A DNA stretch of 64,000 nt. Source: Bolinopsis microptera. Its lineage: Eukaryota; Ctenophora; Tentaculata; Lobata; Bolinopsidae. Of the stretch, positions 1 through 64,000 are shown one piece after another. The stretch's first letter is position 1, and each line of letters starts with the position of its first letter. The notes beneath the pieces were generated by a model. It had not been told where the DNA came from and searched no databases. It worked only from the letters and a program-made list of their open reading frames with translations. The position numbers were made by a program, and so were the translations under genes. The stretch lies in NCBI RefSeq assembly GCF_026151205.1, contig NC_087083.1, forward strand, positions 14,196,944 through 14,260,943. The letters run 5' to 3'.

Positions 1-1351
1 GCTCTGTTACTTGTGGAGATAACCCAGGAGAGAGGATACGGACCCGGGGCTGCTCTACTTGTGAAGATTTCGAGTATGAGAAGGAAGTGTGTTTTGTAAA
101 CTCCACTTGTGATGATAACAGTGGAGCTACTGTTCCTGACAGCCCGGCTGGAGCTAACAACACTGTTATCTTGGTAGCTGTGTTCGCTGTCTTCTTCGTC
201 TTCACTATCTTCATTATTGTGTTTATTGTCTGGTTCTTCGACAAGTCTCAGACTCAGCAGCGATCTCAGTCTCAGCTCTTTAACGAAAGTTATTATTGGT
301 CTCAGCAGAATGTCTCGGGATTCAAGCGGAGAGAACGGTATGGTATATTACTAATATGCATTATATGTAAGGTTATTGTGTTGTTCATCTAATGATTATG
401 CAAAGTTAGGGTGTTACTTGTAATATGTTATGATAACCTAACATAGGTATATCAATAATCAATATTACATACTAAGTTATTTAAGTATTTAGTTCATTAG
501 TTTAAGATCCATCAATACTTTATCACTTCACCGTTTTCAGCTCGATGGATTTGTCGTCAGAGTACAGTGCTGCAAGTGGAAGTGTAAAACAACTCTTCAC
601 CTCCCCTCCCTCCACCCCTTACACCACCGACACTCAACTATCCTCTAAAGGTTCTGAAGAGAGTCTCTTTGGAAGCGGAAAGAGTTTCCACATCCCGAGG
701 ATCCATTACAAAAACCGTGCACGGGTTTTTCCAAAGAAACCTGTAGTTCATATCCCAACTCCTCCCTCGTATCAGGAATCATTGGAGATGCCAACCTTCA
801 GCCCCGATCAGAATACTGGAATAGCACCGGATACTATAACTAATGCTACTACTAATACTATTACTAATTCTGGAATAGCCACGGATACTATTACTAATGA
901 ACCACCGGACCTTGCAAAGTTGAGAGCCAGTATACAGGCAGCCAGGGTAAGAGTCAGAAATCATCCGTCAGTGAAAAGGTTGTTTGTGCCAAACCCTGTT
1001 ACGGGAGGCTCTTACAATCCCAATCAAATACCCTTCGAGATTTCAGAAAAAGAAGAGGAAAACTATTTGGAGGATTCTTGGGATTTTAGACAAAGACAAA
1101 CTGGGTTCAAGAGGCATTTTGGGTTTGCACCAAGTTCAGATTTAAAGGTCGAAGAAGAAGAAGATAACAAAATTGATGAAGTTGCAAGTCAAATAGAGAC
1201 AGAGACAGTTGCAAGTCAAATAGAGACAGAGACAGATGCAAGTCAAATAGAGACAGAGACAGTTGCAAGTCAACTAGAGACATATCTGAAAGTAGAAGAA
1301 GAAGACGGTGGGGGCATAGACAAAAATATGAACGAGAAAAGTGAAAATTGA
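1..1351 (+). CDS. TSR-domain single-pass membrane protein, 3' part (two exons)
   Basis: The window opens inside an exon. Exon 1 (1..337) encodes the end of a thrombospondin type 1 repeat (SVTCGDNPGERIRTRGC, then CSTC and VCFVNSTC) and a short linker. A strong transmembrane helix follows (about 164..240, NNTVILVAVFAVFFVFTIF onward) and then the start of a cytoplasmic tail. The donor is at 338 (GTATGG). The acceptor TTTTCAG ends at 540, and exon 2 (541..1351) joins in phase to give RRER-S-MDLSSEYS. The tail of about 270 residues is Ser/Thr/Pro-rich, has a short NTITN repeat, and near its end four VASQIETET-type repeats in an acidic stretch. The stop is TGA at 1349-1351. The TSR and TM arrangement is that of a type I receptor with an extracellular adhesion or matrix-binding module, but the partner is unknown. 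The 5' part lies outside the window. Confidence 0.8.
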
Positions 1352-1470
1352 AGAGTGTGCAGAGAAATTGATTTTAAATTCTTAGACTTAAAGCTCTTGA
1401 AGAAATAATACGAAACTATAGTGCACCGATTGATCCGAACAGACTGTAAACGTAATGATAAAGTATGAAA

Positions 1471-1476
1471 AATAAA
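1471..1476 (+). other. polyadenylation signal AATAAA of the TSR gene
   Basis: A canonical AATAAA lies 120 bp after the TGA stop, followed by a T-rich stretch. It places the 3' end of the TSR-protein transcript near 1490-1500, close to the convergent end of the minus-strand GPCR gene. Confidence 0.6.
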
Positions 1477-1717
1477 ACTGTGATTTTTTTTATTATATCA
1501 TGACGTATATATAATATCTAAAATAATATCTAAAATATTTGACCTTATCGTTATGATATAATATGTTTTAAATAGTTGTATTTATAGGCAGGTATAATTG
1601 TTTTATTTATAGGCAAACAGTACACTGACCATAAGAGCATAAGGCAGTATAAGCAAGTATGTATAATGTATATACATGTACTATATATAATGTATAATGT
1701 ATATACAATGTACTGAC

Positions 1718-4231
1718 CATTGTTGTTAAGTGCAGTTAGACCTCTTGTTCTTCGTACTGCGTTGATAGCAATGTATAAAAGCAATGTGTATACACCTGAA
1801 AATGGAGATTAACAGATCTGTAAATCAGAAATTGTTGACGCGAGTCATAAAAATGCACCAGTACGACAAGTAACATAACTACTGCAGATAGTTGATATAT
1901 AGCTGACCTATAATGGTGCCCATAGGAACCACAATAAACACAAGAGCGTACACCATAACAGGGAGCATGTTGTCACTTATCATGGAGGCTAGACACACTG
2001 CTCTATCAGCATCGTAGTGCATCGGGGATATTCCTGGGAGGGAAACAAGTTAATAATAGGACAGTAGTGCATCGGGGATATTCCTGGGAGGGAAACAAGT
2101 TAATAATAGGACAGGTTTATGTGCATCGGGGAGATCCCTGGGAGAGAAACAAGTTAATAATAGTTGTGCATCGGGGATATCCCTGGGTGGGAAACAAGTT
2201 AATAGTAGTAGTGCATCGGGGATATTCCTGGGGGGGAAACAAGTTAATAATAGGACAGGTTTATATTATATATATATATAATATATCATCATGATATTTT
2301 ATCATGATATTTTATATATTTGATATATCATCATATTTGATATATCATCATGATATTTTATAAAAATGCGGTAAGGTTTTACATGTAAATAAATCCATTG
2401 ATATCGAAGTATATTTATGTATTATATCATTTGTATATTCATAAATAGGGGTGATCTAAACAAATGTTGGTCACCTAAGTAGCAGGTAAGTTGAGGAACA
2501 GTTGCCACTGTCCAGACACAGATTGATATCAGCCGGGCTGTTCTTCTCGTTATCTTTTTCCTGGGATTGTAATCGTGTTTTACCAGTGTTAAACTGTAAT
2601 CTACTAACCTTGTATAACTTTCTTACAACTATATTCCTTTTATTTCCCATTGAAATTCAAGACACAAAATAGAAATAGAATAGAAACAAAAACAAGGTAT
2701 ATTTGATAACGATTAACTGTTCTACTAACGAGAAGGGGTATTTGATAACGATTAACTGTTCTACTAACGAGAAGGGGTATTTGATAACGATTAACTGTTC
2801 TACTAACGAGAAGGGGTATTTGATAACGATTAACTGTTCTACTAACGAGAAGGGGTATTTGATAACGATTAACTGTTCTACTAACGAGAAGGGGTATTTG
2901 ATAAGGATTAACTGTTCTACTAACGAGAAGGGGTATTTGATAACGATTAACTGTTCTACTAACGAGAAGGGGTATTTGATAACGATTAACTGTTCTACTA
3001 ACGAGAAGGGGTATTTGATAAAGATTAACTGTTCTACTAACGAGAAGGGGTATTTGATAACGATTAACTGTTCTACTAACGAGAAGGGGTATTTGATAAC
3101 GATTAACTGTTCTACTAACGAGAAGGGGTATTTGATAACGATTAACTGTTCTACTAACGAGAAGGGGTATTTGATAACGATTAACTGTTCTACTAACGAG
3201 AAGGGGTATTTGATAACGATTAACTGTTCTACTAACGAGAAGGGGTATTTGATAACGATTAACTGTTCTACTAACGAGAAGGTATATTTGATAACGATTA
3301 ACTGTTCTACTAACGAGAAGGGGTATTTGATAACGATTAACTGTTCTACTAACGAGAAGGGGTATTTGATAACAAACGCCCTGTGTACTCCAATCCACAT
3401 CATGAAGAGAATGGAGACAATTCGGAGATAAGACACAGCAAATCCCACTATCCAGCACATGTTGATACCCATCACCCACCTGGGGGCAGCGGAGTGTTAG
3501 AAATGAGGAGGTGAGATTTAAATTAATAAATTCTGTTTTCCTAACTATATTTATTCAGGACGTTACAGAAGGAATTAATTTAATGTAGTCTGAGGAGTCC
3601 TCACTATCCTCACGCCCAAAAATGGAGTTTCTCTTGTCGCTAATATGATGATAAACTTGAGATATGTAGGAAAATTAAGTTATATTATTGATAAAGTAAA
3701 TTAGTCACGTGTTGAAAGCAGCTGAAATAGCGGTAGAAGGAAAGGTGATGAGGCAGAGGAGGAAGTCAGAGAGGGAGAGGTTAGTGAGGAAGCACATCAT
3801 GGCCCTCTCCAGCCCGCTCCACCGTCGTATTTTAATTATAGAAACCAGCACCAGGGCATTTCCTGAGGATAAGACAGCGTCATGTACACGTGCATACACA
3901 ATTAGACTGAACTTATAGAAACATTATACTGATATAATACTAGATGCAAATTATTTGTTAACTGCGACAATAAGAGCAAAGAGCAGAGAACCATTACTGA
4001 ATTTAATGATATAACATAATATATAATAAATACATTCGGTCAATAAGTTCATGGTCCTATGAATTTAGAACAAGTTTGTTTCTGCTTACCAAAAATGCCC
4101 ACAATTGTGTAGCACGTAAAAACCAGGGAGAGGACTATTTGTTCTGCTTTAACCCTATTACTAATGTCGTCCAGAGACCTGTTCATGAACTCCCATATAC
4201 TGACAGTCTCGTTGTTCTCCAGTGTTATCAT
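1718..4231 (-). CDS. class A (rhodopsin-like) GPCR, exons 1-6 (N terminus to ICL3)
   Basis: Six exons join in phase on the minus strand: 4231..4090, 3862..3709, 3479..3354, 2560..2475, 2033..1908 and 1795..1718. They encode a short N terminus (MITLENNETVSIWEF, with an N-glycosylation site) and TM1 with the GN motif (GIFG/NALVLVSIIK, split by intron 1). TM2 has LSLSDFLL, and ECL1 has a Trp before the TM3 cysteine (WVMGINMCWIV). TM3 ends in GVHRAFVIKYPFS where family members have DRYxxIxxPFS. TM4 is RLISICVWTVATVPQL, ECL2 carries its Cys (DADRAVCLAS), and TM5 and the start of ICL3 follow (IAINAVRRTRG). The acidic residue of DRY is absent. No TM6-TM7 exon could be found in 1..1717, so the gene is either continued beyond the window or truncated. 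The ligand is unknown. Introns 3 and 4 carry tandem arrays of their own splice sites. An AG precedes the first coding exon, so a 5' UTR exon probably exists. Confidence 0.8.
2016..2270 (-). repeat. minisatellite made of the GPCR exon 5 splice acceptor (5 copies)
   Basis: There are five copies of a 45-53 bp unit. On the minus strand each contains a pyrimidine tract, CCCAG and the first ~17 bases of exon 5 (GAATATCCCCGATGCAC). The copy that runs into the coding sequence is the one at 2016-2065. The other four lie upstream in intron 4 and carry intact AG acceptors. Confidence 0.85.
2700..3375 (-). repeat. 39-bp minisatellite made of the GPCR exon 3 splice donor (~17 copies)
   Basis: About 17 nearly identical 39-bp units. 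Read on the minus strand, each is 20 bases of exon 3 end (TATCAAATACCCCTTCTC) followed by the donor GTTAGT and 13 more intron bases. The coding exon ends in the first unit (donor at 3353/3352). Because 39 is 13 codons and no unit contains a stop in this frame, the whole array is open and would encode repeated VIKYPFSLVEQLI. Divergence is only one or two substitutions per unit, so expansion is recent or homogenised. Confidence 0.95.
3545..3665. repeat. dispersed repeat in GPCR intron 2
   Basis: About 110 bp around the motifs TTACAGAAG, AATTAATTT, TAGTCTGAGGAGTCCT and GGAGTTTCTCTT recur with point differences at 37985-38085, upstream of the small gene at 38.2 kb. The match identifies a dispersed element, but I saw no terminal inverted repeat. 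Confidence 0.6.
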
Positions 4232-4850
4232 ACTGCTATGCTGGGGTAGAAAAAGTAGCATTTATTTCTACAAAATACCAATAGAGCGACAGAGACCAAA
4301 TAAATATAAAGTTTCACAATCACTAAAGTTTGACGAGCCCTAACGTTCGACTATGTTGAACTAGAGTAGGAATCTAGTTCGACAATTGACATGTACTAAA
4401 GTTTGACAACTGAGAGCCACGATTAAGGTGCAACTATGAGCAGGTCACTGAATTATTCAGGTTTCTCAAATTACCTACCTCAATGGGTCTATAACACCCA
4501 CCTGTGAGCACATGAGGCCCTAATCAGTTAATGGTCGTTTGTCCAATGTCCGCTATATAATATATACTGTATATAAAGATTGACTCTTCTAACAATAGTC
4601 CTGCAACTTATGTATATTCAGCGCGGCTTGTACAGTAGCGGTATAATGACAGTGCCATCTAGGTAACTGTCATTATAACTAAACACATTTTATTTAACAA
4701 TTATCTTAACAAATGTTAATCATACTATTTATTCAATAATTCAATTCGACATTATTAACTTTGCAAAGCAATTAACTCATTGGATTAAGTGCTATTGTTG
4801 ATGTAATGCTTGGCAGCACATGAAATGACATATGAAGGCGATTGCCTATA

Positions 4851-5233
4851 TCGGACGTTATATGACCGGACATTGCAGCGTAAACAGAAAGATTTTGAAC
4901 GGACATTAAAATGAACGCTCGAAGGTATTCAAAACCATTTAAAATCCTAATTTTTAATCTTCGTAGCAGATAATATTTCAATCGATTTTTAATACAGTAA
5001 GCAAGAAAAGCGGTTGTTAAGTAGTAAGAATGTTGGTATAATTTAGTCCGATGATAGAAATTTGAATTTACTGAGATTAAAAAGCGGTCAAATCCTGGGG
5101 CTGGACAATAAGTTCGTAGTGGAATACTTTTGAGTTGGACGGACATTAAACGGACAAACTTTATTTGAACGGATATCAAAATAAATGCTAGGGACTCCAG
5201 CGTCCAATTAATGTCCGTTCAAATAAGGTCCGA
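4851..5233. mobile_element. MITE with ~24-bp terminal inverted repeats and TA target duplication
   Basis: The left end, TCGGACGTTATATGACCGG, and the reverse complement of the right end, TCGGACCTTATTTGAACGG, match with three differences over about 24 bp. Both ends are flanked by TA, as expected for Tc1/mariner-type insertion. The interior holds further copies of an ACGGACATTAAA motif. A shorter relative with the same ends lies at about 13405-13535. No transposase is present. Confidence 0.7.
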
Positions 5234-5273
5234 TAAGGAAGCTACAATAATTGAGAATAGGATGATTCATTTG

Positions 5274-5780
5274 ACCAAAACCCATAATCATGGGTACTGG
5301 GTAGAGTGGACCGCTGCCAGTGTCTCTCTTTCCCAAACAAAAGGAAATGATATTAATTTGATTGACCGTTCTCAAATGCAAAATGATACCGAGAATGAAA
5401 TCGGTCGCTCGCTTTTCCCATTCATTCACGGCTTACGAATTGTAATAAGTTTCGATTGATTAGGTACATCAATCAGATGCTGTAAAAATCTCTTTGGGTT
5501 GCGTTCGGGTCGATACCTAGTATTTCGGGGTAAGGGTAGTAGTTATTACTTATTGAGTTAGCTGAAGTTTATTGAATCTTTATTGCCGAGTACAGCTGCC
5601 TTTGGGTAGTTCTTCTTAATCTATTACAATTGTAAATGAATGGGAAAAGCGAGCGACCGATTTCATTCTCGGTATCATTTTGCATTTGAGAACGGTCAAT
5701 CAAATTAATATCATTTCCTTTTGTTTGGGAAAGAGAGACACTGACAGCGGTCCACTCTACCCATGATTATGGGTTTTGGT
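5274..5780. repeat. foldback: ~150-bp near-perfect inverted repeat
   Basis: The left arm (5274-5426) and right arm (5635-5780) are inverted copies at well over 90% identity, separated by about 210 bp. The main difference is a 7-base insertion in the left arm (TACTGGG). A diverged copy of one arm occurs at 23220-23345, followed there by the same flank (CACGAATGAG, CACCTTTCGCACGTGC) that lies at 6030-6065 here. This is therefore a dispersed element that has been duplicated head-to-head. Confidence 0.85.
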
Positions 5781-5799
5781 AAAATATCATCTCTTTTTG

Positions 5800-6810
5800 A
5801 TTATAATGTCAGGGTACTTTATAAAGTCGAATTATAAACTGATATCTTCATTAATAAGGAGGAAGTTTCAACGATTTCGAAATCTATCCTTTAAAAACAT
5901 TTCCTTGTGTTTAGGGAAGCATATCGGTCGATCACTGACTGAATATGCCACTTAATACTCATTCAAGTTGGCATTAAATTCATATATAATGACATTAAAC
6001 TGTCGTGGCAAAGCAGAATTTGTTGGAAATCACGAATGAGCAAAATTCTCACCTTTCGCACGTGCAAACTTGGAGCAGACGTTGCGTGCGCATCCAATAT
6101 TGAATCGCCGTAAATTTTTGCATGTAATTGTTTTATATATAGCTTGATAAGCATGCAAAGTTTCAAAGTATTTTAAGAAGAACTGTAATCACAACGGCAC
6201 TCTAAAGTTGACAGAAAATGACGAAAACAGCAATTTTCAGTGATTTTAGCGATTTTCTATCAATTTGGGCGTGTCCCAACGTGTGCAACTTTTCGATTTT
6301 CAACTTTAAAACTAGCCTATAACACAATTTATACCTATAGGAAGCAGAACTGAGCTCCACAACCCAAGGCATGGCCCAACACCAGAGAATACTAAATCGC
6401 AAAATTGACGTTTTTATAAAATAATTCTTCAAAAAAGCACAAACTTCAATGACGAATATCTTTATGAAGGAGCAAGCTAGAAAAACTTTCCGGTAGATTT
6501 TCAGAATGCTTGAACAATTATCTAAGGTAAAAATTTCCTCAGATTTTGAATAAAATTACTTCTTAATGGTTTAAAATTAATTTTAAAAGTTATTACTTTG
6601 TCAAAAATCAAGTTTTAAAAACGGTTAACTTGATGACGTCATCAAGGGGTGTTTATGACGTCATATAATTTTTTTATACAATGTAAACTAAAGTATAAAC
6701 AATTATTTGCAAGACCTGTGGTCGGAAATGGCTGTATCTTTTATACTTTTGAATCTATGGACAATTAAATACAGGCTACAATTGACTGGCAAAGCGTCTA
6801 TCCCTGAATA
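5800..6810. other. AT-rich intergenic stretch
   Basis: No coding signal was seen. 6025-6105 resembles 23337-23420 (part of the dispersed element described for the foldback). Near 6775-6805 there is a motif, GGCTACAATTGACTGGCAAAGCGTCTATC, that recurs at 28683-28715 next to the other copy of the 550-bp family. Confidence 0.5.
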
Positions 6811-6814
6811 TATG

Positions 6815-8455
6815 TATATATCACGACAATCTATCGTAAAACAGGGGTTCTAGAAAACCCACTTCCCGATGCTCCTGAAACCTGAAACTTTTTTTGCAGT
6901 CGATTTGGTCAACGTCTAGACGCCCTGAAAAATTTCAGATCTCTAACTCAATTTTAACATGGTTTTTAAGGCACCTGAATATGGCGATTTTGGGTTTTTT
7001 ACCGAATTTCGTATAACAGTGCTGGCGAGTATTTTTACTATTTTATGCAAATTTCTTAAAAATCTCAACATAACTATTTTTATTCCTGTCATCTTTGACA
7101 TCAAATTAGAATGTTTTGAACTAAAAATAAATCTGCTGAACGACTTCCGATGAGTCTTAATGCCTGAAAAACTCCTGCCGGAGGCGGCGGCCTTCGGCCG
7201 CCGCCTCCGGCCGGAGTGCACGCTTCGCGTGCACGAAAGAGGCTTCCGACGAGTACCAAAGGGGTTATAATAGTAAAGGGGGTATAATAGTAAAGGGGGT
7301 ACAATAGTAAAGGGGGTACATAGTATACCCCCAATAAAGACACCGCTCGTGCTTGCCAGCACTGTGATATCACGACAATCTGTCGTAAAACAGGGGTTCT
7401 AGAAAACCCACTTCCCGATGTTTCTGAAACCTGAAACTTTTTTTGCAGTCGATTTGGTCAACGTCTAGACGCCCTTCAAAGTTTCAGATCTCTAACTCAA
7501 TTTTAACATGGTTTTTAAGGCACCTGAATATGGCGATTTTGGGTTTTTTACCGAATTTCGTATAACAGTGCTGGCGAGTATTTTTACTATTTTATGCAAA
7601 TTTCTTAAAAATCTCAACATAACTATTTTTATTCCTGTCATCTTTGACATCAAATTAGAATGTTTTGAACTAAAAATAAATCTGCTGAACGACTTCCGAT
7701 GAGTCTTAATGCCTGAAAAACTCCTGCCGGAGGCGGCGGCCTTCGGCCGCCGCCTCCGGCCGCCGCCTCCGGCCGGAGTGCACGCTTCGCGTGCACGAAA
7801 GAGGCTTCCGACGAGTACCAAAGGGGTTATAATAGTAAAGGGGGTATAATAGTAAAGGGGGTACAATAGTAAAGGGGGTACATAGTATACCCCCAATAAA
7901 GACACCGCTCGTGCTTGCCAGCACTGTGATATCACGACAATCTGTCGTAAAACAGGGGTTCTAGAAAACCCACTTCCCGATGTTTCTGAAACCTGAAACT
8001 TTTTTTGCAGTCGATTTGGTCAACGTCTAGACGCCCTTCAAAGTTTCAGATCTCTAACTCAATTTTAACATGGTTTTTAAGGCACCTGAATATGGCGATT
8101 TTGGGTTTTTTACCGAATTTCGTATAATAGTGCTGGCGAGTATTTTATGCAAATTTCTTAAAAATCTCAACATAACTATTTTTTATTCCTGTCATCTTTG
8201 ACATCAAATTAGAATGTTTTGAACTAAAAATAAATCTGCTGAACGACTTCCGATGAGTCTTAATGCCTGAAAAACTCCTGCCGGAGGCGGCGGCCTTCGG
8301 CCGCCGCCTCCGGCCGGAGTGCACGCTTCGCGTGCACGAAAGAGGCTTGTAACGTGTACCAAAGGGGGTATAATAGTAAAGGGGGTATAATAGTAAAGGG
8401 CGTACATAGTATACCCACAATAAATGCACCGGTCGTGCTTGCTAATACATCATAT
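6815..8455. repeat. three tandem ~550-bp units with GC-rich TTCG hairpins
   Basis: Units begin near 6815, 7370 and 7929. The third is slightly shorter and diverges at its end. Each holds a near-identical AT-rich core, then two GC-rich perfect hairpins. The first has GGCGGCC-TTCG-GGCCGCC geometry, and the second is GTGCACGC-TTC-GCGTGCAC. Next comes a short array of AAAGGGGGTATAATAGT and a CGTGCTTGCCAGCACTGTG boundary. In unit 2 the first hairpin has an extra GGCCGCCGCCTCC block. A diverged relative at 28728-29092 is bounded by inverted repeats built from the same boundary sequence, so the family looks like a mobile element that has also amplified in tandem. Short reading frames here are by-products of the repeat. 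Confidence 0.85.
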
Positions 8456-8459
8456 TATC

Positions 8460-10125
8460 AACCAACCAATTATCATCTGGAGTCTAATTCTATGAAGTAC
8501 TTTTATACTCCAAAACTTCTATTTTAAATTCCATTACATTTTGTTAGTAAATACAGCGGATTGATGGGAACTAAAATAACACCAGTCTTTAAAACGACTC
8601 ACTAAATAATTTCCTCGTAACATGTGAATTGTTGGACAATTATATCCTCTGAACAGGTGTATTTAGGAGATGGTGGACAATACAAGAACCAGCACTTCCT
8701 CCCCACACGGTCCCTATATATCTTATATACAGGTTTACAGGGTGTAAGGTTAGGATTCACATGGTCTCCTGTTTCTGCGTGTAATGGGTTACTGGGTAGA
8801 ACATTCTTTCTGTTTAATTTTAGATACCTTGTGAGCTGTCTGGCTTTTTGAGCGGTTTATTTAACATAGAAACAAGGATTAGATTCTGTTGCTAGGGATG
8901 GTAACTATAAGATTGTATCCGGTTCTGGTGACGACGATAATTATAGTAATTATAGTAATAGTTTGATATCATTACGCAGATAAAGATAGTTCTAACTTTT
9001 AAATTCTTGATCGAAATAAATATTCTGCCGATTAAGAAATTAAGGATAAACTTCAAAGTAAAAAAAACAATATCAAACGTTTGAAAGAAACACTGATATT
9101 CTGTCAAAGAAGTTTGTTTGCATTTTTCCACCAAAATGTAAAGGTCAAACTTAACGTCGACTTTGACAGATATTTTAATAAACATTTTCATCAAGCGTTT
9201 TAAATCTATTATTGTTGGTATACTGTCCATAATTTAATATTGTTGATTGACTTGGGTATCATGATTCAAAAAATCGCACAGGGGTCGAAGGGAAGCAACT
9301 AAATACAAACTGATTCGCATTCAACACTGCGAGATACCATTAGCCACAGAATCTCATCCGTATCATTAGCAAGATTAATAAACACTACTACTACACTACT
9401 ACTACGCTAGATTAATAAACACTACTACACTACTACTATGCTACTACTACACTACTACTACGCTACTACTAGGATAGCTAATTTATTTGATAGTTCACTC
9501 AATTCGGCTTTGTGTGTAATGGTAGCCCGCAGTAGGGATTAATATCGTTAATCCAAGATTGAGGCCGTTCAAGCACCTATAAACTGCTTCATTTTTATTG
9601 TTTAATTAGGATCATCTCGTTAGTTCTCTTAGACGCACATGTATCTACATCATTATAAGTATAACTGTATTGAGGTACCTAGTGAGCACTGAACAGTTTT
9701 ATCATATAACGGATTGAACCAACTCCATATTTAGATATTTCAAGGAGTCCATGGCAGAGTTTTTTACACAATTATTTGTACATTCAATTTGAAATAGTGC
9801 ATAAATATTCCCTTTTGAATTCTAACGACTTGGAAATGATGCTTTACTTAGATAATATGAACTGCATGATTTAACTCTACATATTCCTCATTCCCTCCTT
9901 CTCCTCCTTCTCCTCCTTCTCCTCCTTCTCCTCCTATAACTATCAACTATAAGGAAGAGTTGTAACAATTGTATCATACTTCCTCAGTCATGGGAAAGTC
10001 ATCATTCTATTGAAGAAACTTAAAGTTGCAGGGTTTATCGTTATTTTCTTTTGCTCAAGTTTGTGATATGGAAGCTAAAATATAATACTAGAAACCCGTA
10101 CTCTCAGCAGACCTTATTTATGTTG
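8460..10125. other. intergenic DNA with two microsatellites
   Basis: No supportable gene. 9378-9472 is a CTACTA/ACTACTACG microsatellite and 9897-9935 is a CTCCTTCTC microsatellite. A splice-like segment at 8660-8730 (AG acceptor and GT donor around an open stretch) was not convincing enough to call an exon. Confidence 0.5.
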
Positions 10126-10127
10126 AA

Positions 10128-11755
10128 GAATTGAGTCCACTGTTGGTTGAGAGCACTGTTGGTTGAGAGCACTGTTGGTTGAGAGCTAGAGAGCACTGTT
10201 AGTTGAGGACACTGTTGGCGAGAGCACTGTTGGTTGAGAGCACTGTTGGTTGAGAGCACTGTTGGTTGAGAGCTAGAGAACAGTGCACTGTTGGTTGAGA
10301 GCACTGTTGGTTGAGAGCACTGTTGGTTGAGAGCACTGTTGGTAGAGAGCTAGAGAGCACTGTTGGTTGAGAGCGCTGTTGGTTGAGAGCTAGAGAGCAC
10401 TGTTAGTTGAGAGCACTGTTGGTTGAGAGCACTGTTGGTTGAGAGCACTGTTGGTTGAGAGCTAGAGAGCACTGTTAGTTGAGAGCACTGTTGGTTGAGA
10501 GCACTGTTGGTTGAGAGCACTGTTGGTAGAGAGCTAGAGAGCACTGTTGGTTGAGAGCGCTGTTGGTTGAGAGCACTGTTGGTTGAGAGCACTGTTGGTT
10601 GAGAGCACTGTTGGTAGAGAGCTAGAGAGCACTGTTGGTTGAGAGCGCTGTTGGTTGAGAGCACTGTTGGTTGAGAGCACTGTTGGTAGAGAGCTAGAGA
10701 GCACTGTTGGTTGAGAGCGCTGTTGGTTGAGAGCTAGAGAGCACTGTTAGTTGAGAGCACTGTTGGTTGAGAGCACTGTTGGTTGAGAGCACTGTTGGTA
10801 GAGAGCTAGAGAGCACTGTTGGTTGAGAGCGCTGTTGGTTGAGAGCTAGAGAGCACTGTTAGTTGAGAGCACTGTTGGTTGAGAGCACTGTTGGTTGAGA
10901 GCACTGTTGGTTGAGAGCTAGAGAGCACTGTTAGTTGAGAGCACTGTTGGTTGAGAGCACTGTTGGTTGAGAGCACTGTTGGTAGAGAGCTAGAGAGCAC
11001 TGTTGGTTGAGAGCGCTGTTGGTTGAGAGCACTGTTGGTTGAGAGCACTGTTGGTTGAGAGCACTGTTGGTAGAGAGCTAGAGAGCACTGTTGGTTGAGA
11101 GCGCTGTTGGTTGAGAGCACTGTTGGTTGAGAGCACTGTTGGTAGAGAGCTAGAGAGCACTGTTGGTTGAGAGCGCTGTTGGTTGAGAGCTAGAGAGCAC
11201 TGTTAGTTGAGAGCACTGTTGGTTGAGAGCACTGTTGGTTGAGAGCACTGTTGGTTGAGAGCTAGAGAGCACTGTTAGTTGAGAGCGCTGTTGGTTGAGA
11301 GCACTGTTGGTTGAGAGCACTGTTGGTTGAGAGCGCTGTTGGTTGAGAGCACTGTTGGTTGAGAGCACTGTTGGTTGAGAGCACTGTTGGTAGAGAGCTA
11401 GAGAGCACTGTTAGTTGAGAGCACTGTTGGTTGAGAGCACTGTTGGTTGAGAGCACTGTTGGTAGAGAGCTAGAGAGCACTGTTGGTTGAGAGCGCTGTT
11501 GGTTGAGAGCTAGAGAGCACTGTTAGTTGAGAGCACTGTTGGTTGAGAGCACTGTTGGTTGAGAGCACTGTTGGTTGAGAGCTAGAGAGCACTGTTAGTT
11601 GAGAGCACTGTTGGTTGAGAGCACTGTTGGTTGAGAGCACTGTTGGTAGAGAGCTAGAGAGCACTGTTGGTTGAGAGCGCTGTTGGTTGAGAGCACTGTT
11701 GGTAGAGAGCTAGAGAACAGTGCGCTGTTGGTTGAGAGCTAGAGAACAGTGCTGT
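10128..11755. repeat. 16-bp minisatellite with 456-bp higher-order period
   Basis: The base unit is GAGCACTGTTGGTTGA with variants GCGCTG, TTAGTTGA and an inserted GAGCTAGA block. The pattern of variants is itself repeated: 10350-10664 and 10806-11120 are identical, an offset of 456 bp. This shows amplification of multi-unit blocks. The array ends about 350 bp upstream of the start codon of the Ig-like receptor gene. Confidence 0.95.
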
Positions 11756-12108
11756 AATTAGCCTTCAGCTCAAAGAAGTAGTGTGCTAACCTTATATTTG
11801 TGTGCTATTATGCAGTTAACATCCATGTTTAGAGAACACACTGTTCTGCTTGCTGTTCGTTTGCTGCTTGTTCTAAAGATATCCATACAATTTATTATTT
11901 TCTAAATGTTTGAGTAGAATTTGTGACCTATAATGAAAGAAAGCGTTATTAAATCTTAGTCAAAGCCATTGTTATACGTGGATACTTTTATAACTTTTTA
12001 AAAAATTTCTTCCCTGTCTCTTTATCATTTAATATTGTATAGTAATGGAAATAACAAGAATGAATATCTTACCAGCAAATATGAGATAATATAAAAGGTA
12101 GCTGTTAA

Positions 12109-15100
12109 ATGAATGGGCTGATCCTTCATTACCTTCTTCCCTGGTTTCTATTGGAGCAGGTAACTAGTGAAGCTAGTGGTGATGAATTCAGAAAAGAACT
12201 AGGAGAACGGAAGCTTAAGTATGACGAGACACTTAATCATTACGTCATCCAAATAGAGAAAAATCAGGTTTGTATTATGAATGTATTGGTATCTGAATGA
12301 TGTTTAATACTGGTTAGTGCCGGTTTCTTAACAAGAGGAAACTTTTTATATGTAAACATCAGAGGTTAGCATAGAGGCTATTTTACATTTTAATTAAATA
12401 CTGTTCTCAAATGCTAAATGATAAAATCAATATTTATAAATTATAAGTTAGTATCGTGTTATAAAAACCGGCTTCATTACTATGAGAAAGAAACAAAATA
12501 AACGGGCCTATATATAGGAGCACTCCTCGTCTTGTAGGTTTATAACCTACCAAAGTACCAAGACGCGCGCCGAGTTGAAACAAATATTTTACCAGTATCA
12601 CCCGTTAATCCTCGTCACATAATTAACATGACTGCGTGACTTATATAATAATATGTATAGAGGGAGGTATAAACCATAGTTCGGTGTACAATTATTTCTT
12701 TATTCTCCACCGCTCCTCGGAATCTTTGACGTTTCAAAGATGCCGAGGATTCAAAAGTAATTAGGAAAACGGATAGAGCATGAAAAAGTCCTTAACATGT
12801 TTTGATAAAATGAGTTAGCTGATATTCATATTGATATTTTGTTCAGCAGGTTGGGTAACGTCAACACTAGGTCCAAATAACAATTTCATGCCTTATGCTA
12901 AGATGAGAAGTACTTTCCGGCGACATAAGTTTAGGTGCCCGTAGCGCCATTTCAAGTGTTCCAGTCATTATTTTGTCACGAAAGTCGGACTTCCATCGGA
13001 AACCCATTTATCGTACTTTATAACCAGTTTTATTAGTACGTACGGTACAGTCATTTTTAAAAGTACTGAGTTCGTACCGTACGAACTTCTCATCATATGC
13101 CTTATATAACGTTTAACAAGAGCTCCCCCCCCCCCCCCCCCCCCCCCCCTTAACAAGAGCTCCTTGTTCAGACAGCTATTCTTGAGTGCACGTCCCCAGA
13201 GTCAGCTACCACGCTGACTAAAGAGGAGAACAGATCAGAGCCCTGCATACCTGAGAGGGATGTCATATACGAGAGGGACGTCGGGGACATCACCATCTCT
13301 TGTCTAAGTCAGTAACATAATTACAATAATTAACATAATTAACATAATTAATTAACATAATTAACTGTTTATGTATTTAGAGAGAGGTGCACAATAAACT
13401 ACCTTTTCCGACCTTATCTGACCGGAAGTTGCGTGAACGGACATAATTTTAAGCAGACATTAAAATTAACGCTAGGGCCACCGTACCAGTGTCCAATTAA
13501 TGTCCGTTCAAATAAAGTTCGATAAGGTATTTTTCATTTTTTGATGCGCTTTTTGGGCAAGAAATGTTTTTTACATCGAGGAAACCCTATAAAAAACTAA
13601 AATCCATTTTAATTATCATTTTTAGTTTGTCAATCATCGGTCTTGATAAATGGGAGACACTAATCCTACTCGATTTCGATTATTTTATAGACTAATTAAA
13701 CATTTTCTTCGACAACAAAGGAGTCAAGCACAATAAACAGTGTTTGTAAGATTGTTGAATATAAGTTAGTTAGTTCAAGAAATAATGTAACATTTCACGC
13801 AACCACAATTCCACATGGAAATTGATCTTCTTAAGGGGCCGCTAATTAACGTTCTCATAACTAACTACTTTACACCAGTAATAATTATTAGCTATTAAGG
13901 TAAAACCTAAGGTATTAGGTTGAGTCAATTGGTGTTTTTATAAAATCAATAATATTATATGATAAATACCAATTCCAGTAAAAGAAGTGTAAGTGTAAAA
14001 ACTATAGTTGCAATATTCAGCCCATTCTAAACCCCCTTCCCCCCCCCCCCCCCGGGGCGCCCCCTAATTATTCGTATTTCCATGAGACACGCTACTGAAT
14101 ACCCAACAATAAAGATTGTAGTCGTGGCTAAAGCTACCATCAATATTAGCATTTAACGCTATGTGTAATATAACAAAGGATAAACTTCCTTTATACAATA
14201 TACGAGTGACGATGGCGAACACAATATCAGCTCTATTTGAAGTTCTACTTGAGATCAACAAGCCTCATAGTAAATTAAGTTCGGATTTTCGGAGAAGTTT
14301 TATCTCGCATTTGCCTCAGCCGTTATTTTAAATGATAAAATTGTGAAACAACCGCAATATTCAAAATTCTCATTTCAGTGGAAGCTCACTACAGTCATAC
14401 TGTACAATGGTTCAGCTGTTACTTGAAGGCCTTTCCTAACTCTAAGACTGTTATCATTATAGCTGTTGTCCCTGCAATAGAAGGTAAGTTTAAATCATTT
14501 TAACATGTTAACATGTTTATTGTTTAAGGGGGCGCATTCTCGTACACAAATGTTAACTACCAACCTTGCTGATAAATGTTGCTGCATGATAACGCTTGGC
14601 TTAGGATCCAACCTTGCAGTTTTTTTTTCAAACGTTTCTGCCTGGATGAGGCGAAACTGAAACCAAAATATTTATCTGCTCAAGTTTTAAAAACAAAAAA
14701 ATTTGCCAAATCAGGTCTTTAAAATCAGGTTTCTGTTATCCGGCATGCCATCCTCTGAGCAGAACGGTTTGCAGTCTGCAGTCTTAACTGCTACTAGAAT
14801 ACCTCTCATGCTTAATCAAATTGTCAGCCTTCTAACACATTTAAGCAAAAGTAACCATGAATATTACTAGTTCCTGTAAAACTGAACTCTGACAGATAAC
14901 TCAAAAGAAGTGAGGCCGATATTTGGCAGTAACTTAACCCTCATGTCGGATGAAGACCTCTCTTGGTGGTGCCTCTCAGAACACACTCCCATTTATAAAC
15001 CCTCCGCGGGCCATCTTCTCTATTTCAAGGTTTGCCTATTTATAAACCCTCCGCGGGCCATTTTCTCTATTTCAAAGTTTGCTTATTTATAAACCCTCCG

Positions 15101-18100
15101 CGGGCCATCTTCTCTATTTCAAGGTTTCCTTATTTATAAACCCTCCGCGGGCCATCTTCTCTATTTCAAGGTTTGCTTATTTATAAACCCTCCGCGGGCC
15201 ATCTTCTCTATTTCAAGGTTTGCTTATTTATAAACCCTCCGCGGGCCATCTTCTCTATTTCAAGTTTTGCTTATTTATAAACCCTCCGCGGGCCATCTTC
15301 TCTATTTCAAGGTTTGCTTATTTATAAACCCTCCGCGGGCCATCTTCTCTATTTCAAGGTTTGCTTATTTATAAACCATCCGCGGACCATCTTCTCTATT
15401 TCAAGGTTTGCTTATTTATAAACCCTCCGCGGGCCATCTTCTCTATTTTAAGGTTTGCTTATTTATAAACCCTCCGCGGACCATCTTCTCTATTTCAAGG
15501 TTTGCTTATTTATAAACCCTCCGCGGGCCATCTTCTTTATCTCAAGGTTTGCTTATTTATAAACCCTCCGCAGGACATCTTCTCTATTTCAAGGTTTGCT
15601 TATTTATAAACCCTCCGCGGGCCATCTTCTCTATTTCAAGGTTTGCTTATTTATAAACCCTCCGCGGGCCATCTTCTCTATTTCAAGGTTTGCTTATTTA
15701 TAAACCCTCCGCGGGCCATCTTCTCTATTTCAAGGTTTGCTTATTTATAAACCCTCCGCAGTTCATCTTCTCTATTTCAAGTTTTGCTTATTTATAAACC
15801 CTCCGCGGGCCATCTTCTCTATTTCAAGGTTTGCTTATTTATAAACCCTCCGCGGGCCATCTTCTCTATTTCAAGGTTTGCTTATTTATAAACCCTCCGC
15901 GGGCCATCTTCTCTATTTCAAGGTTTGCTTATTTATAATACCTTCCGGGAATTATATCCACTAAAAGTCTCGGACACTGAGAGCTGATAATTTGCCGATA
16001 TATCCCGCGAGGGAAGCCAAGGTATTATCAGTATAGACCTCAGACTGGCTGGCGGCAAGTTGTAAAACAAATAACACTGGCGTTCTATATATTAGACACT
16101 ATATTGTATCATGCGCACGTATCGGATTACACCCCTTCCAATTCGGAACCGGAAAATATTATAATACATAATACCTCCGGTTCTTCGGGCCGCAAATTCC
16201 CTCCAGCAAGCTGTCGGGAATTATCAAGGTTTGCTTATTTATAAACCCTCCGCCGGCCATCTTCTCTATTTCAAGGTTTGCTTATTTATAAACCCTCCGC
16301 GGGCCATCTTCTCTATTTGAAGGTTTGCTCATTTATAAACCCTCCGCGGGCCATCTTCTCTATTTCAAGGTTTGCTTATTTATAAACCCTCCGCGGGCCA
16401 TCTTCTCTATTTCAAGGTTTGCTTATTTATAAACCCTCCGCAGTTCATCTTCTCTATTTCAAGTTTTGCTTATTTATAAACCCTCCGCGGGCCATCTTCT
16501 CTATTTCAAGGTTTGCTTATTTATAAACCCTCCGCGGGCCATCTTCTCTATTTCAAGGTTTGCTCATTTATAAACCCTCCGCGGGCCATCTTCTCTATTT
16601 CAAGGTTTGCTTATTTATAAACCCTCCGCGGGCCATCTTCTCTATTTTAAGGTTTGCTTATTTATAAACCCTCCGCGGGCCATCTTCTCTAATTCAAGGT
16701 TTGCTTATTTATAAACCCTCCGCGGGACATCTTCTCTATTTCAAGGTAATTGCTTATTTATAAACCCTCCGCGGGCCATCTTCTCTATTTCAAGGTTTGC
16801 TTATTTATAAACCCTCCGCGGGAGTTCTTCTCTATTTTAAGGTTTGCTTATTTAATATTTATAAACCCTCCTCGGGCCATCTTCTCTATTTCAAGGTTTG
16901 CTTATTTATAAACCCTCTGCGGGACATCTTCACTATTTCAAGGTTTGCTTATTTATAAACCCTCCGCAGGCCATCTTCTCTATTTCAAGGTTTGCTTATT
17001 TATAAACCCTCCGCGGGCCATCTTCTCTATTTCAAGGTTTGCTTATTTATAAACCCTCCGCAGGCCATCTTCTCTATTTCAAGGTTTGCTTATTTATAAA
17101 CCCTCCGCGGGCCATCTTCTCTATTTCAAGGTTTGCTTATTTATAAACCCTCCGCGGGCCATCTTCTCTATTTCAAGGTTTGCTTATTTATAAACCCTCC
17201 GCGGGCCATCTTCTCTATTTCAAGGTTTGCTTATTTATAAACCCTCCGCAGGACATCTTCTCTATTTCAAGGTTTGCTTACTTATAAACCCTCCTCGGGC
17301 CATCTTCTCTATTTCAAGGTTTGCTTATTTATAAACCCTCCTCGGGCCATCGTCTCTATTTCAAGGTTTGCTTATTTATAAACCCTCCTCGGGCCATCTT
17401 CTCTATTTCAAGGTTTGCTTATTTATAAACCCTCCGCAGGCCATCTTCTCTATTTCAAGGTTTGCTTATTTATAAACCCTCCGCGGGCCATCTTCTCTAT
17501 TTCAAAGTTTGCTTTTTTATAAACCCTCCGCGGGCCATCTTCTCTATTTCAAGGTTTGCTTATTTATAAACCCTCCGCGGGCCATCTTCTCTATTTCAAG
17601 GTTTGCTTATTTATAAACCCTCCGCGGGCCATCTTCTCTATTTCAAGGTTTGCTTATTTATAAACCCTCCGCGGGCCATCTTCTCTATTTCAAAGTTTGC
17701 TTATTTATAAACCCTCCGCGGGCCATCTTCTCTATTTCAAGGTTTGCTTATTTTCTGATATTTTCTCAATCATTTTTGATCTAAGTTTTTATGCTAATAT
17801 TTTAGATGCTATAATTTCCTGGCTGAAACGCAAATCAGTGGCCCTGTAGATTTGGTGCTACTTTTCTATTGAACCCTGAATTTAATTGGCTTCCCTAGAC
17901 CAAGATGGAAGTTAACTACTCGTGATATTAAATAGTTCATAGCCAACTAGGTACTTAGGTACAGAACCTTTAATACTCTCCAATAGTATTAGTAGAGTTA
18001 CTGATTGAGGCGTATTATTTTCAGTGGTTCCACACAGAGAGCGAGCGTCGTGGTAACCATAACTCAAGGCCGATGACAAAAGTTAAAAAGCTTGAGTTGT

Positions 18101-20783
18101 GGAAAATGGAAATAAACACAACTTTCAGCTGCAATGGTTCCGAATACATGGTAGATGCAGAGTTTCATTGCTTTGGGTAAAACAAAATACTATATTTGTT
18201 CATTAATTTTGACTCTGGTCACCATTATCATTATTCGTTATCAAAAAGTCATCTCCAAGGTCACGTCCACAATCAAATATAAATTAATTAACGTACTATT
18301 ATACAATAACTATAAGGAAAAATGAAGGAGATGTCTAATAAAGTTGTTGTCTCGGAGAATGAACAACTAAGCTCCATAACAATACGAAAACAGAAAATAA
18401 AACGACTGCTAAACATCTTAGGAATCTAGTGCAAGAGCTGATATAAGTGAAATATGTGTAGCAAAAGCTAATAATATTGATTATTCACTTTGAGGCTTCA
18501 CTTTGATAATTCACCAATCGTGACGTGAAGACGTAAAAATGCAGCCTTCGTGAACTACTAAGCTGACAAAGGAATATAACTTCAAATATGTTGAAAATGA
18601 AATTACACCGCAATTCATTTTTAAATAACTAATTTGATGAAAGGATTACATATAGAACAGGTCTGACTGAATACCGCAAAAGAGGTTGAAACATTTAACT
18701 TGAGATTCACCAATAATAGCATTGTTACAGAAACAGAAGCCTTTCCAAAGTCAGTAAACTGCCGCCACTAGTGACATGGTGTGACAGCTGTACGCCTCCA
18801 AGATCCACCTTTAACTTTACTTTGTCGCCAAAACTGACATAGTAATGCTACTGCAAGGGCCTGAATGACGGTACGCTTTTAACTAGAAACCCCTTGTATA
18901 CAGTATACACAAGCACACTTATTCATGTCATCACATATTACATAACTAGAGCATTATTTACCTATCCTGACCTCCATTTGGCGGAACAAGTATAGAATGA
19001 TGATGTGTGAAGTGTGAACTCACTGTTTGTTAAGTTGTTGATTTCATTAAATAATTTTAGACATATATACCACGTGATGCGCGCTGCAGTCCACCAGATA
19101 TACTGCAAAATAACTAACTTTTAAACTCCATAAAGTAATAGTTTTAACTTTGCCAGTCCTTTGGGTCCATTTAGTTCTTTTAGCAAACCATGTCTCAGTA
19201 AGTTAATAAGTTATGTCGTTATTGTCGCCAGGAGTTGAGTTGAGTTTTATCAGCCAAAATAGCAATTTTAACAGATCTAAATACGTTTCCCTGAATGTGT
19301 AACAAATAAACAAATAAACAAATAACAAACTACAGGAAGCTCCCTACTGGACTCCCTTCCATCCAGCACTGCCACGACTGGGGCAAAGCAATGGTTATAC
19401 TTTTAGAGGTGCTGTTATATGTCTGTCTCTATGCTACCTTGGTCATTTTCTATAAATCAGTCGGGTAAGCAACATTACAATCTACGCTACTGAGTTACGC
19501 TACTGAGTTACACTATTGAGTTACGTTACTGAGTTACGTTACTCAGTTATACGTTACTGAGTTACGCTACTGAGTTACACTATTGAGTTACGCTACTGAG
19601 CTATACGTTACTGAGTTACGTTACTCAGTTACGCTACTGAGATACGCTACTGAGTTAGGTTACTGAGTTACGCTACTGAGTTACGCTACTGAGTTACGCT
19701 ACTGAGTTACGATACTGAGTTACGCTACTGAGTTACGCTACTGAGTTACGCTACTGAGTTAGGTTACTGAGTTACGTTACTGAGTTACGTTACTGAGTTA
19801 CGCTACTGAGTTAGGTTACTGAGTTACGCTACTGAGTTACCCCAAACAAGCTTAATCGCTCTAATTTTGAAAATTGTATTTTGAATTTGATTGTTATTTT
19901 AAACAACATGAGCAGGAATAAAAAATAAAAATCATTACGGAGTATTGTTGTGAAGCTTGATTTGAGACAGTCATGGGTGACTATAGCCTGTGACTATAGC
20001 CTGTGACTTTAGCCTGTGACTATAGCCTGTGAGTATAGCTCCTGTGACTATAGCTCCTGTTACTATAGCCTGTGACTATAGCCTGTGACTATGATAGCCT
20101 GTGGCTATGATAGCCTGTGACTATAGCATGTGACTATGATAGCCTGTGACTATAGCTCCTCTGACTATAGCCTGTGACTATAGCCTGTGACTATAGCCTG
20201 TGACTATGATAGCCTGTGACTATAGCTCCTGTGACTATAGCCTGTGACTATAGCCTGTGACTATAGCCTGTGAGGGATCGCAGACTCATCTAAGCATCTA
20301 AATATTTCCAAATGTAAGTGTTATGATGCAGATTCTATAAGTGGGGAGGCATATACTTTTTGACACGTGACAGTGATTCTGGGGATTGATCGGTTAATCG
20401 CTGTCACATGCCTCACATCCTCACCAAATCCTATGAGATTGCCTACTTACAGTCACTAACTCCTAACAGTGGCTCCTGTACACCTTGAAGTGCTCCACTG
20501 GGAACTGACTGTAGTAATAATAAGAAATGTAAGTATTATATATATAATGTAATGTAATATTTCTCACAGGACATTAAGGCGGGTTATGAGGCGTATCAGG
20601 AGAACAGCTCGCGACGCGGATTACACTAAAAACCGCCTTTTAATCCTACCTCGATGTAAAGGAAGGCCCTACACAGGGATTGACAATCTAGGAAAACTGA
20701 TTATTAAGCTAGAACAGCCTGCAGAACCAGCAAAATGTGATCATAGTGCAGGTCGGTTCAAGGACCTAATATCTGCTGTTTAG
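12109..20783 (+). CDS. Ig-like single-pass type I receptor, complete, seven exons, 342 aa
   Basis: The exons 12109..12267, 13172..13307, 14379..14483, 14896..15029, 18025..18176, 19336..19464 and 20570..20783 all have GT/AG boundaries. They join without a stop into 1029 nt (343 codons with TAG). The start was chosen because it gives a signal peptide (MNGLILHYLLPWFLLEQ). The ectodomain of about 225 residues has paired cysteines, ISC in an Ig-like B strand, HTVQW like a C strand, and LTLMSDEDLSWWCLSEH like E-F strands. It carries glycosylation sites such as NTT and NGS and ends in FSCNGSEYMVDAEFHC. One TM helix follows (KAMVILLEVLLYVCLYATLV). A basic tail (RRVMRRIRRTARD) leads into a C-terminal domain with CKGRPYTGIDNLGKL. 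I do not recognise the family. It resembles a cytokine- or immune-type receptor in topology only. Intron 4 is an array of its own splice donor. Confidence 0.7.
13124..13149. repeat. poly-C tract upstream of exon 2 acceptor
   Basis: A run of 26 or so C bases sits between two copies of TTAACAAGAGCTCC. The second copy forms the start of the polypyrimidine/AG acceptor (CCTTGTTCAG) of exon 2 of the Ig-like receptor gene. A second poly-C run lies at 14036-14054 in intron 2. Both lengths are likely unstable or mis-sequenced. Confidence 0.7.
13405..13535. mobile_element. short MITE related to the 4.85-kb element
   Basis: It starts ACCTTATCTGACCGGAAG and ends AATGTCCGTTCAAATAAAG-TTCGATAAGGTA. These ends are imperfect inverted repeats of each other and match the termini of the element at 4851-5233. 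It lies in intron 2 of the Ig-like receptor gene. Confidence 0.55.
14984..15936 (+). repeat. 47-bp minisatellite made of the receptor exon 4 splice donor (block 1, ~20 copies)
   Basis: The unit is 38 bases of exon 4 end (ATTTATAAACCCTCCGCGGG...CTATTTCAAG) plus the donor GTTTGC and three more bases. The first unit is the real exon end (donor at 15030). The remaining ~19 copies are in intron 4. Units differ by point changes such as CCGCGGGCC to CCGCAGTTC, and most keep AAG/GTTTGC intact. Confidence 0.95.
15937..16211. mobile_element. unidentified ~275-bp insertion inside the 47-bp array
   Basis: The 47-bp periodicity stops after GCTTATTTATAA and resumes at CAAGGTTTGCTTATTT. The intervening DNA is unrelated to the unit. 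It begins CCTTCCGGGAATTATA and ends CTGTCGGGAATTAT, giving terminal direct similarity (CGGGAATTAT). Internally it has ATAATACCTCCGG, which echoes its own left edge. I could not show a terminal inverted repeat or a clean target duplication, so its class is open. Confidence 0.5.
16212..17753 (+). repeat. 47-bp splice-donor minisatellite (block 2, ~33 copies)
   Basis: This continues the array from the other side of the insertion and has the same unit. Some local variants occur in runs (CTCCTCGGGCC at 17290-17400, CCGCAGG), which points to unequal exchange within the array. The last unit ends at about 17753 and ordinary intron sequence follows up to the exon 5 acceptor at 18024. Confidence 0.95.
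19482..19840. repeat. 13-bp minisatellite CGCTACTGAGTTA in intron 6
   Basis: About 27 copies of CGCTACTGAGTTA with variants (CACTATTG, GGTTACTG). It starts 20 bp after the exon 6 donor (19465) of the Ig-like receptor gene but does not contain that donor. Confidence 0.9.
19978..20272. repeat. ~13-bp minisatellite TGACTATAGCCTG in intron 6
   Basis: About 20 copies of TGACTATAGCCTG with inserted TGATAG or CTCC variants. It lies between exon 6 and exon 7 of the Ig-like receptor gene. Confidence 0.9.
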
Positions 20784-22349
20784 CAGTTAATACATTGTCA
20801 CATTTACAGCAGCTGGTGACCGCTACAAGGAAGACAACTTATCCACCCTCAAACCTTATCACTTGTTTTAAATGTTTGCTAATGTTTACTGATGACGCAG
20901 CCATGGGGTTATTATAGTATTTATAACTAGCCTGAATCTGAACCTGAAAACAGAAAATCGTACAAAGAATAACGTCCTGAAAAGTGTTTTATTTATAATT
21001 CTACGGGGCTAACCTATTTAAGGGACTTCCAAGTTATTGCTGTGAAATTGTCTTGACGTTTTTAAATATTCAATTTTATTTTTAATTCTAATGATTTAAT
21101 TTCATTGATATTACTATTAAAAAACTTGTATATTATTTTGGCGCGCATTCTATGAAACAAAAGAAAATAGTTTCGATACTATTTATTTTTAAATCAGAAG
21201 GACTGGCAACCTAATTTGTTCAATTTTAGGGAGGGCACCAAATGTTACGCCACTGCTCACCCTACGTTGGAAATTGCTTATATAATTATAACACATAACA
21301 ATACCTAGTTAAGTGATTAGGGTCCGTTAGATTAAGTGATTAGTTAATTAAGTTATTAATTAAGTGATTAGTCTAAAATAGAAGAATTGAAGATGAAAGT
21401 AGCCGCACTAACAAAGTATGAGTGTTTACAAGAAGCGCCATTTGAAACACAGTACCTTACAGAACAATAGAGTACACAATGTGATACAAGTTAAGAGACC
21501 TAGTATAGTAACAAAAGGAGTAGGTTAGCTCCAATGCAGGTGGTCACGTGAACACATGGTCACGGTTACAGAGTCTGTAACCATGGTCACGTGATCACGT
21601 GTCACGTTTACAGGCCTGTGCAAACAATGAAACTAAACGGCACCGTGTTATAATCACACGATTATAATGTGTAAGAGTACACACTAACATAATGCGGACA
21701 TTAAACTAAACGTATGAGTAAGAACACGTAATTATACACATTATACCTAGCATTATACCTAGCATTATACCTAGCATTATGCCTAGCATTATAAACAGCT
21801 TTGCGGTGGAACACTGTAACTTATTCCATGTGGGGTGGGGTGATTTCAAGAGAAACTGGTAGCAACGTGGAACTTAACGCTTGTTACAGGATCCGAGCCA
21901 CTCTTACACATTTAGGTAATTTATGTGACCTTGTGTCAAGATCAGGTATTTTAAGTGCGATATGATCATATTATATAGGATAATATTAATACAATAAACT
22001 TATACATATAATAGCTAATACAGAGCGTCAATATATCTTTATATATATTATTATTAGTCCTCCTCTTCAGTATATTGGTTCCCTTTAATTGTGAAACCTA
22101 TTAAATTTAAAACACAGCCATACAATTATCTACAAATAAAAGCTTAAATAACTTATCAACAAACAACGTTTATAGTTACAAACGACAAATTTACAAATTA
22201 ATCACATACGTAATGCAACTTAAAGTCACCGTAAAGTTATCTACAAGCAAAAAGAAAGTTATCTATTTTACATTTTGTTCATTATAAACTTTATAAACTT
22301 TTATGATCATTAGTGCTCAGCCAACACAACCCACCCCCCCTGTCTGATA
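20784..22349. other. intergenic, no gene seen
   Basis: This is the 3' flank of the receptor gene. 21535-21620 is a cluster of palindromes, including CACGTG, CGTGATCACG and the hairpin GGTTACAGAGTCTGTAACC. 21730-21795 is a short (ATTATACCTAGC)5 repeat. No coding signal was found. Confidence 0.5.
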
Positions 22350-22541
22350 TTACACTAGGTGCTGGCGTCCTATTATAACTTTGAGTTGGTCTCCTTCCAG
22401 ATCGTTTGGTTGAAATGAGACACTTATCTTCACACAATTTTTCTGTGAAATTTCATCTATAATGGCTTCTGGAACTGTATGAGAATAGTCACTGTACACT
22501 TTTGAGGCTTTGTAAACAATATCGGAACATTTCCCTTCCAC
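22350..22541 (-). CDS. possible terminal coding exon, unknown protein
   Basis: On the minus strand a TTGGAATAG acceptor-like site precedes 63 open codons (VEGKCSDIVYKASKVYSDY..., ...LEGDQLKVIIGRQHLV) ending in TAA. The composition is protein-like (mixed charged and hydrophobic, few low-complexity residues), unlike the surrounding AT-rich DNA. Upstream exons would lie beyond the hAT MITE at 22667-23027 but I could not identify them. No family is recognised. Confidence 0.35.
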   Translation of the reverse strand: MEGKCSDIVYKASKVYSDYSHTVPEAIIDEISQKNCVKISVSFQPNDLEGDQLKVIIGRQHLV

Positions 22542-22666
22542 CTATTCCAACAAAGCACCTAGACCTTTGTTAGTCTACTGTAGTACTGTCGGTCACTGTA
22601 GCTGTATGGTATTGGTAATATGCAGGTAAAGAAACTTTCTATGTTTTGGCTAGTGTTTATCCAGCA

Positions 22667-23027
22667 CAGACGTGGGCGCCGCCGCCGGTGCGCCGCCGCC
22701 GCCGATAAATTCGACACGCCGCCGCCGGCGGTAAATTTCGATCGGCGCGCCGAATGTCAAATTTTTGCCTCAGTTGTGCCGTTATCGTAGCCAAATATCT
22801 GCTTGTTGCTGAACAGAGTATAAATACTAATAGTTGCTCTTTCAAATCGTCATTCAATTTTGAAATGAGCCTTAGCATACAAAGTGTACATTAGCTTATA
22901 AGATGTCAGTCAGTGGTACAATGACTATGTTGCCAAAAATTGGTTCCAGCCGCCGATACGCCGCCGCCGCCGAGTGAAATACGGCCTCACGCCGCCGCTG
23001 CAGCATTTTCGGCGGCGCCCACGTCTG
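22667..23027. mobile_element. hAT-type MITE with perfect 18-bp TIRs and 8-bp TSD
   Basis: The left end CAGACGTGGGCGCCGCCG is exactly the reverse complement of the right end CGGCGGCGCCCACGTCTG. Both sides carry the same 8-bp target duplication, ATCCAGCA (22659-22666 and 23028-23035). The 361-bp element is GC-rich with subterminal GCCGCC arrays and has no transposase. An 8-bp TSD and a CAG-type terminus are the hallmarks of hAT elements. The perfect TIR and TSD indicate recent insertion. Confidence 0.92.
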
Positions 23028-23499
23028 ATCCAGCAATCATCAAAGGGGCCGGTGCTGTAAATGTAAGGAAGCTGGCTGTTACAGTGCAAACTGGAATTTT
23101 CCTTTTCTCGGGTTCAACAAACTGCTTTAACTTCTTTACGGCAAATTGAGAATGCATTTGTTTTACAAATTATTGATGGTACAATTTTTTAACTAAAACC
23201 AGAAACTGGGTAGATCAGACCGTCACCAGTGTATCCTTTTTCCAAAACAAAAATAAATGCAGATATCAATTTAAATTACCGTTCTCAATTGCATGCAAAG
23301 TGATGCCGAGAATGAAAACGGTCGCTCGCTTTTCCCATTCATCGAAATCACGAATGAGTAAAATTCGCACCTTTCGCACGTGCGAACTTTAAGCGAAAGT
23401 TGCGTGCGCATCCTTTTTTTATCTTTTTTTTATCAATAAACTTTCAAAATGTTTACAAATACATCATTTTATTTCAAAGAAAATTCGCCGAATGACCTT

Positions 23500-23650
23500 A
23501 CATGCTCACCCCAACCGCAGGTTCCTTGCGGGTAAAGGAACATTCAACCGCAGGTTCCTTGCGGGTAAAGGAACAAACAAAAACAAAAATGGCAGACTCC
23601 TTGCCGGTAAAGGAGAATTCTACAACAAGTTCCTTGCCAGTAAAGGAACG
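23500..23650. repeat. short tandem repeat of a GTTCCTT...AAAGGAAC hairpin
   Basis: Four copies of a ~30-bp unit, each an inverted repeat of the form GTTCCTTGCGGGTAAAGGAAC. The later copies vary (GACTCC/GGAG, GTTCC/GGAAC) with compensatory changes on both sides of the stem, so the hairpin is preserved while the sequence drifts. Confidence 0.6.
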
Positions 23651-24224
23651 TTGAACAAGTATCGAATCAGTATGGCTATTCCCAGCTTCAGATAGGGACA
23701 GCGTGACAGTTTTATCCTTCAGGGACAGCGGAAGCTATGCCAAAATTTTCAGCCGATCCCTTTCATGTGCAAGTTTAACCATCCACAGTTTCTATTACTG
23801 ATTTTGAGACACCTCTGGAGACTTAATCATACATGGTTCTTGAGTCAAAGTATAGCAAATTGCCGGAAGAGAGTTAATATATATGTAATTTCAATTATTT
23901 ATGATACCGATACAAGCATTCAAATTCCAGACATTTTCAACCAGAATAGTGAGCTGAGACAGGCTTTCTGAGAGTCTTTTGATGTCTTAGCTCAATATCA
24001 TACCAAATGGCTCTCATGAGGAATAAGGTCAGTTGGCTGCTTGCATATCTGGCCATTTCTCGGGACGATCATGTCATAATGATTCTGCTCTGTTGCTTTG
24101 ACGTCAGTGGCAGACATATTGTCCCACAGGTCGCTGTGAAGTCCTTATGTGCACAGCCAGTACAGAAAGGACGATACTTAAGGATCCGCGAGGGCTTGAA
24201 CTTTGAAGGCTTATCCAGATAGCC

Positions 24225-24368
24225 CATTATTCGCACCTATCTCCGTGGATTCCCTTAGAAGGGAGGCCGAACGGTGAACCTCTACCAGTAAAATTTGAGG
24301 TTCTACTCCGGAGGAGAAACCCGGTTACGGATTAAAGCCGTCCGGGACTAAACAGTAACAGTAACAGA
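24225..24368 (+). mobile_element. SINE-like structured tail with (ACAGTA)n end
   Basis: A GC-richer 140-bp block contains several small hairpins: CCCTTAGAAGGG, GAACCTC...GAGGTTC and CTCCGGAG. It ends in AACAGTAACAGTAACAG. A structured block followed by a short tandem 3' tail is typical of a SINE or LINE 3' end. I do not recognise the family and saw no second copy in the window. Confidence 0.35.
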
Positions 24369-24369
24369 C

Positions 24370-25218
24370 CTTACATGCTTTGACAAGTGACCGAGTGTAA
24401 ACAAAATTAGGGACACCAAAACACCAGTTGACCAGTAAACTGGTCATATAAGCAATTACATCGGGCCCTATGGCCTATATGCACCTATAAGTGAAGCGAT
24501 ACTGCAACCAAGGCATGCTAGGTTTATTCCAATGGACTATAAATAAGGTTACAGCCTAAAATATAAATATAATAACAATGTACCATAATTATAAACACAA
24601 TTTATAAAACATATTTTATTAATTACATATTTTATTAATTTGATATTTAGATATTATAGTTAATTTAAAGTTAACAAAAACTTTCAATTATCGAAATATA
24701 TAATATCTTTATCTATAACAAGAGATTATAATTACTGATTAAGGAATAAGGATTTGTGGCATTTGTACGGCGTTGTAGAGTACAAATAAAAAATATATAA
24801 TTCGTGAGATTAATGCCAGGAATGCGCACAGATCTTTAATCAGTAGAATGACAGTGAAATTGTGCAAAGGTGTTTAGCATTGTAAAACCGCTCGAGGTTA
24901 ATCATAATTCGTCTTGATAGTAAAGTAATGTTTCGTTATTGTTATTAAAGTTTGTGTGTCAGATCATCGTGAAAGTTTAGGCAGATATAAGGCATCATGG
25001 TTTTAGGTTGGTATTAGGAATCCTGGGTATTGGTAAAGAAGTAATGTATATGTATGTAATTTGTTTAATCTGAGTAAAACGAGGACGATATAAATTGTTC
25101 AATTGTCAGAAGATTTTATAAGGTCGTTTAGAACTGTCCAGAGGTGCACTGAATTAAATAAGTTTCAAACACAGATGGCCTTGAGATTTCCCTTAATTCA
25201 TAAGGGAGTTTATTCCAA
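24370..25218. other. 5' flank / probable 5' UTR of the LINE
   Basis: AT-rich DNA with no coding signal. The last ~200 bp before 25219 probably belong to the LINE, but its 5' boundary is not visible because 5' truncation leaves no mark. Confidence 0.35.
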
Positions 25219-25968
25219 ATGAATACGAGACTTAATGCTGACACTATATCTTCTTCGCAAGTTTCCTCGCCTCACAACGAAACATCGGAATCTTTCAAGC
25301 AGAACCAGGAGAAGTTAAATCTTAATGATCTCAACTCAAAACTGGATAAAGTTGTCAGAGAACGGGTGTGTGAGAAGTATAAGCGAGGAAAATGTCCGCA
25401 TGGTTTAAGGGGGAAGAAAGAACATGAAGGACGTGTCTGTGAGTTCGAACACCCTAGATACTGTGATAAGTACTGCCGCTTTGGTACTCAGCGTAACTTC
25501 GGGTGCAATAAGGGTTCCAGCTGCAAGTTCTTTCACCCCGTGCTCTGTAAGTTCTCTGTCAAGAACAAGCTGTGTACTAACTCAGAGTGCACATTTATCC
25601 ACCTGAAAGGGACCCGGAGAAAGGAGAATGGTGATGCTCCTCGGCCCAAGAAAGGTGATAAAGCTGCCCCCGCCCCTACAGCTACCCAGGATTCTACCTC
25701 AGTTGCTGATTTTGGGGCTTCTTTTTTAGAGTTAGCGAGACTGATGGACAGGATGCAAACCTGCTTCACTCGGGAAATCTCGGAAATCCGTGCCAGTCTC
25801 CGCCCCAACCCTCAATACCAGTTTCCCCCACCACACCTTCAGTCAGGATTGGCGTACCCACAGCACCAACACACCATGTGTTGTAGTGGCTTATCGACCC
25901 CCAAATGCCCCCCTCAGCAGTTTCAACTCACTTTTGGAGTTTATCTCCACGTGTATTCACCGTGTTAA
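25219..25968 (+). CDS. LINE ORF1, triple CCCH zinc-finger nucleic-acid-binding protein
   Basis: 249 codons from an ATG. After a charged, coiled N terminus it has three successive CCCH fingers at about residues 52-136: VCEKYKRGKCPHG...CEFEHP, YCDKYCRFGTQRNFGC...CKFFHP and LCKFSVKNKLCTNSECTFIH. A basic linker follows (KGTRRKENGD) and then a predicted helix. CCCH ORF1 proteins of this kind accompany CR1/L2-like LINEs in cnidarian and other invertebrate genomes and presumably coat the element RNA. The last ~45 residues are out-of-frame endonuclease sequence, a result of the internal deletion near 25845. Confidence 0.8.
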   Translation: MNTRLNADTISSSQVSSPHNETSESFKQNQEKLNLNDLNSKLDKVVRERVCEKYKRGKCPHGLRGKKEHEGRVCEFEHPRYCDKYCRFGTQRNFGCNKGSSCKFFHPVLCKFSVKNKLCTNSECTFIHLKGTRRKENGDAPRPKKGDKAAPAPTATQDSTSVADFGASFLELARLMDRMQTCFTREISEIRASLRPNPQYQFPPPHLQSGLAYPQHQHTMCCSGLSTPKCPPQQFQLTFGVYLHVYSPC

Positions 25969-28573
25969 TGATGAAAGCTACGATATTATGCTCACAGGTG
26001 ACTACAACTTACCCTCAATAGACTGGCAGACTGTATCCGTGTCGTCAGGAGGTTCCAGTGAGACTCAGCTATCAGCTCACTCCCTTCTCAACTTCATGGC
26101 CAAGCATCTGCTGAGTCAATACGTCCTTTGTCCAACCAGGGGTAACAATGTTCTAGACTTGTTCATCACGAATAACAGCAGACTTGTTACTAATGTTCAG
26201 GCACAAGCTACCTCACTGTCTGACCATCATCTGGTGGATGTTATGTTCGCTACCAATCCGCTATCCCGAAAGGAGGCTACCATCCCTAAGTTTGACGAAA
26301 GTAGCTTCAGGTCTCTTGACTTTTTTAAGGCGGATTTTGATGCACTAAAGGAGGAGTTACAGGAAGTTAACTGGTCTCAGCTTCGTGACTCATGCTCCTT
26401 TGAGGAGTTTCCTGCTCTTTTCACGGAGACCCTGTTCCAGATTTGCTGTTCGTGTGTTCCTCAGAAATCGGTGCCCTCTGGACGTCCTAAGCACAGCAAC
26501 GCGTTGAGACGGAAATGCAACCGGCAAAAAGCACGACTCCAAGCATTAATTGACAAGAATGCTTCAGAAGACCAGATCAAGGCAGTCAGGAATAAAGTTG
26601 CACTCTTACAGAACGACATCATGACTGCACATACCAAGAAACTGGATGAGAAGGAGAACAGAGCCATCGAGAAGATTAAAAGTAATCCGAAGTTCTTCTA
26701 TAGTTATGCCCGATCCCTCTCAACTATCAAATCCAGTATTAACATGCTATTTGATGCAAACCAGGAGATCACTACTGACACAAAGCAGATGGCAGACTTA
26801 CTTCAGGAGCAGTTTAGCTCCGTGTTCAGTGATCCAAGCTCTCCTGATATCAAGGACCCAGATTTCCCGTTACCTATGATCGAACATCCGCAAACTCTTG
26901 AAGATTTTTGCATCATGGATGACGATATCATATCTGCAATTGGGAATATTCCTCCTAACTCTGCTAGCGGACCTGATGGAATACCTGCTATCCTCTTAAA
27001 GAGCTGTGCAAAAGAGATGTGCGAGCCGATACGGCTCATCTGGAGCGAATCCTTTGAGCGTGGTGAAGTACCTAAGTTCTACAAAGATACCTACATCACT
27101 CCTCTATACAAAAAGGGTGATCGGGCGAGAGCTGTCAACTACCGGCCGGTGGCGCTCACATCTCACGTTATAAAAGTGTACGAACGCATACTGCGTGGCA
27201 AGATGGTTAGCTTCATAGAGAAGAACGGATTACTCTGTGATAATCAACATGGCTTTCGATCTGGGCGGAGCTGTCTCACCCAACTGCTCAGTCACGTTGA
27301 TGACATTGTTCAAGGATTGGTGAAAAACGCTGATACTGACGCCATATACCTTGACTTTGCGAAAGCATTTGATAAAGTGGATCACCGACTGCTTATTAAG
27401 AAACTTAGAAGAATGGGAATTCACGAAAAGGTGGTGTCGTGGATCGAATCCTTCTTAAGTGACCGCACACAGTGTGTTGTGTTGGACGGGATGTCATCAC
27501 TTGCTGCAGCAATCATAAGCGGAGTGCCACAGGGTACGGTTTTGGGCCCGCTGCTTTTCATTTTGTTCATTAATGACATGAAGCTGTGCATCACAGGATG
27601 TGTCATTAGATTCTTTGCTGACGATACACGGATTTTGAGGCACATCTATACACTTGAAGATGCAAGTATACTGCAAAATGATCTCAACTCTGTCATCGAC
27701 TGGGCAAGATGCAATAACATGTCATTGCATGAGGATAAATTTGAGATACTCGTGCACAAACACTGTCCCCGAAACAGCTTGCAAGACCTCCCGTTTGCCA
27801 TCCTGACGCAAACTTATCAAGTTTCGCATGGTAACATAATGTACCCTACGGATGCAGTCAAAGACCTGGGGGTTTTGATCTCGGCGGACTTGTCTTGGAG
27901 CTCACATGTTACTATGATAGCAGATCGTGCCCGTAAAGTTGCCTCTTGGGTTCTGAGCGCTTTTAGATCGAGAAACAAGATCACTATGCTGACCCTCTAC
28001 AAGTCATTAGTCAGAAGCCATCTCGAGTACTGTTGTCCCCTCTGGAATTCAACTAAGCAAGCTGATATCGCTGAGCTAGAGGGAGTACAACGTACATTTA
28101 CGTCCAAAATACATGGTGTGCAACATCTGAACTATTGGCAGAGACTGAAGGCCTTAAAATTGATGTCACTTCAACGGAGGAGAGAACGTTACACTATCAT
28201 TCATATGTGGAAGATCCTACACAAGAAGTGTCCTAATGATGTCAACGTTCAGTTTACAGATACACTCCGTTATGGCCAGAAAGCAGTAGTCCCTAGCTTG
28301 TCAACGTCCAGTAGCCAAAGGAATCAATCGATCTTTGACAGCTCATTTGTAGTGATGGGGCCTCGATTGTGGAACATCATTCCCGCAAACCTGCACCTTA
28401 TCGAGGACCCCCTACGTTTCAAGTCATTGTTGACGGAGTTTGTTACATCTATTCCGGACGAACCTCCTGTTACTGGATATTGTTGCCAGAACGGGAATTC
28501 GTTATTGAACTGGAGCGCAGAAAAGACAGCAACTTCGCTGCACGGGTGGTCAGCCGTTCTGATGACCCGATAG
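25790..28573 (+). pseudogene. LINE ORF2: partial AP endonuclease plus reverse transcriptase
   Basis: The open frame has no sensible own start and overlaps ORF1. It begins mid-endonuclease (VVVAYRPPNAP, TGDYNLPSIDW, SDHHLVDV), so the first ~100 residues of the APE domain with its catalytic N-terminal motifs are missing. The RT fingers-palm motifs are intact: SGPDGIPAILLKSC, NYRPVALTSHVIKVYERIL, QHGFRSGRSC, YLDFAKAFDKVDH, SGVPQGTVLGPLLF and the FADD catalytic box. The usual C-terminal RT tail follows (VVMGPRLWNIIPANL). RT should copy the RNA at a nicked target. Without a complete endonuclease this copy is not expected to move on its own. Confidence 0.85.
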
Positions 28574-28727
28574 AGGATCTATGAAGCAACCCCAAGTAAC
28601 CCAAGTAAGTAAAGAATGTGTGCTCTGTAAATATTGAATCATCGAACAAATTTTGATTACAAATTTACGGACGTTTGAACATAGGCTACAATCGAGAGGC
28701 AAAGCGTCTATCTCTAAATACATATAT

Positions 28728-29092
28728 AACAGTGCTGGCAAGCACGACCGTGGACATTTACACCCTAAGATCAGAGTGTAATTAACCCATAAACCTAAAA
28801 TCATTATCAACAACAGGGTTTCCAGAAAACCCCCTTCTTGATCCTTGAAGTTTTACTTCAATTCAGTATTAACATGCAGTTCTGAGGCATCTGAATATTG
28901 CGATTTTGGGTTTTTTTACAAAATTTCCTATAAGAAACATGACTTTTTTTTATTTCTGTCATCTTTAACATTGAATTAGAATAGTTTGAACTAAAATTAA
29001 ACCTGTAGAACGACTTCTGATGAGTCTAAATGAAAATACAAATAACAAATAGTGGGTATAAAGGCTGACGGTCGTGCTAGCCAGCACTGTGA
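28728..29092. mobile_element. diverged copy of the 550-bp family, bounded by 21-bp inverted repeats
   Basis: The left end CAGTGCTGGCAAGCACGACC and right end GGTCGTGCTAGCCAGCACTG are inverted repeats with one mismatch. The flanks ATATATAA and TGATATAA may be a decayed 8-bp target duplication. The interior aligns with the AT-rich core of the tandem units at 6.8-8.5 kb (CTGAGGCATCTGAATATTGCGATTTTGGG region) but lacks the GC-rich hairpins. It sits about 115 bp after the LINE end. Confidence 0.7.
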
Positions 29093-29099
29093 TATAAGC

Positions 29100-29960
29100 T
29101 ACAATTTGGCAGCGTTTGCCCAGAAGCAGATGTGCAACTACCATGATTACAGAAATAAAAAGTCGGCTCAAAATTGAAAATAGCTCTCTAGATCTAGAGG
29201 AAGTGTTGCAATTAAACTTGTAAATTAAGTGCAATGGCGTCAAATTATACGGCAATTAACCGGAATGATCGCGAAATTCAGTTGAATTAAAACATATAAC
29301 AATATAAAGCTGGTTTGCATGCTGTTGTAAGGTTGTATACAGCAAGGGGTCGTTCATATTATATTCTGTATAAATTACTTTTTAGCCGTTAATTTCCTTG
29401 ACACTCATACTTATTAAATAAGTATGATTAGTCATTATAGATAATCCGTAAATGTGGGCAAACAATATTTTAAAACTCGAAACGCGACAAATCGAAGAGC
29501 CTTATTTCAAATGTATTTCTCTCCAAATTTTTTGCCTGTCAAAGAAACTTTTTGCTGCAAATTTATAGCGTTCAAATATGTAGTATATGCTCAAATTTTG
29601 TATTATTGTGTGCCAAATAACGTTCGGCTCAATAAATTGTACCAAAAATTTGGACAGGAAATTCGGACTTGTTTGGGCAACAGAAGATTGTGACATTCCT
29701 TTTTAGAGACGAGGTAATTTTTCTCTAATTAATAATATTTTATCCGTCTTGGATTGTCAAAATCATAAAAGTATCATGCTGAAAACAAAGAAATAGACAA
29801 TAGTAGGTTATCTCATTTAAATATAGTGTCGAAGGCAGTCAAGCAACTGACATTAAAGGCAGTGGATGACCAACTTATTAATTCTAGGCATAAAAACTGG
29901 AGGTTGAAATCCATTCCCCTCCCGTTTCATTTCATTCAATTTCAATTATACTACTTAATA
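29100..29960. other. intergenic, no gene seen
   Basis: AT-rich sequence. At 29343 there is a solitary AAGGGGTCGTTCATATTATATT motif, resembling one terminus of the MITE at 58290-58468, with no partner end in sight. Confidence 0.4.
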
Positions 29961-29965
29961 TAATT

Positions 29966-32650
29966 TCACTCAGAATCCCACGTTCCAGAATATCTCGGAA
30001 ACTCCATCACTTCAGTTTTTTGGAAATTATTCTTCCAATCTACAAAAGCCTCTGCATCGGATGATGCAATTCTTGTTCGATCGCTCATAAAGTATTTATT
30101 ACTTTTAGAACTTCTGGCTACATTGTGTAAACTTTCTGAACTTTCCAAACAATTGTTTAAAACATTTCTACTCTGAGCAGCTAACTTCCTATCACCTGAA
30201 CACGTCAACTTACTCAACGATACTCCGTCACAAGGGCCAACAGTTTCAAAGTGTTTTGATTTTTTATCGGAAGGCTGAAAATCGTGGTTTGGTTCCAATA
30301 TTTTTCCTTTAATTTTCTCTCCCAGCTCATTAACATGCCGTCCCTCTCGTTCATTCGTCTCTGTGTGTATTGGTAATGTAAGGTTTGAGATAGCAGGTTC
30401 CTTTGTTAGCAAGTTTAGAGCCAGCCGCTCAGTGTACTCTTTAGTTTCACTGGTTATATGGTTACCAAACTCATCAACATATCTTATAACTGTCACTCTC
30501 CGAATACTTTTCTTTTTCTTCTTCTTTTTTACTTTCTTCTTTTTGTTTTTGCTCTCTTCTTTTTTTGGCTCTTCAGCCCAGTCTCCTTTTAATAAAATGT
30601 TTCGCTGGTTTATTGAGGAATTCGGATCGTTTGGTGAAGTATATGGTTTTTGATGGAAATTTGACTTTGTTTCGGGTTTCATCGAGTCTCGTAATTCATT
30701 TTCTGGCCGACAGTAAAACATTTCGCTGGTTTTCTTATCAACTTCTGATTCTGGATATACAGTCGTTTCTGATTTTACTGATTTTTCTGGCTCTCCGACA
30801 ATTGAATAGAATTTGGTATTGATGAATGGGGCCACTGACTCCTTTTTAGGTCGGAGTTTATAGGAACTTTTGCTGCCGATTGAGGTAAATTCTTCAAAAT
30901 TGTCTAGATTCTGTGGTCTTCCTGCACGAGATTTGTCTCTAAGAGATAGTTCCTCAGGTACTAAGTCTTCAAATGATTGTTCTCCGAATATTTTTTCAAG
31001 TGATTTTTCTTCAAGCTGAGCCTTAGTATCACTTACAGGTAAACTTAAAGATGACAAGGAGAGTGATGAAAGATTAGATTCATCTTCAATTATACTGGTA
31101 ACAGTGTGCTGTCTCTCTGAAAGTTCATTTAAACTTGAAGATGACGAGTAATTTATCCGGTTAGAATATTCCTCTATTTTACTGCTAATAATAACAGATA
31201 TTTCTTTAAGGTGAGGTTCAGCTACAGTATCGCTTAAGGAGTATGGATTGTGCACCCTACAAGAGGACCCACTAGCTGCTATACTGATCGGTATTTCCCG
31301 GAGTTTAGGTTCAGCTACATATCCACGTGAAGATGACGACACAGCTGATCGATGAGAAGATTTATAAGTTTTACTGTTTATTATTGGTACTTGTTCAAGT
31401 TTAGCCCCAATAGAAGTTGAGCTTACCGATGATTTGCTTACCGATGATTTGCTGTTAATTTTTGAATCGTTAATGTCCATATTTTCAATTGTAAAACTTT
31501 CTGTTGAGACTTCTTTCATCATTTCCACATTTGGGTCAACATTTGTATGTTCTAGGCCTCTCTGTGCGTTCTGTTCTCCTAGTCCTACAGCATTTTTTTT
31601 CTTCTCTTTTGATTGATTAATTTTTGACAACTCAAGAATCTTTATAGAACCAACTATCAATTTTGTTTTGCGATAAGCTATAGTCATAAGATCTTTTGAT
31701 GATGATACTGATACATCCACTGCATTCGATTGCTTTTTCAGCTGGCCCTTACAAGTATGTATCGGTGAAACAATAGAAGTTTGGCGAGAAATCAAGGGTT
31801 TTGATTTACAACCCTTGTTTGAATTGCTTTCTTTATTAGCTTTAATAAGTCTCTCTCGTGTTTCACACTCATGAAGAAGAACATTTTGACTCTGTGATAG
31901 AAGAACATACTCCGTTAAGCATTTATCATCCTTATCAAATTCTAAATCCCCCCTATCATAAACAATGTCCAGTTTAGGGAAGTTATCTGCTCTAACGCAC
32001 TGAGGGAGGTCACTTTGCTTCTTTCGATAACCGCTGTCAACAATTGTTACATCAGAATCTACAGAGGTATCAGTATTGGGTGTCAAACTATGTTGAAACA
32101 AATTTTCTCTTTCAACGTTTGCAAAATTATAGGATGTTAAACTTAATGAGTCCTTGGGATTGATGGGTTTCTCTTTCATAAAATCATCCCCTGAATCATG
32201 AAATAGTTCCAAATCTTTTAGTTCATCTCGAAGCGCTGGGTCCAAGAATCTAGAATCATCTCTGGTGAATACCAAAGCATTTCTTTCAGGCATACAAGAC
32301 AGATCCACGAAAGAAGTCTCTGGATCAAATTCATCGTATACGTCAAATTTGACATTTTTGTTAACTCTTTCTGAAAATTTGTACACGACATCTAATTCAG
32401 GAAGTATAGCAGGTTGCGTACTTTTAGAAGTGCTTGTCATCTGACTGTTATTTTTGTTATTGAAGCTGATCTGCACCGGAATCTTAAGTGAGGGCCTAAA
32501 ATAAACACTGTTCGATCTTAGAGAGAAATATTGCTTTGCTTTTAGAGAAAGGTTGCGAGGTAACGAGAGCGAATTTTTTGGAAAATCTTGAGCAAGCTTC
32601 GAAGGACGCATCAAAGAAGAATATAATAGAGGAGATGCAATTTCTTTCAT
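29966..32650 (-). CDS. long Ser/Lys-rich protein of unknown function, ~895 aa, no introns seen
   Basis: An open frame of about 2.7 kb on the minus strand, with the first ATG at MKEIASPLLYSSLMRP. The frame stays open further upstream to about 32740 without another ATG, so an upstream coding exon is possible. The protein is rich in Ser, Lys, Glu and Asn, has no signal peptide or TM segment, and is probably largely disordered. It repeats a loosely conserved module of the form 'AEPKLREIPISIAASG' / 'AEPHLKEISVIISSK', and has short SSVSKSSVSSTS runs. Near residue 720 is a run of lysines (KKKKVKKKKKKKS) followed by a folded-looking segment RRVTVIRYVDEFGNH. DEFGNH and TSETKEYTER are the most conserved-looking residues. 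Cytoskeletal or nuclear scaffolding is possible but not shown. Confidence 0.6.
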   Translation of the reverse strand: MKEIASPLLYSSLMRPSKLAQDFPKNSLSLPRNLSLKAKQYFSLRSNSVYFRPSLKIPVQISFNNKNNSQMTSTSKSTQPAILPELDVVYKFSERVNKNVKFDVYDEFDPETSFVDLSCMPERNALVFTRDDSRFLDPALRDELKDLELFHDSGDDFMKEKPINPKDSLSLTSYNFANVERENLFQHSLTPNTDTSVDSDVTIVDSGYRKKQSDLPQCVRADNFPKLDIVYDRGDLEFDKDDKCLTEYVLLSQSQNVLLHECETRERLIKANKESNSNKGCKSKPLISRQTSIVSPIHTCKGQLKKQSNAVDVSVSSSKDLMTIAYRKTKLIVGSIKILELSKINQSKEKKKNAVGLGEQNAQRGLEHTNVDPNVEMMKEVSTESFTIENMDINDSKINSKSSVSKSSVSSTSIGAKLEQVPIINSKTYKSSHRSAVSSSSRGYVAEPKLREIPISIAASGSSCRVHNPYSLSDTVAEPHLKEISVIISSKIEEYSNRINYSSSSSLNELSERQHTVTSIIEDESNLSSLSLSSLSLPVSDTKAQLEEKSLEKIFGEQSFEDLVPEELSLRDKSRAGRPQNLDNFEEFTSIGSKSSYKLRPKKESVAPFINTKFYSIVGEPEKSVKSETTVYPESEVDKKTSEMFYCRPENELRDSMKPETKSNFHQKPYTSPNDPNSSINQRNILLKGDWAEEPKKEESKNKKKKVKKKKKKKSIRRVTVIRYVDEFGNHITSETKEYTERLALNLLTKEPAISNLTLPIHTETNEREGRHVNELGEKIKGKILEPNHDFQPSDKKSKHFETVGPCDGVSLSKLTCSGDRKLAAQSRNVLNNCLESSESLHNVARSSKSNKYFMSDRTRIASSDAEAFVDWKNNFQKTEVMEFPRYSGTWDSE

Positions 32651-32689
32651 TTTAGAAATTTTTTTCCCTGCTCTTGCCGAAGGCAAAAA

Positions 32690-33073
32690 GATCGTAGGGA
32701 ATAAGTAATCGGGTTTGGATATATGAGGTGGCCCGACGGTCCTACGTTGACGACAAAAGTCTGCTCCTTCGCAATATAGACCACTCCCCTATAATTATAT
32801 GAGTATAGGAAGCGTCTGTTATGCTGCGCGCGACGCTCGGCATGTGTTAGTTAATTGCAGTATCCAACGCGAATTTCAATTGTCAAACGATGCCGTTCAA
32901 ATTAAATTAGCCCAAAGTTTGTGCGCGGCGTACTAAATATTCGATTATCCTGCACGCGCGCAATGACAAATTACGATGAAAATATTGCAACTTTTTAACA
33001 ACAAAATAATCCAATATCTAATTTTTATTAATCGATAAAATTATCTTTTCGTTTAGTTGCAAATGTTAACGGT
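32690..33073. promoter_or_regulatory. CG-containing spacer, candidate promoter of the 30-32.7 kb gene
   Basis: This 380-bp gap is richer in CpG-containing motifs (GCGCGCGACGC, TGTGCGCGGCG, CACGCGCGC) than its surroundings and contains a TATAATTATATGA stretch at about 32788. It lies directly upstream of the long minus-strand gene. Assignment as promoter is inference only. Confidence 0.3.
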
Positions 33074-34213
33074 TTAAGCAGGGAAAATTAATCGTGCGTG
33101 GTGTAACCGCGGCGAAATTCTTGTTTCGGTTGAAACAGCAGATTGTCTCTCCTTGATATGATAACGTTTTCTGTTGCTTGCCCAAAATGCTAACGTTGGT
33201 TTAAATTGAGATGTAGTTGATTTTAGAGAAATGGTTCGTTTCAACTGTTTTTTTGAGTTATGATATGTTTTAGGCGGTTTTCTTTCAGCTGAAAGTTTGT
33301 ATTTCGGGATTTCTGAATCTGTTCGGGATATGAAATTTGTACCACTTGAGGCGCTTGCTTGCTCTTCACAAACTCTGAAAGAGTTATTTGAGCTTAATAA
33401 AATGGTAGATAGAGACAAATTTTCAACTTTAGTAGACGTAATTGAGATAGATTTTGATGAAATTAAATTAAAGTATTAACTATTACGCGTAAACGTCGGT
33501 AAGGATTCTGGCAAGGAACATTTTTTGATAGCCAAATGTGTTTTATTGATCAACGAAACTTTAATAACAGTAGGGTACAATGGAAATGACTTTGAACTTT
33601 TAAGGAACCTGGGCTGTTGTTTAACGACTGTCAAACTCCGTGAACGCTGAACAGGAGTTTCATCGTCAATACAATTATATGGTCTTCCACTTTCTGGTTC
33701 AGTAGCTTTAGTCCTGAATAAACCACGTTTTGGCTTTTTGGGTGGGCTCAATGGTTTTCTGTCTGGACCTGGTTCAGACACAATGATGATATCTTTTATG
33801 TTCTTTACCTTAATTATTCTGTTTGAGCCAGCTATAATGGAAACATCTGATATCGTCTGAAGGGAATGAACACTTTCTTGCGGATAAATTGTGGCTGAGT
33901 TCGTCTCGGTGGTATAACGAGACACAAACAATTTGTTTCTGTTACTGTCCGCGTTAACACGAGGTTCCAATATTGATTCCACAGTAACAGCAACACTTCC
34001 GTTTATCACAACAGATTGAATTGCCTCAACAAATGTTTTATTAGTGTAATTATGAGAACAACTAGCCAGTATTGATAGATGATCACCTGAACTGGTTATT
34101 TCATGAACCACAGGTCGCTCTTTTGTTGTAAAATGTGATGTCACCAAAACGTTCAATATTTTCCCCACGCAGACTTGTGAGTGAAGATGGCCTGCATCAC
34201 AAGTATCGGGCAT
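33074..34213 (-). CDS. unknown protein interrupted by one in-frame TAA
   Basis: From the ATG at 34213 (MPDTCDAGHLHSQVCVGK) 245 codons run to TAA at 33478-33476. The same frame then stays open for another 133 codons to 33074. Neither half shows similarity I recognise. The first half has KNIKDIIIVSEPGPDRKP and a proline/lysine hinge (LSPPKKPKRGLF). The second half is basic and Ser/Thr-rich. The long frame on both sides suggests one original 380-codon gene with a premature stop (nonsense allele, error or readthrough). Its frame is also that of the larger gene downstream, but 33073-32745 contains several stops, so they are not one exon. Confidence 0.5.
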
Positions 34214-34604
34214 GTCAAGTTTCCTATTTCAGTAACCGCTTCATTTCACTGATTTTGTAATCTATAGAACATTCACCTTCAGAGTTTAATTGGATTCCAC
34301 AAACTCTCAAAAGCAAATGCTATCAATCAAATAACAAGCGTAATCTAATTTTAAAGCAAAACGTTAAGTCTTTAACAATTGATTTTTCATTGTTTTTTGT
34401 ATTTTGCTATAGTAAATCAATGATTTGTATTTAATTGTGTAAGCCTGACAAGAGAATTTGTTTGAAATCCTGCCGCCTGCGGTAGGGACTGATAAAGTAC
34501 CAAAATAGAAAATTACATTATAACTTGTTTAGTGTCCTGTAATATTTTTTAAGTTGCCGGCTTCCTCTTAATTATGAACACAGGAGGGCCAAAGTGCAAA
34601 GAAA

Positions 34605-34706
34605 CTGCTGCTAACTGCTGCTCACTGCTGCTAACTGCTGCTCACTGCTGCTCACTGCTGCTCACTGCTGCTAACTACTGCATGCTCACTGCTGCTAACT
34701 GCTACT
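34605..34706. repeat. CTGCTGCTAA/CTGCTGCTCA short tandem repeat
   Basis: About ten copies of ACTGCTGCTAACTGCTGCTC-type 9-10 bp units. It is preceded by ordinary intergenic DNA and followed by several CACGTGA boxes. Confidence 0.8.
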
Positions 34707-34914
34707 GTGTCACGTGATACGCGTCATCAAAACACGTGACAATGCGCGGATGAGATTCTGATGGGAATATTGAATATCAAAAGGATGAAGGAGCAGGTTA
34801 AATATACTTCTACCAAAAGTACATCTTGCGCTTGAATTGCACTCCGATCCCCCAAACCCAGGAAAAGTTACCGGCTGGTGGTGGTACTAGAGTTGGTTTA
34901 ATTTAAACAGACAG

Positions 34915-35858
34915 CTCGACCTCGCGCGCGACAACAAGCATGATTTGCACGCGTGGCGCATTCCAATGTTCAAGCAGCTACCACGTGACACAATTTAGCC
35001 AACCGGAGTACAGGAATCCGCAAAGTTAAAGATGCAAACTTTTGATCGCCCCGAAATGGGACTTTTCTGGAGATTTTGAGACAACTCAACAATTACGTTG
35101 TCTTGAATTTTCCTCCTGGGGAGGTAACGTTACTTTTAAAAGAGGAACATGTTACAAAAAACCGAAAGTCTCCAACTCTTTTACTTTCAAAGTTAAGCCC
35201 CATCTGGTCAGGGTTTCTGGGAAATGCGCGCATTTCAACATGCAACTTAACTTTTAAACTTCACGAATTGAGTACTTCAAATCTTTTGCAATATAAATAA
35301 TAATATAATCAATAATATCAAATATATTCACATTTCACAATCAATGTATGCACTAATACAAATTATTTAAAATATGGTTGGAAGAGAATAACAAATTAAA
35401 AATTCTATTGTCTTATTTTTCCGTGAAAAGCAAAATAACGTAAATAAATTTTGCAGTTAATGTGCCTTAAAATTGTTTTTCGTTCAATTTTGGTAGGCGA
35501 ACATCAAATTAGTTATAGTGCAAAATTAAACATATTGTATACGTATCCCCAGAAAACCTTATTGGCTGGGGACCTGCAACTCCGAAAGTTTAAAAATTAG
35601 AACTTAACTTTCGGTTTTTTGCAAAATGCTCGCCTCATAAAAATAACGTTTCCTCCCGCCCCAGGAGGAAAACTAAGAATATAATATTGTAGATTTTGAG
35701 TTATTTCGAAAAGCATGATTTTGGGCCGAATAAAAGGTCGCAGCTTTATAACTTGGCAAATTAATGTGGTTGTTATGACTTCATGGTGCATGGCTGAATT
35801 GAGATTGTAAAACGCGTGCAAGCAGCGAGCTTTATGTTACGCGCGACGACAATCATGC
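34915..35858. mobile_element. ~950-bp element with long imperfect inverted ends
   Basis: The outer ends (CGCGCGCGACAACAAGCATGATTTGCACGCG at left; CGCGTGCAAGCAGCGAGC...GCGCGACGACAATCATGC at right) are inverted with gaps. A second inner inverted pair at 35065-35170 and 35600-35720 shares TTTTCCTCCTGGGG, AACGTTA and AAAAAACCGAAAGT. The middle is AT-rich without coding potential. It looks like a non-autonomous DNA transposon with foldback ends. Confidence 0.55.
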
Positions 35859-35863
35859 TATAC

Positions 35864-36110
35864 ACAGGGGGAGCTGAAACCAAGTTTTCGATCAAACGCT
35901 GCCATGTGTAGTCAAACGTCGCCAAAAGTTGCTTTCGTCCAATAAAATCGCTGCATTATGTAAGCCAAGCTCCGCATATGAATATTTATAATTCAATTAA
36001 GCATACTGACTTGCAAAATGCAGCGATTTCATTGGACGAGAGCAACTGTTGGCGACGTTTGACTACAAATGGCAGCATTTGATCGAAAACCTGGTTTCAG
36101 CCCCCCTGTG
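35864..36110. mobile_element. 247-bp MITE with ~95-bp terminal inverted repeats
   Basis: The left end CACAGGGGGAGCTGAAACCA and right end (reverse complement CACAGGGGGGCTGAAACCAG) continue as inverted copies for about 95 bp, including TTTTCGATCAAA, GCTGCCAT, AGTCAAACGTCGCCAA and CGTCCAAT. The whole element is therefore nearly a hairpin. No transposase and no convincing target duplication were seen. Confidence 0.85.
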
Positions 36111-36214
36111 GCTATTGAAAATAACCACCTTTAGTATAACACGGCCGACCAGCCAGTAAAATTTCATGGGTCAAATTAAATGTGAAGATATATTACAAAG
36201 CGCGCCATATATAC

Positions 36215-36922
36215 TTGACCATTGTTAATGATCTGGCCCGGCGCGCGCTACTTCGTAGCACTTGCCATAACATTTCGAGAAGAAAGCGGCGCGCGCTACT
36301 TCGAAGAAATTTAGACGAGTAATCAGTAACATCCGTCAACATATATATATATATATAATATAATATCATGATATCCTATGCTAACTCAAATTGATGTAAA
36401 ACATATTTAATTACTTAGTTTCTTGTTTTTTTTTTAATTTGAAAATTCAATTAATTATTATATATACAAATCAAGCGTTACATTTCAGCCATGCAAAATT
36501 ACAATGACATATTTTAATATTCTAATTGAAAAATGGTGCTGCAATATAAGTTGCTTAATGTTTGGCCGGATGACAACTAACTAAAAGAAAAAAATAAACT
36601 TGATTACATAATAATTAATTCGGCTGAACCAACACATAGCAAAAGCCACATTAACATTGTAGCACGATGCACTACTGGGTCGCGGCGAAATGCGAAGGAT
36701 TGACATCGTCAATCAATTTAGTTTTATAATGCAGTAAAAATAAGAAAAACAAAATTTTAAGAAAAACAAAATTTTTATTTACCACAAAACAATTTGACGA
36801 ATGTTACTCGTTTAAATTTCTTCGAAGTATGAAGTAGCGCGCGCCGCTTTTTTTCTCAAAATGGCCCGATGGCAAGTGCTACGAAGTAGCGCGCGCCGGG
36901 CCAAATCATTAACAATGGTCAA
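36215..36922. mobile_element. ~708-bp element with ~120-bp TIRs rich in GCGCGCGCTACTTCG
   Basis: It starts TTGACCATTGTTAATGATCT and ends with the inverse (AATCATTAACAATGGTCAA). Each arm contains CCCGGCGCGCGCTACTTCGT, AGCACTTGCCAT and CGGCGCGCGCTACTTC. The interior at about 36440-36665 is a different repeat, also found at 43850-44082 in PARP1 intron 4, so the element is composite. Confidence 0.8.
36440..36665. repeat. dispersed repeat shared with PARP1 intron 4
   Basis: Shared blocks with 43850-44082 include AAATCAAGCGTTACATTTCA, GCAATATAAGTTGCTTAATG, TTTGGCCGGATGACAA and TTCGGCTGAACCAACACATA. The two copies are nearly colinear with small differences, which shows a mobile or copied unit of about 225 bp. 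Confidence 0.75.
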
Positions 36923-36929
36923 CAAAATA

Positions 36930-38160
36930 ATCATTACATATTATGTTTATATATCTGTAGATAAATTCAAATTTCGGTTTGCAATTTCAACCATATATAC
37001 AGCCCGCCGCGCACAAAGCCACATATTGTTTGTTGTTGATAAATCATGCATTAGGTGCGGCTGTAAGCGCCGCGCGCAGGACCTAGTCAATCGTTATCTT
37101 AAAATTACATGTCACATTTATTAATTACTAGAGCCAAAATTTCAGAAGCAAATTAATTTTTAGGGAAATTTCTGTGTTTGTGGCAGTTTCTTTGCACTTT
37201 GCTCTTCCTGTGCGCAGAACAGGCCGTGAACACTGCGATGCCAATAGCACTAGCAGACTTCAATATTAAACTGGAATTAAACTGGAATTAAACTTTAAAT
37301 TACCAAGGAGAACACTAACGGACTCGTTTTGGCTATACATCAATTCATAAATAAGTTCATATATAAATCAAAAGCCGAATAAAAGTATGAAAATAAAATC
37401 TTAAAATTTAACCGCGTTACAATATCACGAAGTGGAAATAAAATCAAATATAATAATTTAAATGCTAATAGAAAATCTGGATGTGTGCATAAAAGCAAGT
37501 CCAAGGAGATATGTTAAACTACATAAGTTGATGGAACGATGAAGGAGATGAGAAGGGGACGTGAAGCGAGGATTAGGACTTAATCATAGGATTTCGAAGG
37601 TTTGAAGAGTCTGTTAGGTGGTGATTGCTAGGACTTCATAGGAGGTGATAACTAGGACTTCTTTTCAGGAGGATGTCGAAGGTGAAAGGATTCTGTGAGG
37701 TACTTTCCAAATTCAGTAGCATGGAATGAGTTCATGATGGCCCCATATTCTTTCAATATAAATTTAGGGAATTGGCTACTTTTGCTACTTAAAGGGTTTT
37801 TATGAAATTTACTCAGATTTTATTAAATTTTTATATAGTGTCATTGTGATATTATGTGTATATTGCTTGAATTTATTTTAAAGAATTCTTCGGTTTCATA
37901 CTATGCATTAGTAAATTACTAATTCTCTTCTATCATATACAGTTTTAAACTAATTACAACACTACAAATCTATTAAATTTATTGAAGATGTTACAGAAGC
38001 AATTAATTTTATGTAGTTGGAGGAGTCCTAACTCTCCTCACGTCCGGAAATGGCGTTTCTCTTATATTAAATATATAAGGTTAACCTGTATTCAACGATT
38101 CGATTTATTTGACTGGTTGTTGTTTTGAAAAATTTAAAATAAAATCTGTTAATATCATTC
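36930..38160. other. intergenic; dispersed repeat at 37930-38090
   Basis: No gene seen before 38182. 37930-37985 (AATTACAACACTACAAATCT) recurs at 57543-57590 and 37985-38085 recurs at 3545-3660. The rest is unremarkable AT-rich DNA. Confidence 0.45.
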
Positions 38161-38181
38161 TTAGTTTTGGATTGTGGTGTT

Positions 38182-38577
38182 ATGTCTAGACAGAATACTT
38201 CCCAAGAAACCCTCACAGCTGAAGAAGAGACACTTCTAGATTCTTTTGGCTCAATTAAAACTGGTGCATTATGGACTATGCTAGATACAGTTGTTCAGAA
38301 ATTGAATAAGAAGAGTTCTTCAAAAATGTATTCCTCCAAGGAGATTGATAGAATCCTAGTAAAAGCAGGAGAAACAATGTTACACAAACATGGAATATTC
38401 AGAAACAGTTTTGGAGCAAAATACATGCCAATAGTTCTTATTAATCCCTCTTTTGCTAAAGCCCTGGCCACTCACTCAGTAAATATTTTTGGTTTAGTTA
38501 AGGGTGTTAGGAGATGTAGATGTGGTCTCTCTATCAATGATGAATCAGAAAAAGCTCGAACGAAGTTAATTGATTGA
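38182..38577 (+). CDS. small intronless gene, 131 aa, unknown function
   Basis: ATG at 38182 gives MSRQNTSQETLTAEEETLLD and ends LID-TGA at 38577. An AATAAA at 38578-38583 overlaps the stop context, so this looks like a whole or terminal coding unit. The protein is soluble with helical segments (FGSIKTGALWTMLDTVVQKL, YSSKEIDRILVKAGETMLHK). A more hydrophobic core follows (AKYMPIVLINPSFAKAL), then a C-terminal RRCRCGL. No TM segment, signal peptide or catalytic motif is visible and I do not recognise the family. An AG (TTCTTAG, 38164) shortly upstream means a 5' exon is possible. It lies 1.5 kb upstream of PARP1 on the same strand. Confidence 0.55.
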   Translation: MSRQNTSQETLTAEEETLLDSFGSIKTGALWTMLDTVVQKLNKKSSSKMYSSKEIDRILVKAGETMLHKHGIFRNSFGAKYMPIVLINPSFAKALATHSVNIFGLVKGVRRCRCGLSINDESEKARTKLID

Positions 38578-38583
38578 AATAAA

Positions 38584-40125
38584 TTTTCGTGCACATACAG
38601 AATGAATGGTTAATAATTTAATATATATGTAGACCAAGCTCTGTGCATGGGATGCTTCCTGGAAGAATCCAGTTCTTTTGGCGGGGCACCCTACCTAAAG
38701 CCAAATTGAGATATAATAATCATATTCCTAGGGAAATAATCAGAAATCGAATACCAATCAAATAATATGATATATAGGAGTAGTAACCATATTTACTATG
38801 CAAAATGCCCCAACCACATAGTGTAAATCTATATAAAATTCAAATTCCAGTTAAACTCTAGTGCATACAATGCTGGAAAGCACAATTCATTCCGAAGCAG
38901 TCATAAAATTAATTGTGTGTATTGGGAGCCTCCTGGTGCAGGCCACCTGCATTCATGGAGGCAGGGATTCAAAGATATGAGCTAAAAAGCAATCAATCAA
39001 CAGGGTCCAGAAGCTTAGAAAAAACTGAGAACTGTGTCTGAGCTCTTGACGTCTGGAGGAAGTTTGTTCCAATGTGGTCTAACTCTCTCTGGAAGAAAAG
39101 AACTGTGGAGATTATTTATCATGCATATACAATTCTAGATATTGCATTCCACACATGAAATGAACCTAGACCACCAAGATGACACCAGGTTAAAAAACAT
39201 GCCACCATCATTTTAAAAAACACTACGCTCAGTAATAACAGACAGAAATACAGAACTACACTGTAACTTATCACTGGACATTGGGCTAAACTAAAAATTT
39301 CACACCATCTGCAAATCTAGCACCAGTGCCTATGTCTTGTGTGTGACGATAAGACCATCTTGGATTTTTTAGGACAGTGCCCAGCTATTGCACAACTAAG
39401 AGGGTAATATTTTCAGGATCATTACCTCGTTGTTAACGAAATCTTTGACAATCAACATACAGGGTGGCCTAGAAGTTATTAGAGAGGTTCATGTGATCCC
39501 ACCTCAGTATCTCTAGCCACTCAAATAGATAATGTTAAGATTATACACTGCTGAGTATTAAATGTTTTATCTTATATTTGTTATTGTATCTTATATTTGT
39601 CATTTTTATTATTTGATTAAATGATGTATTCCTCAAATGAGTGATGATAGCAACTCATGAAGATCAAAAATGTATCTTTCATACAGCTTTTGTGTAAAAG
39701 TGATTTTATTGACTACTATTGATTTATTAACTACTACTGATTTCAGTCAGTTATTGCTCATATTTTTTTTTTAATGTTGCAAGAAATATGTAAATATACT
39801 AAAGAATATAGATTATAGATGCTTGTATTTGGATCAATTAACTCAATAGATGCTGCATTTATTCCTCACTATTTACTTTTGGAGAATATCTAATATTTGT
39901 TACCAAGACTTATTGATTTGTTATACTTATTGATTCTTTATACTGTTATAGAGGTACATGTTTTCTTTAAGATGGAATTTTCTGTCATGAAACATATCAC
40001 TGATATGGTCAAATGATTTATTTTCAAGAATTGGATTCTTTGTGCTTTATTAATTTTTTTGAACAGAATTTTTTTTTCTTATGGTTTGATTAGTAATCAT
40101 TTCTTAATTCAATCACTACCAAGGT
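38584..40125. other. spacer with LINE relics upstream of PARP1
   Basis: No gene seen. 39005-39180 is a minus-strand reverse-transcriptase tail (separate entry). The rest is AT-rich. Nothing promoter-like stands out before the PARP1 start. Confidence 0.4.
39005..39180 (-). pseudogene. LINE reverse-transcriptase C-terminal relic
   Basis: On the minus strand the segment reads SSFLPERVRPHWNKLPPDV with KSSDTVLSF. This matches the conserved tail of LINE polymerases (F..RV...WN.LP..V......F..). It is short and flanked by stops. An upstream fragment (GSFHVWNAIS) suggests a decayed longer insertion. Confidence 0.55.
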
Positions 40126-43100
40126 ATGTCTGAGGATTTACCATACTCAGCTGAGTATGCAAAGTCTAATAGGTCCGCCTGTAAAACATGCGGAAGTCAC
40201 ATTCCTAAAGATCATATCCGTGTTGCAAGACTGGTGCAATCTCCTCACTTCGATGGAAAGATGGCTCTCTGGAATCATTTCAATTGCTTTTTCAGGTATT
40301 GCACTTGTATAAAATGAATCCATACAGTTGCAGTATACACAAAAATAATTCTCAAATGGTGTGCCATTTATCTGCGGCTTAAAATTGCAATGTCTACTGT
40401 ATGCTGAGAGGGGATATTGTAAACTGTATGCTGAGAGGAAGGGGATATATAATATATTTTGATCACCTAAATAATATGCAGTGATGGAGTGATTTATTTT
40501 TATTTCACTCAGAAATTATATAGTAGCCATCTAAAATTATAACATTCGTTTTGCATCACGCTGTAAATTTATCTAAACATCAAACTAAGGGTGGACTCTG
40601 TTGTTTGCTCTTATATCTTAATGTTTATCCCGTGTTACAGGAAGAACAGTGTCAAGTCGACTGGCGACATTAAGGGCTTTGGAACACTGCGTTATGAGGA
40701 CCAAGCAAAAATAAAGGAGAAAATCGGAGGTGGTGGCGTTGCTAGCACTGGAAAAGGTGACTTCAGTTCATTTTGTTGAACCGTTTATTTTTTACTGAAT
40801 CAATCTTTAAATTAACATGTGTTATTATAAAAACATTGTTTTGCCGATTTTACTTTTTTCCAACTAGTGTGCAAAAGGATGGAGTGAAATATTCAGCAGT
40901 TTTAGTTTTTTTGAACGAAAATATCATATTATTATGTTGAACATACGAAGAAAAATAAAGTCTTTCAAGGTGTGACTGTGTTTATTTATGGACAAGATAT
41001 TGCTTGATAGTGCTTGAAATTCAACTATAAATGTCTTGGTAGCAATCGGCCAAAAGTCACACTTATTAGCTAATAAATTCTCGCTGTTTGAATTGTTCCT
41101 GCTTGTTGGAAAAATTTAAGTCAAAAGAGATATTGAAAATAAGTATCAAATATAAGTGCTGAAAATCAGTTGATATATAATCACATATTAAAATGTGTTA
41201 CTGAGTAAATATAAATTAACATATGTTATTATACATCTAAGTTAAGAAATGTTTGCACTTAAGCCTCGCTTTATTTACATTATATTCCAGGAAAGGAGGT
41301 TTCAGTGGATGTTGCAGCAGAGTACGCTAAATCAAACAGATCCACATGTAACGGGTGTTTCGTCTCTATCGATAAAGACACTGTTAGAATAGGTAAAGAT
41401 ACTGTTAGAATAGGTAAAGATACTGTTAGAATAGGTATAGATACTGTTAGAATAGGTAAAGATACTGTTAGAATAGGTAAAGATACTGTTAGAATAGGTA
41501 AAGATACTGTTAGAATAGGTAAAGATACTGTTAGAATAGGTAAAGATACTGTTAGAATAGGTAAAGATACTGTTAGAATAGGTAAAAAACTGTTAGAATA
41601 GGTAAAGATACTTTTAGAATAAGTAAAGATACTGTTAGAATAGGTAAAGATACTGTTAGAATAAGTAAAGATACTGTTAGAATAGGTAAAGATACTGTTA
41701 GAATAGGTAAAGATACTTTTAGAATAGGTAAAGATACTGTTAGAATAGGTAAAGATACTGTTAGAATAGGTAAAGATACTGTTAGAATAGGTAAAGATAA
41801 TGTTAGAATAGGTAAAGATACTGTTAGAATAGGTAAAGATACTGTTAGATTAGGTAAAGATACTGTTAGAATAGGTAAAGAAACTGTTAGAATAAGTAAA
41901 GATACTGTTAGAATAGGTAAAGATACTGTTAGAATAGGCAAATATACTGTTAGAATAGGTAAAGATACTGTTAGAATAAGTAAAGATACTGTTAGAATAG
42001 GTAAAGATACTGTTAGAATAGGTAAAGATACTGTTAGAATGGTAAATATACTGTTAGATTAGGTAAAGATACTGTTAGAATAGGTAAAGATACTGTTAGA
42101 ATAGGTAAAGATACTGTTAGAATAGGTAAAGAAACTGTTAGAATAGGTAAAGAAACTGTTAGAATAGGTAAAGATACTTTTAGAATAGGTAAAGATACTT
42201 TTAAAATAGGTAAAGATACTGTTAGAATAGGTAAAGAAACTGTTAGAATAGGTAAAGATACTTTTAGAATAGGTAAAGATACTTTTAGAATAGGTAAAGA
42301 TACTGTTAGATTAGGTAAAGAAACTGTTAGAATAGGTAAAGATACTTTTAGAATAAATAAATATACTGTTGGAATAGGTAAAGATACTGTTAGATTAGGT
42401 AAAGATACTGTTAGATTAGGTAAAGATACTGTTAGAATAAGTAAAGATACTGTTAGAATAGGTAAAGATACTGTTAGAATAGGTAAAGATACTGTTAGAA
42501 TAGGTAAAGATACTGTTAGAATAAGTAAAGATACTGTTAGATTAGGTAAAGATACTGTTAGAATAAGTAAAGATACTTTTAGAATAGGTTAAGATACTGT
42601 TAGAATAGGTAAAGAAACTGTTAGAATAGGTAAAGATAATGTTAGATTAGGTAAAGATACTGTTGGAATAGGTAAAGATACTGTTAGAATAGGTAAAGAT
42701 ACTGTTAGAATAGGTAAAGATACTGTTAGATTAGGTAAAGATACTGTTAGAATAGGTAAAGATACTGTTAGAATAGGTAAAGATACTGTTAGAATAGGTA
42801 AAGATACTGTTAGAATAGGTAAAGATACTGTTAGTATAGGTAAAGATACTGTTGGAATAGGTAAATATACTGTTAGATTAGGTAAAGATACTGTTAGAAT
42901 AGGTAAAGATACTGTTGGAATAGGTAAAGATACTGTTAGAATAGGTAAAGATACTGTTAGATTAGGTAAAGATACTGTTAGAATAGGTAAAGATACTGTT
43001 AGAATAGGTAAAGATACTGTTAGATTAGGTAAAGATACTGTTAGTATAGGTAAAGATACTGTTGGAATAGGTAAATATACTGTTAGATTAGGTAAAGATA

Positions 43101-45251
43101 CTGTTAGAATAGGTAAAGATACTGTTGGAATAGGTAAAGATACTGTTAGAATAGGTGAAGTGTTGTCTTTATCCTGTTGTAGTTGCAGAGATCTCACAAG
43201 ATATTATATGTTCAGGTTGTTGGGTAGCAGCTGAAGGCAAGGAGTTAAAGTGGGCAGTAGGTGGCAGGAAGCAAGTGTGGCACCATCCTACTTGCTTCTC
43301 TGAGAGGAAGAAACAACTTGACATTGATCACAACATTACTGCTGACATCATTGATGTAAGATAAATAAAATAACTAAAGTTATTTTTAATAATAACTCAT
43401 CTGTTCTCTATTAATACTTACATTATTCGCTAATTCACTGGATTTATTTAGTCTCCTAAGTTTATTACAGTTCGCTGATTTAAATAAATGAATGCTCGCT
43501 ATCAGTTACAAGTTGGTCTTATTGCCACAGTAAAACCCCAATTCATTGCTTCCCTTTCCCCCAAGTGTTTGTAAATATCTACTACTTTAGACGAGTTGAT
43601 ATCACGTGATCTTTCACAGTACGACTTACAAACGGTGTAAAGAAAGCTAGGCTCCTTAGTTAGCGCATCTATTCCTTATGCCATTAATTGAGTGCTTTTC
43701 AACAGTTACCATGCATTATTGTTTCAAATATAGGTTCTGTGTTATCCGGTTTCAACTAAAAATTAAAACCCCGGTTTACTGACAATTTTCCTTTTCCCAA
43801 ATTGTGAGGTAGATCAGGATTTTAATGTACATACGATTAACAATTATTGTTTTTTTTTATTTGAAAATTCAATTAATCATTATATATATATAAATCAAGC
43901 GTTACATTTCAGCCTTGCAAAGTTACAATGACATATTTCTGATATACTAACATGATAAATGGTACTGCAATATAAGTTGCTTAATGTTTGGCCGGATGAC
44001 AAACTAACGAGAAAATAAACTTGATCTATATAATAATTAATTCGGCTGAACCAACACATAGCAAGAGCCACATTAACGTTGGGGCCGTCTAGGACAAAGA
44101 TTTCGTATGCAAAACTATTAAAAGTGAACGTATGATTGCAGGGGTATGAACTATTAAAGAAGGAAGACCAGGCACAATTAGTTCTCCTCCTAGGTAATTA
44201 TTATTTTACTAATCTACTCGGCTCGACGTGTTTTCCTAAAATAATTATGTTTGGGCTAACGCTAACTCAAGTATTATATCTATTTGATAAAAATAAATCA
44301 CCGAGTGTCAAGATAAACGATATCTCCCTATTGACATGATCTACTACTTTAACTTATTTCAATATGTACAATAATGCAGGTAAAGGAGGGAAGAAAAAGG
44401 AGAGGAGCAGGAAAAGTGACAATAATGAGAATATACCTCCTCCTCAATCTGCTTTAGAAAAGAAACTGCAGGTGAGTCGATCTAAACAGTTTCTCTACAA
44501 CTCTCCTTGTTTATCAACCCAACAGAAAGCATTTTTACTATAAAATATAAATGCTAATTCATAGAATCAAAAGAAGATTGCTATTCGAAAAGCCCACCTG
44601 CCCTTGCTATCCTTGACTGTCACGTGCTAATACTTTAAACAGAATGAATTATGTAAAGATGTAAGTGCAAACTAAACTTGTTTTGTAATACAATAACCTA
44701 ACTCAGGCCCAGAGTGGCTATCTCATGGAAATCAGACAAGCACTAAAAGAAGTAAACAACAAGTATTTGAGAGAGATGTTGGAATATAACGGATACCCAA
44801 CTCACGGAGCCGATATCAGGGTACATACATTGAAACCCCGATTTAGCGCAAGCCCCCATTTACCGCGGCCATTTTCTTCCCCCAAATACGACTTAACAGT
44901 TAACACTTAACATACATAATGTAAACAACCAAAACTTCGATTTACCGCAAACACCCGATATACTGCGGCTCTTCTCTTTCTCACAAACACCGCGGTAAAT
45001 CGGGGTTTTACCGTACATACCAGATGTCACATAATATAATATTAGAATATTCAAGTTAAATATTATTCAAATGTTAATGTAAATCATGATTTGATGCCCC
45101 GTACTTTTCCAGTCAATTATCTTTGTTGCTATTATAAGACCTGTACTATTAATTAAAATCCCCACAGCTAATAGATAGATGTAGTGAGGTATAGCATTTG
45201 GTAGGTTTGACGAACCTGCTCCTGTATGCGATGGAACTTATTTCTCACTTG
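40126..45251 (+). CDS. PARP1: poly(ADP-ribose) polymerase 1, N-terminal half (8 exons seen)
   Basis: The exons are 40126..40295, 40641..40756, 41291..41392, 43216..43355, 44142..44193, 44380..44471, 44707..44820 and 45168..45251. ZnF1 is complete, with ligands C19, C22, H51 and C54 (CKTCGSHIPKDHIRV...NHFNC) and the DNA-contacting GFGTLRYEDQ. ZnF2 has the signature AEYAKSNRSTCNGC and ends VWHHPTCF. A basic linker (KGGKKKERSRK) and the PADR1/ZnF3 start follow (YLMEIRQALKEVNNKYLREM, YPTHGADIR/LIDRCSE). PARP1 senses DNA breaks in the nucleus through these fingers and makes poly(ADP-ribose). Exon 8 reads correctly (FGRFDEPAPVCDGTYFSL) only if one G is added in the GG at 45188-45189, so it is frameshifted as given. 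BRCT, WGR and catalytic domains are not seen, because the sequence beyond 45.3 kb is unreliable. Intron 3 is a splice-donor array. Confidence 0.9.
41372..43156 (+). repeat. 21-bp minisatellite made of the PARP1 exon 3 splice donor (~84 copies)
   Basis: The unit GATACTGTTAGAATAGGTAAA is 16 bases of exon 3 end (GAYACTGTTAGAATAG) plus the donor GTAAA. The first, slightly different unit is the real exon end (GACACTGTTAGAATAG, donor at 41393). The rest fill intron 3 almost to the acceptor at 43215. Variants include AAGTAAAG, GATTAGG and GAAACTG. The 21-bp length equals seven codons, so each extra unit would add KDTVRIG in frame. The first ~9 units are open before a base-loss variant at 41581-41590 breaks the frame. 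Confidence 0.95.
43850..44082. repeat. dispersed repeat in PARP1 intron 4
   Basis: This is the second copy of the repeat inside the 36.2-36.9 kb element (shared TTCGGCTGAACCAACACATA and TTTGGCCGGATGACAA blocks). Here it lies without the GC-rich inverted ends, which shows that the core moves or was copied independently. Confidence 0.7.
44828..45013. mobile_element. 186-bp MITE with TA duplication, 7 bp after the PARP1 exon 7 donor
   Basis: The left terminus (..TGAAACCCCGATTTAGCGC) and the reverse complement of the right terminus (CGGTAAAACCCCGATTTACC) match over about 20 bp, with TA on both sides (44826-44827, 45014-45015). ACCCCGATTTACCGC repeats occur inside. TA duplication and these ends suggest the Tc1/mariner-pogo group. 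Removing the element leaves an ordinary donor context, AGG/GTACATACCAG, so it landed just inside intron 7. Confidence 0.8.
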
Positions 45252-45339
45252 GTATGTTGAGATTAGAATTACTAAAATTATTTGGTGCTCTTGTAGCCGC
45301 TGTTTAATATTCGTCATTTAATTTAAAATTTGTTTTTCG

Positions 45340-48300
45340 CTATGAATATAGGCCCTGGTTTAATATTATTTGGGTTTGGGTTTTTTTATAAAAGGGGGTT
45401 TTTTTTTCAAATTGTGGAGATAATCCCAAAACAAAGTTAATTTTTGTCCCTTATTGTCCATTTTTGTCAGGGGGGACCCTATTTTTTGGGGGATGAACAA
45501 AAAGGATGCAAAAAGGCCAAAAAAACATGATCCCCAAGGTGAGAGCTCGTATTATGCAAAGGAGAGTTTTCAGAGTTTTCTAAAGTTGCAACCCCCATTT
45601 TCAACCCAAGGAAACCCAAGTGGTAATCCCAGAATCAGTCTGGAACCCAAACTGATTATTTTTACCCCTTAAAGCGAAAGGGGGTTTGAGAATAGATTTA
45701 AAAGGTTTGGAGATTTTTATTGAATTCGGGTAAATTTTTTTTACTGTTCGGACTTGGGAGAAGACTGTCCGTTAAAAAACCCTTTTCCAGAGGGAAAGGC
45801 CTAGGGTTTATACAAAGGGAAAGTAAATAGTAAGGGAGTTAATTTGGGAAAAATTTGTTTTGTTTAAAAATTAAAGGATGGTTTTCCCGAACCCCTTTAA
45901 ACCCGTAAAAGCTAAAAACATATGATTTTTCAGTAAAAGGGGGCAGTTTTATTATTTTAAAGGGGGGCCCGTGATTACTGTAGTTAAGTAATTTAAAATT
46001 GCCAAAAAAGTATCTCTGGAATCGATCGCTGCATAGTTCCCGCTTAAACCCCGGTAAAAAGCCCCCACAAAAGCATTTTTACTAAAATTGCAATTATTTT
46101 TAAAAATTTCCCTTTTGGGGAAAGGAACGCGCGAATGTTTTGTGCGAAAAAATTTTCGACCCGTATTAATTGGGGCACAAGCCCCGCGATTTAATTGCGG
46201 GGAAATGAAAACCCCGGGGGGGATGCCCCGTCGAGGAAAGATAAAGGGAAACTTTATCCGGAAATTTAATTTCCAGTCACTGAATTTTAAAAAAATTAAG
46301 GGTTTTTAGGTTTTTGTAAATGTCATTTTTAAAACAGTTTTTATTTTGGGGTTTTTGGGAAAATTTTAAAAAAGTTAGGGGAAAAGTTGAAACCCGAAAA
46401 ATTGTTGAGGGTTTTTTTAAAAATAGGAAACTTTTTTTTTTTGCGGTTTTTTAACGAATCAAAACAATAGAAATTAGAAAAAATTATTAAAAAATTTCCC
46501 TAATATAACTTCCAATGTTTGGTTATTTAAAAAAAGTGAGTAAAAGTTTTCATCAAGGGTATAAATAAATAATCTTCTTTTGCCATTTAAAAAGAAGAAA
46601 TATCCCTTTTATTTCCCCAAACCCCAAAATTTAACCCCCTTATTTGTTGTTTTTTTAAAGCGTTTATCCCAAAAGGGGGGGGGACTTTAAATCTCTGGTA
46701 TTTTTGGGGGAGGGGGGGGGGCTTTAAATCTCTGATTTTTATTTGTTCTTTTCACAAAAAATTTTTCCCCCTTTCAAAATTTTTTTAGGGGTTCCCCGTA
46801 TATTTTGAAGATTTGTTCCTCTTTTTCGTTCATTTTGCTACCAGCCGTTTGTGTGATGGAGATGTTGAATAAGGTTTTTTGCAACAAAATTTTGTGGGTG
46901 TTCGCGTTGGAAGTTTTTTTAGGGAAAAATTTTTTATCTTTGTAGAGTTTTTTTTTTTGCTTTTTGGTTTGGGTATTTTAAAGGTGAAAAGAAAAGGGTT
47001 GAAGGGCCCGCTAGTAAATTTTAAAAAAAACTGCATGAAATTAGTTGCAGACCCAACTGCTAGGCCTGCAACAATCCCAAAGGTTTTTTCCAAATGAAAA
47101 TGACACTACCATCTGGCTTTTGTGTTTTAACCCAAATTAAGTCGCCGCTCCCCGGTTTTAGAAAACCCAATAATTTCATACCCTCCCCAAAAAAATGGAA
47201 ATTTGGAAAAAAATAAGATAAGATGGGGGGAAGGGGGTTTTGGGAAATTCCCTGGATCTTAAAAAACAATTTTTTTCCCTTTATTTTCGTGCCCCCAAAG
47301 TAAGGTTTTTATAATTTTTTCCCGATTTGCAAACAAAGAGGAAAAACAATGATGCCCCTGGGAAAGATTAAACGGGGAAAATCAACTGAAATTTCAGGGC
47401 CCCTTGTAAAAGTTGTATTTTCCGGTTTTTTGTTTTGGTTTTTTTTTGAGCTCTTGCGTCTTGTTGAAAATGTCCTGCGTGAGCCCCCCAAAAGAATGCC
47501 GAGAGAAAGAAGTAAAAATTTGGGAAAATGCAATCCCCGTTCCCCTGCATTTAGAGAAAAAGAGAGGATTTCCCGAATTGCAAAAAATTTTTTGGTGGGG
47601 AACCCCAAACTTTTGTGAAGAAAACGTAGGGCCAAAGGGAACAGAGTAACGTTTAGGTTTAGTTGGTTTAATGTATTTCCCTTTTTTTTGGCTTTTTGAA
47701 AGGGGCGTTAAAGGGAAAAAGTAAAAGAGGAAAACTTAAATTTATCACAAAATGATATAGCTAACCGGGTTCCCTTTTTCCTTTATCCCCTTTCTTTTTT
47801 GGGTGGCAGGCAGCAAAATTGTTGTGTGATTGCGGTAAAAGGGGAAAGTTCCCTCATCATTGAAAAATGGTTTTTTCAGCCCTTTTTAAAAAAATCATTT
47901 GTTGTTGTGTTCAAATAATAAAAACCTTTTCTTTTGTTTTGTATGGAAAGTTGGGATTTTTTTGTTGGGGAAAATCAAAAAAAAAGTTTTTTTTATATGA
48001 TTTGTTTCTGGTTTGAGTGATGAAGTTGACCGATACAATAGGAAAAAACCTATTTTGTAGCTTCGTTCAATTTTGGGTTTGGTAGAAGTTCCTTTTGTTT
48101 TGGAAATTTTTTTTGCCAAATTTACCCGCCCCCGTTAGCCCCTTTACCCTGGGGTCCCCAAATTCAGCTTTAATTGGGAAGATTTGATTTTTGGGTTTTT
48201 GGCTTCTGAGCACTCAAATTCCCCCTCTTTTTTTTTAAAATTTTTGGAAGGATTTGATTCTGTAGAATAGAAAAGTCGTGATGTTTTTCCCTCTTCTTTC

Positions 48301-48871
48301 GGAAAGCTTTAAAGATTCTATGGACCTTTTTGATTTTTCGTTTTTTAGAAAGGGAATTTGGGTTTACTCCTCTTTTTTGATTTGTTTACTTAACGATTTG
48401 GCAGAACTGGGGCTGGTTTTTTTTTGAGGAGAATTTTCCCAAAAGGGTTTTGATGCCAAAAAGTGTTTGCATATTGGTTTAAATTTTTTGTGACAGATTT
48501 ATCTCTGGGCTCCCTGATTTTCTTCTCCTTTTAGGGGTTTCCCTTTTTTGTATTTCCGGGCCCCTTTTTAAAAGCATGTTTACCCCCGTAAAAGGGGTCA
48601 GAGTATTGGGTTGGCAGTTTTCTGGAAACGTTTCCCTTTTCTGCAGGGACCCCCGCAAAAAAATTGAACCCCCCAGTGCACAACCTGAAAATTTTTGTTA
48701 TTTTTTCTTTATATACCCTTTCGTTTAAGCATTGGGGTTGTTTTTAATACCCTTTTTGGAAAAGTTTCTTTGTGAAGATGATTGGAAAATAAAAAGGAAA
48801 GATTTTTAAAGATAATTTGGGGTTTAAAAGGGGGGGTTAAAAAATTTAAAAAAAAGTAGTGAACCCGTACC

Positions 48872-48904
<33 letters not shown>

Positions 48905-50110
48905 TTTTGGGGGTTTTTGGAAAAAAATTCCCCATTTTGTTCCAAAATTTATTTAGATCACCCGGGAAATTTTGTGAAAATTTAAAAATGGGCCGGGAAA
49001 GGGAGGCCCTAGTTCTGTAAACCCGTCCCTAATGGGGCGGTGGAAAAAAAATAGTCAGGTGGCCTTTTTTGCTTTAAAAAATCGTTAATTAAGGGAGATT
49101 ATTTTTAAAAATATACACTGATAAAGTGTTGGGATTCTTTTGAAAAAATGTGGGGGGGGATTTTTGAAAATAATACTTCATCCGGCCGGCCCGGGTAATC
49201 CCGCCCAAATTTGTGTGGGATAGGTTGTACAGTAGAAATTTGGTTATTTGTTTTTATAGTATTCCCTTTTTGTGTGCAAGTGTGAATTTTTTTCGTTTAT
49301 TTGGGGATGGGATTTGTTTAGGGCCCTGTTTGGGATAGGGGGATAGATAAGGGAAAATTAAAAGATTAAGGAAATTTTGTGGGTTTATCAAATTTCCCCA
49401 TTCTGTCGAATATCCCTTAGCTTTCAGTTTGCTTTTTTAAACAGTACAAAAAGATGTTGCAGTATGAAAAGTTCTTTCACAAATTTAAAAAGGAAGACCT
49501 GGGCTGCTTTTTCGGGATTTCCCGTGCGCATTTTATTCGGAGTGGTACAAATCATGAATTAAAATTTCTTAATTGAAAGAGAATTGAAAAAGAAATAAAA
49601 AGTACAATATTGGGGGTAAGAATTCAGCGTGGGGAGGGGGCTATCAACTTTTACATTCTGTTTGGAAACATCTTTTGTAATTTTCCCGCATTACAAGAGC
49701 GCAAGGATGATTCCCGCAGTACTGCAGAGTTTCATCACAACTATACCGGAAGAATTGGGTTTTTTCTGTTTTCCCCCTGCAAATTCATCTGTGGAGTGGT
49801 TTTTTAAACGAATTTGATTAAAATCTCTTTTGAAAGGAAAATTTATAGAAATAAAAAAGAAAGAATTTTGGGGATAAGATTTATCGTGGGGGTTTTTCAA
49901 CTTACCCAATTTTGTCGAATTTTAAATTTGCTACAGTTTCCGCATTTAAAACGTTAAAAAAGATGCCCCGCAGTATGACAGGTTTCTCAAAATATAACCC
50001 GGAAAAATGTTTTTTTCTTTTTGTATGTTCCCCTTTGGATTCTTTGGGGTTTGGGAAAAAATTTAATATGATATCTTTATTGAAAGAGCATTGATAAGAA
50101 ATAAATAAGA
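45340..50110. other. low-quality consensus: homopolymer-inflated, error-rich sequence
   Basis: From about 45.34 kb the texture changes abruptly. There are very frequent runs of 4-10 identical bases (GGGG, CCCC, TTTTTT), almost no long clean words, and a ~34-base C run near 48872-48904. Copies of the neighbouring repeat unit at 49377-49560, 49620-49800 and 49880-50080 are recognisable but corrupted (for example TTACCACATTCTG read as TTTCCCCATTCTG). No gene can be supported in 45.34-49.3 kb, and short open frames here should not be trusted. Real PARP1 exons 9 onward may be hidden in it. Confidence 0.75.
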
Positions 50111-50156
50111 TAAGAATATTGGAGATAACAATCTCATCTTGGGTTTATCAACTTAC

Positions 50157-53100
50157 CACATTCTGTCGAATCATCATTAGCTACAGTTCCAGCATTACAA
50201 GCAGTACAAGAAGATGCTCCTGCAATACTGACAGAGTTCTCATCACAACTATCACAGGAAGAAATGTGTGCGTCTCTGTATGTTTCCCGTGCACATTCAT
50301 CTGTGGAGGTGTTACAAATCATGAATAAGACAATATCTTTATTGAAAGAGAATTGATAAGAAACCTAAATAAGAACAAATATTGGAGACAAGAATCTCAT
50401 CGTGGGTTTATCAACTTACCACATTCTGTCGAAATCATCATTAGCTACAGTTCCAGCATCACAAGCAGTGCAAGCAAGATGTCCCTGCAGTACTGACAGA
50501 GTTCTCATCACAACTAACACAGGAAGACATGTCTGCTTCTTGTATGTTCCGCCGCACCAATCATCTGCGGAGTGGTACAAATCATGAATATGATATCTTT
50601 ATTTGAAAGAGAATTGATAAGAAATAAATAAGATAAGAATATTGGAGATAAGAACTCATCGTGGGTTTATCAACTTACCAACTTGCAATCATCTGTGGAG
50701 TGTACAAATCATGAATAAGATATCTTTATTGAATGAGAATTGATAAGAAATAAATAAGATAGAATATTACAGATAAGAAATCGTATCATGAGTTTATCCA
50801 CTTAGCAACATTTGGTCATTTGTCTTATATTCCAATTTTTGTGCAAGTGTGACATTTTTCTCGTTTATTGGAGACCTGGGATTTGTTATAGGCGTGATGG
50901 TGATAGAGATAGATAAGAATATTACAGATAAGAATCTCATCGTGGGTTTATCAACTTACCACATTCTGTCGAATCATCATTAGCTACAGTTCCAGCATTA
51001 CAAGCAGTACAAGAAGATGCTCCTGCAGTACTGACAGAGTTCTCATCACAATTACACAGGAAGACATGTCTGCTTCTCTGTATGTTCCCGCTGCGCATTC
51101 ATCTGCGGAGTGGTACAAATCATGAATAAGATATCTTAATTGAATGAGAATTGATAAGAAATAAATAAGATACAAATATTGGGGATAAGAATCTCAGCGT
51201 GGGTACTGGGTCTATCAACTTACCACATTCTGTCAAATCATCATTGGCTACAGTTCCAGCATTACAAGCAGTGCAAGAAGATGCTCCTGCAGTACTGACA
51301 GAGTTCTCATCACAACTATCACAGGAAGACATGTCTGCTTCTCTGTATGTTCCCGCTGAGCATTCATCTGCGGAGTGGTACAAATTATGAATAAGATAAT
51401 ATCTCTTTTGAAAGAGAATTGATAAGAAATAAATAAGATAAGAATATTGGAGATAAGAATCTCATCGTGGGTTTATCAACTTACCACATTCTGTCGAATC
51501 ATCATTAGCTACAGTTCCAGCATTACAAGCAGTACAAGAAGATGCTCCTGCAATACTGACAGAGTTCTCATCACAACTATCACAGGAAGACATGTGTGCG
51601 TCTCTGTATGTTCCCGCTGCACATTCATCTGTGGAGTGATACAAATCATGAATAAGACAATATCTTTATTGAAAGAGAATTGATAAGAAATAAATAAGAT
51701 ACAAATATTGGAGACAAGAATCTCATCGTGGGTTTATCAACTTACCACATTCTGTCGAATCATCATTAGCTACAGTTCCAGCATCACAAGCAGTGCAAGA
51801 AGATGCTCCTGCAGTACTGACAGAGTTCTCATCACAACTAACACAGGAAGACATGTCTGCTTCTCTGTATGTTCCCGCCGCACAATCATCTGCGGAGTGG
51901 TACAAATCATGAATATGATATCTTTATTGAAAGAGAATTGATAAGAAATAAATAAGATAAGAATATTGGAGATAAGAATCTCATCGTGGGTTTATCAACT
52001 TACCAACTTGCAATCATCTGTGGAGTGGTACAAATCATGAATAAGATATCTTTATTGAATGAGAATTGATAAGAAATAAATAAGATAAGAATATTACAGA
52101 TAAGAATCGTATCATGAGTTTATCCACTTAGCAACATTTGGTCATTTGTCTTATATTCCCAATTTTTGTGCAAGTGTGACATTTTTCTCGTTTATTGGAG
52201 ACTGGGATTTGTATAGGCCGTGATGGTGATAGAGATAGATAAGAATATTACAGATAAGAATCTCATCGTGGGTTTATCAACTTACCACATTCTGTCGAAT
52301 CATCATTAGCTACAGTTCCAGCATTACAAGCAGTACAAGAAGATGCTCCTGCAGTACTGACAGAGTTCTCATCACAATTAACACAGGAAGACATGTCTGC
52401 TTCTCTGTATGTTCCCGCTGCACAATCATCTGCGGAGTGGTACAAATCATGAATAAGATATCTTAATTGAATGAGAATTGATAAGAAATAAATAAGATAC
52501 AAATATTGGGGATAAGAATCTCAGCGTGGGTACTGGGTCTATCAACTTACCACATTCTGTCAAATCATCATTAGCTACAGTTCCAGCATTACAAGCAGTG
52601 CAAGAAGATGCTCCTGCAGTACTGACAGAGTTCTCATCACAACTATCACAGGAGGACATGTCTGCTTCTCTGTATGTTCCCGCTGCACATTCATCTGTGG
52701 AGTGGTATTAATCATGAATAAGTTAATATCTCTTTTGAAAGAGAATTGATAAGAAATAAATAAGATAAGAATATTGGAGATAAGAATCTCATCGTGGGTT
52801 TATCAACTTACCACATTCTGTCGAATCATCATTAGCTACAGTTCCAGCATTACAAGCAGTACAAGAAGATGCTCCTGCAGTACTGACAGAGTTCTCATCA
52901 CAACTATCACAGGAAAACATGTCTGCTTCTCTGTATGTTCCCGGTGAACATTTTTCTGAAGATGTTATATTTTATTCATAATGTAAACAATCGCTGCTAG
53001 CATAACAGATGATCATTCTGCATCTATGTAAAATATGTTTAATGGATTGATATAGCCTGACATTAGAGTACATTAGAGTACATTAGAGTACATTAGAGTA

Positions 53101-53333
53101 CATTGGAGTACATTAGAGTACATTAGAGTACATTAGAGTTCATTAGAGTACATTTGAGTACATTTGAGTACATTAGAGAGTTCACTTACGACACTTAGTA
53201 TTATACGTATTAGCCACATATCCACTAGAACATATAGTACAAGAAGAAGCTCCAGCAGCACTGATGGTGTTTCCTTCACAGCCTTTACAACTACTCATGT
53301 ACGCACTCCTGTACTTGCCTGCTGGACACTTTT
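50157..53333 (-). CDS. ephrin-receptor-like (GCC2/GCC3-type) repeat protein, tandem 144-bp exons
   Basis: At least ten minus-strand exons of 144 bp (E and G are off by one base), all phase 1-1, each encode one 48-residue module. The pattern is ECxxGTYREADMSSCxSC then ENSVSTAGASSCTACNAGT. In transcript order: 53333..53190 (divergent, EKCPAGKYRS), 52955..52812, 52694..52551, 52429..52286, 51889..51746, 51628..51485, 51367..51224, 51102..50960 (one base short), 50564..50420 (indels), 50300..50157. Corrupted copies continue to about 49380. Acceptors (CCGCAG) and donors (GTAAGT) are conserved. Because every exon is phase-symmetric, unit number can change without breaking the frame. Six-cysteine modules of this family occur in extracellular parts of receptors and adhesion proteins. 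The N- and C-terminal parts were not identified. Confidence 0.8.
50402..52990. repeat. ~1.32-kb higher-order duplication of the exon array
   Basis: The block 50402-51680 recurs at 51720-52990 in the same order. Each block has a normal exon, then a truncated exon (50682 / 51998, only ACTTGCAATCATCTGTGGAG left), a spacer with TTAGCAACATTTGGTCATTT and GTTTATTGGAGAC, and then three exons. A third, corrupted copy of the spacer is visible at about 49220-49340, so the array grew by block duplication as well as by single exons. Confidence 0.85.
53062..53180. repeat. 10-bp repeat ATTAGAGTAC in the intron after the first ephrin-like exon
   Basis: About 12 copies of ATTAGAGTAC starting 10 bp after the donor GTAAGT (53189) of exon 53333..53190, reading on the minus strand. 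The donor itself is not part of the unit. Confidence 0.85.
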
Positions 53334-53339
53334 CTGAAA

Positions 53340-54530
53340 ATGGTTGACATTTGCAATTTGCTTGCTGATGCATTCATATGATTGCATGGTGTCGCAAAAC
53401 ATATGCGTATTGAATAACGATACAAAAGGAAAATGCTAGTGTTAGTTTATTTGAGAACCTGTCTAATAGAACTATTAGTAGAAGTAATTATAGTATTAAC
53501 AATATTAGTAGGATGCACGTACGTTCACTTCTGTTCCAAGTCAAATATTACAATACTTATAATGCACAATTCATTTCATCATACTTCAATACTACAATAT
53601 TTCATCACACGAATTTCGGGTGTTCTCTCCAGTTTTCCTACCGTCTTTTGTATGGTAAGGGTGAGCAGATGTAGCATGAGTCAGGAAGAGAAGTATGATG
53701 ACAGTTCCTCTGAAAACCATATCACAAAGCTTCTATTGTCCTTCTAAGTATCATAATTCCTAGAATAAGCAAGGTAATGACTTAATAATCAGTATGAGCA
53801 ATGTAATGACATACTAATTAGTATAAGCAATGTAAGATAGGAAGGCTGGACTTAACTTACCATGAATATAGCTAAAGCTACGTAAGTTTAATCCCGAAGA
53901 CCTCCGCAAACAATCATGTAAACAACAAAATGATTTTTTAATTAGGTTTTCGGAGAGGCCAGAGCAGAAGAACTACGTATAAAGTATATATAGTATAACC
54001 ATATTATGATTAGAAACGTTATTTTTGAAATTAGCTAGTAACCAGATACCTATCATCATATTCCATCTCTAATTCTCGCAGTTTTAAAATAGTACGCAAT
54101 TCAACTATCACGCCTTTATCATAAAGTGTCTGATCACGGTCTATCTACAAAAGTGTGATGTTTGCCGACCAGATTCCAGACCCTTATGACGCACAATCCT
54201 AATTCTCTGTGCCTTTTACCGTCACGTAATTATTAACAATCTTCTGGCTATACATTGCATGTGTAGGGAAGAAGAAACATGGCACTTCGCCAAGTATTGG
54301 TGTAATGATAATTTAGTTGATTTAGTTAGGGTATTATGAACATTTACTGGAAACCGATTTGCCACAAGCATTTCTGTGTAATTAAATATGTTGTCCATAG
54401 TTGTCCAATGTGTTGTCCATAGTTGTCCAGTCAGAAGCCCAATAGGGACATTTGACTTTGCTATAAAAGTGTGACTATGACGGTCTCACATTGAGCTCTT
54501 AAGTGCCTTGTTATTAGGGCGAGAAAATAT
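53340..54530. other. no gene seen
   Basis: AT-rich DNA that may be intron or 5' flank of the ephrin-like repeat gene. A tandem pair TTGTCCATAGTTGTCCA occurs at 54390-54430. Confidence 0.4.
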
Positions 54531-54532
54531 GC

Positions 54533-54857
54533 TCTAGCTAGTTGTGCCCATCAGATCCACTTATACAAGTCTAGCTAGTTGTGCCCATCAGATCCACTTA
54601 TACAAGTCTAGCTAGTTGTGCCCATCAGATCCACTTATACAAGTCTAGCTAGTTGTGCCCATCAGATCCACTTATACAAGTCTAGCTAGTTGTGCCCATC
54701 AGATCCACTTATACAAGTCTAGCTAGTTGTGCCCACCAGATCCACTTATACAAGTCTAGCTAGTTGTGCCCATCAGATCCACTTATACAAGTCTAGCTAG
54801 TTGTGCCCATCAGATCCACTTATACAAGTCTAGCTAGTTGTGCCCATCAGATCCAAC
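54533..54857. repeat. 37-bp minisatellite, ~9 copies
   Basis: The unit is AGCTAGTTGTGCCCATCAGA followed by TCCACTTATACAAGTCT, almost invariant (one C for T in copy 6). No adjacent exon was recognised, so I cannot say whether it contains a splice site. Confidence 0.95.
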
Positions 54858-55149
54858 ACATTCCTGCGCAGAAATGCTTGTGGAAAATCAGTCCACAGAT
54901 GGTTTGATATTTATGCTTATTGTCTAATTAACCAGATAATAATTGTAAATTGAAATTTAATAACACCGCTTTTAAGATACAACTTATACTCAGCAGTGTT
55001 TGAACTAGTCATCCCAGAAAATACCATGAATACTGAGTTCAGAAGGTAACTTATGCTTGAAAATATGTCGTCAATACTAAAGCCAGAAAATGGTAGTACT
55101 TAAATATATTATGCAAAGATCGAATACCAAGTATGACCAAAATAGTTAT

Positions 55150-55310
55150 CGATAAAGTGTTTCAAGGTCATCTAGGGACAGTTTAAAAAGGAACGTTTGA
55201 GAACTGAGGAGATGGTAACAGGCAGACGATTGTAGATCTTTGGAGTCACCACAGAGAAGCTACGCTCACCAAACTTTAAATTACAAGAGGGAACAATAAG
55301 CTTCAATGAG
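55150..55310 (-). pseudogene. CR1-like reverse-transcriptase C-terminal relic
   Basis: The minus strand reads ERSFSVVTPKIYNRLPVTIS then SVLKRSFLNCP and a stop. This is the conserved RSFSVxxPxxWNxLP tail of LINE polymerases. Upstream it continues HSLKLIVPSCNLKFG before decaying. Confidence 0.65.
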
Positions 55311-55949
55311 TGATCATGGTGAGAATACTAGAACATGTCCTGCAGATAAGTTGGTGCCAATCCTAACAGTGGCTTGTGAGATAGTTAGTTAGATTTTGAA
55401 GACAATCCCTTTCAGCTATATCTTGTTATTAAGAATCTGCTGACTGTCATCCTTGTTATACATGACAATGCATCAAGATACGTAGGTATAGGAAACCTTG
55501 CCCTTGGCAAGTTGCCATGTCCATTGTTCCCGTATAATTACAAGGAGAGGACGCTACTAAATTAAACATGACAATCAAATTAAACGGCATAAAGTTAATT
55601 GGAAACAAGCTTCAGTCCTCAGTAGTATTTCAATAGTCAACTGAAAAGGATACAAACTCTGCAATATTTCACATCACAATATCACTCAATAGGAATGTGA
55701 AGAAAGGAATGAGTTTCATGAGGTAAGTTATGATGTGGTATAAACACTAAACAGTGCTACTTAATCAGCTCTACCTCGTATTAACTAACAATTACACAGC
55801 AGTGTGTAGACAGTTATTGAGTTATTCGCATCCTATTTAAAATTCCTTCATCAGTCATCTGGAATGATATTATTCTGATCTGTCATTGTGACTAATTATT
55901 CTATTAACATGATCTGATAGGTTTACGGAAGTTGATACAATGCCAAATT

Positions 55950-56290
55950 ATGGAAGGACAAGGTCAGCAATGTTGCATTGTATGGTAGCCTACCAAGGCT
56001 GTCAAAAAATTACGAAGCAGGAGATTAAAAATAGCTGGACACTGCATCAGGCTTCTTGAGCTACTGGCCAGTGATTTAGTATTATGGGAACCTGTGCACT
56101 GTGCAGCGCATGGTAGAGCACAGCAAGGTTGACCGAGACAAAGCTTTTTTATCATTTTATTTGATTATGTTACTGAAGGAAGTTGGGACAAACTCTAAAG
56201 AGGAACTGCGAACCCTGATGCGGGACACTTCAAAGAACATAGCAAAAAATACTGAAACGCTTATCATGTTACAAACCAGGAAACCCCTAA
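55950..56290 (+). pseudogene. frameshifted LINE reverse-transcriptase tail, different family
   Basis: The plus strand reads KLRSRRLKIAGHCIRLLELL and LVLWEPVHCAAHGRAQQ in one frame. It then reads LIMLLKEVGTNSKEELRTLM with RDTSK in another. RRLxxAGHxxR and a terminal LRTLMRD are typical of RTE/BovB-type polymerase tails. At least one frameshift and stops make it non-functional. Confidence 0.6.
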
Positions 56291-56299
56291 ATAGAGCTT

Positions 56300-56880
56300 G
56301 CTCTTAAACAGCCGATTGGGAGACAGGGACAAAAGAAAATCGCGATACCGCGATTTTCAACAGACTATACGTAAGACTATACATAAAATTTGTCGCAAAT
56401 AATGGGAAAAATCGCGATTTCCTTTTGTCCCTGTTGGGTGAGGATAATGGACAAAAATGCACGGTATTCGGAATGCACGACTTTTCAGGCAGCGAATTTT
56501 TGTAAAATTGTAACTAAAGATATGGGGTTTATCGTGAGTGTTTCGAGGTATTCGGTGGCACGGACGAAAAGCAAAAATTGAAAAACGAATTATCAAGTCG
56601 TGAATATATAATGGCCCCTACTAACAGTTGAACTCCTACTATGATAGTTGAGCTAACTACACTGTTGTCACTCACCCACGGGGCGTCTCGACCACTCTAA
56701 GTTTTAATGCTTTCAACACTATTATAATATATAACAATTAACAAATAATTTGTTAATGTAAGACAACAGCTCTGCGTCATCCGTTACCTTATCATTATAT
56801 TTATAGCTCATTTAAAATGCTTATATTAAAACGTATACTATCTTGCAGAGAAATAACTAAATAATCAAACCTAACCATAC
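56300..56880. other. no gene seen
   Basis: A short inverted pair (AAAATCGCGATACCGCGATTTTCA and AAAAATCGCGATTTCC) lies at 56336-56422. Otherwise plain AT-rich DNA. Confidence 0.4.
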
Positions 56881-56883
56881 TAT

Positions 56884-57092
56884 TTGATTTTGGCCGGAAG
56901 TCTAACTCTAAGTTATTCGATTTTGGCCGGAAGTCTAACTCTAAGTTATTTGATTTTGGCCGGAAGTCTAACTCTAAGTTATTTGATTATTTGATTTTGG
57001 CCGGAAGTCTAACTCTAAGTTATTTGATTATTTGATTTTGGCTGGAAGTCTAACTCTAAGTTATTCGATTTTGGCCGGAAGTCTAACTCTAA
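56884..57092. repeat. 33-bp minisatellite TTTTGGCCGGAAGTCTAACT
   Basis: Six copies of a 33-bp unit (TGATTTTGGCCGGAAGTCTA plus ACTCTAAGTTATT). Two of them have an extra TTATTTGA. No flanking exon was recognised. Confidence 0.9.
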
Positions 57093-57154
57093 GTTCTCGA
57101 TGGAATGCAGTGTGTCTGCAGTGATAATTTCTAAATAATAATACCTTACTCTCA

Positions 57155-57370
57155 AGTTTTATAGTATAGTATAGTACAGTTTATAGTAGAGTACTATGTT
57201 CTTGTAGAGTACGTATGTTTGGAGTATAGTATAGTACAGTTTATAGTGGAGTATTATGTTCTCGAAAGTATGTTTATAGTATAGTATAGTACAGTTTATA
57301 GTAGAGTACTATGTTCTTGTAGAGTACGTATGTTTGTATAGTATGTTCTCGAAAGTATGTTTGGAGCACA
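57155..57370. repeat. irregular repeat of TATAGTATAGTACAGTTTATAG
   Basis: Three copies of a ~57-60 bp unit made of TAGTATAGTACAGTTTATAG, GAGTACTATGTTCT and GTATGTTTG with internal deletions. Confidence 0.8.
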
Positions 57371-57374
57371 AATT

Positions 57375-58280
57375 TGCAGATTCAACTGACTCAATTGTCG
57401 CTAATGAAATAGAATCGTATGATTTTGCATTTTTCAGACAACAAGTTTGAAGGGGGTTGTAGTAAAGTAGGATTAGGTGCAACTTATTAGGGTCAAGTAT
57501 TTATTTAGGTTCTTAGGGTTTTAGTACAGTTTCTATCATCAAACTAATTACAACACTACAAATCTATTACATTTATTGAGAATTATGTAATAGATATAAA
57601 TATTTTAAACGGGGATATCCTGTCCAAACCCAGGATGCACTACATGAAGAATTCGTTGTAACTTTGTTTAAAAAGCATTAATAGTTATATTTAATTCTTA
57701 CAGTCCACTAGGGTAGAGTAATATCGTATTTTTCTCCATATTTTAGAGCCCTTTTAGTGCAGGGTTACATTCATTTAGATTTTAGTTGCACTTATCTTTA
57801 CATTTTACAGCACTGCGTGTAAATGGGCGGAAGTAAAGGACTTTCTGTAGTCACGCGTGATTGAGTCACGCATTTCGGCAGGCTATTTAAGGGCTGACAA
57901 GTTTATTACCGGGGTAGTATGTTTAATCAAGAAAGCATGGAGTATTTGGATTTATCGTAAAGTGGTATTCTTACGACACTACGTTTTAAATCTTGAAATA
58001 ATCTATATGTTTCTATACTTTTAGCAGCAAGTATTAGGAATAAAAACTCGAATGATAGCCGCAGTTCAGTTAACTAAACCCTCAAATTGTAAATCGTAGG
58101 ACAACAATATCACATTTTTAAAGATGCATGTGTTTAGTGACATCAGAAATATTAACTAACGAATTGTAATTTTACTGTCAAATAACTCAAGAAATTCAAA
58201 ATAACACTGTATTTATAAAGTCAAGTTTAACATCAATACAAACGCTCAAATTAAGGTTCACTATTACAAGTACAATGTTC
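57375..58280. other. no gene seen
   Basis: 57537-57600 repeats the dispersed segment found at 37930-37985. The remainder is AT-rich with no supportable coding exon. Confidence 0.4.
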
Positions 58281-58289
58281 TAAGAGCAA

Positions 58290-58468
58290 GGGGTCGTCTA
58301 CATATTACGTTATCAGCCGAGGGGGGGGGGGGGGGGGGGGTTCGAAATGATTACGCTAGTGTAATTTCGATACAATAGTTATGTGTAAAACTGATTAAGG
58401 AGGGGGGCCGGGGGGGGGGGGGTAAAAATGTCCACAAAGTGATTACCGTGTACTATGTGAACGACCCC
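58290..58468. mobile_element. 179-bp MITE with GGGGTCGT ends and a 9-bp target duplication
   Basis: The left terminus GGGGTCGTCTACATATTACG and right terminus (reverse complement GGGGTCGTTCACATAGTACA) match over about 16 bp. The flanks TAAGAGCAA and TAAGAGTAA look like a 9-bp target duplication with one change, which would suit a MULE-type element. The interior has two poly-G runs. Confidence 0.75.
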
Positions 58469-58714
58469 TAAGAGTAAGATAATAATATATGAAGTTCACT
58501 ATGTTTTATAGTCAAACACTACTTGTAAACAGTTAAGCTAGATAATCCTGACTCAGATCACAAGTTGTAATTTATCATCACCTCACCTATCACCAACTTC
58601 TTGGTATTGATCATATCTGTACCGATTATGCACTTTTCTATCCATTTCATTTGAATTAAGTTACATATTTTTTGTTTTTGTTTTTTTCAGAATCACATCG
58701 TTTATTTGTTTATT

Positions 58715-61684
58715 CTACAGCGCGTCCTCCAAAGCATGAATGTGCCCATGTCCATGATGAACATGGACATGCTCGTGACCATGACCGTGACCATGACCAT
58801 GACCATGACCGTGACCGTGACCATGTTCATGTTCTGGGTGAAGGCCGTGGTCGTGGTGGCCAGGATGGAAGCCAGTAGACTGGGTCGATGGTACTGAGTG
58901 TGTTAGGGACTGTCCCATCATTCTGAACTTTGCCATCCAGAACTTTACACAATCTTCCTTTAGTACCACGTAGAAGAGGAAGATAAAAACACCCTGAAAT
59001 ATCATGTATTATATAATATAATGTAATATAATGTAATATAATGTAATATACTGTAATATAATGTAATATTATGTATTATATATAATGTAATTTTATGTAT
59101 TATATAAGAGATGGTACACTGGTTAATGTTTACTATAATATTGAAGTAATACATTAAAAGTAGATACTTGTAGGACATACCAACATATCCAAAAATTTAA
59201 ACAATGTACCGTAAATAACAATACCTGTGGGGCATTTAGTGCAATAAAGAGCCATCTGAAGACCGCATTGATGGTACTATAGTTGGAGTTGTTCATCAGA
59301 AGAAAGAAACCAACAATCCAACTCAGACCCAGAATAATTGTCACCGCTAGTGCTGATTTCACCTGCTTCTGTGAACCAAAATAACTGTGATTAGACTTTG
59401 AATTATTAGCAGTGCAAGTTGTTAACGAACAGATTCTCAAATATCAGGATCTATCCCGTAGCCACTAACCGTTCTCATTTTGATTTCAGCTTCGTCCGTT
59501 TTCTCAGCTTGGGTCTTGATAGCAGTCATAATAACTTTGACTATGAAGACAAATAAGACCCAACTAATGACCACCCCTAGTACCACTGGACCGTAGAACG
59601 TTGCAATACCGTAGGGGTATTTGATAAAGCACCTGACACAATATACTCTTGTTAACTCAACTATTAAATAATATAGGAGTATTAAATGATATAATATAAT
59701 GTTCTTAATTCTGAATATCTGCTGCACTGTACACTTGCCCGATAAACATTGCGAATTGTCACGAAATTGAAAAGTTTGTATTAACTATATCAGGTAAAAT
59801 TTATCCTTAAGTCCATTATTTACGTCTTAGGATCTGCAAAGTCAGATCGGAAATGAAATTCAAAAATATTTCTCCGCACGGAGAAATATTTTTGATATGA
59901 CCCAAAACTCCGTGAAAGCAGTTTTAACCTAGGCGCTCGCGTGGGGAATTTCAGTCGTTCACCACGTGCGTGCGCAAATCTGCGTGTGCAAATATCAACC
60001 GTGGGAACGTACATTGTAAACAAAACTGCCTTCGCGGAGTTTTGCCTTTCAAAACTCTTTTCGCGGAGTTTTGTGTCAAATCTGGTCGCAAAACTGAGCC
60101 GTGGAACTGGGCTGTTAGTCCATTATTTACGTCTTAGGATCTGCAAAGTCAGCTCCGCCCCAAGCCACCCCGATCAGAGGGAAGATAAGTGGGAGACCCC
60201 ATCCTACCAAACTGTACTTCAGCATTGCGTGGCTCATGTAGACCCCTAGTACTTTAACCATGGCTAAGTACATAGTAACTGCTTCCACCACCATCCAGCT
60301 TAGCTGGCAGAGCCAGAAGTAGTTCAACAGGAACGCTATCTACACAATTAGTTGTTATTAGTACTCATTTTGCTAAATGTTAGGTTATATACCTATACTT
60401 TTGACAGGGTAAAAATGTGTTACAAATGTTTTTGACATTTTTTTACTAATTGGCGTTTCAAAACATCGTTAACTCGGACGTTTGCAGTGTAAAAATCAAT
60501 ACCATACGGAAGTGTGGTGTTAATATGCGCTTACAATGGAACAAGGAATGGAAGGTTTTGCATCCTCTTCAGCAGCTACAAAACTATCCATTAAAAAGAA
60601 GAACACAATAGAGAGCATTAGAGCGAGAACCAGCATCAGGTTGATTTTCTGAGACTTCATTTTCATCAATTTCCTGTAAATGTGATATTTAGTTCGTTAT
60701 GCCTGTTCCACTGCACTACTGTACTACTATATCTATACTACTACATACTACTACTACTATATATATAGCCAGGATAGCAATTCTATTGTATTTATCATGG
60801 GATGTTGACTTGCTACATCGTATTATATGCATGATACAATCTCTATGATCTGTAATGATAATGATGAAGTTGTTATGTGCAAGATTACTTGTTTGGAAGA
60901 ATAGCAGCTGCAGTAAGTGCAAGATTACTTGTTTGGAAGAATAGCAGCTGCAGTAAGTGCAAGATTACTTGTTTGGAAGAATAGCAGCTGCAGTAAGTGT
61001 TAAACAGAAGAGACTAGAAGCCAACAGAACTAGTGACACAAGCTCCTCCTTGTCATTACTCTCGCTGGTGAACGACTGAAATGTAAATAATAACATATTA
61101 AAGTCACTATTGTGACGGTACATATAGGGTGTTTCATAAATAATGTCCTGTTTTTGATTTATTGTCTAATTTAGTACTGTAAATGAATTAACGTTTCAAG
61201 TAAACGGCAACCTAGTAAAGGTTTCAAGTATGGCCAGTTGTCTGCAACTTTATCTTTAGTTGGTTCGGTGCTAAAAGCTAGACACGAGATACTTGCTCAG
61301 ATTTCAAGTTGAAATGTGAGTTGGAAAATCAATTACTATCTCGATAAATAATTTTGAATTTGCGAAGAATTGGCAGAATTAAGTTGAAGAACAAATATAA
61401 TTGTTGGGATTAAAAATATATATATTTATATATAAAACTAAAATAAATTAGTAAAATTAAGTAACCATGAGAACTGCAAAGCTAGTGAGATGATCACAAA
61501 TACATTTCACTTCGGTAACTCCTGTCTCTGCGTTGTACACTGATCGGGTCTCGCAGCCCTTCTCGCTCCAGCCTCGCTCACCTGAAGGAGAGGTCTTAAT
61601 TAGGAACCGGCCGGATATCCGGTCGGTTCCTAGTCTCAATACACAAGTGTCAAGATGAAACTCCTCCTTGATTCCACTGTCCTT
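58715..61684 (-). CDS. adhesion GPCR, GPS and 7TM half (7 exons), His-rich tail
   Basis: The minus-strand exons 61684..61466, 61075..60969, 60673..60535, 60339..60131, 59632..59470, 59368..59225 and 58993..58715 all join in phase. The GPS ends VKCICDHLTSFAVLM, with the expected cleavage between L and T, preceded by GWSEKGC. TM1 is LVSLVLLASSLFCLTL, TM2 INLMLVLALMLSIVFFFLMD and TM3 NYFWLCQLSWMVVEAVTMYL. TM4 is WGLPLIFPLIGVAWGG, ECL2 starts with Cys (KTCFIKYPYG), and TM5 is VVLGVVISWVLFVFIVKVIM. TM6 is TIILGLSWIVGFFLL, and TM7 (INAVFRWLFIALNAPQ/GVFIFLFYVVL) is split by the last intron. The cytoplasmic tail is dominated by Gly-His and His-Glu repeats and ends HALEDAL. An AATAAA overlaps the TAG stop. 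The N-terminal GAIN and adhesion domains lie beyond 64 kb. The ligand is unknown. Confidence 0.9.
58730..58870 (-). repeat. (CATGGT/CACGGT)n repeat encoding the His-rich tail
   Basis: An imperfect 6-bp repeat (ACCATG/ACCGTG on the plus strand) encodes about 30 His residues alternating with Gly, Glu and Val. The same repeat leaves an open frame on the plus strand as a by-product. Confidence 0.85.
59815..60152 (-). repeat. duplicated exon 4 end and splice donor of the adhesion GPCR (2 copies, ~305 bp apart)
   Basis: A ~36-bp segment with the last 22 exon bases (TGACTTTGCAGATCCTAAGAC), the donor GTAAAT and 7 more intron bases is present at the true exon end (60117-60152) and again at 59813-59848 in the following intron. 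Between the copies lies a hairpin, AAATATTTCTCCGCACGGAGAAATATTT, and several TTCGCGGAGTTTTG repeats. Confidence 0.85.
60877..60996 (-). repeat. exon 2 end and splice donor of the adhesion GPCR, exact triplication (40 bp x 3)
   Basis: Three identical 40-bp units in a row. Each holds, on the minus strand, the last 28 bases of the TM1 exon (CAGCTGCTATTCTTCCAAACAA) and the donor GTAATC plus six intron bases. The coding exon ends in the first unit on the minus strand (donor at 60968). Confidence 0.95.
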
Positions 61685-61699
61685 CTGAGATGCAGAGAT

Positions 61700-64000
61700 G
61701 CCTTGTTTTGTTACCTACCTGTTAAAATACCTGCTAATGTGCTGCACATTTATAGACTACCTAGTTGAGAGTGTACCTAGCACCCTGCCTAAACCCTAGT
61801 TGAGTGTGTACCACAACCTAGCACCCTGCCTAAACGTTCGGAACTCCTGGACCTATGTGGCAAGCCTGCTCCCTGAACAAAACAAAACAAAACAAAACAA
61901 AACACATTTATGGACACGTTCATTTGAGTTTGAGGATATTGGTAAATATAAGTGACCCTATTAAAAGGCACAGTGTAGTTGACTTTGTCACACTATAAAA
62001 TTACTGAAACCCTTGATGGTTAGGATAATCGTCTCATCCTCTAGGCTAACTTTGTCACATAACGATATCTTAATCAGGTGATAAGATATCGCTTAAATAC
62101 GGCCGGCACGGAAATGGTTACATTGTCACACTATAAACATGTGACGGAGTAAATATGGACCCCTTGCTGCCGTTTTTGACCAAATTTTTGAGTGTCCAGT
62201 TGATTGGATGGGTACATATGACCATTACCTACATATTTGACGACTTTTTTCGTTAGATGGTGCATTCAGGTTTACTCTGTCACACATTAAAGAAAATATG
62301 TGATGAATGTTTAGGGCACCCTGATAAGCAATGCTGAGTAGTGTAAGTTTATTTGATGGCCTGGAAGTGCTGGGAATTGTTATTATATCATATAGTCGTA
62401 AGGAATTAAAACATAGAAGGCACAACCAAGCTTACTTTGTCACATAATCTTGATAATATCTGAACATGTGTGAAATTGAACAAATAATGATATACCAGCT
62501 TAAACCCCTTATATTATACGTACTATGGATCAAACAACACTGCTAGTACCATGCACCAGTCACATAAATCATTATCAGGTGGTAATATGATAACAGTGTC
62601 ACGATTAAACTACCGCTACATGGTCAGAAATAGGGTAATTTCGTCACAAAAAATTATTATAACTCTGTTAGCTCCTTGCTGACAAAATAACTAGTTTATC
62701 GACATTTTTTTGATGATAAAGTTACATAGTATTCTAATAGAAGTATAGTTCTTCAAAATAGGGGCAAGACATGTTTACTTTGTCACATCAGTTATTATAA
62801 GAGTTAGGTAATCGTCATCAGATTAAAAGATATTTTTCGTAGTTTGGATCGATTAATACTTTAATATACCTGTAATAAATCCTATGCCAATTTTAACACA
62901 CTATCTTGATACTGTTGGGGCAGGGAAGTTAATTTTGTCACATTTTCAATGTCTTTGACAAATTAATCTAAATTTTAAAAATTGAGTTCTTATGTTCTGG
63001 ACAATATTCTTCCAATCGTTTCTGAAAGAATGTTGAATTCTAATAGAGTTATAGATCTTCAAAATAGGGGCAAGACATGTTTACTTTGTCACATCAGTTA
63101 TTATAAGAGTTAGGTAATCGTCATCACATTAACATATATTTTTGTAGTTTGGATTGATTTATATAGGTAATAAAGCAGCCTATGCTAATTTTTACACACT
63201 ATCTTGAAATTGTTGGGGCATGAAAAGTTAATTTTGTCACATTTTTAGTGACTTTGACAAATTTAACCTAAAATTGTTAAACTTAAGCTCTGATGTTCTG
63301 GACAATATTCTAATAGAGGTATAGAATATAGATCTTCAAAATAGGGGCAAGACATGTTTACTTTGTCACATCAGTTATTATAAGAGTTATTATAAGAGAC
63401 TATTTCATTCTATAATCATTGTTTTTAATCTATTTACGATTTCGTATAATTTTTTGTGACAATGTAAACATCAACTGATCTTAACTTGCATCAACTACAT
63501 TGTCATCATATAAAATTTTCCCGCCTTTCAAACCAAAATCAGATATAAATTATTCGCCCAAAATTTTAAATTTCATATATTGTGACAGAATTAACCTCAT
63601 TTCCCAATAACCAAGTGCCTGTATTAGCTAACTATTCAAAACAACATATTTTAGGGCTATGCTTGGTAGAGCAGCCATAAAATAATGAGTTGAAAGGGTT
63701 TTTAGGACACCTCACAGTAGAATAGAGGTATGGTATCATGAGTGTGACAAAGTTACCTAAATATTGCCTTGTAACCGTTCGATCCGTGCCCATTAACCAA
63801 TGTTGTATCATAATTGTTAGATTGGCCTAATTTACTATATTTCAGACCAAGGAATGATAATTAGACAACTGCAGTTAACTAAGTCACACAAAATGTGATA
63901 TTTGAAACATTATAGTGCCTAACAACAATAGATTTCCTTTCTGAGCGGTGCATATGGGAGTATGGGTTACGTGGCTAATGTTCAGAACTTCTGAACGTGC
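61700..64000. repeat. decayed satellite with TTTACTTTGTCACA motif, ~150-bp spacing
   Basis: The motif GTTTACTTTGTCACATC and close variants (TTAATTTTGTCACAT, GTTACATTGTCACAC, GACTTTGTCACAC) recur from about 61980. Many intervals are 136-168 bp. Between about 62753 and 63400, units of 275-305 bp are clearly duplicated (CTTCAAAATAGGGGCAAGAC block at 62753, 63058 and 63333). Near 63470-63750 the motif appears in inverse orientation (TGTGACAATGTAAAC, TGTGACAAAGTTACC). No coding exon of the adhesion GPCR ectodomain was seen here. Confidence 0.7.

Follow-up and report, generated by a model that had tools for sequence, protein, structure and literature searches.

Tandem arrays whose repeated unit includes the end of a coding exon and its splice site occur in several genes of one region of chromosome 12 (C12) in the lobate ctenophore Bolinopsis microptera, and we identify them as mirage minisatellites, which are densely packed in this part of the chromosome. 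The most likely mechanism is that tandem duplications arise often and locally and are then filtered where coding sequence begins or ends. The window analyzed is a stretch of 64 kb (C12:14196944-14260943); C12 measures 15,202,596 bp in a genome of 264.65 Mb and 232 contigs, and one of its ends is about 0.94 Mb away. According to PMC10232365, the published assembly of the species comprises 13 chromosome-scale scaffolds, and RNA-seq and Iso-Seq data were used in its annotation. The sample included a further 100 kb on each side (200 kb of flank, 264 kb in total), and exon prediction relied on a small HMM gene finder for which the window's own exons served as the training set. With a period of at least 12 and a score of at least 80, TRF reports 117 arrays in the window and flanks, which make up 30% of the 264 kb.

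Arrays at exon ends in the window

Six repeats of this type had been described in the original prediction, and TRF finds five of them, with 39 bp × 17.3 and period 45 × 5.0 in a rhodopsin-type GPCR, 47 bp (52 copies) in a putative Ig-like gene, 21 bp × 85.2 in PARP1 and 40 bp × 3.1 in an adhesion GPCR (aGPCR); the sixth is a pair of copies in the latter gene. The match of 83–100% in the five TRF arrays excludes chance similarity. The proposal that each unit combines an exon end with its splice site, that the copies are intronic and that units differ between genes is borne out, with further cases in flanking DNA unseen at the time, and in all six window cases it is the intron side of the inferred exon that holds the additional copies. 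Four exon boundaries are well supported by homology, in PARP1, the rhodopsin-type GPCR (donor and acceptor) and the aGPCR, but none in the Ig-like receptor, for which no Pfam family was matched.

In the rhodopsin-type GPCR, encoded on the minus strand, the donor array (2700..3373) has a unit consisting of the last 20 bp of the TM3 exon and 19 intron bases from the donor GT (junction 3354/3353), with the copies in the intron. The exon itself (3354..3479, ending ..GVHRAFVIKYPF|S) is defined by 7tm_1 similarity, its frame and the gene finder. The acceptor array (2014..2258, identified by TRF and from the sequence, with copies varying between 45 and 50 bp) is built on CCCAG followed by the first 20 bp of the exon 1908-2033, its copies being likewise intronic. 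The joined exons match 7tm_1 at E=2e-19 (Pfam), supporting both donor and acceptor. Because the donor array is open in frame, 39 bp corresponding to 13 codons, some of its units may be included in the mRNA. A genome search for close paralogues of this GPCR matched only a dispersed intron repeat; this repeat, of about 130 bp, occupies positions 3517-3658 of the window and occurs in at least 39 other places (best 40 of 404 candidates scored).

The putative Ig-like gene carries its array on the plus strand (14991..17753, interrupted by other sequence at 15948-16223), starting 39 bp within a putative exon that ends at 15029 with the weak GT donor AAG|GTTTGC. Neither this exon alone nor three joined exons matched any Pfam family, the gene finder did not call the exon, and the exon-plus-array region matched the genome at its own locus only, with no close paralogue. 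The support for this case consists of the array, an open frame and the weak GT donor.

The array with the most copies among those at coding edges, 85 of them, is located at the zinc-finger-2 donor of PARP1 (41373..43160, plus strand), a gene identified by zf-PARP (Pfam), a PARP1 match in the PDB and the NCBI protein P0004, annotated as 'poly [ADP-ribose] polymerase 1-like [Bolinopsis microptera]'. The unit comprises the last 20 bp of the exon, which ends at 41392, and the start of the intron, which the array nearly fills. P0004 reads SIDKDTVRIG|CWVAAEG at this position, corresponding to use of the first donor with no further unit. P0004 positions the acceptor near 43215. The sequence at 45300-48900 of the window looks corrupted, with inflated homopolymers; a PARP1 exon in it (about 45.55-45.72 kb) reads as garbled when set against P0004, which ends there. 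The N-terminal half of the gene (40126-45253) and the C-terminal half (94.5-111 kb, window coordinates) are on the same strand about 50 kb apart, and genes on the opposite strand sit between them, which points either to nested genes or to a misassembly near the corrupted stretch.

Copy number in two near-identical aGPCR loci

The adhesion GPCR, identified by 7tm_2 at E=7.2e-31 (Pfam), contains an array with 100% match at its TM1 donor (60877..60999, minus strand), the unit being the last ~30 bp of the TM1 exon plus the donor GTAATC. This donor agrees with P0001, a relative at 58% identity whose 357 aa come from a contig of 1,487 nt and read LPNK|KSMEMK here without an insert. A second, near-identical copy of the gene was found in opposite orientation 0.8 Mb distal (C12:15071073-15074372). 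In that copy, 21 units make up the TM1 array, as compared with 3 in the window, between identical borders; the 395 bp upstream are 99.2% identical, the 773 bp downstream 95.6%, and a single residue distinguishes the two TM1 exons. Array length is thus unstable. The two copies may be paralogues that arose by segmental duplication, or a misplaced allele or haplotype.

At the TM3 donor of the same gene, two copies of the exon end had been proposed. A 36-bp direct repeat is indeed present on the minus strand, one copy (60117..60152, from the sequence and the gene finder) containing the exon end (60131) and donor and the other (59810..59845, from the sequence) lying inside the intron, but the two copies flank a dispersed element of 268 bp (59849..60116). 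This element has at least 39 matches including itself with at least 226 of 268 bases, i.e., at least 38 further matches at 81-94% identity among the best 40 of 53 candidates scored. About 155 bp from the interior of the element are missing in the second aGPCR copy.

Further cases in the flanking sequence

The flanks contain ten more arrays that straddle a splice site with at least 9 exon bases, seven of them in PARP1. The genes to the right of the window were fixed by homology and comprise the rest of PARP1, a TRIP13-like AAA protein, a thioredoxin-PITH protein, a UBE2G2-like enzyme, an RMDN-like protein and an ABC transporter; the thioredoxin-PITH protein is presumably TXNL1-like. Homology located the BRCT, WGR, regulatory and catalytic exons of PARP1 in this flank, where arrays were found at the BRCT acceptor (78 bp × 3.7), the WGR donor (50 bp × 36), the HD acceptor (22 bp × 2.9), the HD donor (54 bp × 82), two catalytic donors (37 bp × 23 and 42 bp × 2.1) and a catalytic acceptor (54 bp × 2.1). 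In total, PARP1 exons are entered by at least 9 bp by eight arrays, or nine counting a 7-bp case at 94575, where the exon is predicted only. The other three flank cases are a UBE2G2-like acceptor (47 bp × 74) and an RMDN-like acceptor (29 bp × 26), both in the right flank, and the donor of geneX (43 bp × 39), a gene predicted by the gene finder that has no Pfam match.

The exon peptide of the UBE2G2-like gene, RFSVPLFHPNVYSC, has 71 tblastn matches inside the array. It occurs likewise in P0123 (99% identical), and P0124 differs by one residue in that peptide. P0123 joins PPKM|RFSVPLFHPNVY directly (PPKM to RFSV), with no array sequence at the join, and since its contig of 908 nt holds a frame of 165 aa its source is probably a transcript. 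Joins free of array sequence are seen at three boundaries, in P0004 (an NCBI record), P0001 (the relative at 58% identity) and P0123 (the probable transcript).

Adding the five window arrays to the ten of the flank gives 15 splice-straddling arrays, whose exons are supported by homology in 13 cases, by the gene finder only in one (geneX) and by neither in one (Ig). Two further arrays cross stop codons, each unit containing the last codons, the stop and some 3'UTR, with the copies in the 3'UTR: one in the UBE2G2-like gene (58 bp × 2.0) and one in a single-exon matrix metalloprotease (59 bp × 3.0; Matrixin E=1.5e-40). Both were noticed singly, so that the count of two does not derive from a survey of all stops. 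The resulting hand-curated list of 17 coding-edge arrays includes 9 donors, 6 acceptors and 2 stop codons, with units of 21-78 bp. It retains geneX though predicted only, and leaves off other cases with predicted-only exons, namely the donors 65901/65902 (22 bp) and -4351 (8 bp) and the acceptors -45852 (60 bp, weak Ig match) and -44381 (6 bp), among others; their inclusion would not reduce the count.

The original prediction took the splice junction as the common factor. Its splice cases do recur in the flank, but stop codons are straddled too, which leads us to consider the edge of coding sequence, rather than splicing as such, as the feature shared by these arrays. The related proposal that growth is tolerated where redundant copies are spliced out fits best among its suggestions and is too narrow, given the 3'UTR copies at the two stops.

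Arrays inside coding sequence behave differently in their unit length: in each of the three noted, the unit (27, 24 and 21 bp) is divisible by three, the first being an in-frame array of 3.8 copies in an open frame at 1180..1282 (plus strand). Moreover, an array at 49538..52952 (minus strand; TRF and gene finder) repeats a unit of about 261 bp that contains a whole 144-nt Cys-rich exon with its intron. Stop-codon edges, coding-internal units in multiples of three and whole-exon repeats together form the pattern that a coding filter would leave. The Cys-rich exon (ECAAGTYREADMSSC..) and its intron are present in many tandem copies at 49538-53333 and again at 71-84 kb (window coordinates), and its matches to TNFR/Ephrin-receptor-like Pfam families are weak and below the cut-off.

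Local origin of the units

Repeats of this kind could in principle be dispersed elements, either mobile or intron-like (introners), or errors of the assembly, and both the apparently corrupted sequence at about 45.3-48.9 kb and the dispersed element between the TM3 copies are in keeping with such an origin. The units are, however, exon-derived and differ from gene to gene. Searched alone, with very common words skipped, the GPCR donor unit gave 8 matches and the UBE2G2 unit 33, all at their own loci, so that dispersed elements were rejected as an explanation of these arrays; in the searches with these two units and with the Ig region, no unit recurred at many loci in the manner of introners and mobile elements. 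The second aGPCR locus, having the same unit at 21 copies, favors biology over artefact, and PacBio long-read libraries were made for the ctenophore and sponge genomes whose assemblies have been published (PMC10232365). This origin is accordingly the least probable of those considered here, with hardly any weight left to it.

Properties of the repeat units

In eight properly anchored arrays, the exon copy differs from the array consensus at 0-2 positions, which indicates that the arrays are young or homogenized. Units are multiples of three in 7 of the 17 coding-edge arrays, as by chance (p=0.33), so that the extra copies do not appear to be selected for coding; together with stops or frameshifts in the PARP1 zinc-finger-2 and aGPCR arrays, this led us to discard the notion that the arrays are coding repeats. 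Selection on the inner splice sites was likewise discarded. In a comparison limited to arrays other than PARP1 (anchored one base off) and the GPCR acceptor (one usable copy), conservation of the splice dinucleotides of inner copies is not clearly above that of other positions: GT is unchanged in 5 of 6 GT-anchored donor arrays, but 71-92% of the other columns there are unchanged too. In the RMDN array, 16% of copies vary at the G of the inner AG.

AG|GT is found at the unit boundary of 10 of the 15 splice-straddling arrays, as against 4.1 expected (p=0.0014, post hoc), the baseline being 129 donors and 126 acceptors predicted in the sample, some of which belong to transposon frames and to junction-array exons. 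With such a boundary, each unit is a GT...AG segment, in line with the proto-splice model (PMC3443670). The bias is a hint that the role of splice-site motifs goes further than a passive filter would require, and the AG|GT arrays may be those that splicing tolerates best.

The same observation bears on whether these are introns in the making, i.e., whether tandem duplication of AGGT-containing coding segments created the introns, each unit being a GT...AG mini-intron. Tandem genomic duplication has been described as a genuine route of intron gain (Rogers model, PMC3443670), and the likeness is that AG|GT duplicated in tandem yields excisable GT...AG units. Without their extra copies, the zinc-finger-2 and WGR introns of PARP1 would measure only 57 and 63 bp, below all 32 array-free introns of the curated set (median 228 bp, minimum 104 bp). 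The UBE2G2 intron, on the other hand, has 112 bp of ordinary sequence ahead of the array and is thus probably older than the array, and several other introns also retain non-array sequence. A difference from the Rogers model is that, at least in UBE2G2, the array lengthens an intron with ordinary sequence of its own. We regard this origin as very unlikely.

A bolder reading would be that ctenophore genes carry 'self-erasing' minisatellites that are hypermutable and start from AG|GT exon edges, and whose GT...AG units could be skipped or removed by the spliceosome, so that arrays would reach kilobases in essential genes like PARP1 with the mRNA unchanged and would constitute a live genome-wide reservoir of new exons and introns. 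We mention it as a speculative and rather improbable extension of the data.

Placement of arrays relative to random seeding

A mutational process might also target splice junctions as such, for instance if AG|GT-type motifs provoked slippage or template switching, or if exon edges were prone to transcription-linked breakage. The AG|GT boundaries in 10 of 15 arrays and the eight arrays (nine with 94575) that enter PARP1 exons would agree with it. The placement of arrays was compared locally with random placement in 51 hand-curated introns, most of them with homology for both exons and some bounded by gene-finder exons only. Each array was collapsed to one unit, and a random seed of the same length had to enter an exon by at least 8 bp to be considered as straddling. 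Arrays with fewer than 8 exon bases were scored as non-straddling (94575 and TRIP13 115607) and one with 4 bp (116066) was omitted. Arrays with one intron end missing lie outside the test, both straddling (PARP1 HD acceptor, HD donor and geneX donor) and non-straddling (e.g., 98659-98847 and 105180-105384).

Over all arrays tested, 12 of 23 cross a junction where 4.9 are expected (p=0.0003), or 11 of 22 against 4.7 (p=0.0009) upon removal of the unsupported Ig gene. The flank gives 7 of 17 against 3.5 (p=0.023) and, counted by junction, 7 of 58 against 1.7 (p=0.002); the flank p ranges over 0.002-0.047 across TRF scores of 50-150 and exon thresholds of 5-10 bp. PARP1 alone (window and flank) accounts for 6 of 8 against 2.5 (p=0.005), whereas the flank without PARP1 yields 2 of 10 against 1.2 (p=0.35). 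PARP1 is not independent of the choice made in the original prediction, its first half being in the window, and the window cases, PARP1 among them, were selected there. The recurrent process amplifying junctions that had been suggested as one option is consequently not established, as the approximately twofold flank excess depends on this one gene.

Two samples of C3 extend the comparison. At C3:5.00-5.05 Mb (50 kb), arrays represent 5.2% of the sequence, and none of the 16 arrays is a clear straddle; two predicted exons touching arrays there, 17492-17573 (5 bp) and 32611-32726 (whose frame consists of repeat), were not scored as such. The 30-kb sample C3:20.30-20.33 Mb, transposon-rich and with few genes, contains 30% arrays. 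The contrast in array content between C12:14.10-14.36 Mb (30%) and C3:5.00-5.05 Mb (5.2%) is perhaps an effect of the chromosome end; C3:20.30-20.33 Mb reaches 30% too.

A real excess at junctions over random seeding is possible. The dependence on PARP1, the straddled stop codons and the C3 sample nevertheless speak against targeting, which we consider unlikely, if clearly less so than intron birth by duplication. Many arrays and short introns would by themselves produce much of the striking picture.

Proposed course of events

The arrays are probably ordinary minisatellites seen through a coding-sequence filter. In the array-rich part of C12, segments of ~20-80 bp would undergo local tandem duplication, and, introns being short, a seed landing in one would often extend into the exon. 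A seed straddling a coding edge could survive because only the outermost copy has to be read: the first donor, the last acceptor or the first stop would preserve the reading frame, and all further copies would fall in the intron or the 3'UTR. In most of the cases described here, the outermost splice site would then be the one used in vivo, selection acting as the filter. The array might subsequently expand, contract and become homogenized by slippage or unequal exchange.

Comparison with known systems

Arrays of this kind are not new, contrary to what had been supposed. In amphioxus, tandem repeats over exon-intron boundaries, termed 'mirages', have been described in Adh3 and in the globins BflGb6 and BflGb9, where both boundaries are affected, splicing is normal and length is unstable (PMC3087553). 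Further lancelet cases are PGBD5 and TnC (PMC3902484), and the Adh3 units measure 10-72 bp (PMC3087553, PMC3902484). The B. microptera arrays resemble them in that units span exon-intron boundaries, in 15 splice-site cases, that both donor (9) and acceptor (6) sides are hit, and that copy number is unstable, which in the ctenophore is known from the two aGPCR copies. They differ in occurring in a distant phylum, the ctenophores, with up to 85 copies, with eight or nine junction arrays in PARP1 and with stop-codon edges affected too. In human duplicated genes, minisatellite units of about 30 bp at exon-intron borders can be retained or spliced out, and these internal tandem repeats are linked with both segmental duplication and introns that are alternative or novel (PMC2812944), whereas the ctenophore cases concern conserved genes, one of which (aGPCR) is present in two near-identical copies.

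Within a literature search of partial coverage, which is no proof of absence, 'mirage' in this sense was encountered only in the lancelet work (PMC3087553 and PMC3902484), and an equally partial search on ctenophore minisatellites and on Mnemiopsis introns with tandem repeats returned nothing on such arrays. Their density in a ctenophore suggests that mirages may occur in any genome that combines frequent minisatellite birth with short introns. In such arrays the making of exon edges, of cryptic splice sites and possibly of new introns can be observed, and they constitute a hazard for gene prediction, since junction arrays put many ghost exon copies beside the real exon.

Other repeats in the window

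At 6800-8420, inspection by eye shows three successive copies of a unit of roughly 550 bp, each copy closing with a 17-bp minisatellite (AAAGGGGGTACAATAGT). A long frame at 25204-28570 resembles, also by eye, a LINE endonuclease/reverse transcriptase.
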